Positions 1 through 64,000 of a DNA stretch of 64,000 nucleotides are shown here, piece by piece (the first letter of the stretch is position 1; every line of letters starts with the position of its first letter). The stretch spans positions 5,116,251 through 5,180,250 of the forward strand of contig OX637351.1 of the NCBI GenBank assembly GCA_951799405.1, in the 5' to 3' direction. Source of the DNA: Agapetus fuscipes. Its lineage: Eukaryota; Arthropoda; Insecta; Trichoptera; Glossosomatidae. The notes beneath the pieces were generated by a model, which was not told the DNA's origin, made no database searches, and worked only from the letters and a program-made list of their open reading frames with translations. The translations under genes and the position numbers were made by a program.

Positions 1-1
1 A

Positions 2-1354
2 AACTTGGTGTCAAAATTCAAGTTGAATGCAGCTGCGTCGAATGGAGGATCTTCGAATCCGAACTCTGATCCCGTTGTGTTGAATCAACGGAGCAATGAT
101 GTTCATGTGAAAGCCAAGCAGTCCCCGAGTAAAGCTGCGGCCGCAAGCGAGCCTGATTACTGTTCCATTTCCGAGATAAACGTTCCAGTTGTCAGCAGCG
201 GCAAGCGGGGGCTCATCCTGTCCCAGGCCAGCGTAGAAATTCACGCCGAAAAGTTTTCGCCGAACATCGCGGAGAGAAGAGCGGCCGTCGTGCCGAAACT
301 AGCGACAATATCCAAAATTGTGCCAAATAAAATCAACGATAAAGATATACCGAAGCTTCCTCAAGTTACGGAGATTATAATACCCGATGAAGAAGATGTT
401 AAAGAGAAAGCCGTTCAAAGGGAGAATGCGTACATGACTCCAATACAAACGAGTCCGTTAAACTCTAGTAGTATAATGGATTTAAGGAGTTCCATACAAA
501 TGGGGCATTCGGTTTCTAAAATACTGACGAATAGAAATTTTAGTTTGGAGGACGTTAGCAAAGTGAGTCCAGAACATACCAATAAAAAATTTCAGTCAGC
601 TCATAAAACAACAAATCTGATATCTCCCAATAGAAATAAAATTAAAATGGCCGATAAGACACGGCTAGATTTAGCCATTTTTGAAGCTGCGGAAAATGAC
701 AGTGAAAAATTTGATTTGTCGCAGAACTTTGAAGAGTTTAAGATAGACGACTGCGAGTTTACAAATATGGCTGCCGAAGAATACAGGATAAGCTCGGGCA
801 GCGATGGAAGCGGAGAGAGTGTCGTCGACGATTCAAATAATAACGGATCTAATTTGAACGAAGCTTTGCACCTACGGCAACCCTCTGAAGGTCTATATAA
901 GATTGAATTCACTGCAGAAGATGAGTTGAGTCCAAAAGTGAAAACTGATGATAGCATATCCAAAACGAGCGTTAACCATTATAGCAAAATGTCAAATAAA
1001 CCAGATTTACTATCAAATATAGACAGTATTGAAACTGATTCTGTTAGGTACTCGGATCTGGAATCTAGCAATTCTTCGAGCAGCAATTGCGGATCTTATA
1101 ATACGGTGAAAGAAGTATCGGCTCAACAAAAAGTGGAACCAAAACATGTTGTTGCGTTTGAGTATTTCTTGGAATCATCTGGACTGAGTTCAAAGTCCAT
1201 TTTGACTCCTTCCAGACCTCCGAACGCCAATCATAAGAATGTGTTGAAGCCTAAGGATATCAAAATGAGGTCGAAAAATGGGTCGGGAGTCGGGAAATCC
1301 ATGTATGAGAAGTGTGGAAACACTGCCATCAAATATTTTGAACCTTACTTATAA
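2..1354 (+). CDS. Partial host gene: 3'-terminal coding exon, unknown function
   Basis: A frame of 450 codons is open from the left edge to TAA at 1352-1354. The first in-frame codons are not ATG (AAC, TTG, GTG), so the reading frame almost certainly enters from an upstream exon or from earlier in the same exon; no start is chosen. The protein is low in hydrophobics and rich in Ser, Asn, Lys and acidic residues, with no membrane segment, signal peptide, zinc finger or enzyme motif. It looks intrinsically disordered and has many Ser-Pro or Thr-Pro sites (for example SPSK, TPIQTSP, KVSPEH, ISPNR, ELSPK, ILTPSR). The most ordered-looking block is near the C-terminus, around residues 385-425 (FEYFLESSGLSS, then a basic segment HKNVLKPKDIKMR), which could be a short conserved interaction motif. 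Codon use is balanced and no frame damage is seen, unlike every other long frame here. I do not recognise the family. Confidence 0.85.
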   Translation, partial: NLVSKFKLNAAASNGGSSNPNSDPVVLNQRSNDVHVKAKQSPSKAAAASEPDYCSISEINVPVVSSGKRGLILSQASVEIHAEKFSPNIAERRAAVVPKLATISKIVPNKINDKDIPKLPQVTEIIIPDEEDVKEKAVQRENAYMTPIQTSPLNSSSIMDLRSSIQMGHSVSKILTNRNFSLEDVSKVSPEHTNKKFQSAHKTTNLISPNRNKIKMADKTRLDLAIFEAAENDSEKFDLSQNFEEFKIDDCEFTNMAAEEYRISSGSDGSGESVVDDSNNNGSNLNEALHLRQPSEGLYKIEFTAEDELSPKVKTDDSISKTSVNHYSKMSNKPDLLSNIDSIETDSVRYSDLESSNSSSSNCGSYNTVKEVSAQQKVEPKHVVAFEYFLESSGLSSKSILTPSRPPNANHKNVLKPKDIKMRSKNGSGVGKSMYEKCGNTAIKYFEPYL

Positions 1355-1484
1355 AATGTTATTTATTTATGTTTGTGATTTATTTGTTAAATAGTTGCCA
1401 GTGATAAAAGAAAACACTTCAAAAGTATTTAAACAGATTTCAATAGTGTATGTTTTGTTATTTTGTTAATAGAAATAGGTATGC

Positions 1485-1490
1485 ATTAAA
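1485..1490 (+). other. Poly(A) signal ATTAAA
   Basis: ATTAAA lies about 130 bases after the stop codon of the left-edge gene and is followed by a GT-rich stretch. No AATAAA occurs between the stop and this site, so this common variant is the best candidate for 3'-end processing. Confidence 0.5.
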
Positions 1491-1534
1491 GTTTAGTCTG
1501 ATTTCACCATAAAACTCTATTGAATGTGTTAGTA

Positions 1535-1745
1535 AAATGGATTCCGTCCATGAATTGACGTAGACAAAATTGTGACATTACACAGCCGGGGTTGCTAGGG
1601 AAAAGGCAAACCAATATTTTTTATTGGTTGCTAAGAGCCGTGGTCCCATACAAGGGTGACAAAAGTTCTACATTCAAATTTGTGGCGAGTGGGGAGTCCT
1701 TTGATGAGACATTTTGAACAAAAAGTTGCATAGAACCATAGGCGG
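1535..1745 (+). repeat. Repeat-I copy
   Basis: Shares blocks (ttgacgtagac, gggttgctagggaaaagg, attggttgcta) with stretches near 9830, 10310, 11215 (minus strand) and 42660. It is a dispersed repeat of roughly 200 bp. No clean terminal repeats or target duplication could be defined, so its class is unknown. Confidence 0.6.
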
Positions 1746-1764
1746 TAATCTAGGATTTTTTTGG

Positions 1765-1985
1765 GTCTAAATCTAAATCTAAGCTGCAAAGATATGTATC
1801 ATTTGAGATTCATATAAAATGCATTCCCACAAGCAGACACGCATAATTTCGCGATCACACATGCAGCATGTGGACCTACAATATAAAAAACCCAATTCTC
1901 AAATGGACATAAGCCCTGCAACTCTTGCCGACCTTCCCTAAAACAGGGGTGACATTGGCAAAGTGAACCATTTTTTACAGTATGG
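1765..1985 (-). repeat. LINE-A 3' UTR fragment
   Basis: Minus-strand copy of the commonest repeat. It starts with aagctgcaaagatat, carries the palindrome around acatgcagcatgt and the CCCTG/CAGGG hairpin region (here CCCTAAAACAGGGG), and breaks off after acagtatggg before the usual end. Confidence 0.85.
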
Positions 1986-2185
1986 GTAATTTTATTAATT
2001 TAAAGATACCCACAAAATCGTTTTCTATATATTTATCTCATTAAAAAAAAAACAGATCGCCCCTTTGATTCTATGCAACTCAATTTAAAGCACTCAAAAA
2101 TATATTTATTTTTATGACTGTTTAACTTTCTGTCTTGTCAGAAACACATACTGAAATTATCAATTTGTCAATCATCAAATTTCTT

Positions 2186-2317
2186 AGGCTCAGTATTTTC
2201 AACGTTAGCTTACGTGACTTTAAACTGATAAAAAAAAGCTACCCACACGTTTGACATAAGTGCGTCCTTTTTCATTCAGTTTAAAGTCGCTATGCTAACG
2301 TTGAAAATACTGGGCCT
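2186..2317. mobile_element. MITE-H copy 1
   Basis: A 132-bp element with inverted ends of about 40 bp (ggctcagtattttcaacgtt on the left, aacgttgaaaatactgggcc on the right) and no coding capacity. The flanks are compatible with a TA target duplication, as in Tc1/mariner-type MITEs. A second copy is nested in MITE-G at 60645. Confidence 0.8.
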
Positions 2318-2319
2318 TA

Positions 2320-3639
2320 ATGAATGATGTATTTGAACTCATGGTCAAGCTATCATTCAGGTAGCATGAAAGAATGGAGAAAAAAATATTATGTATGTAC
2401 TTACTTAAAAGTTTTTGGTGAAATTGGTGTAAGTAATTGTATTTAATAATTCAAAAAAGGGGTACAAAATAAACCATAAACATTGTATACCTTTCGTTTA
2501 AAATAATCAATAGCATTGTTTTTAAAAATAAAATAATTTATTTTATTCAATACAGAGTAGTATTACATAATAATTATAACCTAAAATAAATTTGTTTTTC
2601 TCTCTTGCCAATGTTAAAATTAATACCTGTGGAATAACATATCTTAAAGGAAAAATGTAGTAGTGTGTAAGATATTAATAACCCCATATAAAAGCAGGTA
2701 ATAAATATAAGAATATAGATTTAAATCAATAAGTCATCTTTATAGATAAGTTTCATGTATTTTGTTTTGAAAGATAATAAATACTTAATATGTCTGTTCA
2801 AAATGCATTCAAAGTAAAAAATATATTCATATGAAAATGAAACATGCCTTTTTTTCTTGCATTATTTTTTATTTAACTCACCATTTCGATCTTAGTTTGA
2901 AAAGATACCTTGATAAAAAGAAAATCAATACAGGTTGGAGAAGGCAATATTTTTTCCCCTGAAAATCAATGGGACATCTATCACAGTCAAAAGGTTTTTC
3001 ATACTTATTTCACATTATATCTATTATATTTTCCCTAAGAAAGTTCATGAAGCATAAAAGATTACACAGAAGCAAAATGAAAGAAAAAGAAAAATGAAAT
3101 AAAGTTTCCTGATTGAGAAAATATGGACAACGCAAAATCAAACGTGATGAAAAAATTCAAAGCGCCGCCATTTTCGATTTGGTGAGACATTGCCAGTACT
3201 ATTTTTTTTTTTTTTAACATAACCGGTAGGCTAAAATAATACTTTGTTAAAAAATATTTTTATTGAAACATATACATAAATTTATATCAAATGATTTGTC
3301 ATCATTTTATTAATGTTATTTTACATCAAATATAGTTCCGAACCTCTAATATATTAATGAAATGTATATTAAGTTGAATACTGCCATCTAGTTGTGGGTA
3401 GCAAAAACTTTTTACACATTTACTAACAAGCTTACTATCGCCCCGCTTCGGAAAGGTGAGTTCACTGATCACTGTGAGAAAAACGAAATGCTACAGGTAG
3501 GAACCGGTTTCGAAGCAAAAAAAAAACATTAGTCTTGCTCCAGCCACTACGCTAGGTGGTCGTACCATTTTAAATTCCGTAAAAATACTAGAAAAACACC
3601 GCGAAATTGTATTGTATTGTAGAATCTAATCAAAAAGTT
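2320..3639. other. AT-rich stretch without recognised gene
   Basis: Mostly A/T tracts with no long open frame and no repeat family I can name. It contains one slightly GC-richer patch near 3160 (caaagcgccgccattttcg) and another near 3440. It could be intergenic DNA with the promoter region of the gene suggested by the exon candidate that follows. Confidence 0.5.
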
Positions 3640-3917
3640 ACACAAATCGTTCTTTGAATTGTTCCGTGCTCGAGTGGTTTTTAGCCCTTTTTTTTGTGTG
3701 GGCTTTCAGTGTTTTCGATGCAGTTTTGTGCTACAAGTGGTGTTATACTGTGTCTATAACGGTAACAATTGGTATTAACCAGAGTGCAGTGAATGCTGTT
3801 TTATTTCAACGTCTTGATATTAAAATCTAAGTTGGTAAATTTTAAGATTTTTCTGGAATATTGTTTTATTTAGTGAACAAGAAAGGAGTTTAATCCGATG
3901 CTGGATGCAGTATGTAG
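3640..3917 (+). other. Candidate first exon (5' UTR) ending in a strong splice donor
   Basis: This unique, non-repetitive block ends TATGTAG followed by GTAAGCTG, a near-consensus donor at 3918. It has a short ATG frame at 3898 (Met-Leu-Asp-Ala-Val-Cys) interrupted by the donor. Joined to the exon candidate at 39711, that frame stops after a few codons, so it would be an upstream ORF or the exon would be non-coding. The upstream limit is a guess. No TATA box or initiator was identified with confidence. Confidence 0.3.
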
Positions 3918-3964
3918 GTAAGCTGAGATATATTTTATTTTTATATATAATTTTAATTTATATT

Positions 3965-4210
3965 TTATAATCTAAGCTTCAAATATATATGGATGTGTAC
4001 GATTCATATTAAATGCGTGCTCTATGTGTAAGTTCGCGCTTACTTATAAATTATGCATGCGTACGTACAAAATAAGACACTAATCTCAAATGAACATAAA
4101 CTCGCAACTTGATTCTCGCTTCCCTGAAACAGGGGGGACACTGGCAATCTGAATCTTTTTTTTCAGTATGATAAGTCAGCCTCATACCAACATATTTGTC
4201 AAGAAAAAAT
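3965..4210 (-). repeat. LINE-A 3' UTR copy, diverged
   Basis: Minus-strand copy running from aagcttcaaatatata to accaacatatttgtcaag. It retains the gttcgcgctta block and the CCCTGAAACAGGGG hairpin but has many substitutions, so it is old. Confidence 0.75.
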
Positions 4211-4247
4211 GTACGTATAATGAAACGTAAAAATAAAAAACATTCAG

Positions 4248-4526
4248 GCTGATTTTTTTGGAGAGCGCTGTTTGCGTCTGAATCACACCTCAAGAGCCCT
4301 TTGCATGCTTATTCTTCTCAAATTTTGCAAGCAAATCCCAGTTGCTGTAAAACTGTATAAACTGTTTTTGAGAACGGTCTTTGATAAAGGCAGATATTCT
4401 TTTTTAATCCAGCGAAGACTGTTTTTATAACTCTGACGATTTTTTTTTGTGCTTCGCAGGGAATTGAACCCACTTCCTTCCAATTACAATTCTGTATCGT
4501 TAACCTCTAGACTAAGACCGGTCGTT
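4248..4526 (-). repeat. SINE-C (C1 tail), diverged full-length copy
   Basis: On the minus strand it begins with the head cgaccggtcttagtctag, keeps a box-B-like gggttcaattccc, and ends with the C1 tail (gagggctcttgaggtgtga, agcgct). It has numerous substitutions compared with other copies. Confidence 0.8.
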
Positions 4527-4654
4527 AAAAAAAAGAAGTATAAAAAAATGATTGCATAAAAGTTTTTTTCATATCGGTTTATGGCACCCTCAAAGTGTTG
4601 AAAATAAAACCTGTCCTTTCCGAAACTGTGGAAATAATAATTATAAAAAGATAA

Positions 4655-5050
4655 AAAGAGAGATAGCATGAAAAAGATTATGACTGAAATAAAATGAAAT
4701 AAGTATGCAAGGACAGAAAGAAAATGGCGGCTAAGGCCTTTCATATTTTAAATGTTTTTTTTTTTTGTTATTTTGTATTTTATATATGTTTTTCTTTATT
4801 GTTTTATCATATATTTTTCAACTATACTTAGACTTGGCTTAGGCTAAGGCTTGTATGATGCTAACCACCCAAACTGTAAAAATGGTTCTCTTTACCCAAC
4901 GTCATCTATGTTTTAGGGAAAGGCGACAAAAGTGTTGCAGGCTTTAAGTACACGCAGCATGTGTATAAGCTTGAATTTGACCACATTTGCTTGTGTGCGT
5001 GAATTAAATATAAATCTTAAATGTGGCATACATGCATTATAACATATTAT
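4655..5050 (+). repeat. LINE-A 3' end including the last codons and UTR
   Basis: Contains the end of the LINE-A coding region (gtatgcaaggacagaaagaa, corresponding to VCKDRK) followed by the UTR (aggcttgtatgatgctaaccacc, ggttctctttaccc). It is a decayed, 5'-truncated copy. Confidence 0.7.
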
Positions 5051-5232
5051 TGAATATACTTACGAAATATTTTCCTTACCAGGTACTTAAGGAAATCAAC
5101 TGTGTTACTTATAAATTGAGAATAAGATTTATGCCTGGTATAACGAGGGAATAGCAATAAATTGTTACTTATAAATTATAATCATTTCATAAAGTTAACT
5201 CGGGTATAGACCCAAATGTCATTGAAAAAAAA

Positions 5233-5550
5233 GGTCCGATCGCTCAGTTGGTAAAGTGCTTGCATTCCATGCCGTGAGCGCCCGGGTTCGAATCCCACCG
5301 AGGGTGTCAGAAATGATTTTTCGTTTTGGAGTTTATTTCAAACCCAAATACCGGCAAGGTGTACTCAGCCTTCACATGAAATGAGAACCAGCCCCCCGGG
5401 AACTGGGAAACCCCCACTTCAACTGAAAGTGGTTGGTGTGAAGCCGGCTCCCTTACCCGTAAAAATAAATAGGTCACGGATCACCACATACGACCCCTTC
5501 GGGGATAACGTAGGTAAAAAGTTACACTATACGTGTAGCTTAGATGCGTA
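5233..5550 (+). repeat. SINE-B, near full length
   Basis: The head has a tRNA-like box A (cgctcagttgg) and box B (gggttcgaatcc) about 40 bases apart, consistent with an internal Pol III promoter. The body has the typical actcagccttcac, cttcaactgaaagtgg and ccccttcggggataac blocks and ends with gtgtagcttagatgcg. It is not a tRNA gene: the acceptor stem does not close. A roughly 55-bp direct repeat (ttgaatatactta, aggtacttaa) lies at 5051 and again directly after the SINE. Confidence 0.9.
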
Positions 5551-5559
5551 TTGAATATA

Positions 5560-6135
5560 CTTATGTAATAATTTACTTATCAGGTACTTAAAGAAATCAA
5601 TTGTCATTGAAAAAAATACCATACATAATTATGTACGTTCTTATCTATTTCTATTGACGGGGATTTTGAGATTTCTCGGAAGGTCTTTATTTAAAAACTT
5701 CGTCCATTTTGTTATGGACTTTCATTGTGTTGATTTAATTTACCAACTTCTCCAGAAAAACCCCGATTTCCTAATAATGAGAACTATTGTTGGACGTTGA
5801 TTGGGTCCAAGGGTAAAATTATGAATCAACAGTTTGAAGGACGCAATAAAATCGTGGTCCTTGACTTGTATGCGTTGTTATGTCTTTTTACTATTTTGTT
5901 TCTATTCAATAAAAAATCTGCGGTTTATATTTTATTTTATCACTTTCGGTTCAGAGTTACATTTGCGCAGTATAGTATGACGGTCGATTGATTTCTGAAG
6001 CTACATGGAATTTCGGTCCTTAATTTATACTAAAAATAAAGATCATTCTCGAATCATGGAGAATCGCTACTTGCTAGATTTTACCAGAAGATTACCTAAA
6101 TACAATTAATTACATATTATCCAACACAAATTATA
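5560..6135. other. Spacer without recognised gene
   Basis: Begins with the second half of the local direct repeat, then AT-rich sequence. A 64-codon frame at 5797 has no family resemblance and is not supported as a gene. Confidence 0.5.
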
Positions 6136-6138
6136 TCT

Positions 6139-6400
6139 ACCTAAGCCTTGACTTATAGGTTTGTATGCGGCTGACCACCCATACTGTAGAAAATGGTTCA
6201 CTTTAACAATGTCCCCCTGTATCAGGGAAGGTCGGCAGGAGTTGCAGGGTATATGTTCATTTGAGATTCGGGTTTTTATATTGTAGGACTTCATGCGGTA
6301 TGTTTAAGCGCAAACTTAAACATGTCTGTTTTGTAAAAATGCATATTATAATGTGAATCTCAAGTGTTACTTATATTTTGCAACTTAGATTAGATTAGAA
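6139..6400 (+). repeat. LINE-A 3' UTR copy
   Basis: Full-length UTR copy from ccttgacttatagg to gcaacttagattagattag. The internal CCCTGTATCAGGG hairpin is preserved (cccctgtatcagggaagg). Confidence 0.85.
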
Positions 6401-6404
6401 AGCG

Positions 6405-6800
6405 TGTTTGAACCCTTGCTCTGTATCTGTAACTCTGTCGCCATTCCGCTAGGGGTGGCCAGAGCCTCTGCAGAGTTGCCTCCATTTTATCCTATCCGGA
6501 CATACCTCCTTCAATTCATTCATATCCATCACCTTTTTCATGAATTTTCTTCTTTTACGCTCACTTTGTATATCCCATTCTTTCACAATCTCCTCAATCT
6601 GATCACTCCATACTTTTCTCGGTCATCTCTTCCCTCTTTTTCCTTTCACACTTTCTTTGTAAATATACTTTGCCAGTCTATCATCATTTATTCTTTCCAC
6701 ATGCCCAAACCATCTCATCACATACTTTTGTACCTTAACTTTCACATCCTCTTTCAAATTACATTCTTTCTTTACCCATTCCTTAATGTTACATATCTTT
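6405..6800 (-). mobile_element. LINE-F2 fragment (ORF2 C-terminus and 3' end)
   Basis: Read on the minus strand it encodes decayed pieces of the C-terminal region seen more clearly at 59266: an RWFGHVERM-like motif, KGKRGKGRPRKVWSDQ and a KRRKCMKKVMD block. It ends with the UTR motif ggccacccctagcggaatgg. Such tails follow the reverse-transcriptase domain of non-LTR retrotransposons. Stops and frameshifts make it a dead 5'-truncated copy. Confidence 0.85.
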
Positions 6801-6954
6801 GCAACTTAGATTGGATTCTTATCTCGCTTGCCGTTATGGACCACACTAATTTTTGCTCGCCCCACACTTCACGTCTAGATCTGCGAGTTATATAACGCTG
6901 TATTTGTATACTGTAGGTACTCTTCTGACCATTGACTGTGGACTAAGTAGACAA

Positions 6955-7055
6955 TATACTTACCTATATCTGTTTCAACCTACTTACGAAAATAATCGTT
7001 AGTAAGAAAGAGAACAAAGAACTTCACAGTTGCATGTGTACAAAAAAACTCGGGC
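6955..7055 (+). repeat. Two-copy repeat, copy 1
   Basis: The stretch with agaaagagaacaaaga, cttcacagtt and aaaaaaactcggg recurs at 47880-47990. Class unknown. The THAP-like fragment follows shortly after in this copy. Confidence 0.6.
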
Positions 7056-7185
7056 GAATGTAAAAATGTTTCTAGAAATGTGGTACTATGCCCGGAGCAG
7101 TCCGAACATAGACGCATGCGGTATAAATCTTGTGATTCATAAAATTGACGAATTTCAATGGAAAAATGCATTATTTTAAGACATA

Positions 7186-7360
7186 ATGGCATGCGTTGTA
7201 ATTGGGTGTCAAAATAAAAAATGGCAAAGACATGAAAACATAAAATTTGACACTTCAAAACATGTTTTGTATGACTACACAACTGCAACGTTTGACAGGA
7301 CTGAGACAAAAGTGGTAGATAGAATGTATCAATGCAGTAAGTTAGTTTTTGCTCCTCTAT
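7186..7360 (+). pseudogene. Possible THAP-domain N-terminus fragment
   Basis: An ATG frame begins MACVVIGCQNKK, which matches the start of THAP zinc-finger domains (Met, then Cys, four residues, Cys, Asn). THAP domains are found in P-element-type transposases and in host DNA-binding proteins. The rest of the domain (later Cys and His ligands, the AVPTIF-type motif) is not recognisable, so this is either a decayed transposase exon or a chance match. Confidence 0.25.
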
Positions 7361-7685
7361 GTTGCATATTACTCAATAATACTATACTCTCTGTAGACTA
7401 TAGTATCTGTAGATTATACTATTCTGACTGTTGCTCGCTGTTACGGGTAGACTGACCACAGATCGAATCCCGTTTCATAGAGCAGCTCTAGATATAAGCC
7501 AGACAAGCAGTGGGTGCTTCTAGTTTTATGACTTCACGTGTAAACTCAAGCTTATCGTTTCACCAAAATTGCATTCAAACTAAGAAAGCGTCTTAAGTGA
7601 ACGTTTAAGTTACTATATATTTCAGCTCTGGTTTAGTTTAAACGTTGTTTTATTCTTGAGGAACAGTATGGTAACGGACTGTCCG
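7360..7685. other. Spacer, nothing recognised
   Basis: No repeat family, structured element or credible frame identified. Confidence 0.4.
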
Positions 7686-7687
7686 AG

Positions 7688-8060
7688 TATCTAATCTGAG
7701 TTGCAAAGATATGTTACATTGGAGATTCACATTACATGCATTTTCACAACCACACATGTACAAGTTTGCGCTTGCACATGCCGCATGTGAACCTACAACA
7801 TAAAAACCAAATCTCAAATTGACATACACCCTGCAACTCTTGCTATCCTTCCCTGAAACAGGAGTGACGTTGACAAAGTGAACAATTTTCTACAGCATGG
7901 GTGGTCAGCCGCATACCAACCTATAAGTCAAGGAACATACACAACAAATTACATTTAAAAAATAGAAAAATAATAATATGTATAAATATTAATAGTCATA
8001 ACCTTCTTCAAACAAGTTCTCCTTTTATTATGACTCTGGATATTCTACTCCTAAAGAAAA
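7688..8060 (-). repeat. LINE-A 3' end with UTR and coding remnant
   Basis: Minus strand: decayed coding end (the gactctggatattc block marks the C-terminus seen at 31500), then an AT-rich linker and the UTR from gttccttgacttatagg to gcaactcagatt. Confidence 0.8.
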
Positions 8061-8515
8061 ACTTAGTTGTGGTTTTTGCTTTATTAATTTAAAATTTCAA
8101 TACACAGACCCAGAAACTTAAAGTAAAACAAAATCTAAATTCAGAAAAATAATACTAATACAGAGTTTAAATACTTTTTTTTGCGTAAACTTTGTCCATT
8201 TAAACGAGACAATTTACCACAGTGCGCGTAGTACTAAGAGCTAGCACACATGCTTTGATCACACGGGAACCTAGTTGATGGTGACTGGACAAATCACAAA
8301 AGTTTTTTTTTCAATCACAAACGCCAATAAAAATCAATTGATTCTTTTTTTCTGCGCACCTATTCCGCCGCGTTGACAATAGATCAATGTGAATGGAGTA
8401 CTATGAAAAAAAACACGAATAATCTGTATTTAATTGATTTTAAATTTGGATTTATACAGTTGATGTAATGATACATTGAACCTTTTAGGGCAGTGTTTCC
8501 CAATGTGTTTTCGTC
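8060..8515. other. Spacer, nothing recognised
   Basis: Homopolymer-rich A/T sequence with a patch near 8220 (cagtgcgcgtagtactaag). No family assignment. Confidence 0.4.
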
Positions 8516-8518
8516 CAT

Positions 8519-8598
8519 CGTCTAATCTTAGTTGCAAAGATACATAGACATTAAAAACTCATGTCAAATGCATGCCCACAAACAGACCCGTACAAATA
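8519..8598 (-). repeat. LINE-A 3' UTR fragment
   Basis: Only the terminal part is present (cttagttgcaaagata to cacaaacagaccc). Confidence 0.7.
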
Positions 8599-8742
8599 AA
8601 ATAAAATGCTTTCTGTTTAAATTCACGGGGAGTTTATTATTATATTTTAATCCCAGTGATTGAAATATAATAAAAAAAACTCGCTGTGAATTAAAAAAAA
8701 ACTTTTTTTTTATTAAAAATGTATTTTCACAAAGTAAAGTTC

Positions 8743-8840
8743 GGGCGATAGCTCAGTTGGTAGAGTGGTTGCATTCCATGCCGTGAGCTCGGGTTCGAAT
8801 CCCACTGAAGGATTTCCCGTTTCGGTGTTCATCGTCAGGC
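8743..8840 (+). repeat. SINE-B head fragment
   Basis: Has the tRNA-like head (cgatagctcagttgg, gggttcgaatccc) but is cut after tttcggtgtt, where it meets the hammerhead-bearing element. The junction forms a small inverted repeat (catcgtcagg and cctgacgatg). Confidence 0.85.
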
Positions 8841-8856
8841 TTTTCAAAAAAAAAAT

Positions 8857-8896
8857 ATACCTGACGATGATCAAAGATCGAAAACATTTGTAAAAT
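8857..8896 (+). ncRNA. Hammerhead-like ribozyme motif 1
   Basis: CTGACGA at 8861, stem II GATC/GATC, GAAA at 8880, then a stem III decayed from AACGTT to AACATT, then T-T and GTA pairing with TAC before the core. The usual AT-rich body (gtgaaaatatagaacagtgt) follows, and its other half (attttcacagagttaatac) occurs past the SINE-B tail at 9286. Confidence 0.6.
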
Positions 8897-9136
8897 AGAA
8901 ATAAATAATTGTATACGTGAAAATATAGAACAGTGTTTTAATTTTAATCCTAAAAAATAAATAAATAAAAGTTAATACCTATCACTTTATGTACCAAGCC
9001 CATTATGTGGGTAGGCATCTATGTTTTTATTTTATTCTGTGAACAACGTTGTCTATGAAGTATGAACTAAGTACATATGAATGCTCGAACTTGTAAGTCG
9101 GTCGTTTAATTTTTGGAAAATCGCATACCTAAACCG

Positions 9137-9150
9137 CCCCCCCCCCCCCC
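9137..9150 (+). repeat. Poly(C) run of 14
   Basis: Uninterrupted C14, the only long G/C homopolymer in the window; prone to length error in sequencing. Confidence 0.9.
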
Positions 9151-9171
9151 TTCGTCGACGGCTTATTGAAA

Positions 9172-9286
9172 AGCAACTAAGCTACCCATATAAGTAGTGT
9201 AACTTCTTGCCGCGTCACCAGCTCCCGAGTGGGCTAGTACTCATTTCTTGTGAAGGCTGAGTAAACCTGTTTTGGGGCTTGAAGTA
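9172..9286 (-). repeat. SINE-B 3' part
   Basis: Minus-strand tail (gcaactaagctacccatata, tcttgccgcg, tttcttgtgaaggctgagta), broken inside the body, directly followed by hammerhead-element sequence. Confidence 0.8.
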
Positions 9287-9375
9287 GTGTTTTAATTTAA
9301 ATTCTAAAAAAATAATAAATTATTGAATATGAATTTTCACAGAGTTAATACACAAACAATATAAAATATGATATT
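9286..9375 (+). repeat. Hammerhead-element 3' body
   Basis: agtgttttaatttaaattc, then attattgaatatgaatttt and cacagagttaatacacaaac, the shared 3' tract of the hammerhead-bearing repeat also seen near 48130, 52200, 56330 and 57110. Confidence 0.65.
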
Positions 9376-9824
9376 AACTTTTATTCACCTTCTCATAATT
9401 GTCATCATTATTCCATGCGACACAGGTCTATGTGACCAAGGTCCTTAGCAAACAATAACAACACAATAGTGTGCCTTTTCCCATGCCGTGAATTTTGTTT
9501 AGTCTATGGAATAGTGTCGAGTCCATTGAAAGCAAAACCAACCAGCCCAGCCATTCTAAATTTGAATTTTTATACCTAAACGTCAACATTCAATCATCAA
9601 TTTGATTTCTATCGAAAAGTGTTGCCATTGAAATTTCGATCGTTAGGTATTCGAATTAAAATAAATTATTATAAGCTGTTGGTATTTATTTTACGACTTG
9701 TATTTTTTTCTGCATAATATTATATTTTTAATCTCGATTCCAGTTTTCCTAATGCCAATTTTTTAAATGTCTTTGTCGTAATATATATTTTTATAACATT
9801 TAAGTAGATACCTACCCAATATAG

Positions 9825-10060
9825 TCCGTACATCAATTGACGTAGACCAAAAAATGACGTCACATCTCTGGGTTGCTAGGGAAAAGGCACGCATTTTGTT
9901 TTCTTACGGATCTTTGTAAAATTGATAAATATTTTGTTATTGGTTGCTATTCGCCAAGATACAATAATGTCTCACGCAAATGTGACGTCTCCCTGCCGAA
10001 AAAAAATGTTTTAAATTCAAATTTGTGTTGAGTCCATACATCTCCATTATTCCATAGCAT
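9825..10060 (+). repeat. Repeat-I copy
   Basis: Best-preserved copy: ttgacgtagacc, aaatgacgtcacatc, gggttgctagggaaaaggc, ttattggttgcta, then caaatgtgacgtctcc. The gacgtcacat and atgtgacgtc blocks are inverted relative to each other, suggesting a foldback element. Confidence 0.65.
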
Positions 10061-10299
10061 TTTTTTTTCTTTCTTTATATCTATAATTTAAGATGCCAAG
10101 TTCGCGCTTACTCATGCTGAATTGTTGCCCTCGCTTACTTCAACCATATCCAATGATGTACAATTTATTCTGAAATGGATGATCAGCCTCATACCAACAT
10201 TCTAGGAAAATGTCTTAAGGTGTTTATGATTGCATAGGTGTACATTAAACTAGGACTGTTGTATGTTTGCAAATTAGATAATATCAAGGTATTCTTACA

Positions 10300-10540
10300 A
10301 AAATGTAGTGGAGATCACACAAACTTCATAAACAAAAAATATATCGTCACATGGCTCGGTTGCTATGGTAAATACAAATTAATATGTAATTTATTATTGG
10401 TTGCCAATAACCTTAGGTACTGGATTGATAGACCTTTAATGTTTTCCCGCCGAAAAATAATTAATTTGGCACATTTGAGTTTGGATTTTTTTCGGCGAGT
10501 AGACTTCTTGTATGGCATTGTCCTCTTTAGCAACCTAATC
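10300..10540 (+). repeat. Repeat-I, diverged copy
   Basis: Shares the order tcgtcacatggctcggttgct, ttattattggttgcc and cccgccgaaaaa with the copy at 9825. The 101-codon frame across it has no protein-like features and is not a gene. Confidence 0.5.
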
Positions 10541-10651
10541 TAATCTATTATATTATCTAGGTTTTTGGCAGTTACTTCGTGAAAGTTCATTTTAATAGAT
10601 TAAAATAAAAAACTTATTTGTTACAATTCACATGAGCTTTTATTATTTTTT

Positions 10652-10699
10652 AAACACTACCGGTTTCGGGAGAAGCAATACCTCCCATCTTCAGGTGTA
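10652..10699 (-). ncRNA. Hammerhead-like ribozyme motif 2
   Basis: Minus strand: CTGAAGA, stem II GGGAG/CTCCC, GAAA, self-complementary ACCGGT, then A, then GTGT pairing with ACAC upstream of the core. Left arm of the palindrome. Confidence 0.65.
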
Positions 10700-10746
10700 A
10701 ATATAAACTGTTTATAAAAATAAAGTAAATATAAAAAGTTTATATT

Positions 10747-10794
10747 TACACCTGAAGATGGGAGGTATTGCTTCTCCCGAAACCGGTAGTGTTT
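10747..10794 (+). ncRNA. Hammerhead-like ribozyme motif 3
   Basis: Plus-strand mirror of motif 2: ACAC, CTGAAGA at 10752, GGGAG/CTCCC, GAAA at 10779, ACCGGT, A, GTGT. All invariant hammerhead positions that can be judged by eye are present. Confidence 0.65.
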
Positions 10795-10856
10795 AAAAAA
10801 TAATAAAAGCTCATGTGAATTGTAACAAATAAGTTTTTTATTTTAATCTATTAATC

Positions 10857-11215
10857 TAATCTAAGTTGCAAAGATATGTTACATTGGAGATTCACATTAC
10901 ATGCATTCTCACAACCAGACACGTACAAGTTCGCGCTTGCACATGCCTCATGAGAACCTACAACATAAAAACCAAATCACAAATGGACATACACCCTGCA
11001 ACTCTTGCCGTCCTTCCCTGAGACAGGGGTGACATTGGCAAAGTGAACCATTTTTACAGCATGGGTGGTCAGCCGCATACCAACCTATAAGTCAAGGAAC
11101 ATGCACGAAAAATTTCATTTTTTAAATCAATAAATAATAATTTATATGGACATAAAAAACTAAAACATAAAACAAATTTCACTTTAATAAACCCTAGTCG
11201 CCAACATTACAGCAG
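10857..11215 (-). repeat. LINE-A 3' end
   Basis: Minus strand copy with an intact UTR including the hairpin (here CCCTGAGACAGGGG), then the AT-rich linker and the start of the cgccaacattac block that follows the coding end. It is joined directly to a minus-strand repeat-I piece. Confidence 0.85.
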
Positions 11216-11320
11216 CAACCAATAACAAAATATTTGTTTGCCTTATACTTAGCAACCCGGCCGGGTGACGTCACAATATTGTCAATGTCAACCTCATTCA
11301 CAGAGCTTTGATAAATATGC
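11215..11320 (-). repeat. Repeat-I fragment
   Basis: agcaaccaataacaaaatat, cttagcaaccc and gtgacgtcaca are the reverse complement of the repeat-I core. Confidence 0.6.
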
Positions 11321-11810
11321 TTTTTTAATTGAGTTTTTTTATAACAAAGAAAAATAAACATTTCTTCAAAAGGAATGTCAACAAACACCCCAAACGCATT
11401 TATAAAATTTTCCTTTGACACAATTCAGTCGCGGTTTTAATTTTTTAAATTTACTTTTTCCAACCTACCTGCTTTTCATAAATTACGCCGGGTTGGCCGC
11501 CCTTTGTGCTAAACGCTGCGCGGTGTTGCCAGCGTCGCTGATGATGATTCCGCGGCGGAATTTAATATTTAATTTAAAATTACGCGCCAAGATGCGCGGA
11601 AAAGTTTTTTAATTAATAACGAGAAATTAATCTAAAAGTTGTTGCGCGAAACCGCCGGGATAGAGACGCCTATTTATTTGTCAATTGAACTAAAAACTTA
11701 GTCGTATTTTGAAAGATACCTGAAGTAGGTACCTACTGAATTAATTTTAGATTAGTCAATGTTTAAAAATAAGTTCTAGCCTCAGGGTTAATAAAAAAAA
11801 AAATAATGCT
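11320..11810. other. Spacer with GC-richer patch
   Basis: The stretch 11485-11600 is notably rich in CpG (ttacgccgggttggccgcc, aacgctgcgcggtgttgcc). No gene or repeat is recognised. It could be a remnant exon or promoter, but there is no frame support. Confidence 0.35.
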
Positions 11811-11811
11811 G

Positions 11812-12352
11812 TTTTTTTTGGTGAGCGCTGTTTTTGTTTGTATCACACCTCAAGAGCCCTCTGCGAGCTTGTTCATCTAATTTAAGTTGCAAAGATATGT
11901 TACATTGGAGATTCACATTACATGCATTCTCACAACCAGACACGTACAAGTTCGCGCTTTCACATGCCTCATGTGAACCTACAACATAATAACCAAATCT
12001 AAAATGGACATACACCTAGCAACTCTTGCCGTTCTTCCCTGTAACAGGGGTGACATTGGCAAAGTAAACCATTTTTACAGCATGGGTTGTCAGCCGCATA
12101 CCAACCTATAAGTCAAGGAACAAGAAAGCGTCGTTGTAGAAAGCGCCAATTCTCAAGCAAGACCCAGTTGCTGTAAGGCTGGATGGAGCTTTTTATGACC
12201 TGTCTTTGGTAATAATTATTATGAATTTTTATACCCAGCGAAGAGCACATTTGGAAATATAAATGGTATATTTTTTTGCTCCGCCAGTATTCGAATCCAC
12301 AACCTTCCATTTACGAGTCCGAAGTGTTGCCACTGGACTACGGACCGGTCCA
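11812..12352 (-). repeat. SINE-C (C1) split by a LINE-A insertion
   Basis: The C1 tail lies at 11812-11872 and the remaining body and head at about 12121-12352 (cttctcaagcaagacccagt, tccatttacgagtccgaagt, cggaccggtc). The sequence between is a complete LINE-A UTR copy. The SINE is therefore the older insertion. Confidence 0.85.
11873..12120 (-). repeat. LINE-A 3' UTR copy nested in SINE-C
   Basis: Complete UTR-only copy from catctaatttaagttgcaaag to ctataagtcaaggaac with no adjoining coding part, as if the UTR alone moved. The target duplication is not clear. Confidence 0.85.
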
Positions 12353-12362
12353 AAAAGCTAAG

Positions 12363-12680
12363 TGTTGGTATAGCTCAGTTGGTAGAGTGCTTGCATTCCA
12401 TGCCGTGAGCTCGGGTTCGAATCCCACCGAGGGTCTCAGAAATGTTTTCCCGTTTCGGTGTTTTTTTCAAACTCAAAATAAAATACTGGCAAGGTTTATT
12501 CAAGCTTCACAAGAAATGAGTACCAGCCCCCATGGGTGCTGTGAAACTCCAACTCCAACTGAAGTGGTTGGCGTAAGGCCGGCTCCCTTACCTAAAACAA
12601 ATAATAGCTTACCTCTCCACATGCGATCCCTTCGCAGAGATCGTGGCAAGAGTTGCACTATATTTGTAGCTTGGTTTGAG
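12363..12680 (+). repeat. SINE-B, near full length
   Basis: Box A tatagctcagttgg, box B gggttcgaatccc, body with aaataaaatactggcaagg and ccaactgaagtgg, and tail tatttgtagcttgg. It starts a few bases after the SINE-C head. Confidence 0.9.
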
Positions 12681-12689
12681 AAAATATAT

Positions 12690-12815
12690 GTATGACCCTG
12701 ACCGCTCATACTGTAAGAAATGGTACACTTTGCCGATGGCACCCCTGTTTCAAGAAAAGACGGCTGGTACATATGTATGCAGCATGTGTAAATGCGAACT
12801 TACGCGTTTTTTATG
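12690..12815 (+). repeat. LINE-A 3' UTR fragment
   Basis: gaccctgaccgctcatactg, ggtacactttgccgatggc and tgcagcatgtgtaaatgcg mark a diverged internal UTR piece. Confidence 0.7.
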
Positions 12816-12904
12816 ATTGCTTTATCGTTCGTTCCGCTTCTCTCTGTATTGTCTAACTATTCTTAAAAACTATATATCAACTTATTCTTACATTCTTCTT
12901 CTCT

Positions 12905-13306
12905 AGTTTTAATCCTGAGATTGGCTTGCAGCAATTTCTTTCACTCTTCTCCTCCATTCTTCCCTGTCTTGTGCGGCTCTTTCAAGGTCTGCATATGATG
13001 AGCAGCTCACGTCCACCAACAGGTCCTCCAGGTATTCTTGGCGTGGGCGTCCCCTAGAGTTGCTCCCCTCGGTCATATCCCCTCCATTATGGCATGCAAG
13101 AGGCCTTGTATTACATGGCCGATCCATCTTGCACGCCTTTCGGACAAGGCCCTGAGCAGATGCCTTCCTACTTCGATTCTTTGGAGAACCTCCTCATTTG
13201 TAGAGTGGTCTCTCCAGGAAATTCCAAGTAGTCTCTAGTCTCCGTTTATCTCTTTTCGATAGGCACCATGTCTCGCAGCCGTACATCATGATACTCCATA
13301 CATTTG
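12905..13306 (-). mobile_element. Non-LTR retrotransposon ORF2 C-terminal fragment
   Basis: On the minus strand the frame contains a degraded RT-distal tail: MYGCETW near the 5' side, then SRGRPRQEYLEDLLVD and DREEWRRRVKEIAASQ followed by a stop. YGCETW-to-RGRPR-to-DREEWR is the usual order after the reverse-transcriptase domain in RTE- and CR1-like LINEs. Several stops interrupt it. It is a different LINE from F1, F2 and A. Confidence 0.8.
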
Positions 13307-13425
13307 TCAACGACGATACCATGTTGAAAGCACCGGTTCTCATCAGATCACCGAAGTTAAGCAACATTGGGCGCGGATGCTACTTAGATGGGTGACTGTT
13401 AGGTACACCGCGTGTCGTTAGCATT
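13307..13425 (+). pseudogene. 5S rRNA-like head of a SINE
   Basis: This stretch aligns by eye to almost the whole of animal 5S rRNA: gtcaacgacgataccatgtt, the accggttctcatc block, then gatcaccgaagttaagcaac, attgggcgcgg, tacttagatgggtgac and the terminal caccgcgtg. The internal Pol III control regions (box A and box C equivalents) are therefore present. It is continuous with the SINE-C tRNA-like head, so it is the 5' module of a chimeric SINE and not a 5S gene. Confidence 0.85.
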
Positions 13426-13750
13426 CTTGACCGGTCCGTAGTCCAGTGGCAACACTTCGGACTCGTAAATGAATCCCGGCGGAGCACAAAAAAATATACC
13501 ATTTATATTTCCAAATATGCTCTTCGCTGGGTTGAAAAAAATCATAAAACTTTTACCAACGACCGGTCACTAAAGGTCCATCCAGCCTTACAGCAACTGG
13601 GTCTTGCTTGAGTATTGGCACTTTGTAGCGACGACAAAGCTCGTACACGTCTGCGGCACAAAAAGTACCATAGACCCCAGTGATATGATAGACCCCTAGA
13701 GTCTCTAGAAACTAGGGAGTCTCCCGCACAGGATTTCTTAAAAAAAACAT
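13426..13750 (+). repeat. SINE-C (C2 tail), body of the 5S-tRNA chimera
   Basis: Begins gaccggtccgtagtccagtgg. A short deletion removes part of the box B region (aaatgaatcccgg). The common body follows (gctcttcgctgggttg, tccagccttacagcaactgg), then an alternative tail: ctgcggcac, ccctagagtctctag, ggagtctcccgcacaggatt and an A-rich end. The same tail occurs on the minus strand at 47150. Confidence 0.85.
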
Positions 13751-14905
13751 AAGTCTTGATGAGGAGTACTGGTCAGAGTAAAAGGACTTTAATTCACTAA
13801 ATAAAATGTAGCATTAGTTGACACCATTTTCCAAGTAGGTCCGCTCTTATCTGTGTCATTTGAAATGTAAAACAAAAGTTACCGATTTCTCAAACAAAGA
13901 AACTCAATAACAAAGAAATTTAATTAGATAAAGAAAGACAAAAGAATTTAGGAGAAAAGCTGACTAGGGATTTTTTTATTTCAACACAAGTATCTACTTT
14001 GTTTTATTGTCACCATTTCTTTTTTTTTCAATTACTTTTCTAATGGATATTTTTTTTATTAAGTACAAGTGGTAGCCGGCGTGTTTCACTACGCAATTTA
14101 GGCATGCAGAATAAATTATTATCGAAAGATTTTTGTGAAATGCTGTAGAAGCACATTATTGGGTTTATTATTTTTTTTATTCAAAAAGTAATAATTCTTT
14201 TAAGTTATTTTCCGCATGTTAGTGGGTAGCGAATAGGCTTAAACTGGGACCAGGTCTGATATGAAATATAGAGTTGTGTGTATGTTATGTACATAATTAT
14301 ACAATCTACACGTTTTCTGATTTAAGTCAAAAATTTAGGTAGATATTCTGACAAAGATGAGGAAATATACAAAAGCTCTGGCCACCCCAAGTAGAATGGC
14401 ACTAGAGTAACCGTTACAAAAAGTCAAAATCTGTTAAGCGACTGAGCCAGGCTTACTGGATATCGATTTAAGAAGTTACATTTTTATAAGTTAAGATTAT
14501 TATTTAAAGTCATTATTTTTTCACATAATCCAAGAAATGGGTAGGTACTAAATATGCAATTTAGATAAATGCCTTTTTTAAGATTAAATGACTCCATTAT
14601 CCATTGTCGTTTTTTTTATGGGTTTTTTGGTTGTTTTTAACAAATTTTAAGTACCTAATTACTTCTAACAAAAGAATAAACTGACAGTATTTTTCCCAGT
14701 ATTCAAATAAATGTGTTGGTATTAAGTTATTTAAATTCTTTTTTTGTGCCTCCTTTAAAATGTATAATTTAAGTTGCCAAAATAACAATGACATTGAATA
14801 ATAATTTTTCATGAAAATACTTGTGTGTTGCGCTTACACATGCTGCATTAACATCGAGACAATTGGCGATCAGCCACGGAGGGCTCTTTTTTATATATTA
14901 AAAAA
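13750..14905. other. AT-rich spacer
   Basis: No gene. A LINE-F2 3' UTR remnant (ggccaccccaagtagaatgg) is visible at about 14380-14425. A 71-codon frame near 14600 on the minus strand is low complexity and unsupported. Confidence 0.5.
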
Positions 14906-14908
14906 AAT

Positions 14909-15126
14909 AGATTTGTGAAAAGGAATGCAATTCGCCAACCTATTCTGCCTGGCCTGAAACAGATAATAATATCTTCAAGTATTACTAATTCATATTGTTT
15001 ATTTTTAATGAATTATTAATGAATAATTACCCAATTTCATCTGTTATACCAGAGTCAAAGTTATTATCAAATGACCCAAGCGGGGATCGAACCAACGTTA
15101 TTCTATTCCAAACACGCTAGAAAGAT
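14909..15126 (-). repeat. SINE-E, left arm of a head-to-head pair
   Basis: Minus-strand copy from the 3' end (tagatttgtgaaaaggaatg) to box B (cggggatcgaacc) and cgctagaaagat. It lacks the box A end, where it meets the second copy. Confidence 0.85.
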
Positions 15127-15369
15127 GTCTGTGTTGTGGCCGAGTGGGCCAAGCGGCCGATCTTTCTAGCGTATTTGGAATGGAATAACGTTGGTTCGAT
15201 CCCCGCTTGGGTCACTTGACTTTAACTTTGACCCTGGTTCAACAGATGTTATTGGGTAATTATTAATTCATTAATATGAACAATAATGAATTACTAATTG
15301 ATGATATTAATATCTGTTTCTGGCCAGGCAGAATAGGTTGGTGAATTGCATTCCTCTTCGCAAATCTAT
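15127..15369 (+). repeat. SINE-E, right arm of the pair
   Basis: Has the complete head: gtggccgagtgggccaagcgg resembles box A of Leu/Ser tRNAs, and ggttcgatccccgc is a good box B. The body has ctttgaccctggttcaacag and ttctggccaggcagaatagg and ends gcaaatcta. With the left arm it forms a foldback of about 460 bp. Confidence 0.85.
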
Positions 15370-15375
15370 TTAAAA

Positions 15376-15413
15376 GATCAGCTCACTTTGCCCCCTCGGC
15401 CATAACACCGACT
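15376..15413 (-). repeat. SINE-E head fragment
   Basis: gatcagctcactttgccccc and ggccataacaccgac match the 5' end of SINE-E on the minus strand. It may be the missing head of the left arm displaced by the second copy. Confidence 0.7.
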
Positions 15414-15414
15414 C

Positions 15415-15710
15415 TTGCTGTGTGAAAGCTCGGGTTCGATTCCCATCGAGGGTGTCAGAAATGAGTTATCGTTTTGGTGTTTCTTTCAAACCCAAAATAA
15501 ATTACCAACAATAAAAATAAGTACAAGTCTTCACAAAAAATGAGTACAAGCCTCTTTGCGAGGTGGGAAACCCCCACTTCAATTAAAGTGCTTAGCGTAA
15601 GGCCAGCGCCCTCACCTATAAAATTAAATAGCTTCCACTGGCCACATGCGACCCATTCGCGCATAATGCGACAATAAGTGACAGTATATGTGCGGCTTAG
15701 TTGCGTAGGT
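15415..15710 (+). repeat. SINE-B lacking box A
   Basis: Starts within the head just before box B (gctcgggttcgattccc), then runs to gtgcggcttagttgcg. The original 5' end is replaced by SINE-E sequence. Confidence 0.85.
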
Positions 15711-16120
15711 TCGTTTTGTGCAATTCCACGATTTGAAAAGTGTAACTTCATGCAAACACATACTGCATTTGTACTTACAATTAAGTACAATGTTTACTTA
15801 CAAAATAGCCCAATTATAAAGTTAATGAAAACCATGTAACTTTGCTTCGTATTCACCAACATATTATGAGATATCACACATTGCCTGTGAATATGAACTT
15901 TTAGCAAACACAAACTTTTCACTTAGGAGTCGGAGCATTTTGTTTTAGTAGACTTTAGATGACGTCACGCCGACCTATTGTTTAAAATTGTGACGCACAA
16001 ACCATGTTAGTTAATAGTTAGCCAGTAACTAGCCTACATGACATGTCTGAATAGACATTTATTTCACTTTATCGGTAATGAGTTAATCGTGTACAAAGAT
16101 GAGCCAGGAAAGGTCGTGTC
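15710..16120. other. Spacer, nothing recognised
   Basis: Contains a short repeat-I-like motif (atgacgtcacgccg near 15960) but no defined element. Confidence 0.4.
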
Positions 16121-16121
16121 A

Positions 16122-16248
16122 CGACAAATTGGTCAGCGATAACTCGTCCACAGACAGCTCGGCCATAGACAAATCGGTCACACAACAGTTTGTCCACACA
16201 ACTTTTCGGTCAACGACATTCCGGTCATATACAATATAGGTCGACAGA
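16122..16248 (+). repeat. Degenerate 15-bp minisatellite, about 8 units
   Basis: Units of 15-16 bp follow the pattern cgacaaattggtcag: cgataactcgtccac, agacagctcggccat, agacaaatcggtcac, and so on. Related wording (gtggacattttgtcgg) appears near 46420. Confidence 0.8.
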
Positions 16249-16317
16249 TAGCAAATCACAGAAAACACCAATTAATTCTGATGTGTAATGCCGGCGGCAA
16301 CTTTTATGGGTTCTCAA

Positions 16318-16600
16318 AAAAAATTGTATTTGATTTTAATGTTTATCAATATTTTCATTTGTTTATTTCTAAAACGTAATTTGTTGTGTATGTTCCTTGA
16401 CTTATAGGTTGGTATGCGGGTGACCACCCATGCTTTAGAAAATGGTTCACTTTTCCAATGTAATCCCTGTTTCGGGGAAAGACGGCAAGAGTTGCAGAGT
16501 GTATGCCCATTTGAGATTTGGGTTTTTATGTTGAGGTTCACATGCGGCATTTGCAAGCGCGAACTTGTACGTGTCTTGCATATTTCAAATGATTACAGAT
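16318..16600 (+). repeat. LINE-A 3' end
   Basis: Linker (ttgtatttgattttaatgtt) followed by the UTR from tgttccttgacttatagg through gcaagcgcgaacttgtacg; the last 30 bases are lost. Confidence 0.8.
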
Positions 16601-16765
16601 TTAGATTTTGTAAGGTTTGCGATATTTGATATTTAATTTAAATTAATTATTTGATATTTGATTTAAATTAAGTTCATCTTTATTGTACCTATACCTATTT
16701 ATTTTAATTTATATAATTTTGATCTGCGGTTTTTTCTTAATAATTTAAATTTGACATAAGTACAT

Positions 16766-16812
16766 CACTCTTGATAATGACCTGAATATTAAAGGTCGAA
16801 AGTACTTGAGGT
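16766..16812 (+). ncRNA. Hammerhead-like ribozyme motif 4 (variant core)
   Basis: TTGATAA replaces CTGATGA. Stem II GACC/GGTC, GAAA and self-complementary AGTACT follow, then T, then GAG pairing with CTC before the core. The downstream tract atgaaaataaaact is shared with the copy at 56221. The core changes would probably abolish cleavage. Confidence 0.5.
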
Positions 16813-17239
16813 AGAAAATATGATTATGAAAATAAAACTACGTTATTGTATTTGAAATGGATTACAGATTTGACGAATTCTTGTTTTTTTGGGAACATTG
16901 TATCTGTTTATAACACTCCTGCCATTTATTTTTAAGAATTTTTCTTCTTTTACCTACTCGTACTTATAAATACTCAAAAATAAATTTTAAATATCCTTTC
17001 TACGAAAGATATACCTATAACAATACAAATCCTTATTCCGAACACTAATCCCATAGCTCACACCGGAAGTTTTAAGATAGCACGTTTCAGATAATATATT
17101 TTTTGTCCACCCCTGACCGTGGGGATTGTTTGACAAGTTTTGGGTCTGACAGGGGTGCGGAATTGGCCTTCACAATCGCAAATAACATAAACTTTATCCA
17201 AACGTAGCTCTTGAAGTATTAAACTTCGCGTTAAAGCTT

Positions 17240-17660
17240 GCCCATAGGAACGAATGGAATATCCAGAGTCTCAATTAAAGGAGAGCTTGTATGAAGAAGA
17301 AGACTCTGGAGGAAATGATAGAAATATGTAAGGACAGAAAGAAATGGCGGTTGATCTGTAATGTTGGAGGCTAGGGCTTTTTAAATTTGAATTTTGTATT
17401 GTTTCATATGATATTTTATATGTTTGGTATGAGGCTGACTACACATACCTACTGTAAAAAAAGGTTCACTTTGCCAATGTCACCCCTGTGTCAGGGAAGG
17501 TCGGCAAAATTTGTAAGCCTTATCTTCATTTGAGTTTTGGATTTTATTTGTAAACTGTGCACATTCAGCATTTGTAAGCGCGAACTACACGTGTTTGTTT
17601 GTGGGCATGCATTTGAGAGCTTGAAATAAATATATCATTGCAACTTAGATTATTATAAAT
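17240..17660 (+). repeat. LINE-A 3' end with coding remnant
   Basis: atatccagagtctcaattaa, ggagagcttgtatgaagaag and aggacagaaagaaatggcgg encode the frame-broken C-terminus. The complete UTR follows, ending gcaacttagattat. Confidence 0.85.
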
Positions 17661-17699
17661 TTCAAATTTGATGTCCATTGTTGATTTAAAAAATGTAAT

Positions 17700-17822
17700 T
17701 TGATTTGACATACACCCTGCAACACCTGCCGACCTTCCCTGAAGCCGGGGTGGCATCGGCAAAGTGAACCATTTTCTACAGCATGGGTGGTCAGCCGTAT
17801 ACCAACCTATAAGTCAAGGAAC
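17700..17822 (-). repeat. LINE-A 3' UTR fragment
   Basis: Minus-strand 5' half of the UTR (gacatacaccctgcaac to ctataagtcaaggaac). Confidence 0.8.
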
Positions 17823-17824
17823 AA

Positions 17825-18195
17825 ACAAAAGAAATTACATTTTCATCAAATACCAAATTTGTAAACATCCCGAAAAAGAATTGAGAATTAATCCATAGAC
17901 AGATCCACAATGACAAAAACGTTCGCTGGGGAAGATTTAGAACGACTATTTGTGGCGCCGGACTGAAAAAAAGGTGTCTCGCATCTGTAGTATTTTGTAC
18001 CCTGTCACCCTTTTTTTGTACACATACTAACAATAATACTTACGTGTGGTCTTTGAAGTTGTTTTGTTTTTAGAAAACTTCACTTTTCACGTTAAGTTTT
18101 AAAAATCCTCTTTTCTTTCTCCATTTAGATCTGTCGATTGGATCTTTCTCTTTCTCCATTTAGATTTCGAACATGGATCCTAAGATAATGATGAT
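17825..18195. other. Spacer, nothing recognised
   Basis: Includes a short duplication (tctttctccatttagat twice, 18115-18165) and an (atg)n-like run at 18188-18202. Confidence 0.5.
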
Positions 18196-18204
18196 GATGA
18201 TGAA

Positions 18205-18425
18205 TTGAATTTCCTTATATCGCCGTTTCGTGATGTAGTAGTCACTCCAAGGGCGTTTGTGCATGTGATGCCAGAAATTTGCTTGTCTTCAGTGCAATCC
18301 GGAACGTTCCATGGTCCTCTAGCTCTCTCACATGATGTGGCAGGTGGTTCCAGGCCAGAGGACCAGCAACTGGAAATGCACGCTCTCCAAACATTGTGTT
18401 AATGGCGTCTTGTTATCCTTCCAAT
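18205..18425 (-). mobile_element. LINE-J ORF2 C-terminus fragment
   Basis: Minus-strand counterpart of the copy at 20425, with gagagagctagaggaccatgg and gcaactggaaatgcac-type blocks. The encoded motif is the FGERAFxVAGPLAWNHLP type that closes many CR1- and Jockey-like ORF2 proteins. Confidence 0.75.
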
Positions 18426-18690
18426 ATTCAGGAGGTCTTCCAGTTGAGTTTCTTTTGAACTGTATAGCTCAGCGGCTTAGATACTTCTCTGGCTACAGAG
18501 TATCTCGGTCTCTATTGATAGGTGAGAATAAAAACTATTCTCGAAACATTGAGAACTAGCATATGCAACATTCCGCCAGAGCATTATACGTAGAATATTC
18601 GAGTAAACACTCACACAATCTCGAACAAATACAAAAACTTATATTATAAATAATTATTGTAATTAAAGTTTAAGTGTATGTGTATTGACA
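18425..18690. other. Spacer, nothing recognised
   Basis: Contains aagaatattc-type AT sequence. The agaataaa, ctattctcgaaacattgag, aactagcatatgc block resembles 6040 and 62560 (gaataaagatcattc, atggagaat), a small uncharacterised repeat. Confidence 0.35.
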
Positions 18691-18775
18691 TTGTAACTGT
18701 AACTCTGTTGCCATTCCGCTAGGGGTGGCCCGAGCCTCTGCAGAGCTGCCTCCATTTCTTCCTATCCTTACATCC
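18690..18775 (-). mobile_element. LINE-F2 3' UTR, left part of an interrupted copy
   Basis: tctgttgccattccgctagg and gagctgcctccatttcttcc match the F2 3' end. It continues at 18900 after an insertion. Confidence 0.8.
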
Positions 18776-18899
18776 TCAAGACACACCTATTTAGAAAGTC
18801 TTATCCATGATCGGAGAGGGCCCTTGAGGTGTGACACACACAAAAACGGCGCTCTCTTATCATTTGTAATTTAAAATAAATTAGCCTGATATTATTATT
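18776..18899 (+). mobile_element. LINE 3' end sharing the SINE-C1 tail, inserted in LINE-F2
   Basis: The insert starts with cctcaagacacacctattta and gaaagtc, consistent with a degraded KTHLFRKS-type ORF2 C-terminus. It then carries gagggcccttgaggtgtga and cacacaaaaacggcgctc and ends in (ATT)n, which is the SINE-C1 tail. TTACAT flanks both sides as a target duplication. It therefore looks like the LINE partner from which SINE-C1 took its tail. Confidence 0.7.
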
Positions 18900-19470
18900 A
18901 TTATTACATACCTCTTTCAATCCATTCATATCCATCACCTTTTTCATGCATTTTCTTCTTTTACGCTCACTTTGTATATCCCATTCTTTCACAATCCCCT
19001 CAATCTGATCACTCCATACTTTTCTCGGTCGTCCATTACCTCTTTTTCCATTCACACTACCTCTGTTTACATACTTTGTCAGTCTATCATCATTCATTCT
19101 TTCCACATGCTTAAACCATCTCATCACATTCTTTTGTACCTTAACTCTCACATCCTCTTTCAAAATAACATTCTTTCTTTACCCATTCATTCCTAACTCT
19201 ATCCCTCAGAGTTTTTCCTGACATGCTTCTCAAATGCTTCATTTACACTGTACATACTTTACTTACTTCGCTATCATTCACTGTCCATGCTTCATTTCAT
19301 ACATCAAAGTCACAACGTAACAAAGTAACAATATGCCATTGTGTACCGCCATTCTCAGATCCATCGTCATCTCGCTCTCAGAAACGAGATCATCGTTCAT
19401 TTTTTGATCAATATTTGCCCCGAGATACACTGTCAATATTTTGGTTATCAGTTCTTCGAATTGCTGACTA
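18900..19470 (-). mobile_element. LINE-F2 ORF2 C-terminal fragment
   Basis: Minus strand: KGKRGNGRPRKVWSDQIE, RWFKHVERMNDDRLTKYV and upstream MDLRMAVHNGILL pieces are readable in changing frames. The first 120 codons on the minus strand stay open. A 5'-truncated, frameshifted copy. Confidence 0.85.
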
Positions 19471-19896
19471 ACTTTATATTATCGCTTTAGTTTGTTACAC
19501 AAAGTCAAATATTATTCTATACCGCTACACCAAGAATAAAATACTGCGTTTAAAATCTATCTCAGTTTAATTTATGAAAAGTAAAAGAGCGTCTCTGTTG
19601 ATCGTTTTAGTTTTCAATCATTTCTCGGTAAAACGCTATCATTGAGCTAAGTTTTGTGCTTCCACTGGTTTTATCGGCGTATCCGACCTATCAATAGAAC
19701 TGTAAACTTCTAGATACTTCTAGTCTAGCGGTAACTCACGCTGTTATACCATCATATTTCAAGAAATTACTTCATTTTCATTATTTTGCGACGATCGCTT
19801 AAACGAAACTAAGTTGCACATGTAGTGGATCTTCTTAACGCGTAGTCTCTAAAGAAAGACGAAAAGGTAGAGAATTTTCACACTGAATGAATTCTG
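19470..19896. other. Spacer, nothing recognised
   Basis: No open frame or repeat family assigned. Confidence 0.4.
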
Positions 19897-20265
19897 CACG
19901 CAACTAAGCTACACATATAGTGTAGGAATATTTTAAATTAATCAAGTGAAACACTGTGGTAAACCATTATAAAGGTTTGTTTTACAATAATATATATATT
20001 TTTTTTGAAATTAAAGGTTTGTTTTTTATTTAATTTATCTCAACGTTTTCAGTATCTCTACCATATTCGGTTGAACTTATACATATGGTTCATTTATAAG
20101 TTCAACCGAAGATGGTAAGTAAATATACTGAAAATGTTCTTGAAATAAATTAAATAAAAAAACAAAGTTGTAATTTTTAATTTTTTAAATATTTATTATT
20201 ATTTTAAAATAAACCTTTATGTAGTGTAACTCCTTGCCGCGTTATTCCCGAAGGGTTTATTGACG
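19897..20265 (-). repeat. SINE-B tail split by a hammerhead-bearing hairpin element
   Basis: The tail end (gcaactaagctacacatata) lies at 19897-19930 and resumes at about 20219 (gtgtaactccttgccgcg). TAGTGTA occurs on both sides of the insert, consistent with a target duplication. Confidence 0.75.
19931..20218. mobile_element. Foldback element with two degenerate hammerhead cores
   Basis: The arms around aagttcaaccga are inverted about the centre near 20088. In each arm the order CCGAATA or CCGAAGA, stem, GAAA, then ACGTT or ATGTT recalls the hammerhead core with the first U changed to C. Flanking homopolymers and repeated aaggtttgttttt motifs surround it. Confidence 0.55.
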
Positions 20266-20400
20266 TTTTACAAGTTCAATTATTATTTGAACACCTACAT
20301 CTAGAGATACAGACACACTCACACAAGTAAAACCACACAATCTGCAAAAAAAGCCTAACACTGCGCTCGGCTGAAACTGGAGCCAAATCAAGGATTAAAG
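20265..20400. other. Short spacer
   Basis: AT-rich; leads into the LINE-J fragment (aaagaacccttaaagaagag). Confidence 0.4.
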
Positions 20401-20404
20401 AACC

Positions 20405-20620
20405 CTTAAAGAAGAGTTAGCACAATGTTTGGAGAGCGTGCATTTGCAGTTGCTGGTCCTCTGGCCTGGAACCACCTGCCACGTCATGTGAGAGAGCTAG
20501 AGGACCATGGAAAGTTTCGGAATGCACTGAAGACAAGCAAATTTCTGGCATCGTTTGCACCAGCGCCCTTGGAGTGACTACATCACGAAACGGCGCTATA
20601 AAGAAATCATCAACTCATCA
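20405..20620 (+). mobile_element. LINE-J ORF2 C-terminus
   Basis: An ATG-led frame gives MFGERAFAVAGPLAWNHLP, then RHVRELEDHGKFRNALKTSK, FLASFAPAPLE and a stop. The RAFxVAGPxxWNxLP motif is the conserved end of many insect non-LTR ORF2 proteins. The UTR ends near a degenerate (atc)n tract. No upstream RT domain is present. Confidence 0.85.
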
Positions 20621-20839
20621 TCATCAATCACACATTTGTAATGGTCTCATCATTTGCCCATTCTTGATACGTTAATGGGCATCAGACCAGACCAATATAT
20701 CGCCACGATTGCCCGATATTGAAATTTCTTAGCCACAATTAATTTTAATCTTTGGGCCTAAGTGTGTCAACTCAAGTCTAATGGAACACTTAAGAAAGCA
20801 CCCTTAATGGTGTCCCTAATATAAATGGCAATTTGTAGA

Positions 20840-21070
20840 ATTCTATCTGTAATCTTAGTTGCAAATATTTTTTAACATTTAATGTCACTTTGCCAATGTC
20901 ACCCCTGTTTCAGGGAAGGTCGGCAAGAGTTGCAGGGCTTATGTTCATTTCAGATTGAGTTTTTACATTGTACGCGGCATGTATTAGAAAAAATATGCGT
21001 GTCTGCTTGTGGGAATGCATTTAATATGAATCAAATTATACATATCTTTGCAGCTTAGATTTAGATTAAG
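20840..21070 (+). repeat. LINE-A 3' UTR copy
   Basis: Starts inside the UTR (tcactttgccaatgtcaccc) and ends gcagcttagatttagatt. First of three adjacent copies in alternating orientation. Confidence 0.85.
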
Positions 21071-21230
21071 GTTCGTACTAAATGCATTCCTTTAAGCAGA
21101 CACGTGTAAATTTGCACTTACACATGCTGGATGTGTACATATAAAATAAGCATAAACTTTGCAACTCATGCCGTCTTTCCCTGACACGGGGTGGCGTTGG
21201 CAAAAGTGAACCAAGTTTTTTTACGGCATT
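21070..21230 (-). repeat. LINE-A subfamily A2 UTR fragment
   Basis: Subfamily with ccctgacacggggtggcgtt in place of CCCTGTTTCAGGG, so both hairpin arms differ. Also seen at 33905, 48330 and 52650. Confidence 0.8.
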
Positions 21231-21495
21231 ACATATTCCTTGACTTATAGGTTGTTATGAGGCTGATCACCCATACTGTAAAAAATGGTTAACTCTACCA
21301 ATGTCACTCCTGTTACAGGGAAGGTCGGCAAAGATTGCTGAGCTCATATTCATTTGAGGTTTGGATTTTAATTTGTATGTACACATTCAGCATTTCTAAG
21401 CGCGAACTTACACGTGTGTATGAGAGGATGCATTTGATATGAGCTTTAAATGGTGAATATATCTTTGCACAACTTAGATTATAGATTATTATAGA
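21231..21495 (+). repeat. LINE-A 3' UTR copy
   Basis: Complete UTR from attccttgacttatagg to caacttagattatagatt. Confidence 0.85.
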
Positions 21496-21824
21496 TGGGG
21501 GGTCAGACTCATACCAACCTATTAGTCAAAGAAATTGTCCCCCCCTGTAATTTTTACAATGTGTCCGGTTAGCTTTAAACCTATCTAAAAATATTTGTTG
21601 TTTTTACAAATAATATCAATTCAGCGGTTGTAAAATGCATTCTTTATTTGACTTGATCTGCAGCGATTACAGATTTATATATTTAATCTCATTTTTACCG
21701 CATTCCTTGACGCCAGCACGCCACACCGCGATTGTTCTGCTAAAAGAGAGTTCTCCTCAACAGATCTGCAATCTCGCCAAACACGACAAGAAATTTCAAC
21801 AATTTTTAGCAAATATTTACACAC

Positions 21825-21842
21825 AGAGAGAGAGAGAGAGAG
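21825..21842 (+). repeat. (GA)n microsatellite
   Basis: Uninterrupted gagaga run of about nine units within a 72-codon frame that has no recognisable product. Confidence 0.9.
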
Positions 21843-22004
21843 ACTTGATTTGAATCAAGATTCACACGCGTTTCCGAAGAAAACCTCCAGAAAGGCTGTC
21901 AATTAAAACACCATTCCGGAGCAGAGAAGACATTTCGTCCGCTTAGTGCTTGATTGTCTTATTTCCAACAGAGTTAATATCGCAAGAGCAATGTTTTAAA
22001 AAAA

Positions 22005-22272
22005 ATAGGCTTATTTATTTGGTGAGCGCTGTTTTTGTGTGTATCACACCTCAGCTTGGAAAGCGCCAATTCTCAAGCAAGACCCAGTTGCTGAAAGGCT
22101 GGATGGATCTTTTGATGCCTGGTCTTTGGTTAAGGTTTATGAATTTTTTAACCCAGCGAAGAGCAAATTTTCAAATATAAATGGTATATGGTTTGTGCTA
22201 CACCGGAATTCGAACCCTCAACTTTCCATTTACGAGTCCGAAGTGTTACCACTGGACCACGGACCGGTCTGT
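22005..22272 (-). repeat. SINE-C (C1), body deletion
   Basis: Minus strand: C1 tail (gtgagcgctgtttttgtgtg), then a deletion of about 20 bp before ttggaaagcgccaattctc, then a complete body and head (ttacgagtccgaagtgtt, ggaccggtc). Confidence 0.85.
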
Positions 22273-22526
22273 TTGTATGTGTACTGCACCAATGCGTCTT
22301 ATGAATACTGGAAATTGATTTAAAAAATATTTAATAATACATTATCGTGTTTACGTATTTTTATCAGCTCAGAATGTGTAGAATGTGTTTAATTGCTAGA
22401 CCATCTTTGAATCAAATGGTGGATAAGCCAAACAAGCACTAAGCGACATCTTTCAAATCCTGGAAATATGATAACTTCTAGATTCTTCCTTGAAATATGT
22501 ATCTAAGAAAGGTGCTTTGTCTTTTA
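22272..22526. other. Spacer, nothing recognised
   Basis: No gene or repeat assigned. Confidence 0.4.
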
Positions 22527-22753
22527 CAGTGGCGAAGGGTGCCATACAAGCCGATTCCCATCGGTTTCCCGTTTAAAATGAGGCAAAAATGATAATAACG
22601 TAGACTGCATGGTTTCAATGGGAAAAAATACGTACTGTTTCTTTGGTTTTAAATGTATTTTTTTACTTTGTGCCAATATTTTTAACTACTTTGTTACATC
22701 ATATTAAAAGGAAAACCGATGGGAACCGGCTTGTATGGCACCCTTCACCACTG
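22527..22753. mobile_element. hAT-like MITE
   Basis: A 227-bp element with long imperfect terminal inverted repeats: cagtggcgaagggtgccata on the left and tatggcacccttcaccactg on the right, extending inward through ccgattcccatcggtttt. The CAGTGG termini suit hAT. No convincing 8-bp duplication is seen, so it may be old. Confidence 0.75.
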
Positions 22754-22754
22754 A

Positions 22755-23150
22755 GTTCCTTGTTGGTTTGTCTTTCCTATGAAATATCTGACATTTTAGT
22801 ACTTTTATTATACTTCTTCACGTTCACCAATGTAGGTATATTTCATTATTCTGTACCATAAATCCCTATAATCAAATGTTAGTAATCGGCTATTGCCCTT
22901 GTTAAGTAAAATACGTACTAACAACAAAGCAATGAGAATGATAGAATTTTCTCGATTTGTGATTTGCGTCGTGCTGTGGAGTAGTCTATGGTAGACAGCG
23001 CAGAGAATCGTGCCCCTAGCAGACATTGAACAAGGCTCAATGTTCGAACGCTTTGGTAATCGACAGCGTTAGAGAAAATCATTACTCTACATGTGAAGGA
23101 TGTTTTCCTTTACAGTGTTTTGATTTTAGTTAGCAATTATTTAAAAAAAA
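22755..23150. other. Spacer, nothing recognised
   Basis: No open frame with protein-like content and no repeat family assigned. Confidence 0.4.
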
Positions 23151-23154
23151 AAAA

Positions 23155-23580
23155 AAAGATTTTTGAAGAGGAATACAATTCACCAACCTATTCTGCCTGG
23201 CCAGAAACAGGTATTCATATCATATATTAATAATTCATTATAGTTTATTGAAATGAATTATTATTATATAATTAATGAATAATTGCCCATAACATCGATT
23301 AGGTAGATCTAGAATCACTGCTGGGTCGGGTCACGACCATCGGGAAGGCCTTCCGCCGCTAAATAAACTTATAGCTTTGCATGAGCGTTCTGTGATACGC
23401 TTCCCCGGATGGAAGTGTACAAACGGAACGGGTATGAGGATGGGCTTGCGCAACTGTTGAACCAGGGTCAAAGTTATGGTCAAATGACCCAGGCGGGGAT
23501 CGAACCAACGTTGTTCTATTGCAAACACGCTAGAAAGATCAGCCCACGTGGCCCCCTCGACCATAACACCGATTTTACAC
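23155..23580 (-). repeat. SINE-E with a 150-bp internal insertion
   Basis: The body (attcaccaacctattctgcc, ataattgcccataacatc) is interrupted at about 23299-23449 by GC-richer sequence not found in other copies, then resumes (tgttgaaccagggtcaaag) through box B (ggggatcgaacc) to the head (ggccataacaccga). Confidence 0.8.
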
Positions 23581-23729
23581 GGATTGGTTCACAATCCACA
23601 ACAATCACGGCAAAATGCTTGAAGTGACTAATCTGCTGATGCCCCATTACAATCCCTTAATATAGGTACAACAGAGATCTTTCTTGCATATTCCAGATTT
23701 TTCGATCTTTGTTCTAGATTATACTAGAC

Positions 23730-23880
23730 AGCTGGTGCTGGAAAACCCCCACTTCAGCTGGAGTGTTTGGGTTATGCCTGCCACTCCCTTACCTGTAAAA
23801 ATAAATATGTTGCATGCGCCACACGCGACGCTTTCGAGGACAATTTGTTAAAGAAATTTCACTTGCATAGTTCAAGGTTC
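23730..23880 (+). repeat. SINE-B, diverged 3' part
   Basis: aaaacccccacttcagctgg, cttacctgtaaaaataaat and cgacgctttcgaggacaa are recognisable with many changes. Confidence 0.65.
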
Positions 23881-24182
23881 TAGATAACGCTTTCAAACAA
23901 TTCAAAGATTATGATTCGCAATACGTTTGAAATCCGTAATATGAGGTAGATTTTTACTCTTCAAAGTGCATGTCTCAGGGTACCAACATATTTAAGATTG
24001 TTAGGTTTAAGTTAGAATTACGGTCGACATTTTGACAATTATATTAATTTTCGGATATTTAACGAACCGTTCGGTGAGAACTTAAGGTGGATGTCCCAAT
24101 TACTGGCAGTGTCCCAATTATTGGCACTTTTTCAGTTTTTAACTTATAATAAGGCTTCAAAGGCAGGGAAAGTTAAGAAAAA

Positions 24183-24389
24183 ATGTGGAATAAATATTTC
24201 ATAGGTTGTCCAAACTGTGTTTCTAGTTTCAAGTGTATAGGTGGCAGCTTTGGACACAAAAAAAATAGTCAAAGTGAGCACCTACCCAGCAAGGTGCATT
24301 TGGCGGGATTTCTTACTGATTTCGATAAGGAACAAGGTGAGCATTTTGTTTTTTTTTCTACTTTACTTTTAAGTTTGAATGGTTTCTGA
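24183..24389 (+). other. Open frame near the left end of the Tigger element, uncertain
   Basis: A 68-codon ATG frame (MWNKYFIGCPNCVSS) lies upstream of the transposase remnant. It may be a scrambled piece of the missing N-terminal region, but I see no psq or CENP-B helix-turn-helix signature. Low support. Confidence 0.2.
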
Positions 24390-24856
24390 TAATATCAGTG
24401 GTTTTGTGATGGCTTTCTCTAGATAGAAACTTTGTTGTCATTGGCATAACCTCATTTTTACTATTTTTTAAAATAAATGCCAGTATTAGGGACACCAAAA
24501 TCTCTTTTGTCCCAATTACTGGCAGGGGTGCCCATGATAGGTGCAAGCTGAAACCTGTTATGTCCCTATTATTGGCATTCATTTTTTTTGACCTCTGAAG
24601 TTTCTTATTTTAAGTTACAGTACAATGGATAAGAAAATGGAAACTACATACTTATTATCAGGAGAGATCATTTTAAGCAACTTAGAAAAAAACTCTTAAT
24701 AAGTCCTTTTTTCTCTCACATTCTGCCGAACGTTCTTCAGCGGCGCTATAATTTTCATTTACTTTTAATTTTTTTACAATTTCAGTTAGACAAATACGAT
24801 ACTTATTGCTCAAATTTCTTTCTTTTACAGATGTATGATGGGATCCAAAGAGAAAA

Positions 24857-25587
24857 ATGTATGATGGCGCAGACATGGTCAAAGTAATTGCTGCTGTCAC
24901 GTCAGGGAAATTAGTCCCAACCCCACAGAATTGGACAAACTCACGGGCTTCAGTCACCAAAGAGAAATTTATCAGATGGCATGCGGAAATCCATGAGTAC
25001 CTACAGAGCAAGAGGTTTGTGATAGACCCGGAGAAGCCAAATATCTTAGACCCTGACAACACATTAGGTGATCGCATGATCATTAATGCCGATGACACAA
25101 AAGATCCAGAGCGGATTTTTAATGCTGATGAAGCAGTTCTTTTTCTTAGTCTTAAAGGAGATAAAGTACTTGGTATAATACTCGTAGCATTTTACCCGAA
25201 TGCCACTCACATCATTCAGCCGATGGATGTCGCTGTCTTTCCAAGCTTAAAGCATTCATGGAAGGAAGAAACCAACACATGCAGACACATAATATGCACT
25301 ACGAATTGAAGAAAAAAGACTTCGCTCCCCTCCTAGCATCCTCAATTCAGAAATCTGTCAAACCTGATACTTTGAAGAATGGTTTTCGCAAGTACGGACT
25401 CTTTCCGTGGAACGTTAATGCAATTGACTTCAGCAAAATTCCGTTTGTGAATCATTCAAGCACTAAAAATGCACCAGAACAAGATGGAGATGAAGATATA
25501 CTTGATAAACTACTTTCCAGACTAGAAACTAGTAGGACCAGTAAAATAACAAAGTTTCAGGAAATGTTTGGATATGGAAGCGAATGA
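24857..25587 (+). pseudogene. Tigger-like transposase pseudogene (DDE_1 superfamily)
   Basis: The first 150-codon frame contains the DDE_1 landmarks IFNADE (first catalytic Asp, residue 91) and NATHIIQPMDVAVF (last catalytic Asp, residue 124). Only 33 residues separate them, so a block including the middle Asp-Gly/Asn motif has been deleted between GDKVLG and IILVAF. A frameshift around 25260-25300 moves the frame to one reading KKKDFAPLLASSIQ and GFRKYGLFPWNVNAID, the normal C-terminal part of Tigger transposases. After a stop at 25585, an acidic-basic tail in the same frame continues to 25833. The N-terminal DNA-binding helix-turn-helix is not recognisable. The protein cannot be functional. 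Confidence 0.9.
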
Positions 25588-26202
25588 TTATAAAAAAAAA
25601 TGAATATGGAGGATATTAATTTGTTCATCGTCTGGAAAAAATTGAAGAAAGAGGTTAAAGAGATAAAGACAGATGATCTAGAAGTGACTTCTTCAGCGAA
25701 AAAAAACACGGAAGATGTTGACCTGCAAATGCCATTGAATAAGATGTTTTGTGAATATGTTAAAAAAAATAAAAAATTGTCACTTCTCTTATTTATTTGT
25801 ATAACTATATTATATTTTTCGACCAAAATTTAATAAACATGTGTTCCTTGAACCTCTCTGCACTTATTCTGATAAAAACTTCCCCCTTTTTAAGAAAAAT
25901 GTAAGCTGTAGATTAAAAAAACTGAGGTGCCAATAAATGGGACAAAGGTATGCCAATAATTGGGACAAATCCGAATTTCACCTGCCAATAATAGGGACAT
26001 GGGAGTTTTTGTTCAATTAATTAAATAAAACTTATTTCCTCGCATAATTTTGATTGAATTCTTTCTTTTTTAAATACTGCAGCATATTTCCAATGTCCTG
26101 ATACAAAAAAAAACAGAATCAGATAAAAATTCGAATTTCTATGAGCTTTTCAATTTAAAAATTTCCTTAAGCTGCCAATAATTGGGACATCCACCTTACA
26201 TT

Positions 26203-26248
26203 ATTCTCTACGTTTCGTCAGCGACGTAGCCGACGTCTTCCGGTGAAC
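26203..26248 (-). ncRNA. Hammerhead-like ribozyme motif 5
   Basis: Minus strand: core CGGAAGA (one change from CTGAAGA), stem II CGTC/GACG, GAAA, ACGT, A, then GAGAA pairing four of five with TTCAC. Starts 5 bases after the TA at the right end of the Tigger element. Confidence 0.5.
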
Positions 26249-26434
26249 ATCCTATCCATACGGCGACTGAGGATGAAAATGATTGTCAAGTTGTGAAATA
26301 AATCGCAAATTGTGGAAAATAAATTTCGTTAAAATTTTCGTTAAAATTAAAAAAAAAAATAAAAGTCATTTTAATCAAAAAGAGAATCCAGCAGAAAACG
26401 TAAGTTCAGTATGTAGGTAGGGTTTCTCAAGTTT

Positions 26435-26755
26435 TACATTTTTTTTTGTAAATTTTTAAATTAGAATTTTGTAATTTGTATTTGATTTTAATGTTTATCC
26501 ATTTGTTTATGTCTAAAATGCTGTTCTTTGTATATAATCCTTGACTTATAGGTTGGTATGCGGCTGACCACCCATGCCATAGAAAATGGTTCACTTTGCC
26601 AATGTCACCCCTGTTTCAGGGAAGGTCGGCAGGAGTTGCAGAGTAGGTTCACATGTGGCATACGCAAGCGCGTATTTGTACGTGTCTGCACGCAGAATGC
26701 ATGTAGTGTGAATCCCCAATGTTACATGTCTTTGCATCTTAGATTAGAGTAAGTT
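26435..26755 (+). repeat. LINE-A 3' end, internal deletion
   Basis: Linker (gtaatttgtatttgatttta) and UTR from tccttgacttatagg; about 30 bases between gttgcagag and taggttcacatg are missing. Ends gcatcttagattaga. Confidence 0.85.
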
Positions 26756-26855
26756 AGTTTCTGCTCCTCATGTAATGATTCAGTGACGCTATCTGATGTA
26801 GCGTGAGACAGGCAGGGCACGACTCGTACCCAGAACCGTTGCTTCGGTCGTGGAC

Positions 26856-26881
26856 CATGAGCCATGAGCCATGAGCCATGC
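26856..26881 (+). repeat. Short (gagccat)n repeat
   Basis: Three to four copies of the 7-mer ccatgag in a run. Confidence 0.8.
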
Positions 26882-27004
26882 GACTACCAAGGCAGGAAGC
26901 GAAGAGCTCTTGAGAAGAAAACTGGATGAAGGAAACCAATGGACGGTGACCCTGAGAGACACTGATTTTTGTTATTTCAATGTAACCAGAAGAAAAAAAA
27001 AGCC

Positions 27005-27110
27005 ATTCTGTAATTGTAATCGTAATTCTGACATTATTCCACTAGGAGTGGCAAGAACCTCTGCAGATTTGCCTCCATTTTTTCCTATCCTTGCAAGCCT
27101 TTTTACTCCA
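27005..27110 (-). repeat. LINE-F2 3' UTR fragment
   Basis: ctgacattattccactagga, gtggcaagaacctctgcag and ttgcctccattttttcctat match the F2 3' end with several changes. Confidence 0.75.
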
Positions 27111-27140
27111 TGTATATATTTAAGAATAGATTTGTGAAGA

Positions 27141-27540
27141 GGAATTCCTTGACTTATAGGTTGGATTCCTTGACTTATAGGTTGATATGAGACTGGCCAC
27201 CCATACTGTAAAAAATGGTTCAGTTTGCCAATGTCACCTCTGTGTCAGGGAAGGTCGGCAAAAGTTGTCGGGCTTATGCTCATTTGAGTTTTGGATTTTA
27301 TTTGTAAGTACGTATTCAGCATTTGTAATCGCGAACCACACGTGTTTGTTTGTGGGCATGCATTTGAGAACTTGAAATGAATATATCCTTCCATAAGTTT
27401 TGATTTGTTCATTTTTGTTTGGTTTTTTATTTTTGTTTGTTTATCTTTTGTTGTTTTTTATTAACATAGCTTAAGTTGTAATTAGCAATAGCTAAATAAA
27501 TAAAAAAAAAAATAATATATATATATATATAACTTAGATT
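27141..27540 (+). repeat. LINE-A 3' UTR with duplicated start and (AT)n
   Basis: The 21-bp start attccttgacttataggttg occurs twice in tandem at 27141-27183, then a full UTR. An AT-rich tract with (at)n at about 27513-27530 precedes the terminal aacttagatt. Confidence 0.8.
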
Positions 27541-27544
27541 ATAG

Positions 27545-27660
27545 AATGCAATTCAACAACCTATATTACCTGGCCAGTCGTCTTCTTGCAGGCAGAAAAC
27601 TTATGCGCATGCAATGGCATCGGTCGAACCAGCGTTATTCTGTTTCAAATACGCTAGTCA
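27545..27660 (-). repeat. SINE-E fragment
   Basis: gcaattcaacaacctatatt, cctggccag, gaaccagcgttattctg and aaatacgctag are diverged SINE-E blocks of the 58270 subtype. Confidence 0.65.
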
Positions 27661-27881
27661 AGGACAGCGACAAATATCCATCACCTTTTTCATAAATTTC
27701 CGAGCCCTACCTAAGCAGCCATCGAAATTCATTTAATACCGTGTATAACAGTTAATGGTTTTCATATTGTTTTCAAAAAACAAACTCAATGTCACCTACA
27801 AAAGCAGCTGCATTATTTGCAAAGAGATGTCAAACTAGGCGCTGCTTGTGGGCAGAATTTGCACAAGAAGATACAAATGAT

Positions 27882-28595
27882 CAGTGGCGTGCCTACGGTT
27901 TCTGCCATGCGCATGCTGGATAATTAAAGTTGCACGAAATCACAAATAATAAATCTTACCCCTTTGTTTCTTTCCTCAGTGTTTCTTAATCTCTTCAGAC
28001 TTCGATTTTGGATTAATTAATAAATCTTTACATACTTAAGATCCTTACTGAGTACAACTATATTTTCACAGGAATTCATTGTTTACTATAAAAACCGGAT
28101 TCTCGATCGCAAACAAGGAATAAGTTATTTATTATGATATTTGAACCTGACGCGACAGTGTTTCCAAAACACAATACATAAGTCATTCATAAATATGTCA
28201 ACAGCTTCAGTCTGGAATCGTAAAATTTAATCGACGAAAAGCTTAGCCTATCCGAATATTATTATCATGCGCACTCCAAGCCACAGCTTCAAGCAATATC
28301 TGTGAATGTGTGTTTTCATTTAGAATTAAAAGAGCTTAAGCGACAATCTTCATATAAACTTACAGAGGTCAAGCTTTTTCATACGTTAAACAAAGACAGG
28401 CATACATTTCTCAATCACGTTTGAAGAACAGAGTTTCGTTCGGCAATGACTAATATTAATATCCCACTTTACCTCACAGATGGCAGTAGCAGGAATATTG
28501 ATGTATATCTTAAATCTACTCAAAAATATTCATTATTTTCATTTCTGAGGGTACGCATGCTTAGCTTTTTAGCTTGTAAGGTAGTCACGCCACTG
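27882..28595. mobile_element. hAT element, non-autonomous
   Basis: 714 bp with ends CAGTGGCGTGCCTAC and GTAGTCACGCCACTG and a perfect 8-bp target duplication CAAATGAT at 27874-27881 and 28596-28603, the hAT hallmark. The interior is AT-rich. A short plus-strand stretch near 28305 (FHLELKELKRQSS in one frame) could be a transposase remnant, but no transposase motif is certain. Confidence 0.9.
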
Positions 28596-28603
28596 CAAAT
28601 GAT

Positions 28604-28970
28604 TGTGTTGCGGAGGATTGCAGAAAACCTCGTAAATTATTCGCAGGATGGCGTTCAAGGTTTTTTCTGTTGTTTAGAGAGAAAAGTATTGCTTTCTTCT
28701 GACTTCCTCGTCCCGCTCATAAACTACGTCCGCCTACATAGGCTGGCTGCGCAGTTGCGTAACCGTAGCATAAAAGTTTTCATAACTTACTTTACGGCCC
28801 AAGGCTGTAGATACTAGTATTTTCTTAGAATAATAATGCACTTGAAACAGTTAGAAATGTTTATAAACTTACAAACGAGAACAAAGTATAAAGTTTTGAG
28901 ACAATAATAAAGAAACAACTTCACTCCCGATGGCGACTGAATTTATTGCCGTAGTTGGCCGATGGCGTTG
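28604..28970. other. Spacer, nothing recognised
   Basis: The 123-codon frame that begins in the hAT end and runs to 28817 has no recognisable features and crosses the transposon boundary, so it is not accepted as a gene. Confidence 0.4.
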
Positions 28971-28974
28971 CGCG

Positions 28975-29297
28975 TCACTAAGATGATTATAATAATATTA
29001 GGATGATTTATTTGTTGAGCGCTGTTTTTGTGTGTATCACACCTCAAGAGCCCTCTGCAAGCTTGGTCGTCGCTGTAGAAAGCGCCAATTCTCAAGCAAG
29101 ACCCGGTTGTTGTGAGGTTGGATAGACCTTTCAGTGACCGGTCTTTGGTAAAAGTTTATGAATTTTTCAACCCAGCTAAGAGCACATTTGGAAATATTAT
29201 ATAAATGGTATATTTTGTGCTCCGCCGGGATTCGAATCCACAACCTTCCATTTACGAGTCCGAAGTGCTGCCACTGGACTACGGACTGGTCCAAGAC
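28975..29297 (-). repeat. SINE-C (C1), full length
   Basis: Minus strand: head ggaccagtccgtagtccagt, box B-containing ggattcgaatcccgg, body, and C1 tail ending ataatattattataat. Only a few bases (gatcgtctt) precede the head, so no 5S module is visible. Confidence 0.9.
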
Positions 29298-29362
29298 GAT
29301 CATGTGAACATCCAAAATTTCAAACGCCTCACGGCCTGTATCTCTAGTATGGCCTTGCTTAC

Positions 29363-29515
29363 GGTCGGTCAATAGCTCAGTCGGTAGAGTGCTTCCACTC
29401 CATGCCGAGAGCTCAGGTTCGAATCCCACCGAGGGTATCAGAAATGATTTCCCGTTTCAATGCTTATTTCAAACCCAAAATAAAACACTGTCAAGGTTTA
29501 CTCAGCTTTCTGATG
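29363..29515 (+). repeat. SINE-B 5' half
   Basis: gtcggtcaatagctcagtcgg, gcttccactccatgccgaga, caggttcgaatccc and body to caaggtttactcag; truncated by a SINE-C head. Confidence 0.9.
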
Positions 29516-29547
29516 CCCTATTGCAGTCCATTTATATATGTAGGTAC

Positions 29548-29590
29548 AAAATCCGAAGTGTTACCACTGGACTACGGACCGGTCTGCTTT
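29548..29590 (-). repeat. SINE-C head fragment
   Basis: atccgaagtgttaccactgg and actacggaccggtc are the reverse complement of the SINE-C 5' end. Confidence 0.85.
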
Positions 29591-29849
29591 CCAACGAACG
29601 CTTTCCAAATAAATCAAACTAAGTATTTATTATGAATGATTTAGTTACGGCACTGCGTTTTGCTAGGCAGTGATATTGCGACATCCTCTAGTACAGTTTT
29701 GCAGTCTAGAGGTAGAGCGAGATCGTGACTTCCAGACTAAAGTAGCTGCATGTACATACAAATAGTACACGCTATACCCAAGCAATGTGTAACGCCACAC
29801 AGCTGTTCACAGAAATGCCTGCCCGCACTTTATGCAACACCTCTAATCT

Positions 29850-30145
29850 AAGTTGCAAATATATCGACTGTAAAAAGGCATAAGCGACAAAAACTAAATT
29901 GTTCAGAAGAGCAGTATTCCTTGACTTATAGGTTGGTAAAAAATGGTTCACTTTGCCAATGTCACCCCTGTTTCAGGGAATGTCGGCAAGAGTTGCAGGG
30001 CTTTTATGTTCATTTGAGGTTTGGATTTTATTTGTAAGTACACAATCAGCATTTGTAAGCGCGAACTACACGTGTTTGTTTGTGGGCATACATCTGAGAG
30101 CTTTGAATGAATATATCCTTGCAACTTAGATTATAGATTATAGAT
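29850..30145 (+). repeat. LINE-A 3' UTR copies
   Basis: A short minus-strand tip (ctaatctaagttgcaaat) at about 29843 is followed by a plus-strand UTR from attccttgacttatagg to gcaacttagattatag; about 30 bases near the start are deleted (aggttggtaaaaaatgg). Confidence 0.8.
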
Positions 30146-30488
30146 ATCAGTTGAAAGTTTGCGATTTCAGTTACATGGCATAATTTTTTTTTTTTTTTAT
30201 CATATCGTTAAAATCAAAACAGCTCTAAAATTAAAAAAAAAGAGGCATTTATTGTCATTCCTATTAATGTGGTTTTGCGATATTTTACGATTTTTTTTTA
30301 TGTCACAAGCGCCTTTAGGACAAAAAAGGACAAAATCTTGTTGGTTACACCAATACCATACTTCGGAATCGCAGTTGTTTGCTTGGGCATAAACAACGAA
30401 AAAATCATTAGAAAGAGCGAAAAATTTTCAGTAGGATAGCATTCATATCTAATTTTTCACCAAAACGTCGCGTCGCCTACTTCCTTTT
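30146..30488. other. Spacer, nothing recognised
   Basis: Long T and A runs; a 77-codon frame at 30159 is homopolymer-driven and unsupported. Confidence 0.4.
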
Positions 30489-30489
30489 T

Positions 30490-30735
30490 AACCGTCGATA
30501 TGTAACATTAAAGATTCACATTATATGCATTCTCACAAGTAGACACGTATAAATTGGCGCTTAAACATGCCGCATGTGGACCTACTTACAGTATAAAAAA
30601 ACTCAAATGAACATACACCCTGCAACTCCTGCCGTCCTTCCCTAAAACAGGGGTGACATTAGTAAAGTGAACCATTTTCTGCAGCATGGGTGGTAAGCCG
30701 CATACCAACCTATAAGTCAAGGAACATACACAACA
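30490..30735 (-). repeat. LINE-A 3' UTR copy
   Basis: Complete minus-strand UTR (gtaacattaaagattcacat to ctataagtcaaggaacatac). Confidence 0.85.
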
Positions 30736-30754
30736 AGTAACATTTTTATTTTTA

Positions 30755-31030
30755 TTAATTACGTTTTTCCTGCCATGCTTCTCAAATGCTTCATTTCCAC
30801 CGAACATGCTTTACTTATTTCGCTATCATTCACTGTCCATGCTTCACTTCCATACATCAAAGTCGGTAACAATATGCCATTGTGTGACGCAATTCTCAGA
30901 TCCATCGTCAATCGCTTGTTCTTTGCTATTCTTCCTATTGCACCGACCACTTGCTTTCCCTTGCACACCCTATTCTCAAGTTACCTTGTCGTCTTCCCAT
31001 TCTTTTCGAACACATTTCCGAAGTAACTAA
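30755..31030 (-). mobile_element. LINE-F2 ORF2 fragment (post-RT region)
   Basis: Minus-strand frame of 69 codons: KGKQVVGAIGRIAKNKRLT, MDLRIASHNGILLPTLMYGS, EAWTVNDSEISKACSVEMKH. The LPTLMYGSEAWT motif follows the RT domain in many non-LTR elements, and the same words recur in LINE-F1 at 40890. One internal stop separates a further upstream piece. Confidence 0.85.
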
Positions 31031-31059
31031 ATTAATCCACAATTTCGACTTTCGTACTA

Positions 31060-31555
31060 ATCTAATCTAATCTAAGCTGCAAAGATATATATCATTTAAG
31101 ATTTATATTAAATGCATTCCCACAAGCAGACATGTATAATTTCGCGCTAACACATGCCGCATGTGGACCTACAATATAAAAACCCAATCTCAAATGAACA
31201 TAAGCCCTGCAACTCTTGCCGTCCTTCCCTGAAACAGGGGTGACATTGGCAAAGTGAACCATTTTTTACAGTATGGGTTGTCAGCCGCATACCAACCTAT
31301 AAGTCAAGGAACATACATCACAAATTACATTTTTTAAATCAATAAATAATAATATAAACATGGACATTAAAAAAAAACTAAATCATAAAACCAATTTCAC
31401 TTTAATAATCCCTAGCCGCCAACATTACTGATCAACCGCCATTTCTTTCTATCCTTACATACTTCTTTCATTTCCTCCAGAGTCATAACCTTCTTCATAC
31501 AAGCTCTTCTTTTATCATGACTCTGGATATTCTACTCCAACTTATGTAGATAAAA
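31060..31555 (-). mobile_element. LINE-A reference copy: coding end plus 3' UTR
   Basis: Best example linking the commonest repeat to a non-LTR element. On the minus strand the sequence first reads as an ORF2 C-terminus (atatccagagtcatgataaa, gctcttgtatgaagaagg, then the KEVCKDRKKWR-like end), followed by an AT-rich linker and the roughly 250-bp UTR. The UTR has two self-complementary parts, CCCTGTTTCAGGG and CACATGCGGCATGTG, and ends in (AGATT)n. This shows the abundant UTR-only copies derive from a LINE 3' end. Confidence 0.85.
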
Positions 31556-31777
31556 GATTATTTTCCAAGACGTCGAATGATCCGGAAACACATTTAGCAT
31601 GTAAATCCTCACTACTAGTTGCAAGAGTCCAGCAATTAGTATGCGCGCACGGTTATGGGGGGCACATACTTGAACTCCGGGCACTTTCTACGCGTCACCT
31701 TAACAGTGGGTAAAAGTGGCCTTCCTAGTGATTCACAGGGTTACGAAACATTTGCAACGCGCCATCAAAACAAACAT
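31555..31777. other. Short spacer
   Basis: Unique sequence with no assigned family. Confidence 0.4.
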
Positions 31778-31890
31778 TGACCGGTCTGTAGACTAGAGGT
31801 TAACGCTTCTGACTCGTAACTGGAAGGTTGTGGGCTCGAATCCCGGCGGAGTACAAAAAATATACCATGTACGTTTTCAATTTTGCTTCC
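31778..31890 (+). repeat. SINE-C 5' part
   Basis: gaccggtctgtagactagag, ggttgtgggctcgaatcccg, cgtttt; truncated by SINE-B. Has both A- and B-box-like motifs. Confidence 0.85.
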
Positions 31891-31896
31891 GGTGTC

Positions 31897-31993
31897 CGGT
31901 CGATAGCTCAGATGGTAGAGTGCTTGCATTCCATGCCGAGAGCAAGGGTTTGATCCCCACCGAGGGTGTCAGAAATGATTTCCCGTTTTGGTG
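31897..31993 (+). repeat. SINE-B 5' part
   Basis: gtccggtcgatagctcagat, gggtttgatcccc, truncated after tttcccgttttggtg by the next SINE-C. Confidence 0.85.
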
Positions 31994-32205
31994 ACGGTCC
32001 GTAGCTCAGTGGTAGCACTGCGGACTCTGAATAGGAGGTTGTGGGTTCGATTCCCGACGGAGCACGAAAGATGTACCATGTATATTTTCAAATTTACTTT
32101 TCGCTGGGTTGAGAAATTCATAAACCTTTACAAATGACCGGTCATCAAAAGATCCATCCAGCCTTAAAGCAACTGGGTCTTGCATGAGACGACCAAGCTC
32201 GTAAA
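31994..32205 (+). repeat. SINE-C variant with a different tRNA-like head
   Basis: The head acggtccgtagctcagtggt, agcactgcggactctgaata, gggttcgattcccgacgg is closer to a functional tRNA than in other copies, with box A tagctcagtgg. The body follows and is truncated at aagctcgtaaa. Confidence 0.85.
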
Positions 32206-32209
32206 AAGT

Positions 32210-32545
32210 CCGGTCGATAGCTCAGTTGGTAGAGTGCTTGCATTCCATGCCGAGAGCAAGGGTTCAATCCCCACCAAGGGTGTCAGAAATGATTTACCGT
32301 TTTGGTGTGTATTTCAAACCCAAAATAAATACCGGCAGGGTGTACGTACTCAGCCTTCACAAGAAATGAGAACCAGCCCCCTCGGGAGCTGGGTAACCCC
32401 CCATCAACTGAAAGTGGTTGGTGTGAGGCCGGCCCCCTAACCCGTAAAAATAAATAGGCCCCGAATCGCCACATGTTACCCTTTCGGGGAGAACGCAGGT
32501 AAGGAGCTATACTATACATGTAGCTTAGTTGCGTTTGTTGGTTGC
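32210..32545 (+). repeat. SINE-B, full length
   Basis: gtccggtcgatagctcagtt, gggttcaatcccc, complete body and tail gtagcttagttgcgtttg. Fourth SINE in a row here. Confidence 0.9.
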
Positions 32546-32834
32546 TTATTACATTTTCAGTTTGACCACTATGGTACTGGAGCTTTTTTTTTAAATTAAA
32601 CATTTTATCTTATTCGTGTGCAACCACAGACAATCAAAGATAAAAAAAATAGACACTTAAAATTTCAAAGACAAAATCGTATTAAGGTTACGTTACCGTA
32701 AATATGAGAAATGCGGATCGGATTCTGTGCGGTTATTTCGGTAAATGACCGAGAGGAATTTAGGAAATTGCCGGTAACACTTATTTTTAATGAAAATGTA
32801 ACTGTTTATTTGTACACATGTCAAATGTTGGTAT
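32545..32834. other. Spacer, nothing recognised
   Basis: AT-rich; no frame or repeat assigned. Confidence 0.4.
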
Positions 32835-33162
32835 ATCTACTGAGCTACACATATAGTGTAACTCCTTCACGCGTGACCCCCGAAGGGGTTGCATGCGGCG
32901 AGTTGAACCTATTTCTTTTTACAGGTAAAGGGGCCAGCCTTACGTCAACCACTTCAGTTGAAGTGGAGGTTTCCCAGCTTCCGAGAAAACTGGTAGGTAC
33001 TCATTTCTTTTGAAGGCTTAGTAAACCTTGCGGGTATTTAAATTTGGGGTTTGAAATTAACACCGAAACGAGAAATCATTTCTGACACCCTCGGTGGGAT
33101 TCGAACCCGAGCTCACGGCATGGAATGCAAGCACTCTACCAACTGAGCTATCTACCGGACTC
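32835..33162 (-). repeat. SINE-B, full length
   Basis: Minus-strand copy from the tail (tgagctacacatatagtgta) to the head (caactgagctatctaccgga). With the copy at 32210 it forms an inverted pair separated by about 290 bp. Confidence 0.9.
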
Positions 33163-33534
33163 ATATATATTTGATCAATATATATTTGCAACTAAGGTTA
33201 TAAATTATGTAGATAGATTACCTTTTACTAATAGGTTGAATTATAAAGTGAAAAATTAATGTATCACCATTTCATTGACTTTCAAGGCTTTTTAATTTCC
33301 CGGGGCTTTTAAAAGCCCAGATAATCTGTCATATTTCGGTGTGTTTAGCATTGCGGTCACGCTCAGGCCACTTGTCAGGCCATTAAAGCCCAGAGTTTCA
33401 AAATCCCCAGGGTTTCCAGTTTAAGCGTGCTGGCGAAACATGTCCCTCGGTTATTCAAACCAATATTCATAGACATATTGTATATTCATATGACCCTCTT
33501 CTCACTAACGAAGAAGTCCTTCAAAGCATCTATA

Positions 33535-33805
33535 ATCTAAGTTGCAAAGATATAGTAACATTTAAAATACATATTAAATGCATGCCCACAAACAGGAACA
33601 TGTAAGTTATATCTAATTTAATCTAATCTAAGTTGCAAAGATATGTAACATTGGGGATTCACATTACAAGTATTCTCACAAGCAGACACGTACAAGTTTG
33701 CGTTTGCGCATGCCGCATGTGAAACTACAATATAAAAACCAAATCTCAAATGGACATACACCCTGCAACTTCTTTCGACCTTCCCTGAAGCAGGGATGAC
33801 ATTGG
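33535..33805 (-). repeat. LINE-A 3' UTR copies (fragment plus main copy)
   Basis: A short tip (ataatctaagttgcaaagat) is followed at about 33610 by a second copy that runs to ggatgacattggcag, where it switches abruptly to SINE-B tail. Confidence 0.8.
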
Positions 33806-33900
33806 CAGGTAAATAGGTTCTACTCGCCACATGCGACCCCTTCGGGGATAACGCGGCAAGAAGTTACACCGCATGTGTAGCTTAATTGCGTAGTTGCGTT
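33806..33900 (+). repeat. SINE-B tail
   Basis: gtaaataggttctactcgcc, ccccttcggggataacgcgg and tgtgtagcttaattgcg. Confidence 0.85.
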
Positions 33901-33904
33901 ACAA

Positions 33905-34112
33905 ATAAGGCTCATATTTAATGCACGCCAACAAGCAGATACATGTTAATCTGCATGAGTATACTTACAAAATAAACCAAAGCTCACATGAACATGAACC
34001 TTGCTACTCTTGCAGCTTTTCCCTGAAACGGGGTGGCATTGGAAAAAGTGAACAAACTTTTTACTGCACGGGGTCAGCCTCATACCAACCTATTAGTCAA
34101 GGAATACAAAGT
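33905..34112 (-). repeat. LINE-A subfamily A2 UTR
   Basis: Minus-strand A2 copy (cctgaaacggggtggcattgg, ctattagtcaaggaatac). Confidence 0.8.
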
Positions 34113-34127
34113 AATTTATTTGAAAAA

Positions 34128-34265
34128 CTGTATCTGTAACTCTGACACCATTAAGATAGGGGTGGCCAGAACCTCTGGAGATTTGCCACCATTTTTTCCT
34201 ATTCTTGCATACTCCTTTCAGTTCATTCATATCCATCACCGTTCTTTATAGATTTTCTTCTTTTG
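34128..34265 (-). repeat. LINE-F2 3' end fragment
   Basis: gataggggtggccagaacct and cattcatatccatcaccg match the F2 3' UTR and the coding end. Confidence 0.75.
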
Positions 34266-34434
34266 AATACTGAGGAAAAAAAATGAGTAACTGGAAATGA
34301 TGGCAGGTTGACCCTTTGTCATGAGGATCTATTTATTTATACAAGTAAGGGAACTAACCTTTCGATAGACATTTTTTTGTTGTAAAGGCCAAACGCGTTC
34401 TGTTTTATGGTTCAAGTTAGAAGAAAACACACAG

Positions 34435-34535
34435 AAACGGGACATGGGTTTTGACACCTTTCGATGGGATTCGAACCCGACCTCTCAGCATGGGATGCAT
34501 GCACTCTACTAACTGAGCTAGCTACCGGACTAAAA
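34435..34535 (-). repeat. SINE-B head fragment
   Basis: ttttgacacctttcgatggg, attcgaacccgacc, ctactaactgagctagctac. Confidence 0.85.
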
Positions 34536-34698
34536 GTGAAACAAAAAACCTATTTCTCGTGAAAGGAAAAATAAATTTAAACAGTAAAAATAGTACTTTA
34601 GCTACAGGTAACACTTAGTTTAAGGGATCGAACCATGCACGACAAATTTTTATTTTCAAAGCTTTATACTCAACCAGAACAACTAGGCTCGTATCGAC

Positions 34699-34943
34699 CA
34701 GTACCCTTAGTACGAGTTGCAAAACTTGAGTAATGTAAAGTTTACGGCAATTATTTAATAGTGATTTCCCCCAAAATCTGCGGTTTTTGTTTGTTTGAAC
34801 TTGATTTTCTTTATCACTGTAACTCTTTTTCTAAGACTATAAAGTGTAAGTAACAAAAACGGCAGATTTTGGGGGAAATCACTCTTTAATATTTTCCGTA
34901 AACTTTACTTTCTCAAGTTTCGCAACTCGTACTAAGGGTACTG
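34699..34943. mobile_element. Long-TIR MITE (CAGTACCC ends)
   Basis: 245 bp, almost entirely two inverted arms of about 100 bp (cagtacccttagtacgagtt on the left, its complement on the right; gatttcccccaaaatctgc near the inner ends). No clear target duplication. Family not identified. Confidence 0.85.
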
Positions 34944-35334
34944 TTAGCAAAACTCTTAAATTCGTATTAGTACAAAAAAAGGTATCACAAAAAAAACCTT
35001 TCTTTTGTTACCCTTAAACGTTTAAAAAACAACTTTCTTTCAAATACGCCTTACAATACGTAAGCTAACATATTTACTTTCCAACTTTATCTCCTACCTT
35101 TCCTTTTGTTGTATTATACTCACTGAAAAGCCCTGAAAGGGTTTTTATTTCGACTAGGGGTAGTTTTCTATTTGAAATAAATGTCGATAGAATTTAGTGT
35201 TTTCTTATTAAATGTTTTTTTAACACTTATAGTGTTTTTCACACACGGTAAAACCATGGTTCATCTGCCGCCTAAACTGAAGTTTCTACATTAAAAAAAA
35301 CCTCGATCTTCTAAGGATTAACTGCAAGTTGTTA
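34944..35334. other. Spacer with a MITE-N-like piece
   Basis: The stretch 35228-35285 (gtttttcacacacggtaaaa, ccatggttcatctgccgcc) resembles one end of MITE-N at 42832. Confidence 0.45.
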
Positions 35335-35605
35335 CTGTAAGCTGTAACTCTGTCGCCATTCCGCTAGGGGTGGCCAGAACCTCTGCAGACCTGCCTCCAT
35401 TTCTTCCTTACCTTACATACCTCTTTCAATTTATTCATATCCAGCACCTTTTTCATACATTTTCTTCTTTTACGCTCGCTTTGTATATCCCATTCTTTCA
35501 CAATCTTCTCAACCTGATCACTCCATACTTTTCTCGGTCGTCCCTTACCTCTTTTTCCTTTCACACTACCTTTGTATATATACTTTGTCAGTCCAACGTT
35601 TGTGA
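35335..35605 (-). mobile_element. LINE-F2 ORF2 C-terminus and UTR
   Basis: Minus strand reads YKGSVKGKRGKGRPRKVWSD, QVEKIVKEWDIQSERKRRKC, MKKVLDMNKLKEVC in one uninterrupted frame, then the UTR ggccacccctagcggaatgg. One of the better-preserved F2 copies, but 5'-truncated. Confidence 0.9.
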
Positions 35606-35804
35606 ATAACAACTGTTGGGCTTTTGTATACTTGACAATGAATATATACGAAACAAATTCTAACACAGCAAAGCTATGGCTCAATCTCCGCTTAAAGACA
35701 ATTCTATAAATAAAAGCAAAACAATGATCCGTGGATCATCCACGAATTAGATGCTGTTTTGAATATTACTGTGTGTAGAAGTTAGTCGATTGTATACATA
35801 TTTT

Positions 35805-36078
35805 TTTCCATGACTTATAGATCAGTACGAGGCTGATTGCGGCTGAGTAATGTAAAAATTGGTTCACTTAGCCAATATCAATCCTGTTTCAGGGAAGGTC
35901 GGCAGAATTGCAGGGTGTATGTTCATTTGAGATTCGGGTTTTAATATTGTAAAGTGTGTTAAGTCCACATGCGGCATGTTAAAACGCTAACAAATACGTG
36001 TCTGCTTGTCAAAATGCATATAATGTGAATCCCCAATGTAACATATCTTTGCAGCTTAGATTTGATTAGATTAGAAAT
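35805..36078 (+). repeat. LINE-A 3' UTR copy
   Basis: Diverged copy from ccatgacttatagatcag to gcagcttagatttgattag. Confidence 0.8.
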
Positions 36079-36079
36079 A

Positions 36080-36410
36080 TGCCTCTCTCAGAAAATAATT
36101 CTATGGTTCTCTGTTACCTACAAAGGCAAGTAAAAAACTTCCTTCTCATGAAGTGAAATATAATTAACGGAGAATAACGCATGCAGAAGCAGTGTGTAAG
36201 TTTATACGAGAATCTTCACTCTCTCGGATGGCTGGATCAGACTGGTCTCTTTTAGCAGCAAGTAGCAAGTGGCAAATAGCAAGTGGCGAGTAGCAAGTGG
36301 CGAGTGATTCGTGAACTAAAGTGTTCAGGCATAAAGTGCGTACATTGGACCTGTAATAGGTAGGTACACATTAACTTGGAAAAACTTTATTTCTTCTATA
36401 TTTGTTATGG
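36080..36410. other. Spacer with a short tandem repeat
   Basis: At 36246-36308 there are several units of agcaagtggc / gagtagcaagtggc. Otherwise unique. Confidence 0.55.
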
Positions 36411-36575
36411 TTTGTATATTAACAATGTGAAAAATCATATTGATTGATTTATTTTTATTTTTTAGATACAAAATTCTATTTAAACACTGTTTCTTTTCAC
36501 ATATATCGATTTATTTTATTTAAAAATTACAAACGTTTTCGACCTTATAGGTCATCATCAGGTAAAAATACCTAT
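36411..36575 (-). mobile_element. Hammerhead-bearing repeat
   Basis: Body on the minus strand: shared tract with gtgaaaa and cagtgttt-like words, ending atggtttgtatattaacaat at its 3' side. The ribozyme motif is at its 5' side. Confidence 0.65.
36525..36567 (-). ncRNA. Hammerhead-like ribozyme motif 6
   Basis: Minus strand: TTAC, CTGATGA, stem II GACC/GGTC, GAAA, self-complementary AACGTT, T, GTAA. Stem I is four perfect pairs and every core residue matches the consensus. Confidence 0.7.
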
Positions 36576-36589
36576 TTTTCTTCTTTATG

Positions 36590-36745
36590 CATCGGCAAGA
36601 GTTGCAGGCTGTATGTTCATTTGAGGTTTGGATTTTTATTAGTATGTTCACATTCAGCATTTGTTAGCGCGAACTTACGTCTTACACGTGTTTGTTTGTG
36701 GCATGCATTTGACATGAGCTTTGAATGTTAATATAATATTTTTTG
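36590..36745 (+). repeat. LINE-A 3' UTR fragment
   Basis: Starts mid-UTR (catcggcaagagttgcagg) and runs through gttagcgcgaacttacg to gctttgaatg. Confidence 0.75.
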
Positions 36746-37078
36746 TAACAAAATGTTCTAGATCAATATAAATTTTAATTCTATACCTCTGTGCATTAAA
36801 TTTATGAAGTATTTTTAACAATCTCTAGGTTCATATTTATTAATCTTTTATCTTTTTTCATATTTTTATAAAATATTCTGTATCGAGAAAAAATAAAAAC
36901 ATATATGTTTACCGCGCGTCATTTATGTATGTGACAACACTTAAAATAATTCACACTTCTATCTTTTACTCGTTCAAATTATATATGCCTAAAGATTTAA
37001 AATTATGACTACGGTCGTTAGACATTTTAAAAAGAATGAAAAAAACGGATTTTACTGACCGTGCAAAAGAGAAGAACG
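36745..37078. other. AT-rich spacer
   Basis: Nothing recognised. Confidence 0.4.
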
Positions 37079-37080
37079 AT

Positions 37081-37126
37081 TTTCTCTACGTTTCATCGGA
37101 GTCATATCCGACGTCTTCAGGAGACG
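37081..37126 (-). ncRNA. Hammerhead-like ribozyme motif 7
   Basis: Minus strand: TCTC, CTGAAGA, a six-pair stem II (CGTCGG/CCGATG with one G-T), GAAA, ACGT, A, GAGA. Stem I is fully complementary. Confidence 0.7.
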
Positions 37127-37657
37127 TGTGCCCTCTTCTGTGCCTGTTCACACACATGCTCTTCTCACTTCCCTTCTCGCTCGCCTCGCGCTAGGAGCTG
37201 AATGTAAACGGGGTAATAGATATGCATCTATCGGTATATCTAAGGCGAGCGTGTGCGAAGAAGCAGCTCACGCACACACCCATCCACTAATGCATCAGTA
37301 CTTGACTAGTCTGAACAAGGCACAAGCGAGTAATGAGAAGCCAGTATTTTAATTAGAGCTACCGAGAATTCTACTTTTAAATCAACCATGGCGTTTGAAC
37401 AAAAATGTATGGAAACTGAAACAGAGCACCTATTGAATGCTTTAGTTTCTATAAACTTATGGTGAAACGCTATGGTTGAGACGAGACGTAAAGTTTGTAT
37501 GGAAATACCGACGGTGCATTCTACCCTATTCAGAGGAATTCGTAGACTAATTTAGTTTCTAAGTGAATCGAGTTACTCTGTAAAATTTTAGCGGTGAAAA
37601 TTATAAAGTTGCTTAGCTACGTGGCTGACCTAAAAAACATAATTTATAATAATATAT
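37127..37657. other. Unique GC-richer block, then spacer
   Basis: 37128-37352 is richer in G/C (ctcgcctcgcgctaggagc) with a 74-codon frame lacking any recognised motif. It could be part of a larger element that carries the adjacent ribozyme motif. Confidence 0.3.
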
Positions 37658-37935
37658 GACCGGTCCGTAGTCTAGTGGTCAACACTTCTGACTCGTAAAT
37701 GGAAGGTTGTAGGTTCGAATCTCGACAGAACACACAAAAAATATACCATTTATATTTTCAAATATGCTCTTCGCTGGGTGAAAAATTCATATAGGTACCT
37801 TTACCAAAGACCGGTCACTAAAGGTCCATCAAGCCTTACAGCGACTGGGTATTGCTTGGGAATTGCCGATTTCTATAGCGACGACCAAGCTTGCAGAGGG
37901 CTCTTGAATTGTGATTCACATAAAACCAAATATAT
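37658..37935 (+). repeat. SINE-C (C1), near full length
   Basis: gaccggtccgtagtctagtg, ggttgtaggttcgaatctcg, body, and tail gcagagggctcttgaattgt. Confidence 0.9.
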
Positions 37936-37982
37936 AATCCAAATATCTTTATTCCCTACAAATAAACACAATGAACACAGTC

Positions 37983-38045
37983 CGGTGAACCATTTCTTAC
38001 AGTATGGGTGTTTACCCTCACACCAACCTATTGGTCAAGGAACAA
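37983..38045 (-). repeat. LINE-A 3' UTR fragment
   Basis: ggtgaaccatttcttacagt to tattggtcaaggaac. Confidence 0.75.
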
Positions 38046-38764
38046 AAATATTACTGGACTTTTGACCCACAATTCGGCCTTATTCATTAGATTGTTTGAA
38101 CCCAAAACCAGAGATAAACCAGCTTATTAGTATGGGAAAACTGACTTTATACTGGTTTAAAAATTAAAACCTTTTTATGAATAAGGGGGATTGTGTTGGA
38201 GTGAAAGCGCTCGAGTAGTCTTCATTGAATTTTAATACAGAAATTGAAATGCAACCATAAATTTCATAATTCATTGGGTCATAATATGCAAACATGAGTA
38301 ATTGCGCTATTAAACAATTCAGTGTAATAAGGTGATTTGTTGTTGAATTAATCATGGAAATTTCTAGCAATTCATAAATTTTGTTGACACATTCTAGACA
38401 TAGTTTAATTAATGAGAAGTCAACTATAAATTTCACTAGAAGGTATCAATACGTGCTATCCTAATTTATGAATTTATAATACAAGTATAGGATACATATT
38501 AGATTTTAATCTGACTTTTATGAAACGAATTAAATGTTTTTTTTATTAAAACAAGAACAAAAAAGAGAAAAAACGTCTCATTTTTCCTCGACTTGTCTCT
38601 TTTGTGAAAACTCATTTTGTTTTTTAAATTAAGTCGATTTGCGCTTAATGTAAGGCAGCTTTTTTTTACAGGGTTTCAGGAATACGAGTTTTCTTCTTAT
38701 TTATTTCCGTACATTTTTTGTGTAAATTGTTGTTTTTCATTTATGTTTTATTTAAATACGAATA
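38045..38764. other. Spacer, nothing recognised
   Basis: AT-rich; frames of 90 and 61 codons here have no recognisable content. Confidence 0.4.
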
Positions 38765-39054
38765 AGGTTATGACTCTGGATGACATGAAAGGAGTATGTT
38801 AGGACAGAAAGAAATGGCGGTTGATATGTAATGTTGGCGGCTGGGGCAAGGGTTTTTTTCAATTAGAATTTTGTATTTGTTTTTAATGTTTATACGTATT
38901 ATTATTTGTCTATTTAAAAAATGTAATTTGTTGTGTATATTTGATTGACTTATATGTTTGTATACGGCTGACTACACATGCTGAAGAAAATGGTTCACTT
39001 TGCCAATGTCACCCCTGTTCCAGGGAAGGTCGGCAAGAGTTGCAGGGTGTATTA
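38765..39054 (+). repeat. LINE-A 3' end interrupted by a MITE
   Basis: Coding end (tatgactctggatgacatga, gacagaaagaaatggcggtt), linker, and UTR to gttgcagggtgtatt, where MITE-M is inserted. The distal UTR is not found immediately after the MITE. Confidence 0.85.
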
Positions 39055-39355
39055 GGGCCTGTTGCAAAAACCTCCAATAAATTTTTGATTGACACATAAA
39101 ATTTTATTAATTGTGAAAAGGACCTCGGTCAAATATTTCTCGGAAGTGGATCATAATATGATGGAATTTGAACAGGAGAGATGATGTACATCAGCTGTCT
39201 TACGTATGTATATGCAACCAAATTTTTGATTGGAAAGGAAGAAATCACACCTAATTTTGATTTTTGTCTGATTGGAGTTTGGTGCAACTACCCCGAAAAG
39301 CAATCAAATCTGATGAGTCAATCAAATATTGGCTGGAGGTTGGTGCAACAGGCCC
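39055..39355. mobile_element. MITE-M, Harbinger-like
   Basis: 301 bp with inverted ends GGGCCTGTTGCA / TGCAACAGGCCC continuing inward (acctccaat..tttttgattg against caatcaaat..attggctggaggt). The TTA target duplication at 39052-39054 and 39356-39358 points to the PIF/Harbinger group. A half copy is at 61785. Confidence 0.85.
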
Positions 39356-39389
39356 TTACTGTACTACAATCCGGACACCTTGATAATCC

Positions 39390-39600
39390 GCCAATGGTTC
39401 AATTTGCCAATGTCACCCCTGTGTCAGGGAAGGTTGGCAAAAGTTGTAGTGCTTATGTTCATTGGTGAGTTTGAATTTTATTTGTAAGTACACATTCAGC
39501 ATTTGTAAGCGCGAACTACGCGTGTTTGTTTGTGGGCATACATCTGAGAGCTTTAAATGAATATATCCTTGCAACTTAGATTATAGATTATAGCCATTAT
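39390..39600 (+). repeat. LINE-A 3' UTR copy
   Basis: ggttcaatttgccaatgtca through gtaagcgcgaactacgcg to gcaacttagattatag; a second copy, not the continuation of the interrupted one. Confidence 0.8.
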
Positions 39601-39710
39601 AACTTATTATAGTCTGGTCTTTCCGTGCCCGGATAAGCGAAGCCCTACTCTTATTGTCCATATACATCTACTTTTGAAATTCTAACATGATTTCTCTTCT
39701 TTTTTTTCAG

Positions 39711-39801
39711 AAGAATGCATTGAATTCAACAGCAACTTCTTCTATTGACATCTTCTGCGTAATACTGCCGCTTCAAGGGTTTCAAAAATGGATTCTGAAA
39801 G
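39711..39801 (+). CDS. Candidate internal exon, unknown gene
   Basis: A 91-base block sits between a strong acceptor (tttctcttcttttttttcag) and a good donor (GAAAG followed by GTATGTTA). One frame is open across it from its first base: KNALNSTATSSIDIFCVILP, LQGFQKWILK, ending in phase 1. The other two frames contain stops. Spliced to the candidate at 50107 the frame stays open. An alternative reading is a 5' UTR exon with a start at 39788 (caaaaATGG), but splicing that ATG frame to 50107 gives an immediate stop. No domain is recognised. Evidence is splice signals and frame only. Confidence 0.35.
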
Positions 39802-39866
39802 GTATGTTAACTCTTTCTATTTTATCTTTGTATTATTATTATTTTCTTTTTTGTTTGTATTTTCTT

Positions 39867-40359
39867 ATGGGGCTTCCACACGCTTGCCAACCCATCACAA
39901 GTCAAGCGCACAGTGTGTCGTCTAGAACATGCTAGCTGGACAAAATTTTGTTTAATGGACTAATTTTGTCCAGCTAGCATGTTCTAGACGACACACTGTG
40001 CGCTTGGCTACAAGCCAGTGTATCGTCTAGAACAGTGGTTCCTAAACTTTTAATTTCGCGTACCACTCACGAATTAATAAATCAGTAGCGTACCACAATG
40101 GTGCTGCATGTTCGACACCAGAGAAGAAACATACAGCCATGGCCAAAAAAGTCATATGGCCATAGCTGTTTGCGTACCACCTTAAGAAGCGTCGCGTACC
40201 ACTGGTGGTACGCGTACCATAGTTTGGGAATCACTGGTCTAGAACATGCTAGCTGGACAAAATTAGTCCATTAGACAAAATTTTGTCCAGCTAGCATGTT
40301 CTAGACGACACACTGTGCGCTTGACTTGTGATGGGTTGGCAAGCGTGAGGAAGCCCCAT
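39867..40359. mobile_element. Long inverted-repeat element with internal hairpins
   Basis: Outer arms (atggggcttccacacgcttg, tgggttggcaagcgtgagg at the other end) extend about 95 bp each and include cgcacagtgtgtcgtctaga. Inside, gctggacaaaatt and aattttgtccagc form further hairpins twice. A hAT MITE is nested in it. No transposase. Class not identified. Confidence 0.85.
40033..40236. mobile_element. hAT MITE nested in the palindrome
   Basis: 204 bp with ends CAGTGGTTCCTAAACTTTT and atagtttgggaatcactg, typical of hobo/Charlie-like hAT elements, and a perfect 8-bp duplication GTCTAGAA at 40025-40032 and 40237-40244. The interior has several gcgtaccac words. Confidence 0.92.
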
Positions 40360-40472
40360 CACACATCGCCACCTTAAAAGTAACACTGAATAAGTGCTGA
40401 TACAGTGATTTGTGAAATCGTCGATAAAACCTTTAATTAAAAGTAACTTCTCATAGTAAGTGAAATAACTAA

Positions 40473-40700
40473 CGACCGGTCCGTAGTCTAGTGGTTAACA
40501 CTTCTGACTCGTAAATGGAAGGTTATGGGTTCAAATCCCGGCGGAGCACAAAAGTATATCATTCAAATTTTCAAATAAGCTCTTCGCTGGGTTGAAAAGT
40601 TCATATATCTTTTACTAAATACCGTTTCCCGTAAGGTCCATCCAGACTTACAGCAACTGGGTCTCGCTTGAGAATTGGAGCTTTTTATAGTGACGACGTA
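40473..40700 (+). repeat. SINE-C, 3' truncated
   Basis: gaccggtccgtagtctagtg, ggttatgggttcaaatcccg and body to atagtgacgacg, then a break before the C1 tail. Confidence 0.85.
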
Positions 40701-40785
40701 ATTCACACAACAACAATTGTATATAATTATTTAAAAAATTCAAATGGAAACAATGTTTTAATTCACTTATTTATTTCTTTTTTGT

Positions 40786-40826
40786 TCTCGAATATTTTCG
40801 CCTAATGAGGCATCTTCAGGAGCAGA
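40786..40826 (-). ncRNA. Hammerhead-like ribozyme motif 8
   Basis: Minus strand: CTC, CTGAAGA, stem II GCCT/AGGC, GAAA, self-complementary AATATT, C, GAG. The repeat body with ctttcactgtgttaataaat flanks it on its other side, suggesting more than one fragment. Confidence 0.65.
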
Positions 40827-40885
40827 ATGGTTTTTAAAAATGGACTTTCACTGTGTTAATAAATCCACCCTAAAAAATACAATTG

Positions 40886-41390
40886 TATATTGTTGCCGAC
40901 CCTGATGTATGGAAGCGAGTCGTGGACGGTGAATCAAAGAGAAGTAAATAAGGTATGCACCGTAGAAATGGTTCATTTGAGAAGTATGACAGGAAAACCC
41001 CTAAAAGATAGAGTGAGAAACAAATGGGTTCGGAATGAATGCGGAGTAAAAGAAAGCGTGAAACGGAAAGTTCAAAGAAGTGTGATGCGATGGTTTGGAC
41101 ATATTGAAAGGATGAATGGAGACCGACTGACAAAAAAAGTGTATAAAGGGAATTTAATAGGTAAGCATGGAAGGGAAAGACCTAGGAAAGAATGGATTGA
41201 TCAGATAAGTGATATTGCGAATGAATGGAATCTACAGAGTGGAAACAAGAGAAGAGCGTGCATTAAAAGAGTGATGAAACTAGATGAGATGAAAGAAGTA
41301 TGCAAGGACAGAGTCAAGTGGAAGCACTTGTGTGGAGGTACCGGCCACCCCAAGGGGAATGGCGGCAGGATGTAAGACAAGACAGAGATC
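40886..41390 (+). mobile_element. LINE-F1 ORF2 C-terminus, open frame, plus UTR
   Basis: A 161-codon frame without stops: MLPTLMYGSESWTVNQREVN, then RSVMRWFGHIERMNGDRLTK, GKHGRERPRKEWIDQISDIA, NEWNLQSGNKRRACIKRVMK and KLDEMKEVCKDRVKW. This is the region after the RT domain of a non-LTR retrotransposon. The frame runs through CGGTGHPKGNGGRM because the usual stop is altered. The UTR ends with agacaagacagag. The copy is 5'-truncated at about 40886 next to hammerhead-element sequence. Confidence 0.92.
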
Positions 41391-41399
41391 AACAAATAA

Positions 41400-41930
41400 G
41401 TCATCCTAATATTATTATTGATTATAAATGTCATGAGATGTATTGTCATTGTGATGTTATATCATGTAATGTTTTGTCCTTTGATCTACTGTCATGTAAT
41501 GTATTTTCATGGGATGTAATGTCATATGTTGTTTTGTCACTGCTCTAACATGACAACCTTTTTTTCATACCTTGACATAAAAAAACGATGTTTCATTTGA
41601 AATCAGAACTTTTCTGGAAAAACGTAAAATTCACGAAAACTAAAAGAAACACAAAATGTCACAAATCGTAAATTCACAAAAACAGAAAATGGAAATTCAC
41701 AAACAAACAAAAAAATGACGGAAAATTCTGGCAAACAGGGATTTTCACGGTAAAAATGTGGAGACTTTGATCCCACCGGCCGCCGTGTGACTAATGCTTG
41801 CAAAACCAGCGTCTGTCAGGAGTGAAACATGAGCATCAATCAAGGATGGAAGAAAAAAAGCACTAAGCCCGTTTTATTTTTTCCAGCACGTTCCCAGAAA
41901 AAATTATCCCTCCAATTTGTAGAGGCCATC
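41400..41930. other. Spacer with degenerate atgtaatgt repeats
   Basis: 41430-41545 has repeated words such as tcatgtaatgt and ttttgtc. Nothing else is recognised. Confidence 0.45.
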
Positions 41931-42242
41931 TTAGATTTTGTACTTTTTGTGGAATTGATTTAAAAAATGTAGCTTGTTGTATGTATATGTTCCTTGACTT
42001 ATAGGTTGGTATGCGGCTGACTACCCATGCTGCAGAAAATTGTTCACTTTGCAAATGTCACCCCTGTTTCAGGGAAGTTCGGCAAGAGTTGCAGGGTGCA
42101 TGTCCATTTGAGACTTGGTTTCTATATTGTAGGTTCACATGCGGCATGCGCAAGTGCGAACTTGTACGTGTCTGCTTGTGAGAATGCATGTAATGTGAAT
42201 CCCCAATGTTACATATCTTTGCCACTTAGATTAGATTATTAG
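41930..42242 (+). repeat. LINE-A 3' UTR copy
   Basis: Linker tip (taaaaaatgtagcttgttgt) and complete UTR, with the palindrome cacatgcggcatgcg slightly altered. Confidence 0.88.
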
Positions 42243-42354
42243 ATAGCATTATTAGATAACATAGCTACATTTTTTGCATAAGAAATTTTTGACTTTTTTT
42301 GTATAGATTTCTTTTTAAGGTTTTGTTATTTTTTATATTTAAATGTAATTTATT

Positions 42355-42612
42355 ATTCATATTCCTTGACTTATAGGTTGGTATGAGGCTGACCACCCAT
42401 ACTGTAAAAAATGGTTCACTTTGCCAGTGTCACCCCTGTTTCAGGGAAGGTCGGCAAAAGTTGTGGGGCTTATGTTCATTTGAGGTTTGAATTTTATTTG
42501 TAAGAACACAATCAGCATTTGTAAGCGCGAACTACACGTGTTTGTTTGTGGGCATACATCTGAGAGCTTTGAATGAATTATATCCTTGCAGCTTAGATTA
42601 TAGATTTTAGAT
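42355..42612 (+). repeat. LINE-A 3' UTR copy
   Basis: UTR-only copy from attccttgacttatagg to gcagcttagattatag. It lies about 110 bp after the previous copy in the same orientation. Confidence 0.88.
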
Positions 42613-42654
42613 AGGGGTCTACTTCATACCGAAATATCAGTCAAGCATGGACAG

Positions 42655-42765
42655 GAAATAAATTCCCTCACTCGGCTGGGTTGCTAGGAAAAAGGCAACC
42701 AAATATTTTGTTATTGGTTGCTAAGAAGTCATCGACGTTCAGCTTAAGCCGTGTATAAGTACATT
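42655..42765 (+). repeat. Repeat-I fragment
   Basis: gctgggttgctaggaaaaag and ttgttattggttgctaagaa. Confidence 0.7.
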
Positions 42766-42831
42766 TATAGTCCACCCATTCCAGGGACTTGAACCGATGA
42801 TGCTAAGAAACACTCTAGATTAGATCGTATA

Positions 42832-42951
42832 CAGTGTTATTCACACAAAACCAATCCCATGGATCATCCGCCGCCTAAAGTGAATTCTCCATACAAAAGA
42901 ACAGATGATCCGTGGATAAACTGTGGATCAAATGGTTTTTGGATAACACTG
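42832..42951. mobile_element. MITE-N
   Basis: 120 bp with inverted ends cagtgttattcacacaaaacc / ggtttttggataacactg and inner inverted words (ggatcatccgccgcc, gatgatccgtgg). Partial relatives at 35228 and 35725. Confidence 0.75.
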
Positions 42952-42956
42952 TTACG

Positions 42957-43468
42957 GTGCTATTCTTAGACATTTTAGTCGTCCGTTGAGCTCACGCTTT
43001 GACAAACTAATGATGCATAACCTGTCAATCCAACATATGTTAAGACGCTCAGAATCACTTTGCATTTTTGTTCGTAAATTTAAAATCCTCGAGCCCCAAA
43101 CCCTCACGGCTATAACTTTTCAGTGATTTCTGAGCCTCCTTTGCTTTGTGCAAACACTTGGGAAAGTGTAGCTTCTCGGGAGGGCCATCTGCCACTCGTA
43201 TCTCACATAACTTTTGCATGCGAGTCCTGTGACACATCCCCGGATGGGATGGATATACAGGGCGTGGGTCAGTGGAGGGGAGACTGACCCTGAGAGAAGG
43301 TATTGTCAATACAACATGGCCGCAAGTGAACAACTGATTAGTCTGCATACAAATATTACTAAAATTCGGTAGGTAAAAATTACCGCGGTGATGAGACTTC
43401 CAGCCCAGGCATCATTAGTTTGTCAAAGCGTGGGCTCAACGGACGACCAAAATGTCTAAGAAGAGCAC
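42957..43468. mobile_element. MITE-G copy 1 carrying an inserted ORF segment
   Basis: Inverted ends (gctattcttagacatttta..gtcgtccgttgagc and complement) of over 50 bp enclose cctgtcaatccaa, catggccgcaagtgaacaac and aaattcggtaggtaaaaat. The body is split by the 257-bp segment described next. Confidence 0.85.
43045..43301 (-). other. 257-bp ORF-bearing segment, copy 1
   Basis: Minus strand encodes SQGSVSLPSTDPRPVYPSHP, GMCHRTRMQKLCEIRVADGP, PEKLHFPKCLHKAKEAQKSL, KSYSREGLGLEDFKFTNKNA, K and a stop. A second copy with the same frame is on the plus strand at 49256. Flanking words gtcaat and caacat occur on both sides, so a target duplication of about 13 bp is possible. Not recognised; it might be a retroposed or captured exon. 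Confidence 0.7.
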
Positions 43469-43636
43469 TGTAAGATTTTAGAACATTCGACTTTAGCAAA
43501 ATTTTTAGCCAAATCAGGTATTTTTTAGAAATTAAATTAAAAATGAAAAAAAAGAACGCGTTTCTTTTATCATTCTGTTGGTGTTGGGTTAATTGAAAAA
43601 TTTGCATAATATCTCGTTTGATATATTTTAGAGATG

Positions 43637-44045
43637 TGACAAACGATCGATATCCCGGAATCGCAGACTTTTGCGACCGGTATAGCGCCATCTGCAATCT
43701 ATAGGCTAGTATTTGAGGCAATTCTCATTCAATTTATCCTTTTTCTCAGACAAATGATTGATTACCAGGTATCCCGGTCATTTGTAACCGGAATAAAGTA
43801 ACCTAAAGGCCGGTATTTGAAGCAATTCTGACTCTGGTTATCTTTTTTCTTAAACCAATGATTAATTACCAGGTATCCCGGTCATTTGTAACCGGAATAA
43901 AGTAACCTAAAGGCCGGTATTGGAAGCAATTCTGACTCTGGTTATCTTTTTTCTTAGACAAATGATTGATAACCAGGTATCTCAGTCAATTGTAACCGGA
44001 ATAAAGTTACCTAAAGGCCGGTATTGGAAGCAATTCTGAATTAAA
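43637..44045 (+). repeat. 104-bp tandem repeat, about 4 units
   Basis: The word ccaggtatc recurs at 43765, 43869 and 43973, exactly 104 bases apart. A diverged first unit begins near 43637 (gatatcccggaatcg). Units share aaccggaataaagt, aaaggccggtatt and gaagcaattctgactctgg. Confidence 0.9.
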
Positions 44046-44164
44046 TTACCTCTTTTTGCTTGACAGATGTTTTTTAATTAAACAAATCCAAGTGTTCATA
44101 TATTTCAAAGCTACTTCTGTCACAAAAAAATGTATCATTTAGTCACCTTATATTCAGATATTTC

Positions 44165-44350
44165 TCATAATTCCTTGACTTATAGGTTGGTATGAGGCTG
44201 ACCACCCAATACTGTAAAAAATGTTTCACTTTGCCAATGCCACCCCTGTTTCAGGGAAGGTCAGCAAGAGTTGCAGGGCTTATGTTCATTTGAGATTGGG
44301 TTTTTATATTGTAGGTCCACATGCGGCATTTTTAAGCACAACTTATACGA
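44165..44350 (+). repeat. LINE-A 3' UTR, 3' truncated
   Basis: attccttgacttatagg through catgcggcatttttaagc. Confidence 0.85.
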
Positions 44351-44423
44351 GATTACACGAGATTATATGTAGATAGATGTTACGTTTTTCTTTTCTAAAA
44401 AAAAACGTTATTTCAATACGTTA

Positions 44424-44770
44424 GTCCGGTCGATAGCTCAGTTGGTAGAGTGCTTGCATTCCATGCCGTGAGCTCGGGTTCGAATCCTACCGAGCGCGAG
44501 GGTGTCAGAAATGATTTCCCGTTTCGGGGTTTTTTCAAACCCCAAAATAAAAATACCGGCAAGGTTTACTCAGCCTTCACAAAAAATGAGTACCAGCTCC
44601 CTCGGGACCTGGGAAATCCCCACTTCAACTGAAGTGGTTGGCGTAAGGCCGGCCCCCTTACCTGTAAAAATAAATAGGTTCAACTCGCCACATGCGAACC
44701 CTTCGGGGATAACGCGGCAAGAAGTTACACTATATGTGTAGCTTAGTTGCGTTGCGTTTGCGTTGCGTTT
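44424..44770 (+). repeat. SINE-B, full length
   Basis: gtccggtcgatagctcagtt, gctcgggttcgaatcc and a small duplication (gagcgcgaggg) after box B; complete body, ending gtgtagcttagttgcgttgc followed by repeats of gcgttgcgttt, the simple 3' terminal repeat of the family. Confidence 0.92.
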
Positions 44771-45214
44771 GCGTTTTCAAGCGGATTGCTGTTTTCGTTT
44801 GTCTGCAAGAAAAAACAAATCGAATACCGGATATTTCGCACACCTCTAGCATTAATAAATAATATTAATTGGTATTCATTCACCGTTCTTGATTTTTGAC
44901 ATGATTTTCCGGCCGTCCATAGACAATCTGCGCCATCTTGAATTTCTGCGCCATCTTGAATTTCTGCGAAAGCGCGCCAACAATGGCGGCCGGAATTAAA
45001 AGTCACTTTGGGGGAAAATTCTCATTAAAAAACGCTCACCGAATATTAATGACTTCAGATATCATTATGATTATTTTTTACGTAATGATAGATGACGCAA
45101 GAATCTAAAATATATAAAAAAAAAATAATAGATGGATGAACGATTGAAATTTGACTAGATATTTTGATACGTTATAATTTATTGAAAAACGTGAGGAATG
45201 GCGCAAATTTAAGG
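44770..45214. other. Spacer with a 17-bp tandem duplication
   Basis: tctgcgccatcttgaattt occurs twice at 44929-44966. The rest is AT-rich and unassigned. Confidence 0.5.
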
Positions 45215-45690
45215 ATACTGTAACTGTTACTCTGTCGCCATGCCGCTAGGGGTGCTGAGAGCTGCCTCCATTTCTTCCTATCCTCACATACGCAAAACGC
45301 AACGCAACTAAGCTACACATATAGTGTAATTCTAACCGCGTTATCCACGAAGGGGTCGCATGTGGCGAGTTGAACCTATTTATTTTTACAGGTAAGGGGG
45401 CCGGCCTTACGCCAACCACTTCAGTTGAAGTGGGGCGTTAGGCCGGCTCCGGAGGGGGTTGGTACTCATTTCTTGTGAAGGCTGAGGAAGCCTGGCCGGT
45501 ATTTTATTTTGGGGTTCGAAATAAACACCGAAACGGGAAATCACTTCTGACACCCTCGGTGGGATTCGAAACGCTCACTTTGTATATCCTATTCTTTCAC
45601 AAACTCCTCAATCTGATCACTCCAAACTTTTCTCGCTAGTCCCTTTACCTCTTTTTTCTTTCACACTTCCTCTTTAGATATTGATGTGGA
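45215..45690 (-). mobile_element. LINE-F2 fragment interrupted by SINE-B
   Basis: F2 UTR at 45215-45292 and F2 coding end (cgctcactttgtatatccta, gtccctttacctcttttttc) at 45570-45690 flank a SINE-B; about 85 bases of F2 are missing at the junction, so the insertion came with a deletion. Confidence 0.8.
45292..45570 (-). repeat. SINE-B nested in LINE-F2
   Basis: Minus-strand copy from tail (gcaacgcaactaagctacac) to box B (gtgggattcgaa); the head beyond box B is missing. Confidence 0.85.
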
Positions 45691-45752
45691 TCCTGTAATA
45701 TCTGTAATATTGGCGGCTTATTCTTTCATAAATTTTAATTGTACGTGATTAA

Positions 45753-46205
45753 TATCATCATCATCATCATCATCATCACTCGCACGACAAACTGGGGTGG
45801 GTCTTGGCCTCCCTCAGCAACCGCTGCCAGCGCTGTCTATCCAACGTCTTCCTCCTCCAGTCCCACATTCCCATTGCACGGTAATCCGCCACCACTCCAT
45901 CCAGCCATCTTGAACGTGGTCTTCCAACTGTCCGGCGTCTCTCCGTTTGTCATCACAATCTTCTTCTGCAGGCTCCGATGGTCCATAAGCTGAATGTGTC
46001 CCAGCCAATGCAGTCTGTTGACCTTTGTTGAGCGGACCACATCAGCATCCTGGTACAGTTTATCTAATTCGGAGCTATATCTTCTTTGCCATATGTTTCT
46101 GTCCTTTATTGGACCATAAATACGTCGAAGTATTTTCTTTTCGAAGACGTTGAGTGAGTCACGCTTGGTCAGTGTCCAGGTTTCGGAGGCATATGTGAGG
46201 ACTGA
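45753..46205 (-). mobile_element. Non-LTR ORF2 C-terminus with (ATC)n tail
   Basis: Minus strand reads ETWTLTKRDSLNVFEKKILR, RIYGPIKDR, then RLHWLGHIQLMDHRSLQKKI and DSWKTTFKMAGWSGGG, with one frameshift. The stop is followed by a (TGATGA)n simple tail (atcatcatc at 45753-45777). Order and wording are those of insect non-LTR elements downstream of RT. It is a distinct LINE from A, F1, F2 and J. Confidence 0.88.
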
Positions 46206-46289
46206 TTAATATACACAGTGTTAAGTTAATTTGTGAAATTTTCTATCACAAAAATCAGTCAATTCTCAATCGTCGTGCAGAAATAGAGC

Positions 46290-46320
46290 CACCTGAAGAC
46301 GTTGGCTACGTCGCCAACTA
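46290..46320 (+). other. Partial hammerhead-like motif
   Basis: CTGAAGA followed by a clear stem II (cgttggctacgtcgccaac), but the sequence breaks before GAAA. A truncated copy, joined to LINE-A sequence. Confidence 0.4.
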
Positions 46321-46332
46321 CTTGTTCCTTTC

Positions 46333-46400
46333 CTTGACGTATAGGTTGGTATTTGGCTGACCATCTATACTGTAAAAATTGCTTCATTTTTCTAATGTCA
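46333..46400 (+). repeat. LINE-A 3' UTR fragment
   Basis: tccttgacgtataggttggt to ctaatgtcac. Confidence 0.75.
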
Positions 46401-46664
46401 CATAGGCGTCAAAACTTATGTCGCGTGGACATTTTGTCGGTGGACATTTTGTCGCGACACGGATAAAACGTAGGTGTATATTTAAAAAAAGGAAAATCAA
46501 TGGCGGCTATTTACGTTCTCTACCTAGATGCAACGTGGAAAATTTAAAAATTCATTTCCCCCAACGCTGACGGACGTATTCCTCATGTACAGAAGTCAGC
46601 TGCAGCAAACATGCATTCTGTGTCAGCTCAAAGCCCATGAAAAGTTGTGGAAACTTTTATACAG

Positions 46665-47145
46665 CCGGCGCGTGTAATGAAAGGCTGATTTGGGCCTTTG
46701 ACGATAGAACAGTGAAATGTGAAGGCTGATTCGTGCTTTTAACGATAGGAGAATGAAATATGAGGGCTGATTTATACTTATGAATATATAATAATAAAAA
46801 CATGAAGGCTTAGTTGTGCCTTTGTGGATAGAATAATAAAATGTGAAGATTGATTAATGCCTTTGATGGAAAAAAAAAAGTGAAAATGAAAATGTGGTTT
46901 TGCGCCTTTATTGATAGGAAAATGAAGCCAGATTTATATCTTTTACGATAGAAAAGTGAAATGTGAAGGCTGATTCGTGTTTTTAATGGTAGGTGAATGA
47001 AATGTGAAAGATAATTTATACTTTTGAATATAGAATAATGAAAAAATGAAGGCTGATTTGTACCTACGTTTGTGGACAGAAGAATAAAATGTAAAGGCTG
47101 ATTTCTGCCTTTGATGAAATAAATATCAAGAGTGAATTGTACTTT
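46665..47145 (+). repeat. Degenerate minisatellite
   Basis: About ten imperfect units of some 40-55 bp built on gaaggctgatttgtgccttt and gatagaataatgaaatgtg. Unit length drifts through indels. Confidence 0.8.
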
Positions 47146-47149
47146 TTTT

Positions 47150-47465
47150 TTAAGAAATCCTGTGCGGAAGACTCCCTAAATTTCAGAGACTCTAGGGTTC
47201 TATGACACTTGTTGTAGTGCCGCAGAGGTGTTTACGAGCTTGGTCGTCGCTACAAAGCGTCAATACTTCAGCAAGACTAAGTTGCTGTAAGGCTGGATGC
47301 ACCTTTAGTGACCGGTCTTTTGTAGAGGAATATGATTTTTTTACCCAGAGAAGAGCGTATTTGAAAATATAAATGGTATATTTGTTTGTGCTCCACCGGG
47401 ATTCGAACCCACAACCTTCCATTAACGAGCCTAAAATTTTGCCACTGGACCACAGACCGGTCAAA
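47150..47465 (-). repeat. SINE-C (C2 tail), second copy
   Basis: Minus strand: head gaccggtctgtggtccagtg, box B gggttcgaatcccgg, body, then the C2 tail (gacactt..ctagagtctctgaaattt..agtcttccgcacaggattt) and an A-rich end. It confirms that C2 is a real subfamily. Confidence 0.88.
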
Positions 47466-47544
47466 TGGTTTATGGTAGAATTGTGCCTTAGTTGGTAGAA
47501 GTATAAATTCGAAAGAAGGTTATCTAAAATACTGCAGGGCATCC

Positions 47545-47708
47545 CAATAAATGAGAACCTGCCCCCTCAGAAACTGAGAAACCCTCACTACAAGTAAAAT
47601 GGTTGATTTAAGACCAGCCCATTTACCTGCGAAAAGAATAGGTTTTCTCTTTGGGGACAGCGCGGTAAGAAGCTGCACTATATGTGCAACCTAATTGCGT
47701 TGCGTTGA
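47545..47708 (+). repeat. SINE-B 3' part, diverged
   Basis: aaatgagaacctgccccctc, ggggacagcgcggtaagaag and ctatatgtgcaacctaattg. Confidence 0.75.
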
Positions 47709-48130
47709 TTTTAAACGTAATGCTTTTTCCTTGAATTAAATGAACGGTAATAGTGACTATATACACGTCTGTTTTTAGTAGATATATGCGGTATATAAAC
47801 TAAAACTATCGTCGGACGCTCGTATTACACATTGGCTTACGATATCTGTGGACTAGAAAATATTTCAACGAAAATAGACACGAATATATCCGTTTCAACT
47901 TACTTAACTGCAAACCGTCCTTAGTTAGAAAGAGAACAAAGATCTTCACAGTTTCATTTCATTGAGAACAAAAAAAACTCGGGTGAAACAAACTAGAAAA
48001 TTAGTAGAAGAAAATTACTAAGGCCCGGTATTTTGAAGTATCGTAAAGTTAACTAAAATGCGATTTTGGTTAAATCTTTATAATATTTCACTCACCGAAT
48101 TTCGGCAGTAAATATTTAGTAATATATTTT
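47708..48130. other. Spacer containing the two-copy repeat, copy 2
   Basis: 47880-47990 matches 6955-7055 (tccgtttcaacttactta, agaaagagaacaaagatctt). The rest is unassigned. Confidence 0.5.
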
Positions 48131-48300
48131 GTATGGTTTGTGTATAGTATAATATTAACACTGTGAAAATTCATATTCAATAATTTATTTAGTTTAAGGA
48201 TTTAAATCAAACACTGTTCTATATTTTCACTTTTATAATTTTTATTTTTAAATTTTACTAACGTTTTCGATCTTAGATCATCGTCAGGTATACAAAATTT
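48130..48300 (-). mobile_element. Hammerhead-bearing repeat, best body
   Basis: Minus strand order: ribozyme motif, aaaattataaaagtgaaaat, agaacagtgtttgatttaaa, then gaatatgaattttcacagtg and a cacaaaccat end. This is the template for recognising truncated copies. Confidence 0.7.
48254..48293 (-). ncRNA. Hammerhead-like ribozyme motif 9
   Basis: Minus strand: TAC, CTGACGA, stem II GATC/GATC, GAAA, self-complementary AACGTT, A, GTA. Confidence 0.68.
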
Positions 48301-48319
48301 TTAAAACAAAAGTCAATGG

Positions 48320-48610
48320 TACCATCTATAATCTATAATCTAAGCTGCAAGGATATGTAAGCATTTAAGGCTCATATGAAATGCATGCCCACAGACAGGC
48401 ACATGTAGGTTCGCGCCTACACATTCTGCATGTGTGCATACAAGTAAAGAAAACCTCACATGGACATAAACCTTGCAACTCCTGCCGCCGTTCCCTGAAC
48501 CGGGGTGGCATTGGCAAAAGTGAACCGATTTTTACAGCACGGGTGGTCAGCCTCGTACCAACCAAGGAGAACCAGTCAAGGAGAACTACCAACCTATCAG
48601 TCAAGGAGCC
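48320..48610 (-). repeat. LINE-A subfamily A2 UTR with a local duplication
   Basis: Complete A2 copy (ataatctaagctgcaaggat to cctatcagtcaaggag); aaggagaac and accaacc are repeated near its end. Confidence 0.85.
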
Positions 48611-48722
48611 ATAAAGTATTAAAATCAAATTGTGTGGTCATTCAATAAAATCATGTTAATTTAGATAGACATTCAATAAAATTAATAAAATAAAATTAAC
48701 AATACAAAATTCTTCAAATAAA

Positions 48723-48789
48723 TTAGCAATTGTACTTAGGTACATTAATCCAAATTTAAAATTTGGATTAATGTAAGTACAATTGCTAA
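48723..48789. repeat. Short near-perfect hairpin
   Basis: Arms of about 33 bp (ttagcaattgtacttaggta / its complement) meet at aaatttaaaattt with almost no loop. No flanking duplication seen. Confidence 0.85.
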
Positions 48790-49135
48790 CTTTTTTGCAG
48801 CATACTTATATACAAAATTTGATTTGCCATACATCGGGAATGTATTTCATCTGCTGTGATGGCATTAATTTTGAAAATCGAAACTCCAAGCGATTGACGA
48901 CCACGTAGGACAGTATAATTAAGGATACCTATCGTAATATTTAAATTGCATATTATACTATTTACATAACAGTATGAATGCCGTAAGTTAATTTCTACTC
49001 TTCTTTATTATAATGCAATGTATTACACAAATAAGCTCAGCTTTAACCTCGACCGTGCAACGCCATTCCTCCGGGTAATGCGAACTCTAGGAAACCTTGC
49101 GATGTGCAGCCTCTATCGCAGCGGTAACCAACCAG
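48790..49135. other. Spacer, nothing recognised
   Basis: Unique sequence; a patch at 49050-49130 is GC-richer (tcgaccgtgcaacgccattc) without a frame. Confidence 0.4.
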
Positions 49136-49139
49136 TCTA

Positions 49140-49665
49140 ATCTTATCTAATCTAAGTTGCTAATATATTTAACATTAAAGATTCACATTATATGCATTAT
49201 CATAAGCAGACACGGGTAAGTTCGCACTTAAACATGCCGCATGCGGACCTACAACACCTTCTCTCAGGGGTCAGTCTCCCCTCCACTGACCCACGCCCTG
49301 TATATCCATCCCATCCGGGGATGTGTCACAGGACTCGCATGCAAAAGTTATGTGAGATACGAGTGGCAGAAGGCCCTCCCGAGAAGCTACACTTTCCCAA
49401 GTGTTTGCACAAAGCAAAGGAGGCTCAAAAATCACTGAAAGGTTATAGCCGTGAGGGTTTGGGGCTCGAGGATTTTAAATTTACAAACAAAAATGCAAAG
49501 TGATTCTGAGCGTACCTACAATATAAAAACCCAAATCTCAAATGGACATTCACCCTTCAACTCCTGCCGACCTTCCCTGAAACAGGGGTGACATTGGCAA
49601 AGTGAGCCATTTTCTACAGCATGGTTGGTCAGCCGAGCACTAACCTATAAGTCAAGAAACTATAC
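49140..49665 (-). repeat. LINE-A 3' UTR copy split by the ORF segment
   Basis: UTR up to gcggacctacaa, then the inserted segment, then acctacaatataaaaaccc to taacctataagtcaag. Confidence 0.88.
49256..49513 (+). other. 257-bp ORF-bearing segment, copy 2
   Basis: Plus strand frame SQGSVSLPSTDPRPVYPSHP, GMCHRTRMQKLCEIRVAEGP, PEKLHFPKCLHKAKEAQKSL, KGYSREGLGLEDFKFTNKNA, K, stop. It differs from copy 1 at only a few residues. ACCTACAA at 49247-49254 and 49514-49521 is a clean 8-bp target duplication around it. An in-frame ATG (Met of GMCHRT) could start a 60-residue peptide. Family unknown. Confidence 0.75.
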
Positions 49666-49667
49666 AA

Positions 49668-50035
49668 TAATACTTACTTAGTTACTTACTTAGTCAGCCA
49701 CTTCTTGTCCACTGCTGGACATAGGCCTCCCCCATATCTCTCCAGGCGTCTCTGTCCTGGGCTCTCTGCATCCAGTCACCAGCAACTCTTTTAATATCAT
49801 CTGACCATCGTGTAAAAAGCTTTCCTCTAGTTCTTTTGTCTTCACGAGGTCTTCATTCTACCACTCTTTTCGTCCATATTTGCTCGCTCAATCTGGCAAC
49901 ATGCCCTGCCCACGACCACTTCTGCTTTGCCACTCTTTTGACTATGTCTGTAACTTTCAATCTTCTACGTATTTCTGTATTTCGTATCCGATCTGACAGT
50001 CTTATGTGTAGCATAGCTCTTTCAATACAATAATA
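49668..50035 (-). mobile_element. RTE-like LINE ORF2 C-terminus
   Basis: Minus strand: RRLKVTDIVKRVAKQKWSWA, GHVARLSEQIWTKRVVE, then KLFTRWSDDIKRVAGDWMQR, AQDRDAWRDMGEAYVQQW and a stop. The KVTDIVxRVAKxKWxWAGH and GEAYVQQW words are those of insect RTE-type non-LTR elements. One stop and one frameshift. The (taagtaact)-like tail lies at 49668. Confidence 0.9.
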
Positions 50036-50106
50036 AGTTCATTATAATTATGGATTGCGTTCCTTTTCGCGAATTAATTAAAAATTGTTTTAAATTTTTT
50101 TTACAG

Positions 50107-50170
50107 CTGAAAGCATTCTTGTGGAAATCCGTTGTCTGAAAAGTTTCTCCAGCCCTGGCTTTGTTAGCAG
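50107..50170 (+). CDS. Candidate internal exon, unknown gene
   Basis: A strong acceptor (gttttaaattttttttacag) precedes a 64-base block followed by GTAGTC, an acceptable donor. When joined in phase 1 to the candidate at 39711 it reads AESILVEIRCLKSFSSPGFVS without a stop and ends in phase 2. Non-repetitive and outside all named repeats. If the donor is not used, the frame meets TAG at once. Evidence is limited to splice signals and frame. Confidence 0.3.
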
Positions 50171-50370
50171 GTAGTCTCTCCACACAGCATTAGTGCCTCC
50201 CCACGCAGCCTTCAGGGGTTGGGGAGCTCGTGTAATACGATATAATTACTCGGTCTTTACGAGGAGAATCGCGGTCTTTACAACAGAGTCGCTTTAACTC
50301 GAGTAATAGCTACGAGTATTACCTGAAAACTTGTAATGATTCATCCTATCGATTTAAACGAATATATTTA
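50171..50370. other. Unique GC-richer sequence after the exon candidate
   Basis: tccccacgcagccttcaggg and ggagctcgtgtaatacg are non-repetitive; could be exon continuation or a regulatory stretch. No frame. Confidence 0.3.
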
Positions 50371-50480
50371 TTGACTTATAGGTTGGTATGAGGCTGGTGG
50401 TCAGTCGCATACCAATCTATAAGTTAAGGAACATACACAAAAAATTACATTTAATTTTTTTTCAATTTTTTAAATGTTTC
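50370..50480. repeat. Head-to-head LINE-A UTR tips
   Basis: ttgacttataggttggtatg on the plus strand meets a minus-strand end (gtcgcataccaatctataag, taaggaacatac), forming a short inverted pair. Confidence 0.7.
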
Positions 50481-50603
50481 AGCGGAAACTTTGTAGAACT
50501 CCATTTTAAATTTAAAAAATATAAATTAACTTTGTATTATTCTACTATATATATATAAATTTATATATTTTTTTTAATTTGTTAAAAGCAAACAAAATAA
50601 TGA

Positions 50604-50650
50604 TAAGTTGACCGGTTTCGGCCTCTAGGCCATCTTCAGAGTAACTAAAG
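50604..50650 (-). ncRNA. Hammerhead-like ribozyme motif 10
   Basis: Minus strand: CTGAAGA, perfect stem II GGCC/GGCC, GAAA, self-complementary ACCGGT, C, then AACT. Stem I needs a three-base bulge (AGTT-act) and is the weakest of the set. Confidence 0.5.
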
Positions 50651-50689
50651 TCTTAAAAATAGTGCGAGACTATATAATTTTTTTTAAAT

Positions 50690-50800
50690 CAACAAAAAAT
50701 AGTACCTATGTATGGACATCAAAAACTCAACAGAAAACAAATTCAAATTTAAAAAAACCCTAGCCCCAACATTACAGATCAACCGCCGTATCCAATTGAA
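50690..50800 (-). repeat. LINE-A linker and coding-end fragment
   Basis: gacatcaaaaactcaacaga, aaccctagccccaacattac and agatcaaccgccgta match the sequence between the coding end and UTR at 31380-31440. Confidence 0.7.
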
Positions 50801-51060
50801 AAAATGTATTCAAATTAAATCACTCACTAGGAGTGCTGCCTGCACTTTTCATATTTTTTTATATTTACGCGATTGAGGTGAGCTTACGTGACGTTTTATA
50901 CTCGCGGTAGAGATGATTACTATGCATAATTAAGCTCTCATTTTGTAGGTTTATGGTCCATAAAGATGAAATTCACGATGTAACTTTGTTTTTGAGAGTA
51001 AAACACGAAATATGGCTGCCGAATTTTTAAATTTGTTTTTTTTTATAGCAACACGTAAAC
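50800..51060. other. Spacer, nothing recognised
   Basis: Unique sequence (ctcactaggagtgctgcctg); no frame or repeat assigned. Confidence 0.35.
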
Positions 51061-51250
51061 AATTGTAATCAAAGTTACAAAGACATGTTAACGTTTAAGC
51101 TTTACATTGAATGCACGCTCTAACAGATACGTGTAAGTTCCCGCTATCAAATCTGCATGTATTCTAACAACATAAATAAAACAGAATTAACCATGCAACT
51201 TTTGCCGCTAAACCTGAATCTAAATCTAAGTTGCAAATATATCCCACGCT
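51060..51250 (-). repeat. Diverged LINE-A UTR fragments
   Basis: tcaaagttacaaagacatgt, cgctctaacagatacgtgta and aaatctaagttgcaaatata. Confidence 0.6.
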
Positions 51251-51494
51251 TAATCATAAAGAGCAATAACTCAAAAAATAAGAATGTTGGGAAATCACGT
51301 TTAAAGTTCAGACAACCAGTACAACTTGTACGGGATGAAAAAGGCGACCGATGTTTTATCTCGGTCATATTCGTCCAAATTGAACGGCTGTCGCATTCTA
51401 CCTATTCTTCTCGCATTGTTCTTGCGTTTTATTACAAAATCTCGATTTTCCCAATTTTTGAGTTAGTGCTCTTTATTATTAAACGTGCGATATA

Positions 51495-51715
51495 CATCAT
51501 TTGAGATTCATATTAAATGCATTCCCTCGTATGAGTTCGCGCTAACACATGCCGCATGTGGATCTACAATATAAAAGCCCAATCTCAAATGAACATAAGC
51601 CCTGAAACTCTTGCCGATCTTCTCTGAAATAGGGGTGACATTGGCAAAGTGAATCATTTCTTACAGTATGGGTGATCAGGCTCATACCAACCTATAAGTC
51701 AAGGAATACAAACCG
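51495..51715 (-). repeat. LINE-A 3' UTR copy
   Basis: tacatcatttgagattcata to ctataagtcaaggaatac; hairpin arms partly mutated (tctgaaataggggtg). Confidence 0.85.
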
Positions 51716-51799
51716 CTCTTCCCTGAAAAAGTGAATCTGGCAAAGCGCCTCTTTAGTGCATGTTGGTATTATCTCAAACAGGGGTAATTTCACATAAGC

Positions 51800-51910
51800 A
51801 ATGTATGTATGTATGTTAATTAAATAAACAAAGTTGTAATTCACTTTTATAAATTTTTATTTTTGTCTAGCACTTTCGCCTACAAGGCATCATCAGGGCA
51901 ATTGTATGAG
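51800..51910 (-). mobile_element. Hammerhead-bearing repeat fragment
   Basis: Body words aataaacaaagttgtaattc and acttttataaatttttattt precede the motif on the plus-strand view; similar words flank the foldback near 20160. Confidence 0.6.
51864..51902 (-). ncRNA. Hammerhead-like ribozyme motif 11
   Basis: Minus strand: TTGCC, CTGATGA, stem II GCCT/AGGC, GAAA, AGTGCT (self-pairs with two G-U), A, GACAA pairing four of five. Confidence 0.62.
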
Positions 51911-52199
51911 GACTGTGTATGTATGTTTCTGAAATAAAAGTCTACTAAATACTCGTAGAAGTTTCGCTTTACCTTATTGTCTACGCTACGTAATGCTTTG
52001 TAGCGTTAGGATTATACAATAAATATTCGTAACTGAGTCAGAGCTACGAGAAACAGGGTTGCCACATTGCTGGGAATAAAACTATCGGGAAATACGTTTT
52101 AATTTCGAAAACCGCCTTGTTTTATTCTGAGGTTTTTTTTAAAATAATACCATCGATAATAACTGTTAGCTATAATAATTATGTTGTATTTTTATTTTT

Positions 52200-52390
52200 T
52201 ATGGTTTGTGTATTAATTAACACCGTGAAAATTCATTGTTAATTATTTCTATACAATACTTAAAAGAACACCAAAGTAACTTTTTTTTAAAACACTGCTT
52301 AATTTCACTCGTTTTTTTATTTTATATTTACTAATGTTTTCGTTCATATATTGACCATCATCAGGTATTTAGATTTTTATTATTTTATTT
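52200..52390 (-). mobile_element. Hammerhead-bearing repeat
   Basis: Minus strand: motif, then taaataaaaaaacgagtgaa, agcagtgttttaaaaaaa, and gaattttcacggtgttaatt, ending acacaaaccat. Confidence 0.68.
52327..52370 (-). ncRNA. Hammerhead-like ribozyme motif 12
   Basis: Minus strand: TAC, CTGATGA, stem II GGTCA/TGAAC with one mismatch, GAAA, AACATT (a likely CpG-decay form of AACGTT), A, GTA. Confidence 0.6.
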
Positions 52391-52419
52391 TCAGGTATTA
52401 ATTAAATTATAAATTTATC

Positions 52420-52645
52420 GTTCGTATGTGGCTGACGATCCATGCAGTAGAAAACTCTCCAATGCTACCCCTGTTTCAGCCATAGTTGCAAGGTGTATAT
52501 TCATTTGAGATTTGGATTTTTATGTTATAGGTTCACATGCGGCATGTTAAAGCGCGAACATATACGTGTCTGCTTGTGAAAATGCATATAATGTGAATTC
52601 ACAATGTTACATATCTTTACATCTTAGATTAGATTAGATTAGATT
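52420..52645 (+). repeat. LINE-A 3' UTR copy
   Basis: cgttcgtatgtggctgacga to acatcttagattagattagattag, with small internal deletions. Confidence 0.82.
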
Positions 52646-52649
52646 TGTG

Positions 52650-52882
52650 GTATTTCTTGACTTATAGGTTGGTATACGGCTGACTTTCCATGCTGTAAAA
52701 ACTTTGTTCACTTCTGTGAATGCCACCCCGCTGACACGGAGAGGCGGCAGGAGTTGCTTGGTTTTTGTTCATGTAAGGTTTGATCTATTTTGTAATTACA
52801 CATGCAGCGAACTTACAAGTGTCTGCTGCGTGAGATATTTTTGCGGAAATACCAATTTATCTTTGCAACTTAGATTGAAGAT
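52650..52882 (+). repeat. LINE-A subfamily A2 UTR
   Basis: tttcttgacttataggttgg, caccccgctgacacggagag, and gcaacttagattgaagat. Confidence 0.82.
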
Positions 52883-53155
52883 CGATAGATTTCTGTCTTT
52901 TCACGGTATTCTGTATTTCCAACACCCTGCAAGCTCTCTCGCCAATCGAATCTCGTCCGTACTGCTTTCCTTCTTATATTTGCGCTGCCTGCCTTTACAA
53001 ATGAAGTTGCTTGGTCCTCGTAGACTAAGTCAGCTCTACGCCGAACAACTGCCAATCAAATATTCAACCTCTCTGCAGACATTTCAAAGGTAGAACCTCA
53101 TCATTCGTACGCACCATTTCTGTGGAATTCAATGTTCGTCGCCAAATACTCATTT
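52883..53155. other. Spacer, nothing recognised
   Basis: A frame runs through from the preceding repeat but has no recognisable content. The stretch has coding-like composition around 52920-53080 without a supported product. Confidence 0.35.
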
Positions 53156-53159
53156 GAAC

Positions 53160-53415
53160 CATGATTTATAGAACTTCAAGTCCTGGGCTGGAAGTCTCAT
53201 CACCACGGTAATTTTTACCAAGCGAATATCGGTAATATTTGCTTGAAAACCTGTCAGTCCAAGATGGCCGCCAGTGAACAGCTGATTAGTCTTCATACAA
53301 TTCGGTTGGTAAGAATGACCGTGGGGATGAGACTTCCAGCCCAAGAATCATAAGTTTGTCAAAGCGTGGGCTCAACCGACGACTAAAATGTCTTAAAATA
53401 GCCCCGTTAGATACT
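53160..53415. mobile_element. MITE-G copy 2
   Basis: gggctggaagtctcatcacc, cctgtcagtccaagatggcc, gccagtgaacagctgattag, and the right inverted end gcgtgggctcaaccgacgac, ending aatagcccc. The outer part of the left end is missing. Confidence 0.82.
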
Positions 53416-53740
53416 AAACTTAAAACTAATAACATGACTAGCAATGCTTCTTTAAATGAAAGGGGAGCTACTCTATGGTCGGCTGGGTCATGTGCCAGTC
53501 TGTTGGAGCTGCCGAAAAGACAATCAAGTACAGTCTTCGGGAACCGCTCTTTCCGTGTTGCCGGGCCAGCGGCATGGAATGCTCTCCCAGAGAGGCTGAG
53601 AGTCCAGGAAGATGAGACAGCCGGAAGATGCTCAAGGCATTCCTGTTTTCCCGCTAGAGCCCACATGCGCCTTTGTAGTGATGTAAATCACAAAAAGGCG
53701 CATATAAATCTAGTTTATTGTTATTATTATTAATGAAGAT
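53416..53740 (+). mobile_element. Non-LTR ORF2 C-terminus
   Basis: Frame: LLELPKRQSSTVFGNRSFRV, AGPAAWNALPERLRVQEDE, then HMRLCSDVNHKKAHINLVYC and a (TTA)n tail. FGxRxFxVAGPAAWNxLP is the conserved ORF2 end. The first 40 codons of the frame belong to MITE-G, so the long frame is a chance fusion. Confidence 0.88.
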
Positions 53741-53789
53741 GGGGGAGGGAGTGGGGCTAAAATTGAAGGAGGGGGGAGGGTTAAGTAAA

Positions 53790-54165
53790 GTTACGAATGG
53801 GTTCTAAATGAATGCGGAGTAAAAGAAAGCGTGAAAGTGAAAGTTCAAAGAAGTGTGATGCGATGGTTTGGACATATTGAAAGGATGAATGAATACCGAC
53901 TGACAAAAAGAGTGTATAAAGGGAATGTAATAGGTAAGCGTGGAAGGGGAAGACCTAGAAAAGAATGGATTGATCAGATAAGTGAGATTGCGAATGAATG
54001 GAATTTACAGAGTGGAAACAAGAGAAGAGCATGCATGAAAAGAGTGATGAAATTAGATGAGATGAAAGAAGTATGCAGGGACAGAGTCAAGTGGAGGCAC
54101 TTGTGTGGAGGTACTGGCCACCCCTAGAGGAATGGCGGCAGGATACAAGACAAGACAAGACAATG
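53790..54165 (+). mobile_element. LINE-F1 ORF2 C-terminus plus (ACAAG)n tail
   Basis: 98-codon frame: KVKVQRSVMRWFGHIERMNE, YRLTKRVYKGNVIGKRGRGR, PRKEWIDQISEIANEWNLQS, KRVMKLDEMKEVCRDRVKWR, HLCGGTGHP and a stop, then ggaatggcggcaggat and acaagacaagacaagaca. It shows the true F1 stop and tail missing from the 40886 copy. Confidence 0.92.
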
Positions 54166-54322
54166 GGCGGGATCTGGAAGTTACTGAGGTTGTTTTTATT
54201 AATCTTAAAAAACGATTTTTTTTCTAACATTTCAATGATGATTTTTTTATTCATTTAAGTGTTCGAAAAGTTATTTATTCATATTTTTTGATCAAATACT
54301 TAAAATTGAATTCCACAATGTT

Positions 54323-54493
54323 TCACCAAAACAATTTGAAAAGTCCATACGAATTCCGAGAGTTTCCCATTGTTTCTCCTTGTCCAGTTCCTGTAGTGTG
54401 CCATAGACAAACACGGCAGCACTTATCCATCTTAATTCCATCTGCTTCTTTACCGGCAGCGAGAGTTCTTTCTGCTCCGAGTATATTCTTCCC
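54323..54493 (-). CDS. Candidate exon with a ZAD-like start
   Basis: On the minus strand an acceptor (ccctctcttttag) is followed by 21 open codons and an ATG at 54430 giving MDKCCRVCLWHTTGTGQGET and MGNSRNSYGLFKLFW before TGA at 54323. The CRVCL motif near Met is the signature start of insect ZAD zinc-finger-associated domains, and ZAD exons usually continue with LxxIF-like words, here GLFKLF. A donor inside the frame is not obvious (GTATGG near 54349 is weak). It lies between repeats but is itself unique. It could be a real first coding exon, a decayed one, or chance. Confidence 0.3.
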   Translation of the reverse strand, partial: GKNILGAERTLAAGKEADGIKMDKCCRVCLWHTTGTGQGETMGNSRNSYGLFKLFW

Positions 54494-54599
54494 CTAAAAG
54501 AGAGGGTTAATATTATATCGCTGGGGTACTAAGTGAAAGACTAATAAATCTAGCCAAGTGGATTTGGAAAAAGTATTTATTTTAGCTTGATTACTTCTA

Positions 54600-54825
54600 T
54601 AATTCAGTATGCAAAGATTTATAAAATGTAACTTATTGTATATTATGTTCCTTGATTTGTAGGTTGGTATGTGTCTGACCACTCATGCTATAGAAAATGG
54701 TTCACTTTTCCAATGTCACCTCTGTTTCAGGGAAGGTCGGAAAGAGTTGCAGGGTATGTGCTCATTTGAGATTTGGGTTTTTATGTTGTAGGTTCACATA
54801 TGCAAGCGCGAACTTGTGCGTATCT
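54600..54825 (+). repeat. LINE-A 3' UTR, 3' truncated
   Basis: Linker (aaaatgtaacttattgtata), gttccttgatttgtaggttg, complete to gcaagcgcgaacttgtgcg. Confidence 0.85.
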
Positions 54826-55018
54826 TCATACAAGCTCTCCTATTATTATGACTCTGGATATCCCATTCATTCGCTATTTCAGATATTTCGTCCATCCATG
54901 CCTTCCTCGGTCTTTCTCTACCACGACATCCATCTATTCTTGCAACGTATACTTTCTTCGTCAGTCTTTCCTCCTTCATTTTCTCCATATGCCCAAACCA
55001 TCTTGCATCTGTTAACAT
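54826..55018 (-). mobile_element. LINE ORF2 fragment, probably LINE-A coding region
   Basis: Minus-strand frame: ARWFGHMEKMKEERLTKKVY, VARIDGCRGRERPRKAWMDE, ISEIANEWDIQSHNNRRACM. The end (ggatatccagagtcataata, ggagagcttgtatgaag) matches the LINE-A coding end, so this is likely the LINE-A protein just upstream of the UTR. Confidence 0.85.
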
Positions 55019-55027
55019 TTCTATTTA

Positions 55028-55235
55028 TTCTTTGACTTATAGGTTGGTATGAGGCTGACCACCCGTACTGTAAAAAAATGGTTCACTTTGCCAATGCCAC
55101 CCCTGTTTCAGGGAAGGTCGGCAAGAGTTGCAGGGCTTATGTTCATTTGCTATACATGTCTGCTTGCGGGAATGCGTTCAATATGAATCTTAAATGGTAT
55201 ATATCTTTGCAGCTTATATTTAGGTTTAGATTTAG
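55028..55235 (+). repeat. LINE-A 3' UTR with internal deletion
   Basis: ctttgacttataggttggta to ttcatttgc, then a jump to tgtctgcttgcgggaatgcg and gcagcttatattta. Confidence 0.82.
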
Positions 55236-55620
55236 ACTTAAAAGATTTTTGTTCTACAAAAGGATTGCAGAGCAACTATATTTTTTTCGGTCCTTACATC
55301 AAGAGTCATAATTTTCTCGAATAAAAAATGTATCTCAAAAAATTTTGATGCTGTTTATTCAAGTACGGCCTTACAAGCATAATCCATTGTGCGATAATTA
55401 AAACTATTCCAGGGGCTATAAATCAGGGCCCGCTCTCTGTGTGTACGGGGCCGCGGCCAGGGGCGCGCAACGTCCGGTACTTTATTAAAAGATGATTCCT
55501 TGTAGAGGGTCGGGCCGTACATCACAACGCCACCCCTGGATTAGACTAGGGCCAAATAAAGTCGGCGAAATTTTTGAGTTTATTTTTATTTTAAAATTAA
55601 ATACACTCGCCACATTTAAG
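55235..55620. other. Spacer with a GC-rich block
   Basis: 55425-55560 is markedly GC-rich (ggggccgcggccaggggcgc). It contains a small inverted pair ccaggggcg / cgccacccctgg about 60 bp apart that may be hAT-like termini; unproven. Confidence 0.35.
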
Positions 55621-55624
55621 TTTA

Positions 55625-55750
55625 CCGGTCCGAATATGAATTTTTCACCCAGCGAAGAGCGTATTTGAAAATATAAATGGTATATTTTATTGTGCTCCGC
55701 CGGAATTCGAACCCACAACCTTCCATTTACGAGTCAGAACCACTAGAGTT
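55625..55750 (-). repeat. SINE-C 5' half
   Basis: Body (cacccagcgaagagcgtatt) to box B (cggaattcgaacccac) and a shortened head (acgagtcagaaccactag). Confidence 0.82.
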
Positions 55751-56075
55751 TGGCTGGGAGGCGTTAATGCATCCACCATATAGCCCTGACCTTGCACCTT
55801 CAGATTTTTACTTGGGTCTCTTCTGAATGTTTTAGGCAGTGTCAGGTCAACATCAAGAGAGGACTGCCAAAACTACTTGTTGCGTTTTTTCGATCAGTAG
55901 TCCCAAAATTTCTACAGCAACGGGATCATGTCTCTACCTACAAGATTGCAGATAACCTACGAACAAAATGACACATATTATGTACTGTAATTAAATGTAA
56001 ATTAACTTTGAAAAAAAATTACCTTAATTTTCATAAAAAATTCGAAGAAACTTTTTCTTCGACCTATTATTATCA
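55750..56075 (+). pseudogene. mariner transposase C-terminal fragment
   Basis: One frame reads WEALMHPPYSPDLAPSDFYL, GLF and a stop. PPYSPDLAPSDF is the invariant mariner motif that holds the third catalytic Asp. Downstream, the typical C-terminal words are present only as fragments over several frames. The sequence ends with cgaagaaactttttcttcga, a plausible inner terminal repeat. The 5' two thirds of the gene are absent and it abuts a SINE-C. Confidence 0.88.
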
Positions 56076-56077
56076 CA

Positions 56078-56140
56078 ATCAGACACGTATATGTTAGCGC
56101 TTGCACATGCCACATGTGAACCTACAACATAAAAACCCAG
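56078..56140 (-). repeat. LINE-A 3' UTR fragment
   Basis: cacaatcagacacgtatatg, agcgcttgcacatgccacat, ctacaacataaaaaccca. Confidence 0.75.
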
Positions 56141-56149
56141 TCGTACCTT

Positions 56150-56360
56150 GTCGTACCTAATTCATTATTTTTATTTTATTTCTCTATGGTGTTTGTCTTG
56201 TCAATTTTTGTAATTTAGTATCCTCTTGATAATGACGTGAATAAGTCGAAAGTACTTGAGGTGGAATTAAATACTCAATTTGTGAAAATAAAACTCTGTG
56301 TTTTTTTTTATAATTTCTTATAAAAATGAATTTTCACTGTGTGAATACACAAACTTTAAA
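56150..56360 (+). mobile_element. Hammerhead-bearing repeat, nested in LINE-A UTR
   Basis: Lies between two halves of a minus-strand LINE-A UTR: aaaacccagtcgt stops before it and aaaacccagttctcaaatga resumes after it. Motif, gaggtggaattaaatactca, tgtgaaaataaaactctgtg, then aaaaatgaattttcactgtg and gaatacacaaac. The near-complete 3' end is visible here. Confidence 0.72.
56221..56262 (+). ncRNA. Hammerhead-like ribozyme motif 13 (variant core)
   Basis: CCTC, TTGATAA, stem II GAC/GTC, GAAA, self-complementary AGTACT, T, GAGG. Stem I is four perfect pairs; the core has the same two changes as motif 4, so the two belong to one subfamily. Confidence 0.52.
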
Positions 56361-56364
56361 AAGT

Positions 56365-56510
56365 CTAAAAACCCAGTTCTCAAATGAACACACACCCTGC
56401 AACTCTATCCGACCTTCCCTGAAACAGGGGTGACATTAGCAAAGTAAGCCATTTTACAGCATGGATGGTCAGCCGCATACCAACCTATAACTTAAGTAAC
56501 AACAAGAATT
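56365..56510 (-). repeat. LINE-A 3' UTR, second half of the interrupted copy
   Basis: aacccagttctcaaatgaac to caacctataacttaag. Confidence 0.82.
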
Positions 56511-56985
56511 GGCTAAGAATCCCTTAAAATTTGTGTTTGTGAAATTGTGCAAAAGTTTTTGCCTGCACACATACGTCGTCCTCTAATAATTGTAATGATT
56601 TTCATCTTTCCTTGGTACACACTTCACCTCGGTGATATACCACCACCGCCCTCTTTCTTTTTGTAATCTCACTTGGAGACCTTCTCCTTATGGATCACCA
56701 AAACTCCAAGTCCCAAACATCGACCACACTCCTAAATAAATAAAAATGTGAGAAAACTCAAACGCTCACCTGATTTGCAATTGTATTTTTCTTATATTTC
56801 TTGAATGAACGCCGTGGTGCAGGTTAAACGTTCACTAAGAAAAGCAGATTTACCGAGTGAAGATTTGCCACAATGGAGAAAATAATTCAGATTTAATGTC
56901 GCAGGGATAAGAAATGCCTGCGATTTTTATCCGAGACATTCAAATTAACAAAACGTTGAGGAATTTTCGTGGTAAATATAAAATA
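56510..56985. other. Spacer, nothing recognised
   Basis: Unique; the frames are short. ttcacctcggtgatatacca and gaacgccgtggtgcagg are not from any named family. Confidence 0.4.
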
Positions 56986-57160
56986 TAGTTAGCCTCTGAT
57001 GATGAACCGAGCAGGTTCGACAGCGCTTAGGCATTATAACTCATATATGTGAAAATAAAAACTATGTGTTTTTTTTAAATAAAAAAGTTTTTTAATTATT
57101 TAATTAAAAATGAATTTTCACTCGGTGAATGTGCAAACATTAGAAAATTTATAAAATATA
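56985..57160 (+). mobile_element. Hammerhead-bearing repeat
   Basis: Motif, then catatatgtgaaaataaaaa, ctatgtgttttttttaaata, aaaaatgaattttcactcgg and tgaatgtgcaaac. Confidence 0.68.
56992..57034 (+). ncRNA. Hammerhead-like ribozyme motif 14
   Basis: GCCT, CTGATGA, stem II GAACC/GGTTC, GACA (one change from GAAA), self-complementary AGCGCT, T, AGGC. Stems I, II and III are all fully paired; the GAAA-to-GACA change should impair catalysis. Confidence 0.55.
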
Positions 57161-57705
57161 TATTAATAATATTAGGATGATTTATGGCTGAGTGGCCCGT
57201 GTGTAAATCTATGAACAGATTGATGACCAATGTTGGAAGAGCCCGGGCCAACATGCTGACCTGGGGATTTCTGGGACGGGAGGACTCTACACTATGTGAG
57301 TGTGGAGCTCAGCAAACTATGGAGCACCTGCGGTGTTGTCCCTCCTGTCCGACAAGCTGCTCCATGGATGATCTCTTTGCGGGAAACCAAAGAGCTGTAG
57401 ACATTGCTCGTTACTGGGCCAATACGGTGTAAAGCTGACACGAAGAAGAAGAAGGATGATTTATTGGGTAAGCGCGGTTTTTTGTGTGTATCACACCTCA
57501 AGAGCCCTCTGCGAGCTTGGTCGTCGCTGTAAAACGTCAATTCTCAAACAAGACCTAGTCGTTGTGAGGTTGGATGGATCTTTCAGTGACCGGTCTTTGG
57601 TAAAGGTTTCTGAATTTTTCAACCCAGCGAAGAGCACATTTGGAAATATATATGGTATATTTTTGTGCTCCGCCGGGATTCGAACCCACAACCTTCCATT
57701 TGTTG
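57155..57705 (-). repeat. SINE-C (C1) with a LINE fragment inserted in its tail
   Basis: The (ATT)n end and aggatgattta of the C1 tail lie at about 57160-57185, and the rest (tgggtaagcgcggttttttg to box B gggattcgaacccac) resumes at 57465. The head upstream of box B is missing. Confidence 0.88.
57186..57452 (+). mobile_element. Non-LTR ORF2 C-terminus with clean 12-bp target duplication
   Basis: Uninterrupted frame: EWPVCKSMNRLMTNVGRARA, NMLTWGFLGREDSTLCECGA, QQTMEHLRCCPSC, then DLFAGNQRAVDIARYWANTV and a stop. WG-x-CECGxxQTMEH is the zinc-knuckle-like end of many insect non-LTR proteins. The tail is (GAA)n and AGGATGATTTAT flanks both sides (57174-57185 and 57453-57464). The ATG that opens the frame belongs to the target site. 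The lack of stops suggests a young insertion. Confidence 0.93.
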
Positions 57706-57761
57706 CCAATTCTTCCAATGTGATATAGTAAGTTAACAGTCTTTTATTCCCTGGGGTAAAA

Positions 57762-57947
57762 AGTCTCGACGACCGTCGATAAATCTAACCGTTTCTATTT
57801 GATGATAGGACATAATAAAATATGGCGGTATATCAACAGCTGATTCAGTTTATATGGATAAACGATCAGTTGTTCAGGCACTGCCATGTTTTCTTCCGTC
57901 GTATCTTCAAACAAATACGGTAAGATCTATCGGCGGTCGACGAGACT
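57762..57947. mobile_element. MITE-K copy 1
   Basis: 186 bp with inverted ends agtctcgacgaccgtcgata / tatcggcggtcgacgagact. The interior has atcaacagctgattcagttt. Partner copy at 59870. Confidence 0.85.
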
Positions 57948-57957
57948 TTTTTTTTCA

Positions 57958-58200
57958 AATAGAGGAATGCAATTTACCAACCTATTCTGCCTGGCCAGAA
58001 ACAGATATTAATATCATCAATTAATAATTCATTATTGTTTATTTTAATAAATTATTAATTAATAATTACCCAATAACATCTGTTGAACCAGGGTCAAAGT
58101 TATGGTCAAATAACCCAAGCGGGGATCGAACCAACGTTATTCTTTTCCAAATACGCTAGAATGATCAGCCTACTTGGCCCCCTCGGCCATAACACCGACA
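57958..58200 (-). repeat. SINE-E, full length
   Basis: gaggaatgcaatttaccaac, ggccagaaacagatattaat, box B ggggatcgaacc and head ggccccctcggccataacac. Confidence 0.9.
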
Positions 58201-58267
58201 AACTTAACTCCTGCTTGATATAATTTTCAAGTGTTATGGATGTTATTCGTTATTTTTATCATTATTT

Positions 58268-58485
58268 TTTGGTAGATTTGTGAAGAGCAATGCAATTCAC
58301 AATTCTATTTTTCCTGGCCAGTTGTCTTTATGCGAAAGCAGAAGCTTTTGTGCATGCAATGACATCTGTTGAACCAGGGTCGAAGTGATGGTCAAAAAGC
58401 CAGGCGTGTTTCGAATCAACGTTATTTAGTTCCAAATGCGCTGCCAAGAACCGTGACTTGACTCCCTCGGTCATAACATCGACTT
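58268..58485 (-). repeat. SINE-E variant with a different body
   Basis: tagatttgtgaagagcaatg, cctggccagttgtctttatg, catgcaatgacatctgttga, then gtttcgaatcaacg and ctccctcggtcataacatcg. The 5' half and tip are SINE-E; the AT-rich middle is replaced. Confidence 0.8.
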
Positions 58486-58524
58486 TATTTAAACGAAGTC
58501 TTGTTATAATCAGTTTCCAGCCCC

Positions 58525-58705
58525 TTCATTCCTGTATCAGGGAAGGTCGGCAAGAGTTGCAGGTTGTAAGTTCATTTGAGATTTGGTTTGTATGTTGTAG
58601 ATTCACATGCGGCATGTGCAAGCGCGAACTTATACGTGTCTACTTGTGATGATGCGTTTAATTTGAATCCTCAATGTTAAACACTTTTGCAACTTAGATG
58701 AGATT
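58525..58705 (+). repeat. LINE-A 3' UTR, 5' truncated
   Basis: cattcctgtatcagggaagg to gcaacttagatgagatt. Confidence 0.85.
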
Positions 58706-59065
58706 AGAAGAAAGAACCATGGAATGAGAATTTTCGCATAGGAATAAGTACTTTAGTATCTACATATTACGATAAAGATCATTTTCATATGTATCATAGC
58801 TTGGTGTAATGTTTCAAGGGAAATTTAACATGTAAAATACAGTACTTGTATTTGACATCCTGTCTAGGGTTCTGTACTTGAGGTAGTGGGTTCGATTCCA
58901 AGCCACAACAATCGGTAGCCGAGGGGCGATTCCAAAAGGGTCGGCAAATTTATTCACATATCGACGTTTTGAACGTACCTGTGTGTAAAACACATACAAC
59001 AATCGGAACCATGTCAGTTGCTCTCAAATTATGTGCCGACTTGCTTAGATTTAATTTTATTACTA
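58705..59065. other. Spacer with a tRNA-like B box
   Basis: At 58870-58910, cttgaggtagtgggttcgat and tccaagccac resembles a tRNA T-arm and may be a decayed SINE head. Otherwise unassigned. Confidence 0.35.
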
Positions 59066-59069
59066 ATTT

Positions 59070-59540
59070 AATAGGGTTCTGATATCTAGAAAGAATGGAT
59101 GATGACAGAGTGAAGCAACGACATTGAATGATGGTGAAATGAATAAAGTATGTACGGGGGAAACGAAGCCTGACAGGAAAAACCCTGATGGATGGAGTTA
59201 GGAATGAATGGCTAAAGAAAGAATGTAATTTGAAAGAGGATGTGAAAGTTAAGGTATAAAAGAATATGATGAGATGGCTTGGGCATGTAGAAAGAATGAA
59301 TGATGATAGATTGACAAAGTGTATATACAGAGGAAGTGTGAAAGGAAAAAGAGGTAAGGGTCGACAAAGAAAAGTATGGAGTGATCAGATTGATGAGATT
59401 GTGAAAGAATGGGGTGTACAAAGCAAGCGTAAAAGAAGAAAATGCATGAAAAAGGTGATGGATATGAATGAATTGAAAGAGGTATGTCAGGATAGGAAGA
59501 AATGGTGGCAGATCTGCAGAGTTGTTGCCAAACTTTGAGA
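59070..59540 (+). mobile_element. LINE-F2 ORF2 C-terminus, best copy
   Basis: 90-codon frame: MMRWLGHVERMNDDRLTKCI, YRGSVKGKRGKGRQRKVWSD, QIDEIVKEWGVQSKRKRRKC, MKKVMDMNELKEVCQDRKKW, WQICRVVAKL and a stop. Upstream, at 59160-59260, earlier codons (SLTGKTLMDGVRNEWLKKEC) are readable with one stop before the ATG. The usual ggccacccctagcgg UTR is missing, so the 3' end is altered. Confidence 0.9.
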
Positions 59541-59868
59541 AGGTTCTGGACGTTTTGAGATCCACTGTGTAATTGTAGTAATGCGTCTGCTGTGACCACT
59601 AACAGCTGACCCTTTGCATGGATTTACATGTCACAACCGCAACAGAGACATGTGAGGCACGAAGGTTTTACGTACATCCATGTACATGCTATTTATGATC
59701 GAGTTGGTGTTTATTACAGCGAACAATAGAAGCCAAAATCCATCCAGAAATACGAAAGATAGCGCTTAGAAGAATTCAAATTGCAAATTTGGAGCAAAAT
59801 GATCAACACAATATCATGAATTGAAATGAAGTCCAAAGAAAAGGTGTTGCAAGAAGTGGAAGAAAGAA
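59540..59868. other. Spacer, nothing recognised
   Basis: Unique; no frame or repeat assigned. Confidence 0.4.
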
Positions 59869-59869
59869 A

Positions 59870-60071
59870 CCGACAACCATCGATAAATCTTACTGTATCT
59901 ATTTTCAAATGTATTTTAAAATATCTTCAGATAGGACGGAATAAAACATGGCAGTGTATCAGCAACTGATTCATCTTATATGGAACGAGGATCAGCTGTT
60001 CAGGCACCTACATATTTTATTCCGTACTACTTCAAAAAGGTACGGTAAAATCTACCGATGGCCGTAGAGAC
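59870..60071. mobile_element. MITE-K copy 2
   Basis: ccgacaaccatcgataaatc at the left; tacggtaaaatctaccgatg and gccgtagagact at the right. The interior matches copy 1 (cagcaactgattcatcttat, cagctgttcaggcacc). Confidence 0.82.
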
Positions 60072-60490
60072 TTCCACCCATTGATAGCTAGCAGATAGTA
60101 TACAGATAGTATCGATCGATAGCTAGCAGAGATTATCAACTTTGTACAACTCTACATATGTGTTTTATTCTTTATCCGATTGTGAGTGTATGAGTGCGAG
60201 CTCAAAAACTCGCGATCAAAACGTCGTAAGCGACCCCGATTTTATGGCGCTTCTATTCATCGCATTTGGAAATTTTTGAACTAATCAAGCGCTAGCTTCC
60301 ATTGTAATTGTAATGTTAGTTCCCGTCTACCGAAAATACGGTGACAGCTGGTTTTGATACTGAAATAGAAACAAAGCATATCTCTATATTCCGTGATGTG
60401 TGCTTCCACCGCTGATTCAGCAATTTGGGTAGTTATTAATTAAAAAAAAACATAAAAAATAATAAATAATGAATTATTAATTTATAATGT
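60072..60490. other. Spacer with short repeats
   Basis: tagctagcagat and agatagtatacagatagtat are small local repeats at 60083-60135. Nothing else is assigned. Confidence 0.45.
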
Positions 60491-60535
60491 TAAAACCTGT
60501 TTCTGGACATTCCTTTTGTACAAATCTATTAAAAA
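60490..60535 (+). repeat. SINE-E 3' tip
   Basis: aaaacctgtttctggacatt and ccttttgtacaaatcta resemble the SINE-E end. Confidence 0.5.
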
Positions 60536-60631
60536 ATATAATGTTTTTATCAACCATTATTTTTTTCTAATCAAATCGTAGGTATAATACATACACGGGT
60601 ACCTACATTGGGTATATTTCATACACCTAAT

Positions 60632-61005
60632 CGGGGCTATTCTAAGGCTCAGTATTTTCAACATTGGCATAGCGACTTTATAGAAAATGAAAAGGACGCA
60701 CTTATGTCAATCAAGTGGGTAGTTTTTTTTATCAGTTTAAAGTCACATATGCTAACGTTGAAAATACCGAGCCTTAGACATTTAAATCGTCGGTTGAGCC
60801 CACGATTTGACAAGCTAATGATGCATTTGTATAAAGACCTGTCAATCCAAGATGGCCACAAGTGAACAGCTGATTTGTTTTCATACAAATATTACAAAAT
60901 TCGGTAGGTAAGAATGACCGTTCTGATGAAACTTCCAGCTCAGGCACCATTAGTTTGTCAAAGCGTGGGCTCAACCGACGACTAAAATGCCTAAGAATAG
61001 CCCCG
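60632..61005. mobile_element. MITE-G copy 3, with MITE-H nested in its left end
   Basis: Ends cggggctattct and agaatagccccg. Interior: cctgtcaatccaagatggcc, acaagtgaacagctgatttg, aaattcggtaggtaagaatg, ccgttctgatgaaacttcca. AAT occurs directly outside both ends and may be the target duplication. Confidence 0.88.
60645..60774. mobile_element. MITE-H copy 2, nested in MITE-G
   Basis: 130 bp from aggctcagtattttcaacat to aacgttgaaaataccgagcct, with TA at 60643-60644 and 60775-60776. It interrupts MITE-G between ctattct and agacattta. Confidence 0.9.
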
Positions 61006-61344
61006 AATGAATTCTTTCATAACAATTGAAAATAAACCATTTTTATTATTACCAGATTCGATATCAAAAGGCATAGAAAAAATCACATAACGCGGGATAA
61101 ATTTGCGAAAAATCATACGAGCAAAAATCACACAATCCACCCTCTGTGAGGCTTATTATAATTTCTCCAGCCCCATACAATGGGTACCGGGTGGCGCAGA
61201 ATTCCGTTCACGTGCGAGTCCATGTCTTATTCATGAGAAAACTTTTGAGCTTTACCATTATGTGGCCACCCTGTACCGACAAACCTCAGTGTTGGACATG
61301 TTTATATCGTTTTGATTTTACGTGGATTATCTTACATATTTTAC
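61005..61344. other. Spacer, nothing recognised
   Basis: The stretch 61150-61300 (caatgggtaccgggtggcgc) is GC-richer with two overlapping frames, neither recognisable. Confidence 0.35.
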
Positions 61345-61349
61345 TTTTT

Positions 61350-61690
61350 TGCAACTATAACTCTGTCGCCATTCCGCTAGGGGTGCTGAAAGCTGCCTCC
61401 ATTTTTTCCTATCCTTACATACCTCTTTCAATTCATTCATATCCATCACCTTTTTCATGCATTTTCTTCTTTCACGCTCGCTTTGTATAATACCATTCTT
61501 TCACAATCGCCTAAATCTGAACACTCCATACTTTTCACGGTCGTCCCTTACATGTTTTTCCTTTCACACTACCTATGTATACATACTTTGTCAGTCTATC
61601 ATCATTCATTCTTTCCACATGCCCAAACCATCTCATCACATTCATTTGTACCTTAACTTTCACATTGTCTTTCAAATTATATTTTATTTA
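61350..61690 (-). mobile_element. LINE-F2 ORF2 C-terminus and UTR
   Basis: UTR ctctgtcgccattccgctag, then minus-strand coding remnants (KNMxGTTVKSMECSD-type decayed frame, HVERMNDDRLTKYV, VMRWFGHVERM). Frameshifted. Confidence 0.85.
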
Positions 61691-61784
61691 TTTTATTTAC
61701 GGACATGATTGTCCATTTACATAATTTATGACAAAGTAATTTACAAGGATTTAAATAGAAGAAAATAATTTAAGGAGTAAGAGC

Positions 61785-61925
61785 CTGTTGCACCAAACAC
61801 CAATCAGACAAAAATCAAAATGAAGTGTGATTTCTCCCATGAAATCAAAAAAAATATTGCATGTACGTTAGTCAGCTGATGGACGTCATCTTTTCTGTTC
61901 AAATTCCAAAATTTGTGTGCTAAGA
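61785..61925. mobile_element. MITE-M half copy
   Basis: gagcctgttgcaccaaacac, caatcagacaaaaatcaaaa and gtgatttctcccatgaaatc match one half of MITE-M in inverted orientation; the other end is missing. Confidence 0.75.
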
Positions 61926-61937
61926 TACAACACAGTG

Positions 61938-62015
61938 AAGACGCATCTGCAGAGGTACTGGTCACCCCTAACAGAATGACGGTAAGACGAGCCACCACAA
62001 GGGGTGGCAGGGTAA
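61938..62015 (+). repeat. LINE-F2 3' UTR fragment
   Basis: gcagaggtactggtcacccc and taacagaatgacggtaagac. Confidence 0.7.
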
Positions 62016-62119
62016 AAGCTTCGATTTATTTTACACAATTTACTTCAGATTTGGTTGCACTTGCACAATACAACGGTTGGTTTATTTCTGAACTTACCAA
62101 GAGTTTTGGTCCTTATTTT

Positions 62120-62432
62120 ATAATAATAATAATAATATTAGGATGCTTTATTTGGTGAGCGCTGTTTTTGTGTGTATCACACCTCAAGAGCCCTCTGCGA
62201 GCTTGGTCGTCGCTGTAGAAAGCGCCAATTCTCAAACAAGACCCAGTTGTTGTAAGCTTGGATGGACCTTTCAGTGACCGGTCTTTGGTAAAGGTTTATG
62301 AATTTTTCAACTCAGCGATGAGCACCTTCGAAATATAAATGGTATATTTTTGTGCTCCGCCGGGATCCGAATCCACAACCTTCCATTTACGAGTTCGAAG
62401 TGTTGCCAGTACGGACTACGGACCGGTCCAAG
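62120..62432 (-). repeat. SINE-C (C1 tail), body of a 5S-tRNA chimera
   Basis: Minus strand from gaccggtccgtagtccgtac through box B ggattcggatcccgg, the complete body, and the C1 tail ending in (ATT)n with at least six units (taataataataataatatta). The 5S module is directly upstream. Confidence 0.92.
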
Positions 62433-62545
62433 ATGCCAACGACACGCGGTGTACCTGAGCGGCAACCCAACCAAGTGCTGTCCGCGCCCAATGTTGCTTC
62501 GGTGATCTATGAGAACCGGTGCTTTCAACATGGTAACGTCGTTGA
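62433..62545 (-). pseudogene. 5S rRNA-like head of a SINE, second copy
   Basis: Minus strand: gtcaacgacgttaccatgtt, gaaagcaccggttctcatag, gatcaccgaagcaacattgg, gcgcggacagcacttggttg, ggtacaccgcgtgtcgttgg. Lacks the gttaagc step of box A present in the 13307 copy, so it is a more decayed version of the same module. Confidence 0.87.
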
Positions 62546-62689
62546 CGTTATAGTTAGAATAAAGATCATTCCCGAAACATGGAGAATTGCTACTTGCTAG
62601 ATTTTGCCAGTCTCGAACAACTTATTATCCTGCAAGTACCTAAAATCTATTTATTTCTAGAGAGACTTCACTTGGATTTTTATTAAGCG

Positions 62690-62770
62690 CAAACTTACAC
62701 GTCATGTCTGCTTGTGCGTCACATTAACTATGAATCTTAGATATTAATATATCTTTTCTACTAAGGTTTA
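62690..62770 (+). repeat. LINE-A 3' UTR fragment, diverged
   Basis: gcgcaaacttacacgtcatg, tctgcttgtgcgtcac and tatctttt match the distal UTR. Confidence 0.6.
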
Positions 62771-62774
62771 AGAT

Positions 62775-63439
62775 TCACCAGTTCATTAATGAATAAAATA
62801 TCTGATCCTATCGAAACAATTTGCCAATAATACATATGTGAATACAACGAATTATGAGAAATACGAATATTGGAGCTAACGAACATTGAGTCATTGCCTT
62901 CAGATATATTTCTCATGAAGGTTTTTAGACGAAAAAGATCTATCTCGATATCGTGTATAAAGGGAAAAAGGCTTTTCTTATTTTTACATGTGAGAGCATT
63001 ATGTTTAGCCCTTTCAGAACTGGCCAACACGATTGTGTGGGTAAAACATGTGGTTATATTTCGTCAAATATTTCACATAAAATAACTTGAGACTATGTAG
63101 AAAACTGCATGCATCGTTTGTGTAAGTTACATACTATGCATAGAAAGCGTTCTGAGGCTGAAAGCATTCTATAATTTTATGTACACTAAGGTCAAAGTTT
63201 GTGATTATTGTGCGCCTCGATTTAGAAAATGGAAAAGTGAATATTTTTTTCTAAATATACTTTAATTATGCTCAATGTTTAAATATTAAATGAAAAAGAA
63301 CTAAACATTAGTTTAATAAAGTAAATATAGCTGTAACTTTTGTATTTTTTTCGTAATTTGTCAAAAAAAGTGCACCCACACAATTGTGTAGGTTGGGATT
63401 TAATTGAGACTCAATTAGTACATAATGTGAATTCTTTAT
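62775..63439. other. Spacer, nothing recognised
   Basis: AT-rich; overlapping frames of 71-89 codons on both strands lack recognisable content. Confidence 0.4.
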
Positions 63440-64000
63440 TTGAAATTTCACTGTATTTGTTTTAAAAAAAAACGTGTTATTTTAGATTTTAATGTAAATA
63501 ATGATGAAAAAAATATATTACAAGCTGATGTTCAGATATATTCTAATTTTTCTTGGCCTTCAGCTCGTTACTTGGATCTGATTAAAGAATTTGAAGAAAT
63601 TGTGCTGTTACTAGAAAATTCTGATGTGGAAGATTCAGACGAAGATGATAATTAGGAAACTTATGTACCTCAGGCATTTGAAGAGGAAGAGAGAGATGAT
63701 GAGCCAATCCAGGTTGTGACAGATGAAAAAGACCCAGACCTTCAACCAATCGAGGTTGTGGCGGACGAAAAAGTCCCAGGCCCTCAACCAATCGAGGTTG
63801 TGACTGACAAAAAGTCCCAGACCCTCAACCAATCGAGGTTGTGACTTACAAAAAAAGTCCTAGACCCTCAACCAATCGAGGATGCGACTGACAAAAAAGT
63901 CCCAGGCCCTCAACCAATCGAGGTTGTGACTGACAAAAAAGTCCCAGGCCCTCAACCAATCGAGGTTGTGACTGACAAAAACGTCCCAGACCCTCATCCA
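63440..64000 (+). pseudogene. Acidic reading frame with 14-residue tandem repeats, broken, runs off the edge
   Basis: The first frame gives DEKNILQADVQIYSNFSWPS, ARYLDLIKEFEEIVLLLENS, DVEDSDEDDN and TAG at 63653. In the same frame it continues ETYVPQAFEEEERDDEPIQV, VTDEKDPDLQPIEVV, then repeats of DKKVPGPQPIEVVT encoded by a 42-bp unit. Unit 3 is one base short and meets TGA; unit 4 is one base long. Two acceptor-like sites (ttttcttggccttcag before 63563, tgttattttag before 63487) suggest an exon. The acidic N-terminal style recalls piggyBac-like transposases, but no domain is visible. It could be a decayed gene or, if the TAG and indels are errors, a real exon. Confidence 0.4.
63729..64000 (+). 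repeat. 42-bp minisatellite, seven units to the edge
   Basis: The word ccaatcgagg recurs at 63746, 63788, 63829, 63872, 63914 and 63956: spacings 42, 41, 43, 42, 42. Units read cccaggccctcaaccaatcg then aggttgtgactgac. Divergence between units is low. Confidence 0.93.

What the first reader, a model, noticed from the sequence alone, without database searches (positions are those of the whole stretch)
8857..57034. About 16 hammerhead-ribozyme-like motifs with visible covariation
Sixteen sites (8861, 10664, 10752, 16771, 20047, 20106, 26213, 36537, 37091, 40796, 48265, 50616, 51873, 52338, 56226 and 56996, either strand; two at 20047/20106 degenerate) share one plan: stem I strand, CTGANGA, stem II, GAAA, a 4-6 base self-complementary block ending in T, a non-G base, second stem I strand. 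Between copies stem I changes (ACAC/GTGT, TTAC/GTAA, TCTC/GAGA, CCTC/GAGG, GCCT/AGGC), stem II changes (GGGAG/CTCCC, GACC/GGTC, GCCT/AGGC, GAACC/GGTTC), and stem III changes (ACCGGT, AACGTT, AGTACT, AATATT, AGCGCT), yet pairing is mostly kept. The base before the expected cleavage point is never G. Established: Penelope-like elements and retrozymes carry type I hammerheads with very short stem III that work as dimers. Inference: these are such ribozymes or their fossils.
Basis: partly seen in the sequence, partly recalled or inferred. Interest (0 to 1): 0.88.

Follow-up and report, generated by a model that had tools for sequence, protein, structure and literature searches.

The report
Ribozyme-tipped ends of Penelope retrotransposons
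The window, apparently from a moth or butterfly genome, is littered with short end-pieces of Penelope retrotransposons, many of them starting with a hammerhead self-cutting RNA motif; one large family carries a matched double change inside the catalytic core that would be worth testing for activity.

Summary
The motifs are real. A strict hammerhead grammar finds 6 sites against a mean of 0.010 in 200 shuffles; 11 aligned copies pair 89.3% of helix cells, with covariation. Rfam models miss them.

The copies are solo pseudo-LTRs of Penelope-like elements, about 100-180 bp: hammerhead at or near the 5' edge, the longer ones ending about 14 codons into an ORF (MNFHSVNTQTIQNI), several with 8-12 bp target duplications, some in head-to-head pairs. 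In one genome locus a GIY-YIG ORF lies upstream of the hammerhead. TATA- and initiator-like sequence and a cluster of insertion 5' ends suggest that the RNA begins with the hammerhead.

A known kind with a new twist: at least 1826 copies carry U3-A8 instead of C3-G8, while single changes are rare (35 and 60). Cleavage was not tested.

The parts
8856..8894 (+). HHR, C3-G8, U10, H17=T; stem III decayed to AACATT; unit interrupted, resumes near 9329
9329..9370 (+). ORF start MNFHRVNTQTI, read as the rest of the 8861 unit displaced by an insertion
10536..10863 (.). one insertion holding two head-to-head pLTRs, flanked by 12-bp direct repeat TAATCTAATCTA (10536-10547 and 10852-10863); the 12-mer also occurs 7 times elsewhere in the window
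10653..10699 (-). HHR, left arm; arm continues to ATG at 10590 (MNFHEVTAKNLDNII)
10747..10793 (+). HHR, right arm (no ORF tail); the homodimer minimum-energy fold is the dimeric hammerhead
16766..16812 (+). HHR with U3-A8 core (TTGATAA), U10
20101..20144 (+). degenerate HHR copy, right arm of a head-to-head pair
   Evidence: 26.5 bits
20037..20072 (-). wrecked left arm of the same pair
   Evidence: 9.3 bits, noise level; sequence
36526..36566 (-). HHR, C3-G8, U10; unit to ORF start at 36438; candidate TSD AGAAGAAA at 36577-36584 and 36390-36397 (5% of shuffles do as well)
37082..37125 (-). HHR of a second family (C10, 4-nt stem III ACGT); 26213 looks like a damaged relative
   Evidence: 16.7 bits
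40785..40824 (-). HHR, C3-G8, U10, stem III AATATT, H17=C
48254..48292 (-). HHR, C3-G8, U10; unit to ORF start at 48174
50605..50644 (-). HHR, stem II GGCC/GGCC, stem III ACCGGT, weak stem I; ORF start MEFYKVSAETF about 135 nt downstream
51863..51901 (-). HHR; short unit with TSD AACATACATACA at 51916-51927 and 51806-51817 (0 of 200 shuffles)
52327..52369 (-). HHR, partly decayed; unit to ORF start at 52236; candidate TSD AATAAAAAT at 52373-52381 and 52188-52196 (a longer match, TTAATTAATAC, lies further out on the 5' side and inside the unit on the 3' side)
56221..56262 (+). HHR with U3-A8 core; unit to ORF start at 56326 (MNFHCVNTQTLKSL)
56991..57033 (+). HHR with A14 to C; unit to ORF start at 57110 (MNFHSVNVQTLENL); TSD TATAAAATATA at 56977-56987 and 57150-57160 (0 of 200 shuffles)

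Best explanation
The motifs are minimal type I hammerhead ribozymes at or near the 5' edge of solo pseudo-LTRs (pLTRs) of several Penelope-like retroelement families, most of them decaying. Proposed working: a pLTR promoter starts RNA 4-7 nt before C3, so the hammerhead is the first 40 or so nt of the transcript (inferred from sequence and insertion ends). The element's enzyme starts reverse transcription internally, at one of two sites: just before the ATG, or about 44 nt into the ORF. Copying then runs to the RNA 5' end or stops short of it. A transcript of a single element can therefore yield only a hammerhead-plus-leader insert of about 170 bp, and these dead-end inserts pile up (inferred). 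Initiation on both DNA strands, or self-priming, joins two such cDNAs head to head (arrangement shown, route inferred). Inserts that contain the whole hammerhead came from uncleaved RNA. The ribozyme, probably as a dimer through its palindromic stem III or with protein help, would act on tandem or full-length RNAs at another step (inferred, untested).
For: Motif beyond chance and covariation; again on 24 distinct copies from loci chosen by ORF start, not by hammerhead: 90.9% paired against 77.4% shuffled, though that alignment was fitted to the model. Hammerhead near the 5' edge: upstream similarity z>3 in 1 of 65 pairs of window copies, downstream in 20 of 65. TSDs in window units. Shared ORF-start peptide. 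Head-to-head: all 15 neighbours closer than 800 bp among 100 listed places are divergent, and all 5 among the 73 of 100 listed U3-A8 places that lie on C1. In 16 pairs that I picked and fetched, the ATG is found in exactly one arm in 13, in neither in 3, in both in none; candidate TSD offset by 34-46 nt in 13 of 16. GIY-YIG ORF upstream of the hammerhead on the same strand in L245 (PF01541, E 1.8e-4, 22.2 bits, just under the 22.6 cut-off); another in L247, 22.9 bits, 3.2 kb upstream of a hammerhead. Published pLTR anatomy and head-to-head layout: PMC3846280 passages. Internal RT start and both-strand priming: PMC11167929 main text. 5' ends of 40 tail copies, chosen without regard to the hammerhead: 11 lie at -20..0, 5 of them exactly at -4. 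TATA- and Inr-like upstream.
Against: Rfam hammerhead models give no hit at E up to 10. No Penelope RT or GIY-YIG was found in the window parts scanned (not all frames were covered). L245's GIY-YIG score is just under Pfam's cut-off, and a protein search with the L247 ORF found no homologue. No RT domain was shown in any locus. 15 of 40 tail copies begin downstream of the hammerhead (4 of them one deleted subfamily) and 7 extend upstream of -21 (5 of these are the very copies used as references), so the 5' edge is a cluster, not a rule. L322/L323 look like one pair with the tail in both arms, against the one-arm pattern. Only 1 of 40 begins near the cleavage site, so the inserts give no sign of in-vivo cleavage. 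The dimer fold is well above the minimum in 8 of 13 copies. Promoter and TSS are read from sequence only.
Confidence: 0.85

Rival explanations
1. Animal retrozymes: small non-autonomous elements whose tandem hammerheads release circular RNAs.
For: Type I hammerheads in units of about 100-180 nt; animal retrozymes are about 170-400 nt (PMC7229834, abstract and part 1 of 3 of Results).
Against: No same-strand neighbours closer than 800 bp among 173 listed places (100 + 73; one same-strand pair 1.7 kb apart). Units with the tail stop inside an ORF start, and L245 links the family to GIY-YIG.
Confidence: 0.06
2. A conserved DNA or RNA hairpin (promoter or RT recognition structure) that only looks like a hammerhead and never cleaves.
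For: An alternative hairpin pairing the core with stem III and stem I reaches 80.9-83.6% paired cells and also beats all 500 shuffles on that measure; PAc insertion does not need cleavage (PMC11167929); no 5' ends cluster at the cleavage site.
Against: The alternative's own extra helix is only 71-76% paired and much of its covariation comes from stem II, which both structures share. N7 takes all four bases and H17 is never G in 78 pooled copies, and 10.1-11.1 and 15.1-16.1 are the only fixed pairs.
Confidence: 0.1
3. Head-to-head pairs come from self-priming (cDNA snap-back) rather than initiation on both strands.
For: Arms are 98-100% identical in 15 of 16 pairs; PMC3846280 favours self-priming for Penelope palindromes.
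Against: The arms mostly end at two different RT start sites, with the ORF start found in one arm only in 13 of 16, which two separate initiations explain more simply. L322/L323 look like an exception.
Confidence: 0.35
4. Chance matches picked out of AT-rich repeats.
Against: Shuffle, decoy-core and genome controls.
Confidence: 0.01

Closest known systems
Penelope/Poseidon-type Penelope-like element pLTRs (Adineta vaga Pen families; Anolis PAc)
   Same: Short pLTR (181-218 bp in A. vaga) containing the first dozen codons of the ORF, optional tail, short TSDs (8-10 bp there, 8-12 here), head-to-head inverted pLTRs, solo pLTRs (PMC3846280 passages); hammerhead at the pLTR-ORF junction, GIY-YIG endonuclease (PMC11167929 main text).
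   Different: Here the ORF starts some 100 nt downstream of the hammerhead, whereas in PAc it starts at stem II. Hammerhead-bearing copies number at least 3157 + 1826 exact pattern matches here. U10 is near-universal and one large family has U3-A8.
Chrysanthemum chlorotic mottle viroid plus-strand hammerhead (extra A10)
   Same: Extra nucleotide between A9 and G10.1; changing A10 to U is reported to raise the trans-cleaving rate 3-4 fold (PMC3705267 passage).
   Different: Here U10 is the rule in thousands of genomic type I copies.
Animal retrozymes with type I hammerheads
   Same: Type I hammerhead in a short retroelement unit.
   Different: No close tandem arrangement among the listed places and no evidence of circles here; the units carry the start of a protein-coding ORF.

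Membership tests
Hammerhead ribozyme, type I | CUGANGA / GAA core with N7 free | tested here: met
   10 of 13 window copies have the exact core; N7 is T41, A20, G11, C6 across 78 pooled copies. Exceptions: 16771 and 56226 (U3-A8), 56996 (A14 to C).
Hammerhead ribozyme, type I | three covarying helices, open helix I, A15.1-U16.1 | tested here: met
   second set
Hammerhead ribozyme, type I | H17 is not G | tested here: met
   0 of 13 and 0 of 78; the wrecked 20047 arm has G as I read it
Hammerhead ribozyme, type I | match to the Rfam hammerhead models | tested here: not met
   no hit; the extra U10 and the loop-free stem III are my explanation
Hammerhead ribozyme, type I | self-cleavage at H17 | not testable with these tools
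   needs transcripts
Penelope-like element | pLTR with start of ORF, TSD, inverted head-to-head arrangement | tested here: met
Penelope-like element | GIY-YIG endonuclease next to the pLTR | tested here: met
   L245: ORF ends 551 nt upstream of C3 on the same strand; 22.2 bits, just under the 22.6 cut-off. L247 above the cut-off but 3.2 kb from the hammerhead on its strand. Not found in the parts of the window scanned
Penelope-like element | telomerase-like reverse transcriptase | not tested
   no RT-bearing copy was fetched; searches of the genome for GIY-YIG-bearing copies did not complete
Retrozyme | tandem hammerhead units, circular RNA | tested here: not met
   no same-strand neighbours below 800 bp among 173 listed places, one at 1.7 kb; circular RNA not testable

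The most novel reading that the evidence does not exclude
The U3-A8 family is a natural, working hammerhead in which the C3-G8 tertiary pair has been replaced by a matched A-U pair, and in these elements the hammerhead is the very first segment of the mRNA. It could thus remove the capped 5' end and decide between translation and template fate.
Probability: 0.3. Interest if true: 0.75.

Novelty: new variant of a known kind. Interest (0 to 1): 0.55.

Why it matters
The role of hammerheads in Penelope elements is open: PAc inserts without cleavage and cleaves only with its protein present (PMC11167929). More than 1400 exact tail copies in one genome turn that into something countable. In the 40 examined, 5' ends cluster just before C3 and not at the cleavage site, and paired arms mostly use two different RT start sites. 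The U3-A8 family is a ready natural experiment on the C3-G8 core pair. The near-universal U10, together with the loop-free stem III, may explain why standard models miss such ribozymes; a model allowing U10 might find many more.

Tried and rejected
Rfam at gathering, at E up to 10, and on a 100-base stretch: no hammerhead. The miRNA-family hits at 10607-10839 fall on the inverted pair and are not taken as miRNAs.

Alternative hairpin for the core: worse than the hammerhead (in one search the register was one off from what I meant, 62 is the intended one).

Searches for relatives elsewhere: the strict pattern gives 0 hits in GTDB contigs.

Pfam on window frames (stops as X) and on 10 of 69 listed window ORFs: no Penelope domain. 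Only part of the six frames was covered. One search scanned only one strand of L245-L247 and found nothing; some searches found the GIY-YIG ORFs on the other strand.

Idea that the hammerhead is always the 5' end: weakened (15 of 40 start downstream, 6 inside it, 7 upstream of -21).

Idea that inserts start at the cleavage site: 1 of 40 at +33, no enrichment.

Idea that U3-A8 is just decay of two copies: rejected by 1826 exact copies against 35 and 60 single mutants. It may still be one founding event, and A8 also happens to pair with stem III in the alternative hairpin.


Full report
OBSERVATION. The 16 sites were read from the sequence. Thirteen carry the plan stem I, core, stem II, GAA (GAC in one), a self-complementary 4-6 base block starting with A and ending with T, a non-G base, stem I. 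All thirteen have one base more than a textbook hammerhead, between A9 and stem II. With a strict grammar the window has 6 hits, all with the extra base; 200 dinucleotide shuffles average 0.010, and every other ordering of the core letters gives 0. Of 79 viral-contig stretches holding core plus GAAA plus palindrome-like block, none has both stems.

STRUCTURE. On 11 aligned copies 89.3% of cells are paired (63.7% after shuffling), 9 of 11 pairs show both-side changes (shuffled mean 6.8; 34 of 500 shuffles reach 9), and the two constant pairs are 10.1-11.1 and 15.1-16.1. A set of 24 distinct copies, from 29 loci fetched only because they hold the downstream ORF start, gives 90.9% against 77.4% (12 pairs counted, the 3-8 pair included; the alignment was fitted to the model). 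Across 78 pooled copies N7 takes all four bases and H17 is T29, C27, A22, G0; a few of the 78 are chance matches. Rfam models do not see the motifs.

U10. In the 618-Mb genome of the window (148 contigs) the pattern with T at this place has 3157 exact matches, with A, C or G 20, with no base 2 (reversed controls 0, 0 and 1). PMC3705267 (passages) reports that replacing the natural extra A10 of a viroid hammerhead by U raises the rate 3-4 fold. In PAc the ORF is said to begin at the start of stem II, after C3 and G8, with the cut 26 bp on; ATG = A9-U10-G10.1 would fit that, so U10 may be general in this clade (inference; I did not see the PAc sequence).

THE CARRIER. Window copies are similar downstream but not upstream of the hammerhead (20 of 65 against 1 of 65 pairs with z>3). 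Downstream come an AT-rich leader and, in copies with the tail, an ORF start, MNFHSVNTQTIQNI or MEFYNVSAKTFQKL in fresh genome copies, after which the sequence becomes flank. Direct repeats flank several window units. AACATACATACA (51896) and TATAAAATATA (56996) are not matched by any of 200 shuffles; TAATCTAATCTA flanks the 10694/10752 pair but also occurs 7 more times in the window; AGAAGAAA (36561) and AATAAAAAT (52364) are weaker. For 8861, 16771, 40819, 48287 and 56226 nothing beats the shuffles at 5%; for 50639 the best match is an A-rich 10-mer 45 nt upstream. 10694/10752 form one head-to-head insertion. Among 100 listed genome places all 15 neighbours closer than 800 bp are divergent. 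In 16 fetched pairs the ATG was found in exactly one arm in 13, in neither in 3; L322/L323 look like a pair with two tails. In locus L245 a GIY-YIG ORF ends 551 nt upstream of the hammerhead on the same strand (22.2 bits, cut-off 22.6). These match pLTRs of Penelope elements as described in PMC3846280 (passages: pLTRs of 181-218 bp with the first 12 codons, optional tail on one inverted pLTR, 8-10 bp TSD, head-to-head most frequent) and PMC11167929 (main text read: internal RT start, both strands cleaved and extended, tail lies between two RT start sites).

5' ENDS. Of 60 distinct hammerhead copies in fetched loci, reference copies included, 16 extend at least 41 nt upstream in common with the references and 44 at most 20 nt. 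At least four of the 44 (L210, L217, L221, one arm of L247) visibly carry a diverged version of the same upstream sequence, so the split is less clean than the numbers. Long copies show TATATA at -36..-31 and TCAGTT with its A at -7 in one family, ATAAAAT at -35..-29 and TCATAC with its A at -4 in another; that these resemble TATA and the insect initiator is recalled knowledge. In 40 tail copies (the first 40 of 100 listed, of 1433 in all) taken without regard to the hammerhead, 5' ends lie at or before -21 in 7 (5 of them the reference copies themselves), at -20..0 in 11 (5 exactly at -4, the A of TCATAC), inside the hammerhead in 6, at +33 in 1, further on in 15 (4 of one deleted subfamily). 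So inserts that hold the hammerhead came from RNA not cleaved there.

THE U3-A8 FAMILY. 16771 and 56226 have TTGATAA. The genome holds 1826 exact copies of this core with intact stem II, against 3157 with C3-G8, 35 with C3-A8 and 60 with U3-G8 (phi 0.96). PMC11167929 reports that C3G and G8C each abolish, and together partly restore, cleavage in PAc. The double change keeps a Watson-Crick pair, and the copies seen keep U10, stems, GAA and a non-G H17. It may descend from one event, and its activity is unknown. One search of the held library for the specific mutation names listed 4 papers, none of which by title and abstract start reports a natural U3-A8 hammerhead (passages of one of them, PMC7151607, seen); that is a thin search.

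HOST AND DENSITY. The only named organism among 27 hits for a window ORF is Parnassius mnemosyne, and 5S-derived SINEs, which the two 5S-like stretches here may be, are described in Lepidoptera (PMC10886601 passages). The window has 14 model hits at E<0.05, 12 of them the model's own copies and a duplicate of one; 50 kb from five other places has 2.

VERDICT. The class is known; U10 as a near-rule, the U3-A8 family and the genomic read-out of RT start and stop points are the new parts.

Noticed in passing
window, about 40 places, e.g. 1770-1987, 10852-11141, 31061-31355: A family of roughly 290-bp repeats (TCTAATCTAATCTAAGCTGCAAAG...) with some 40 or more full or partial copies in 64 kb; one starts at the right edge of the 10694/10752 hammerhead pair. 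In all, 45.5% of the window matches itself elsewhere.
   Followed up: partly
13306-13423 (+), 62434-62546 (-): Two 5S-rRNA-like stretches (Rfam 82.6 and 59.2 bits), possibly SINE3-type heads.
   Followed up: no
40474-40697 and relatives at 37658, 47237, 57453, 62163: Repeat family with a weak tRNA-like head (27.9 bits, just under the family cut-off; repeats), a likely tRNA-derived SINE.
   Followed up: no
40863-41375 (+) and 53789-54127 (+): 365 bp conserved at 93% between two places; the ORF at the first has 27 protein homologues with no Pfam domain listed, one named from Parnassius mnemosyne.
   Followed up: partly
24839-25309 (+): Weak DDE_1 match (E 0.0028, below the cut-off), possibly a decayed transposase.
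   Followed up: no
L262, L264, L270, L273, L277, L278: In several head-to-head pairs one arm is fuller and the other begins inside or near loop II of the hammerhead (by eye), as if joining or self-priming favoured that hairpin.
   Followed up: no
43709-44039 and 63704-64000: Tandem arrays with periods of 104 and 42 bp.
   Followed up: no
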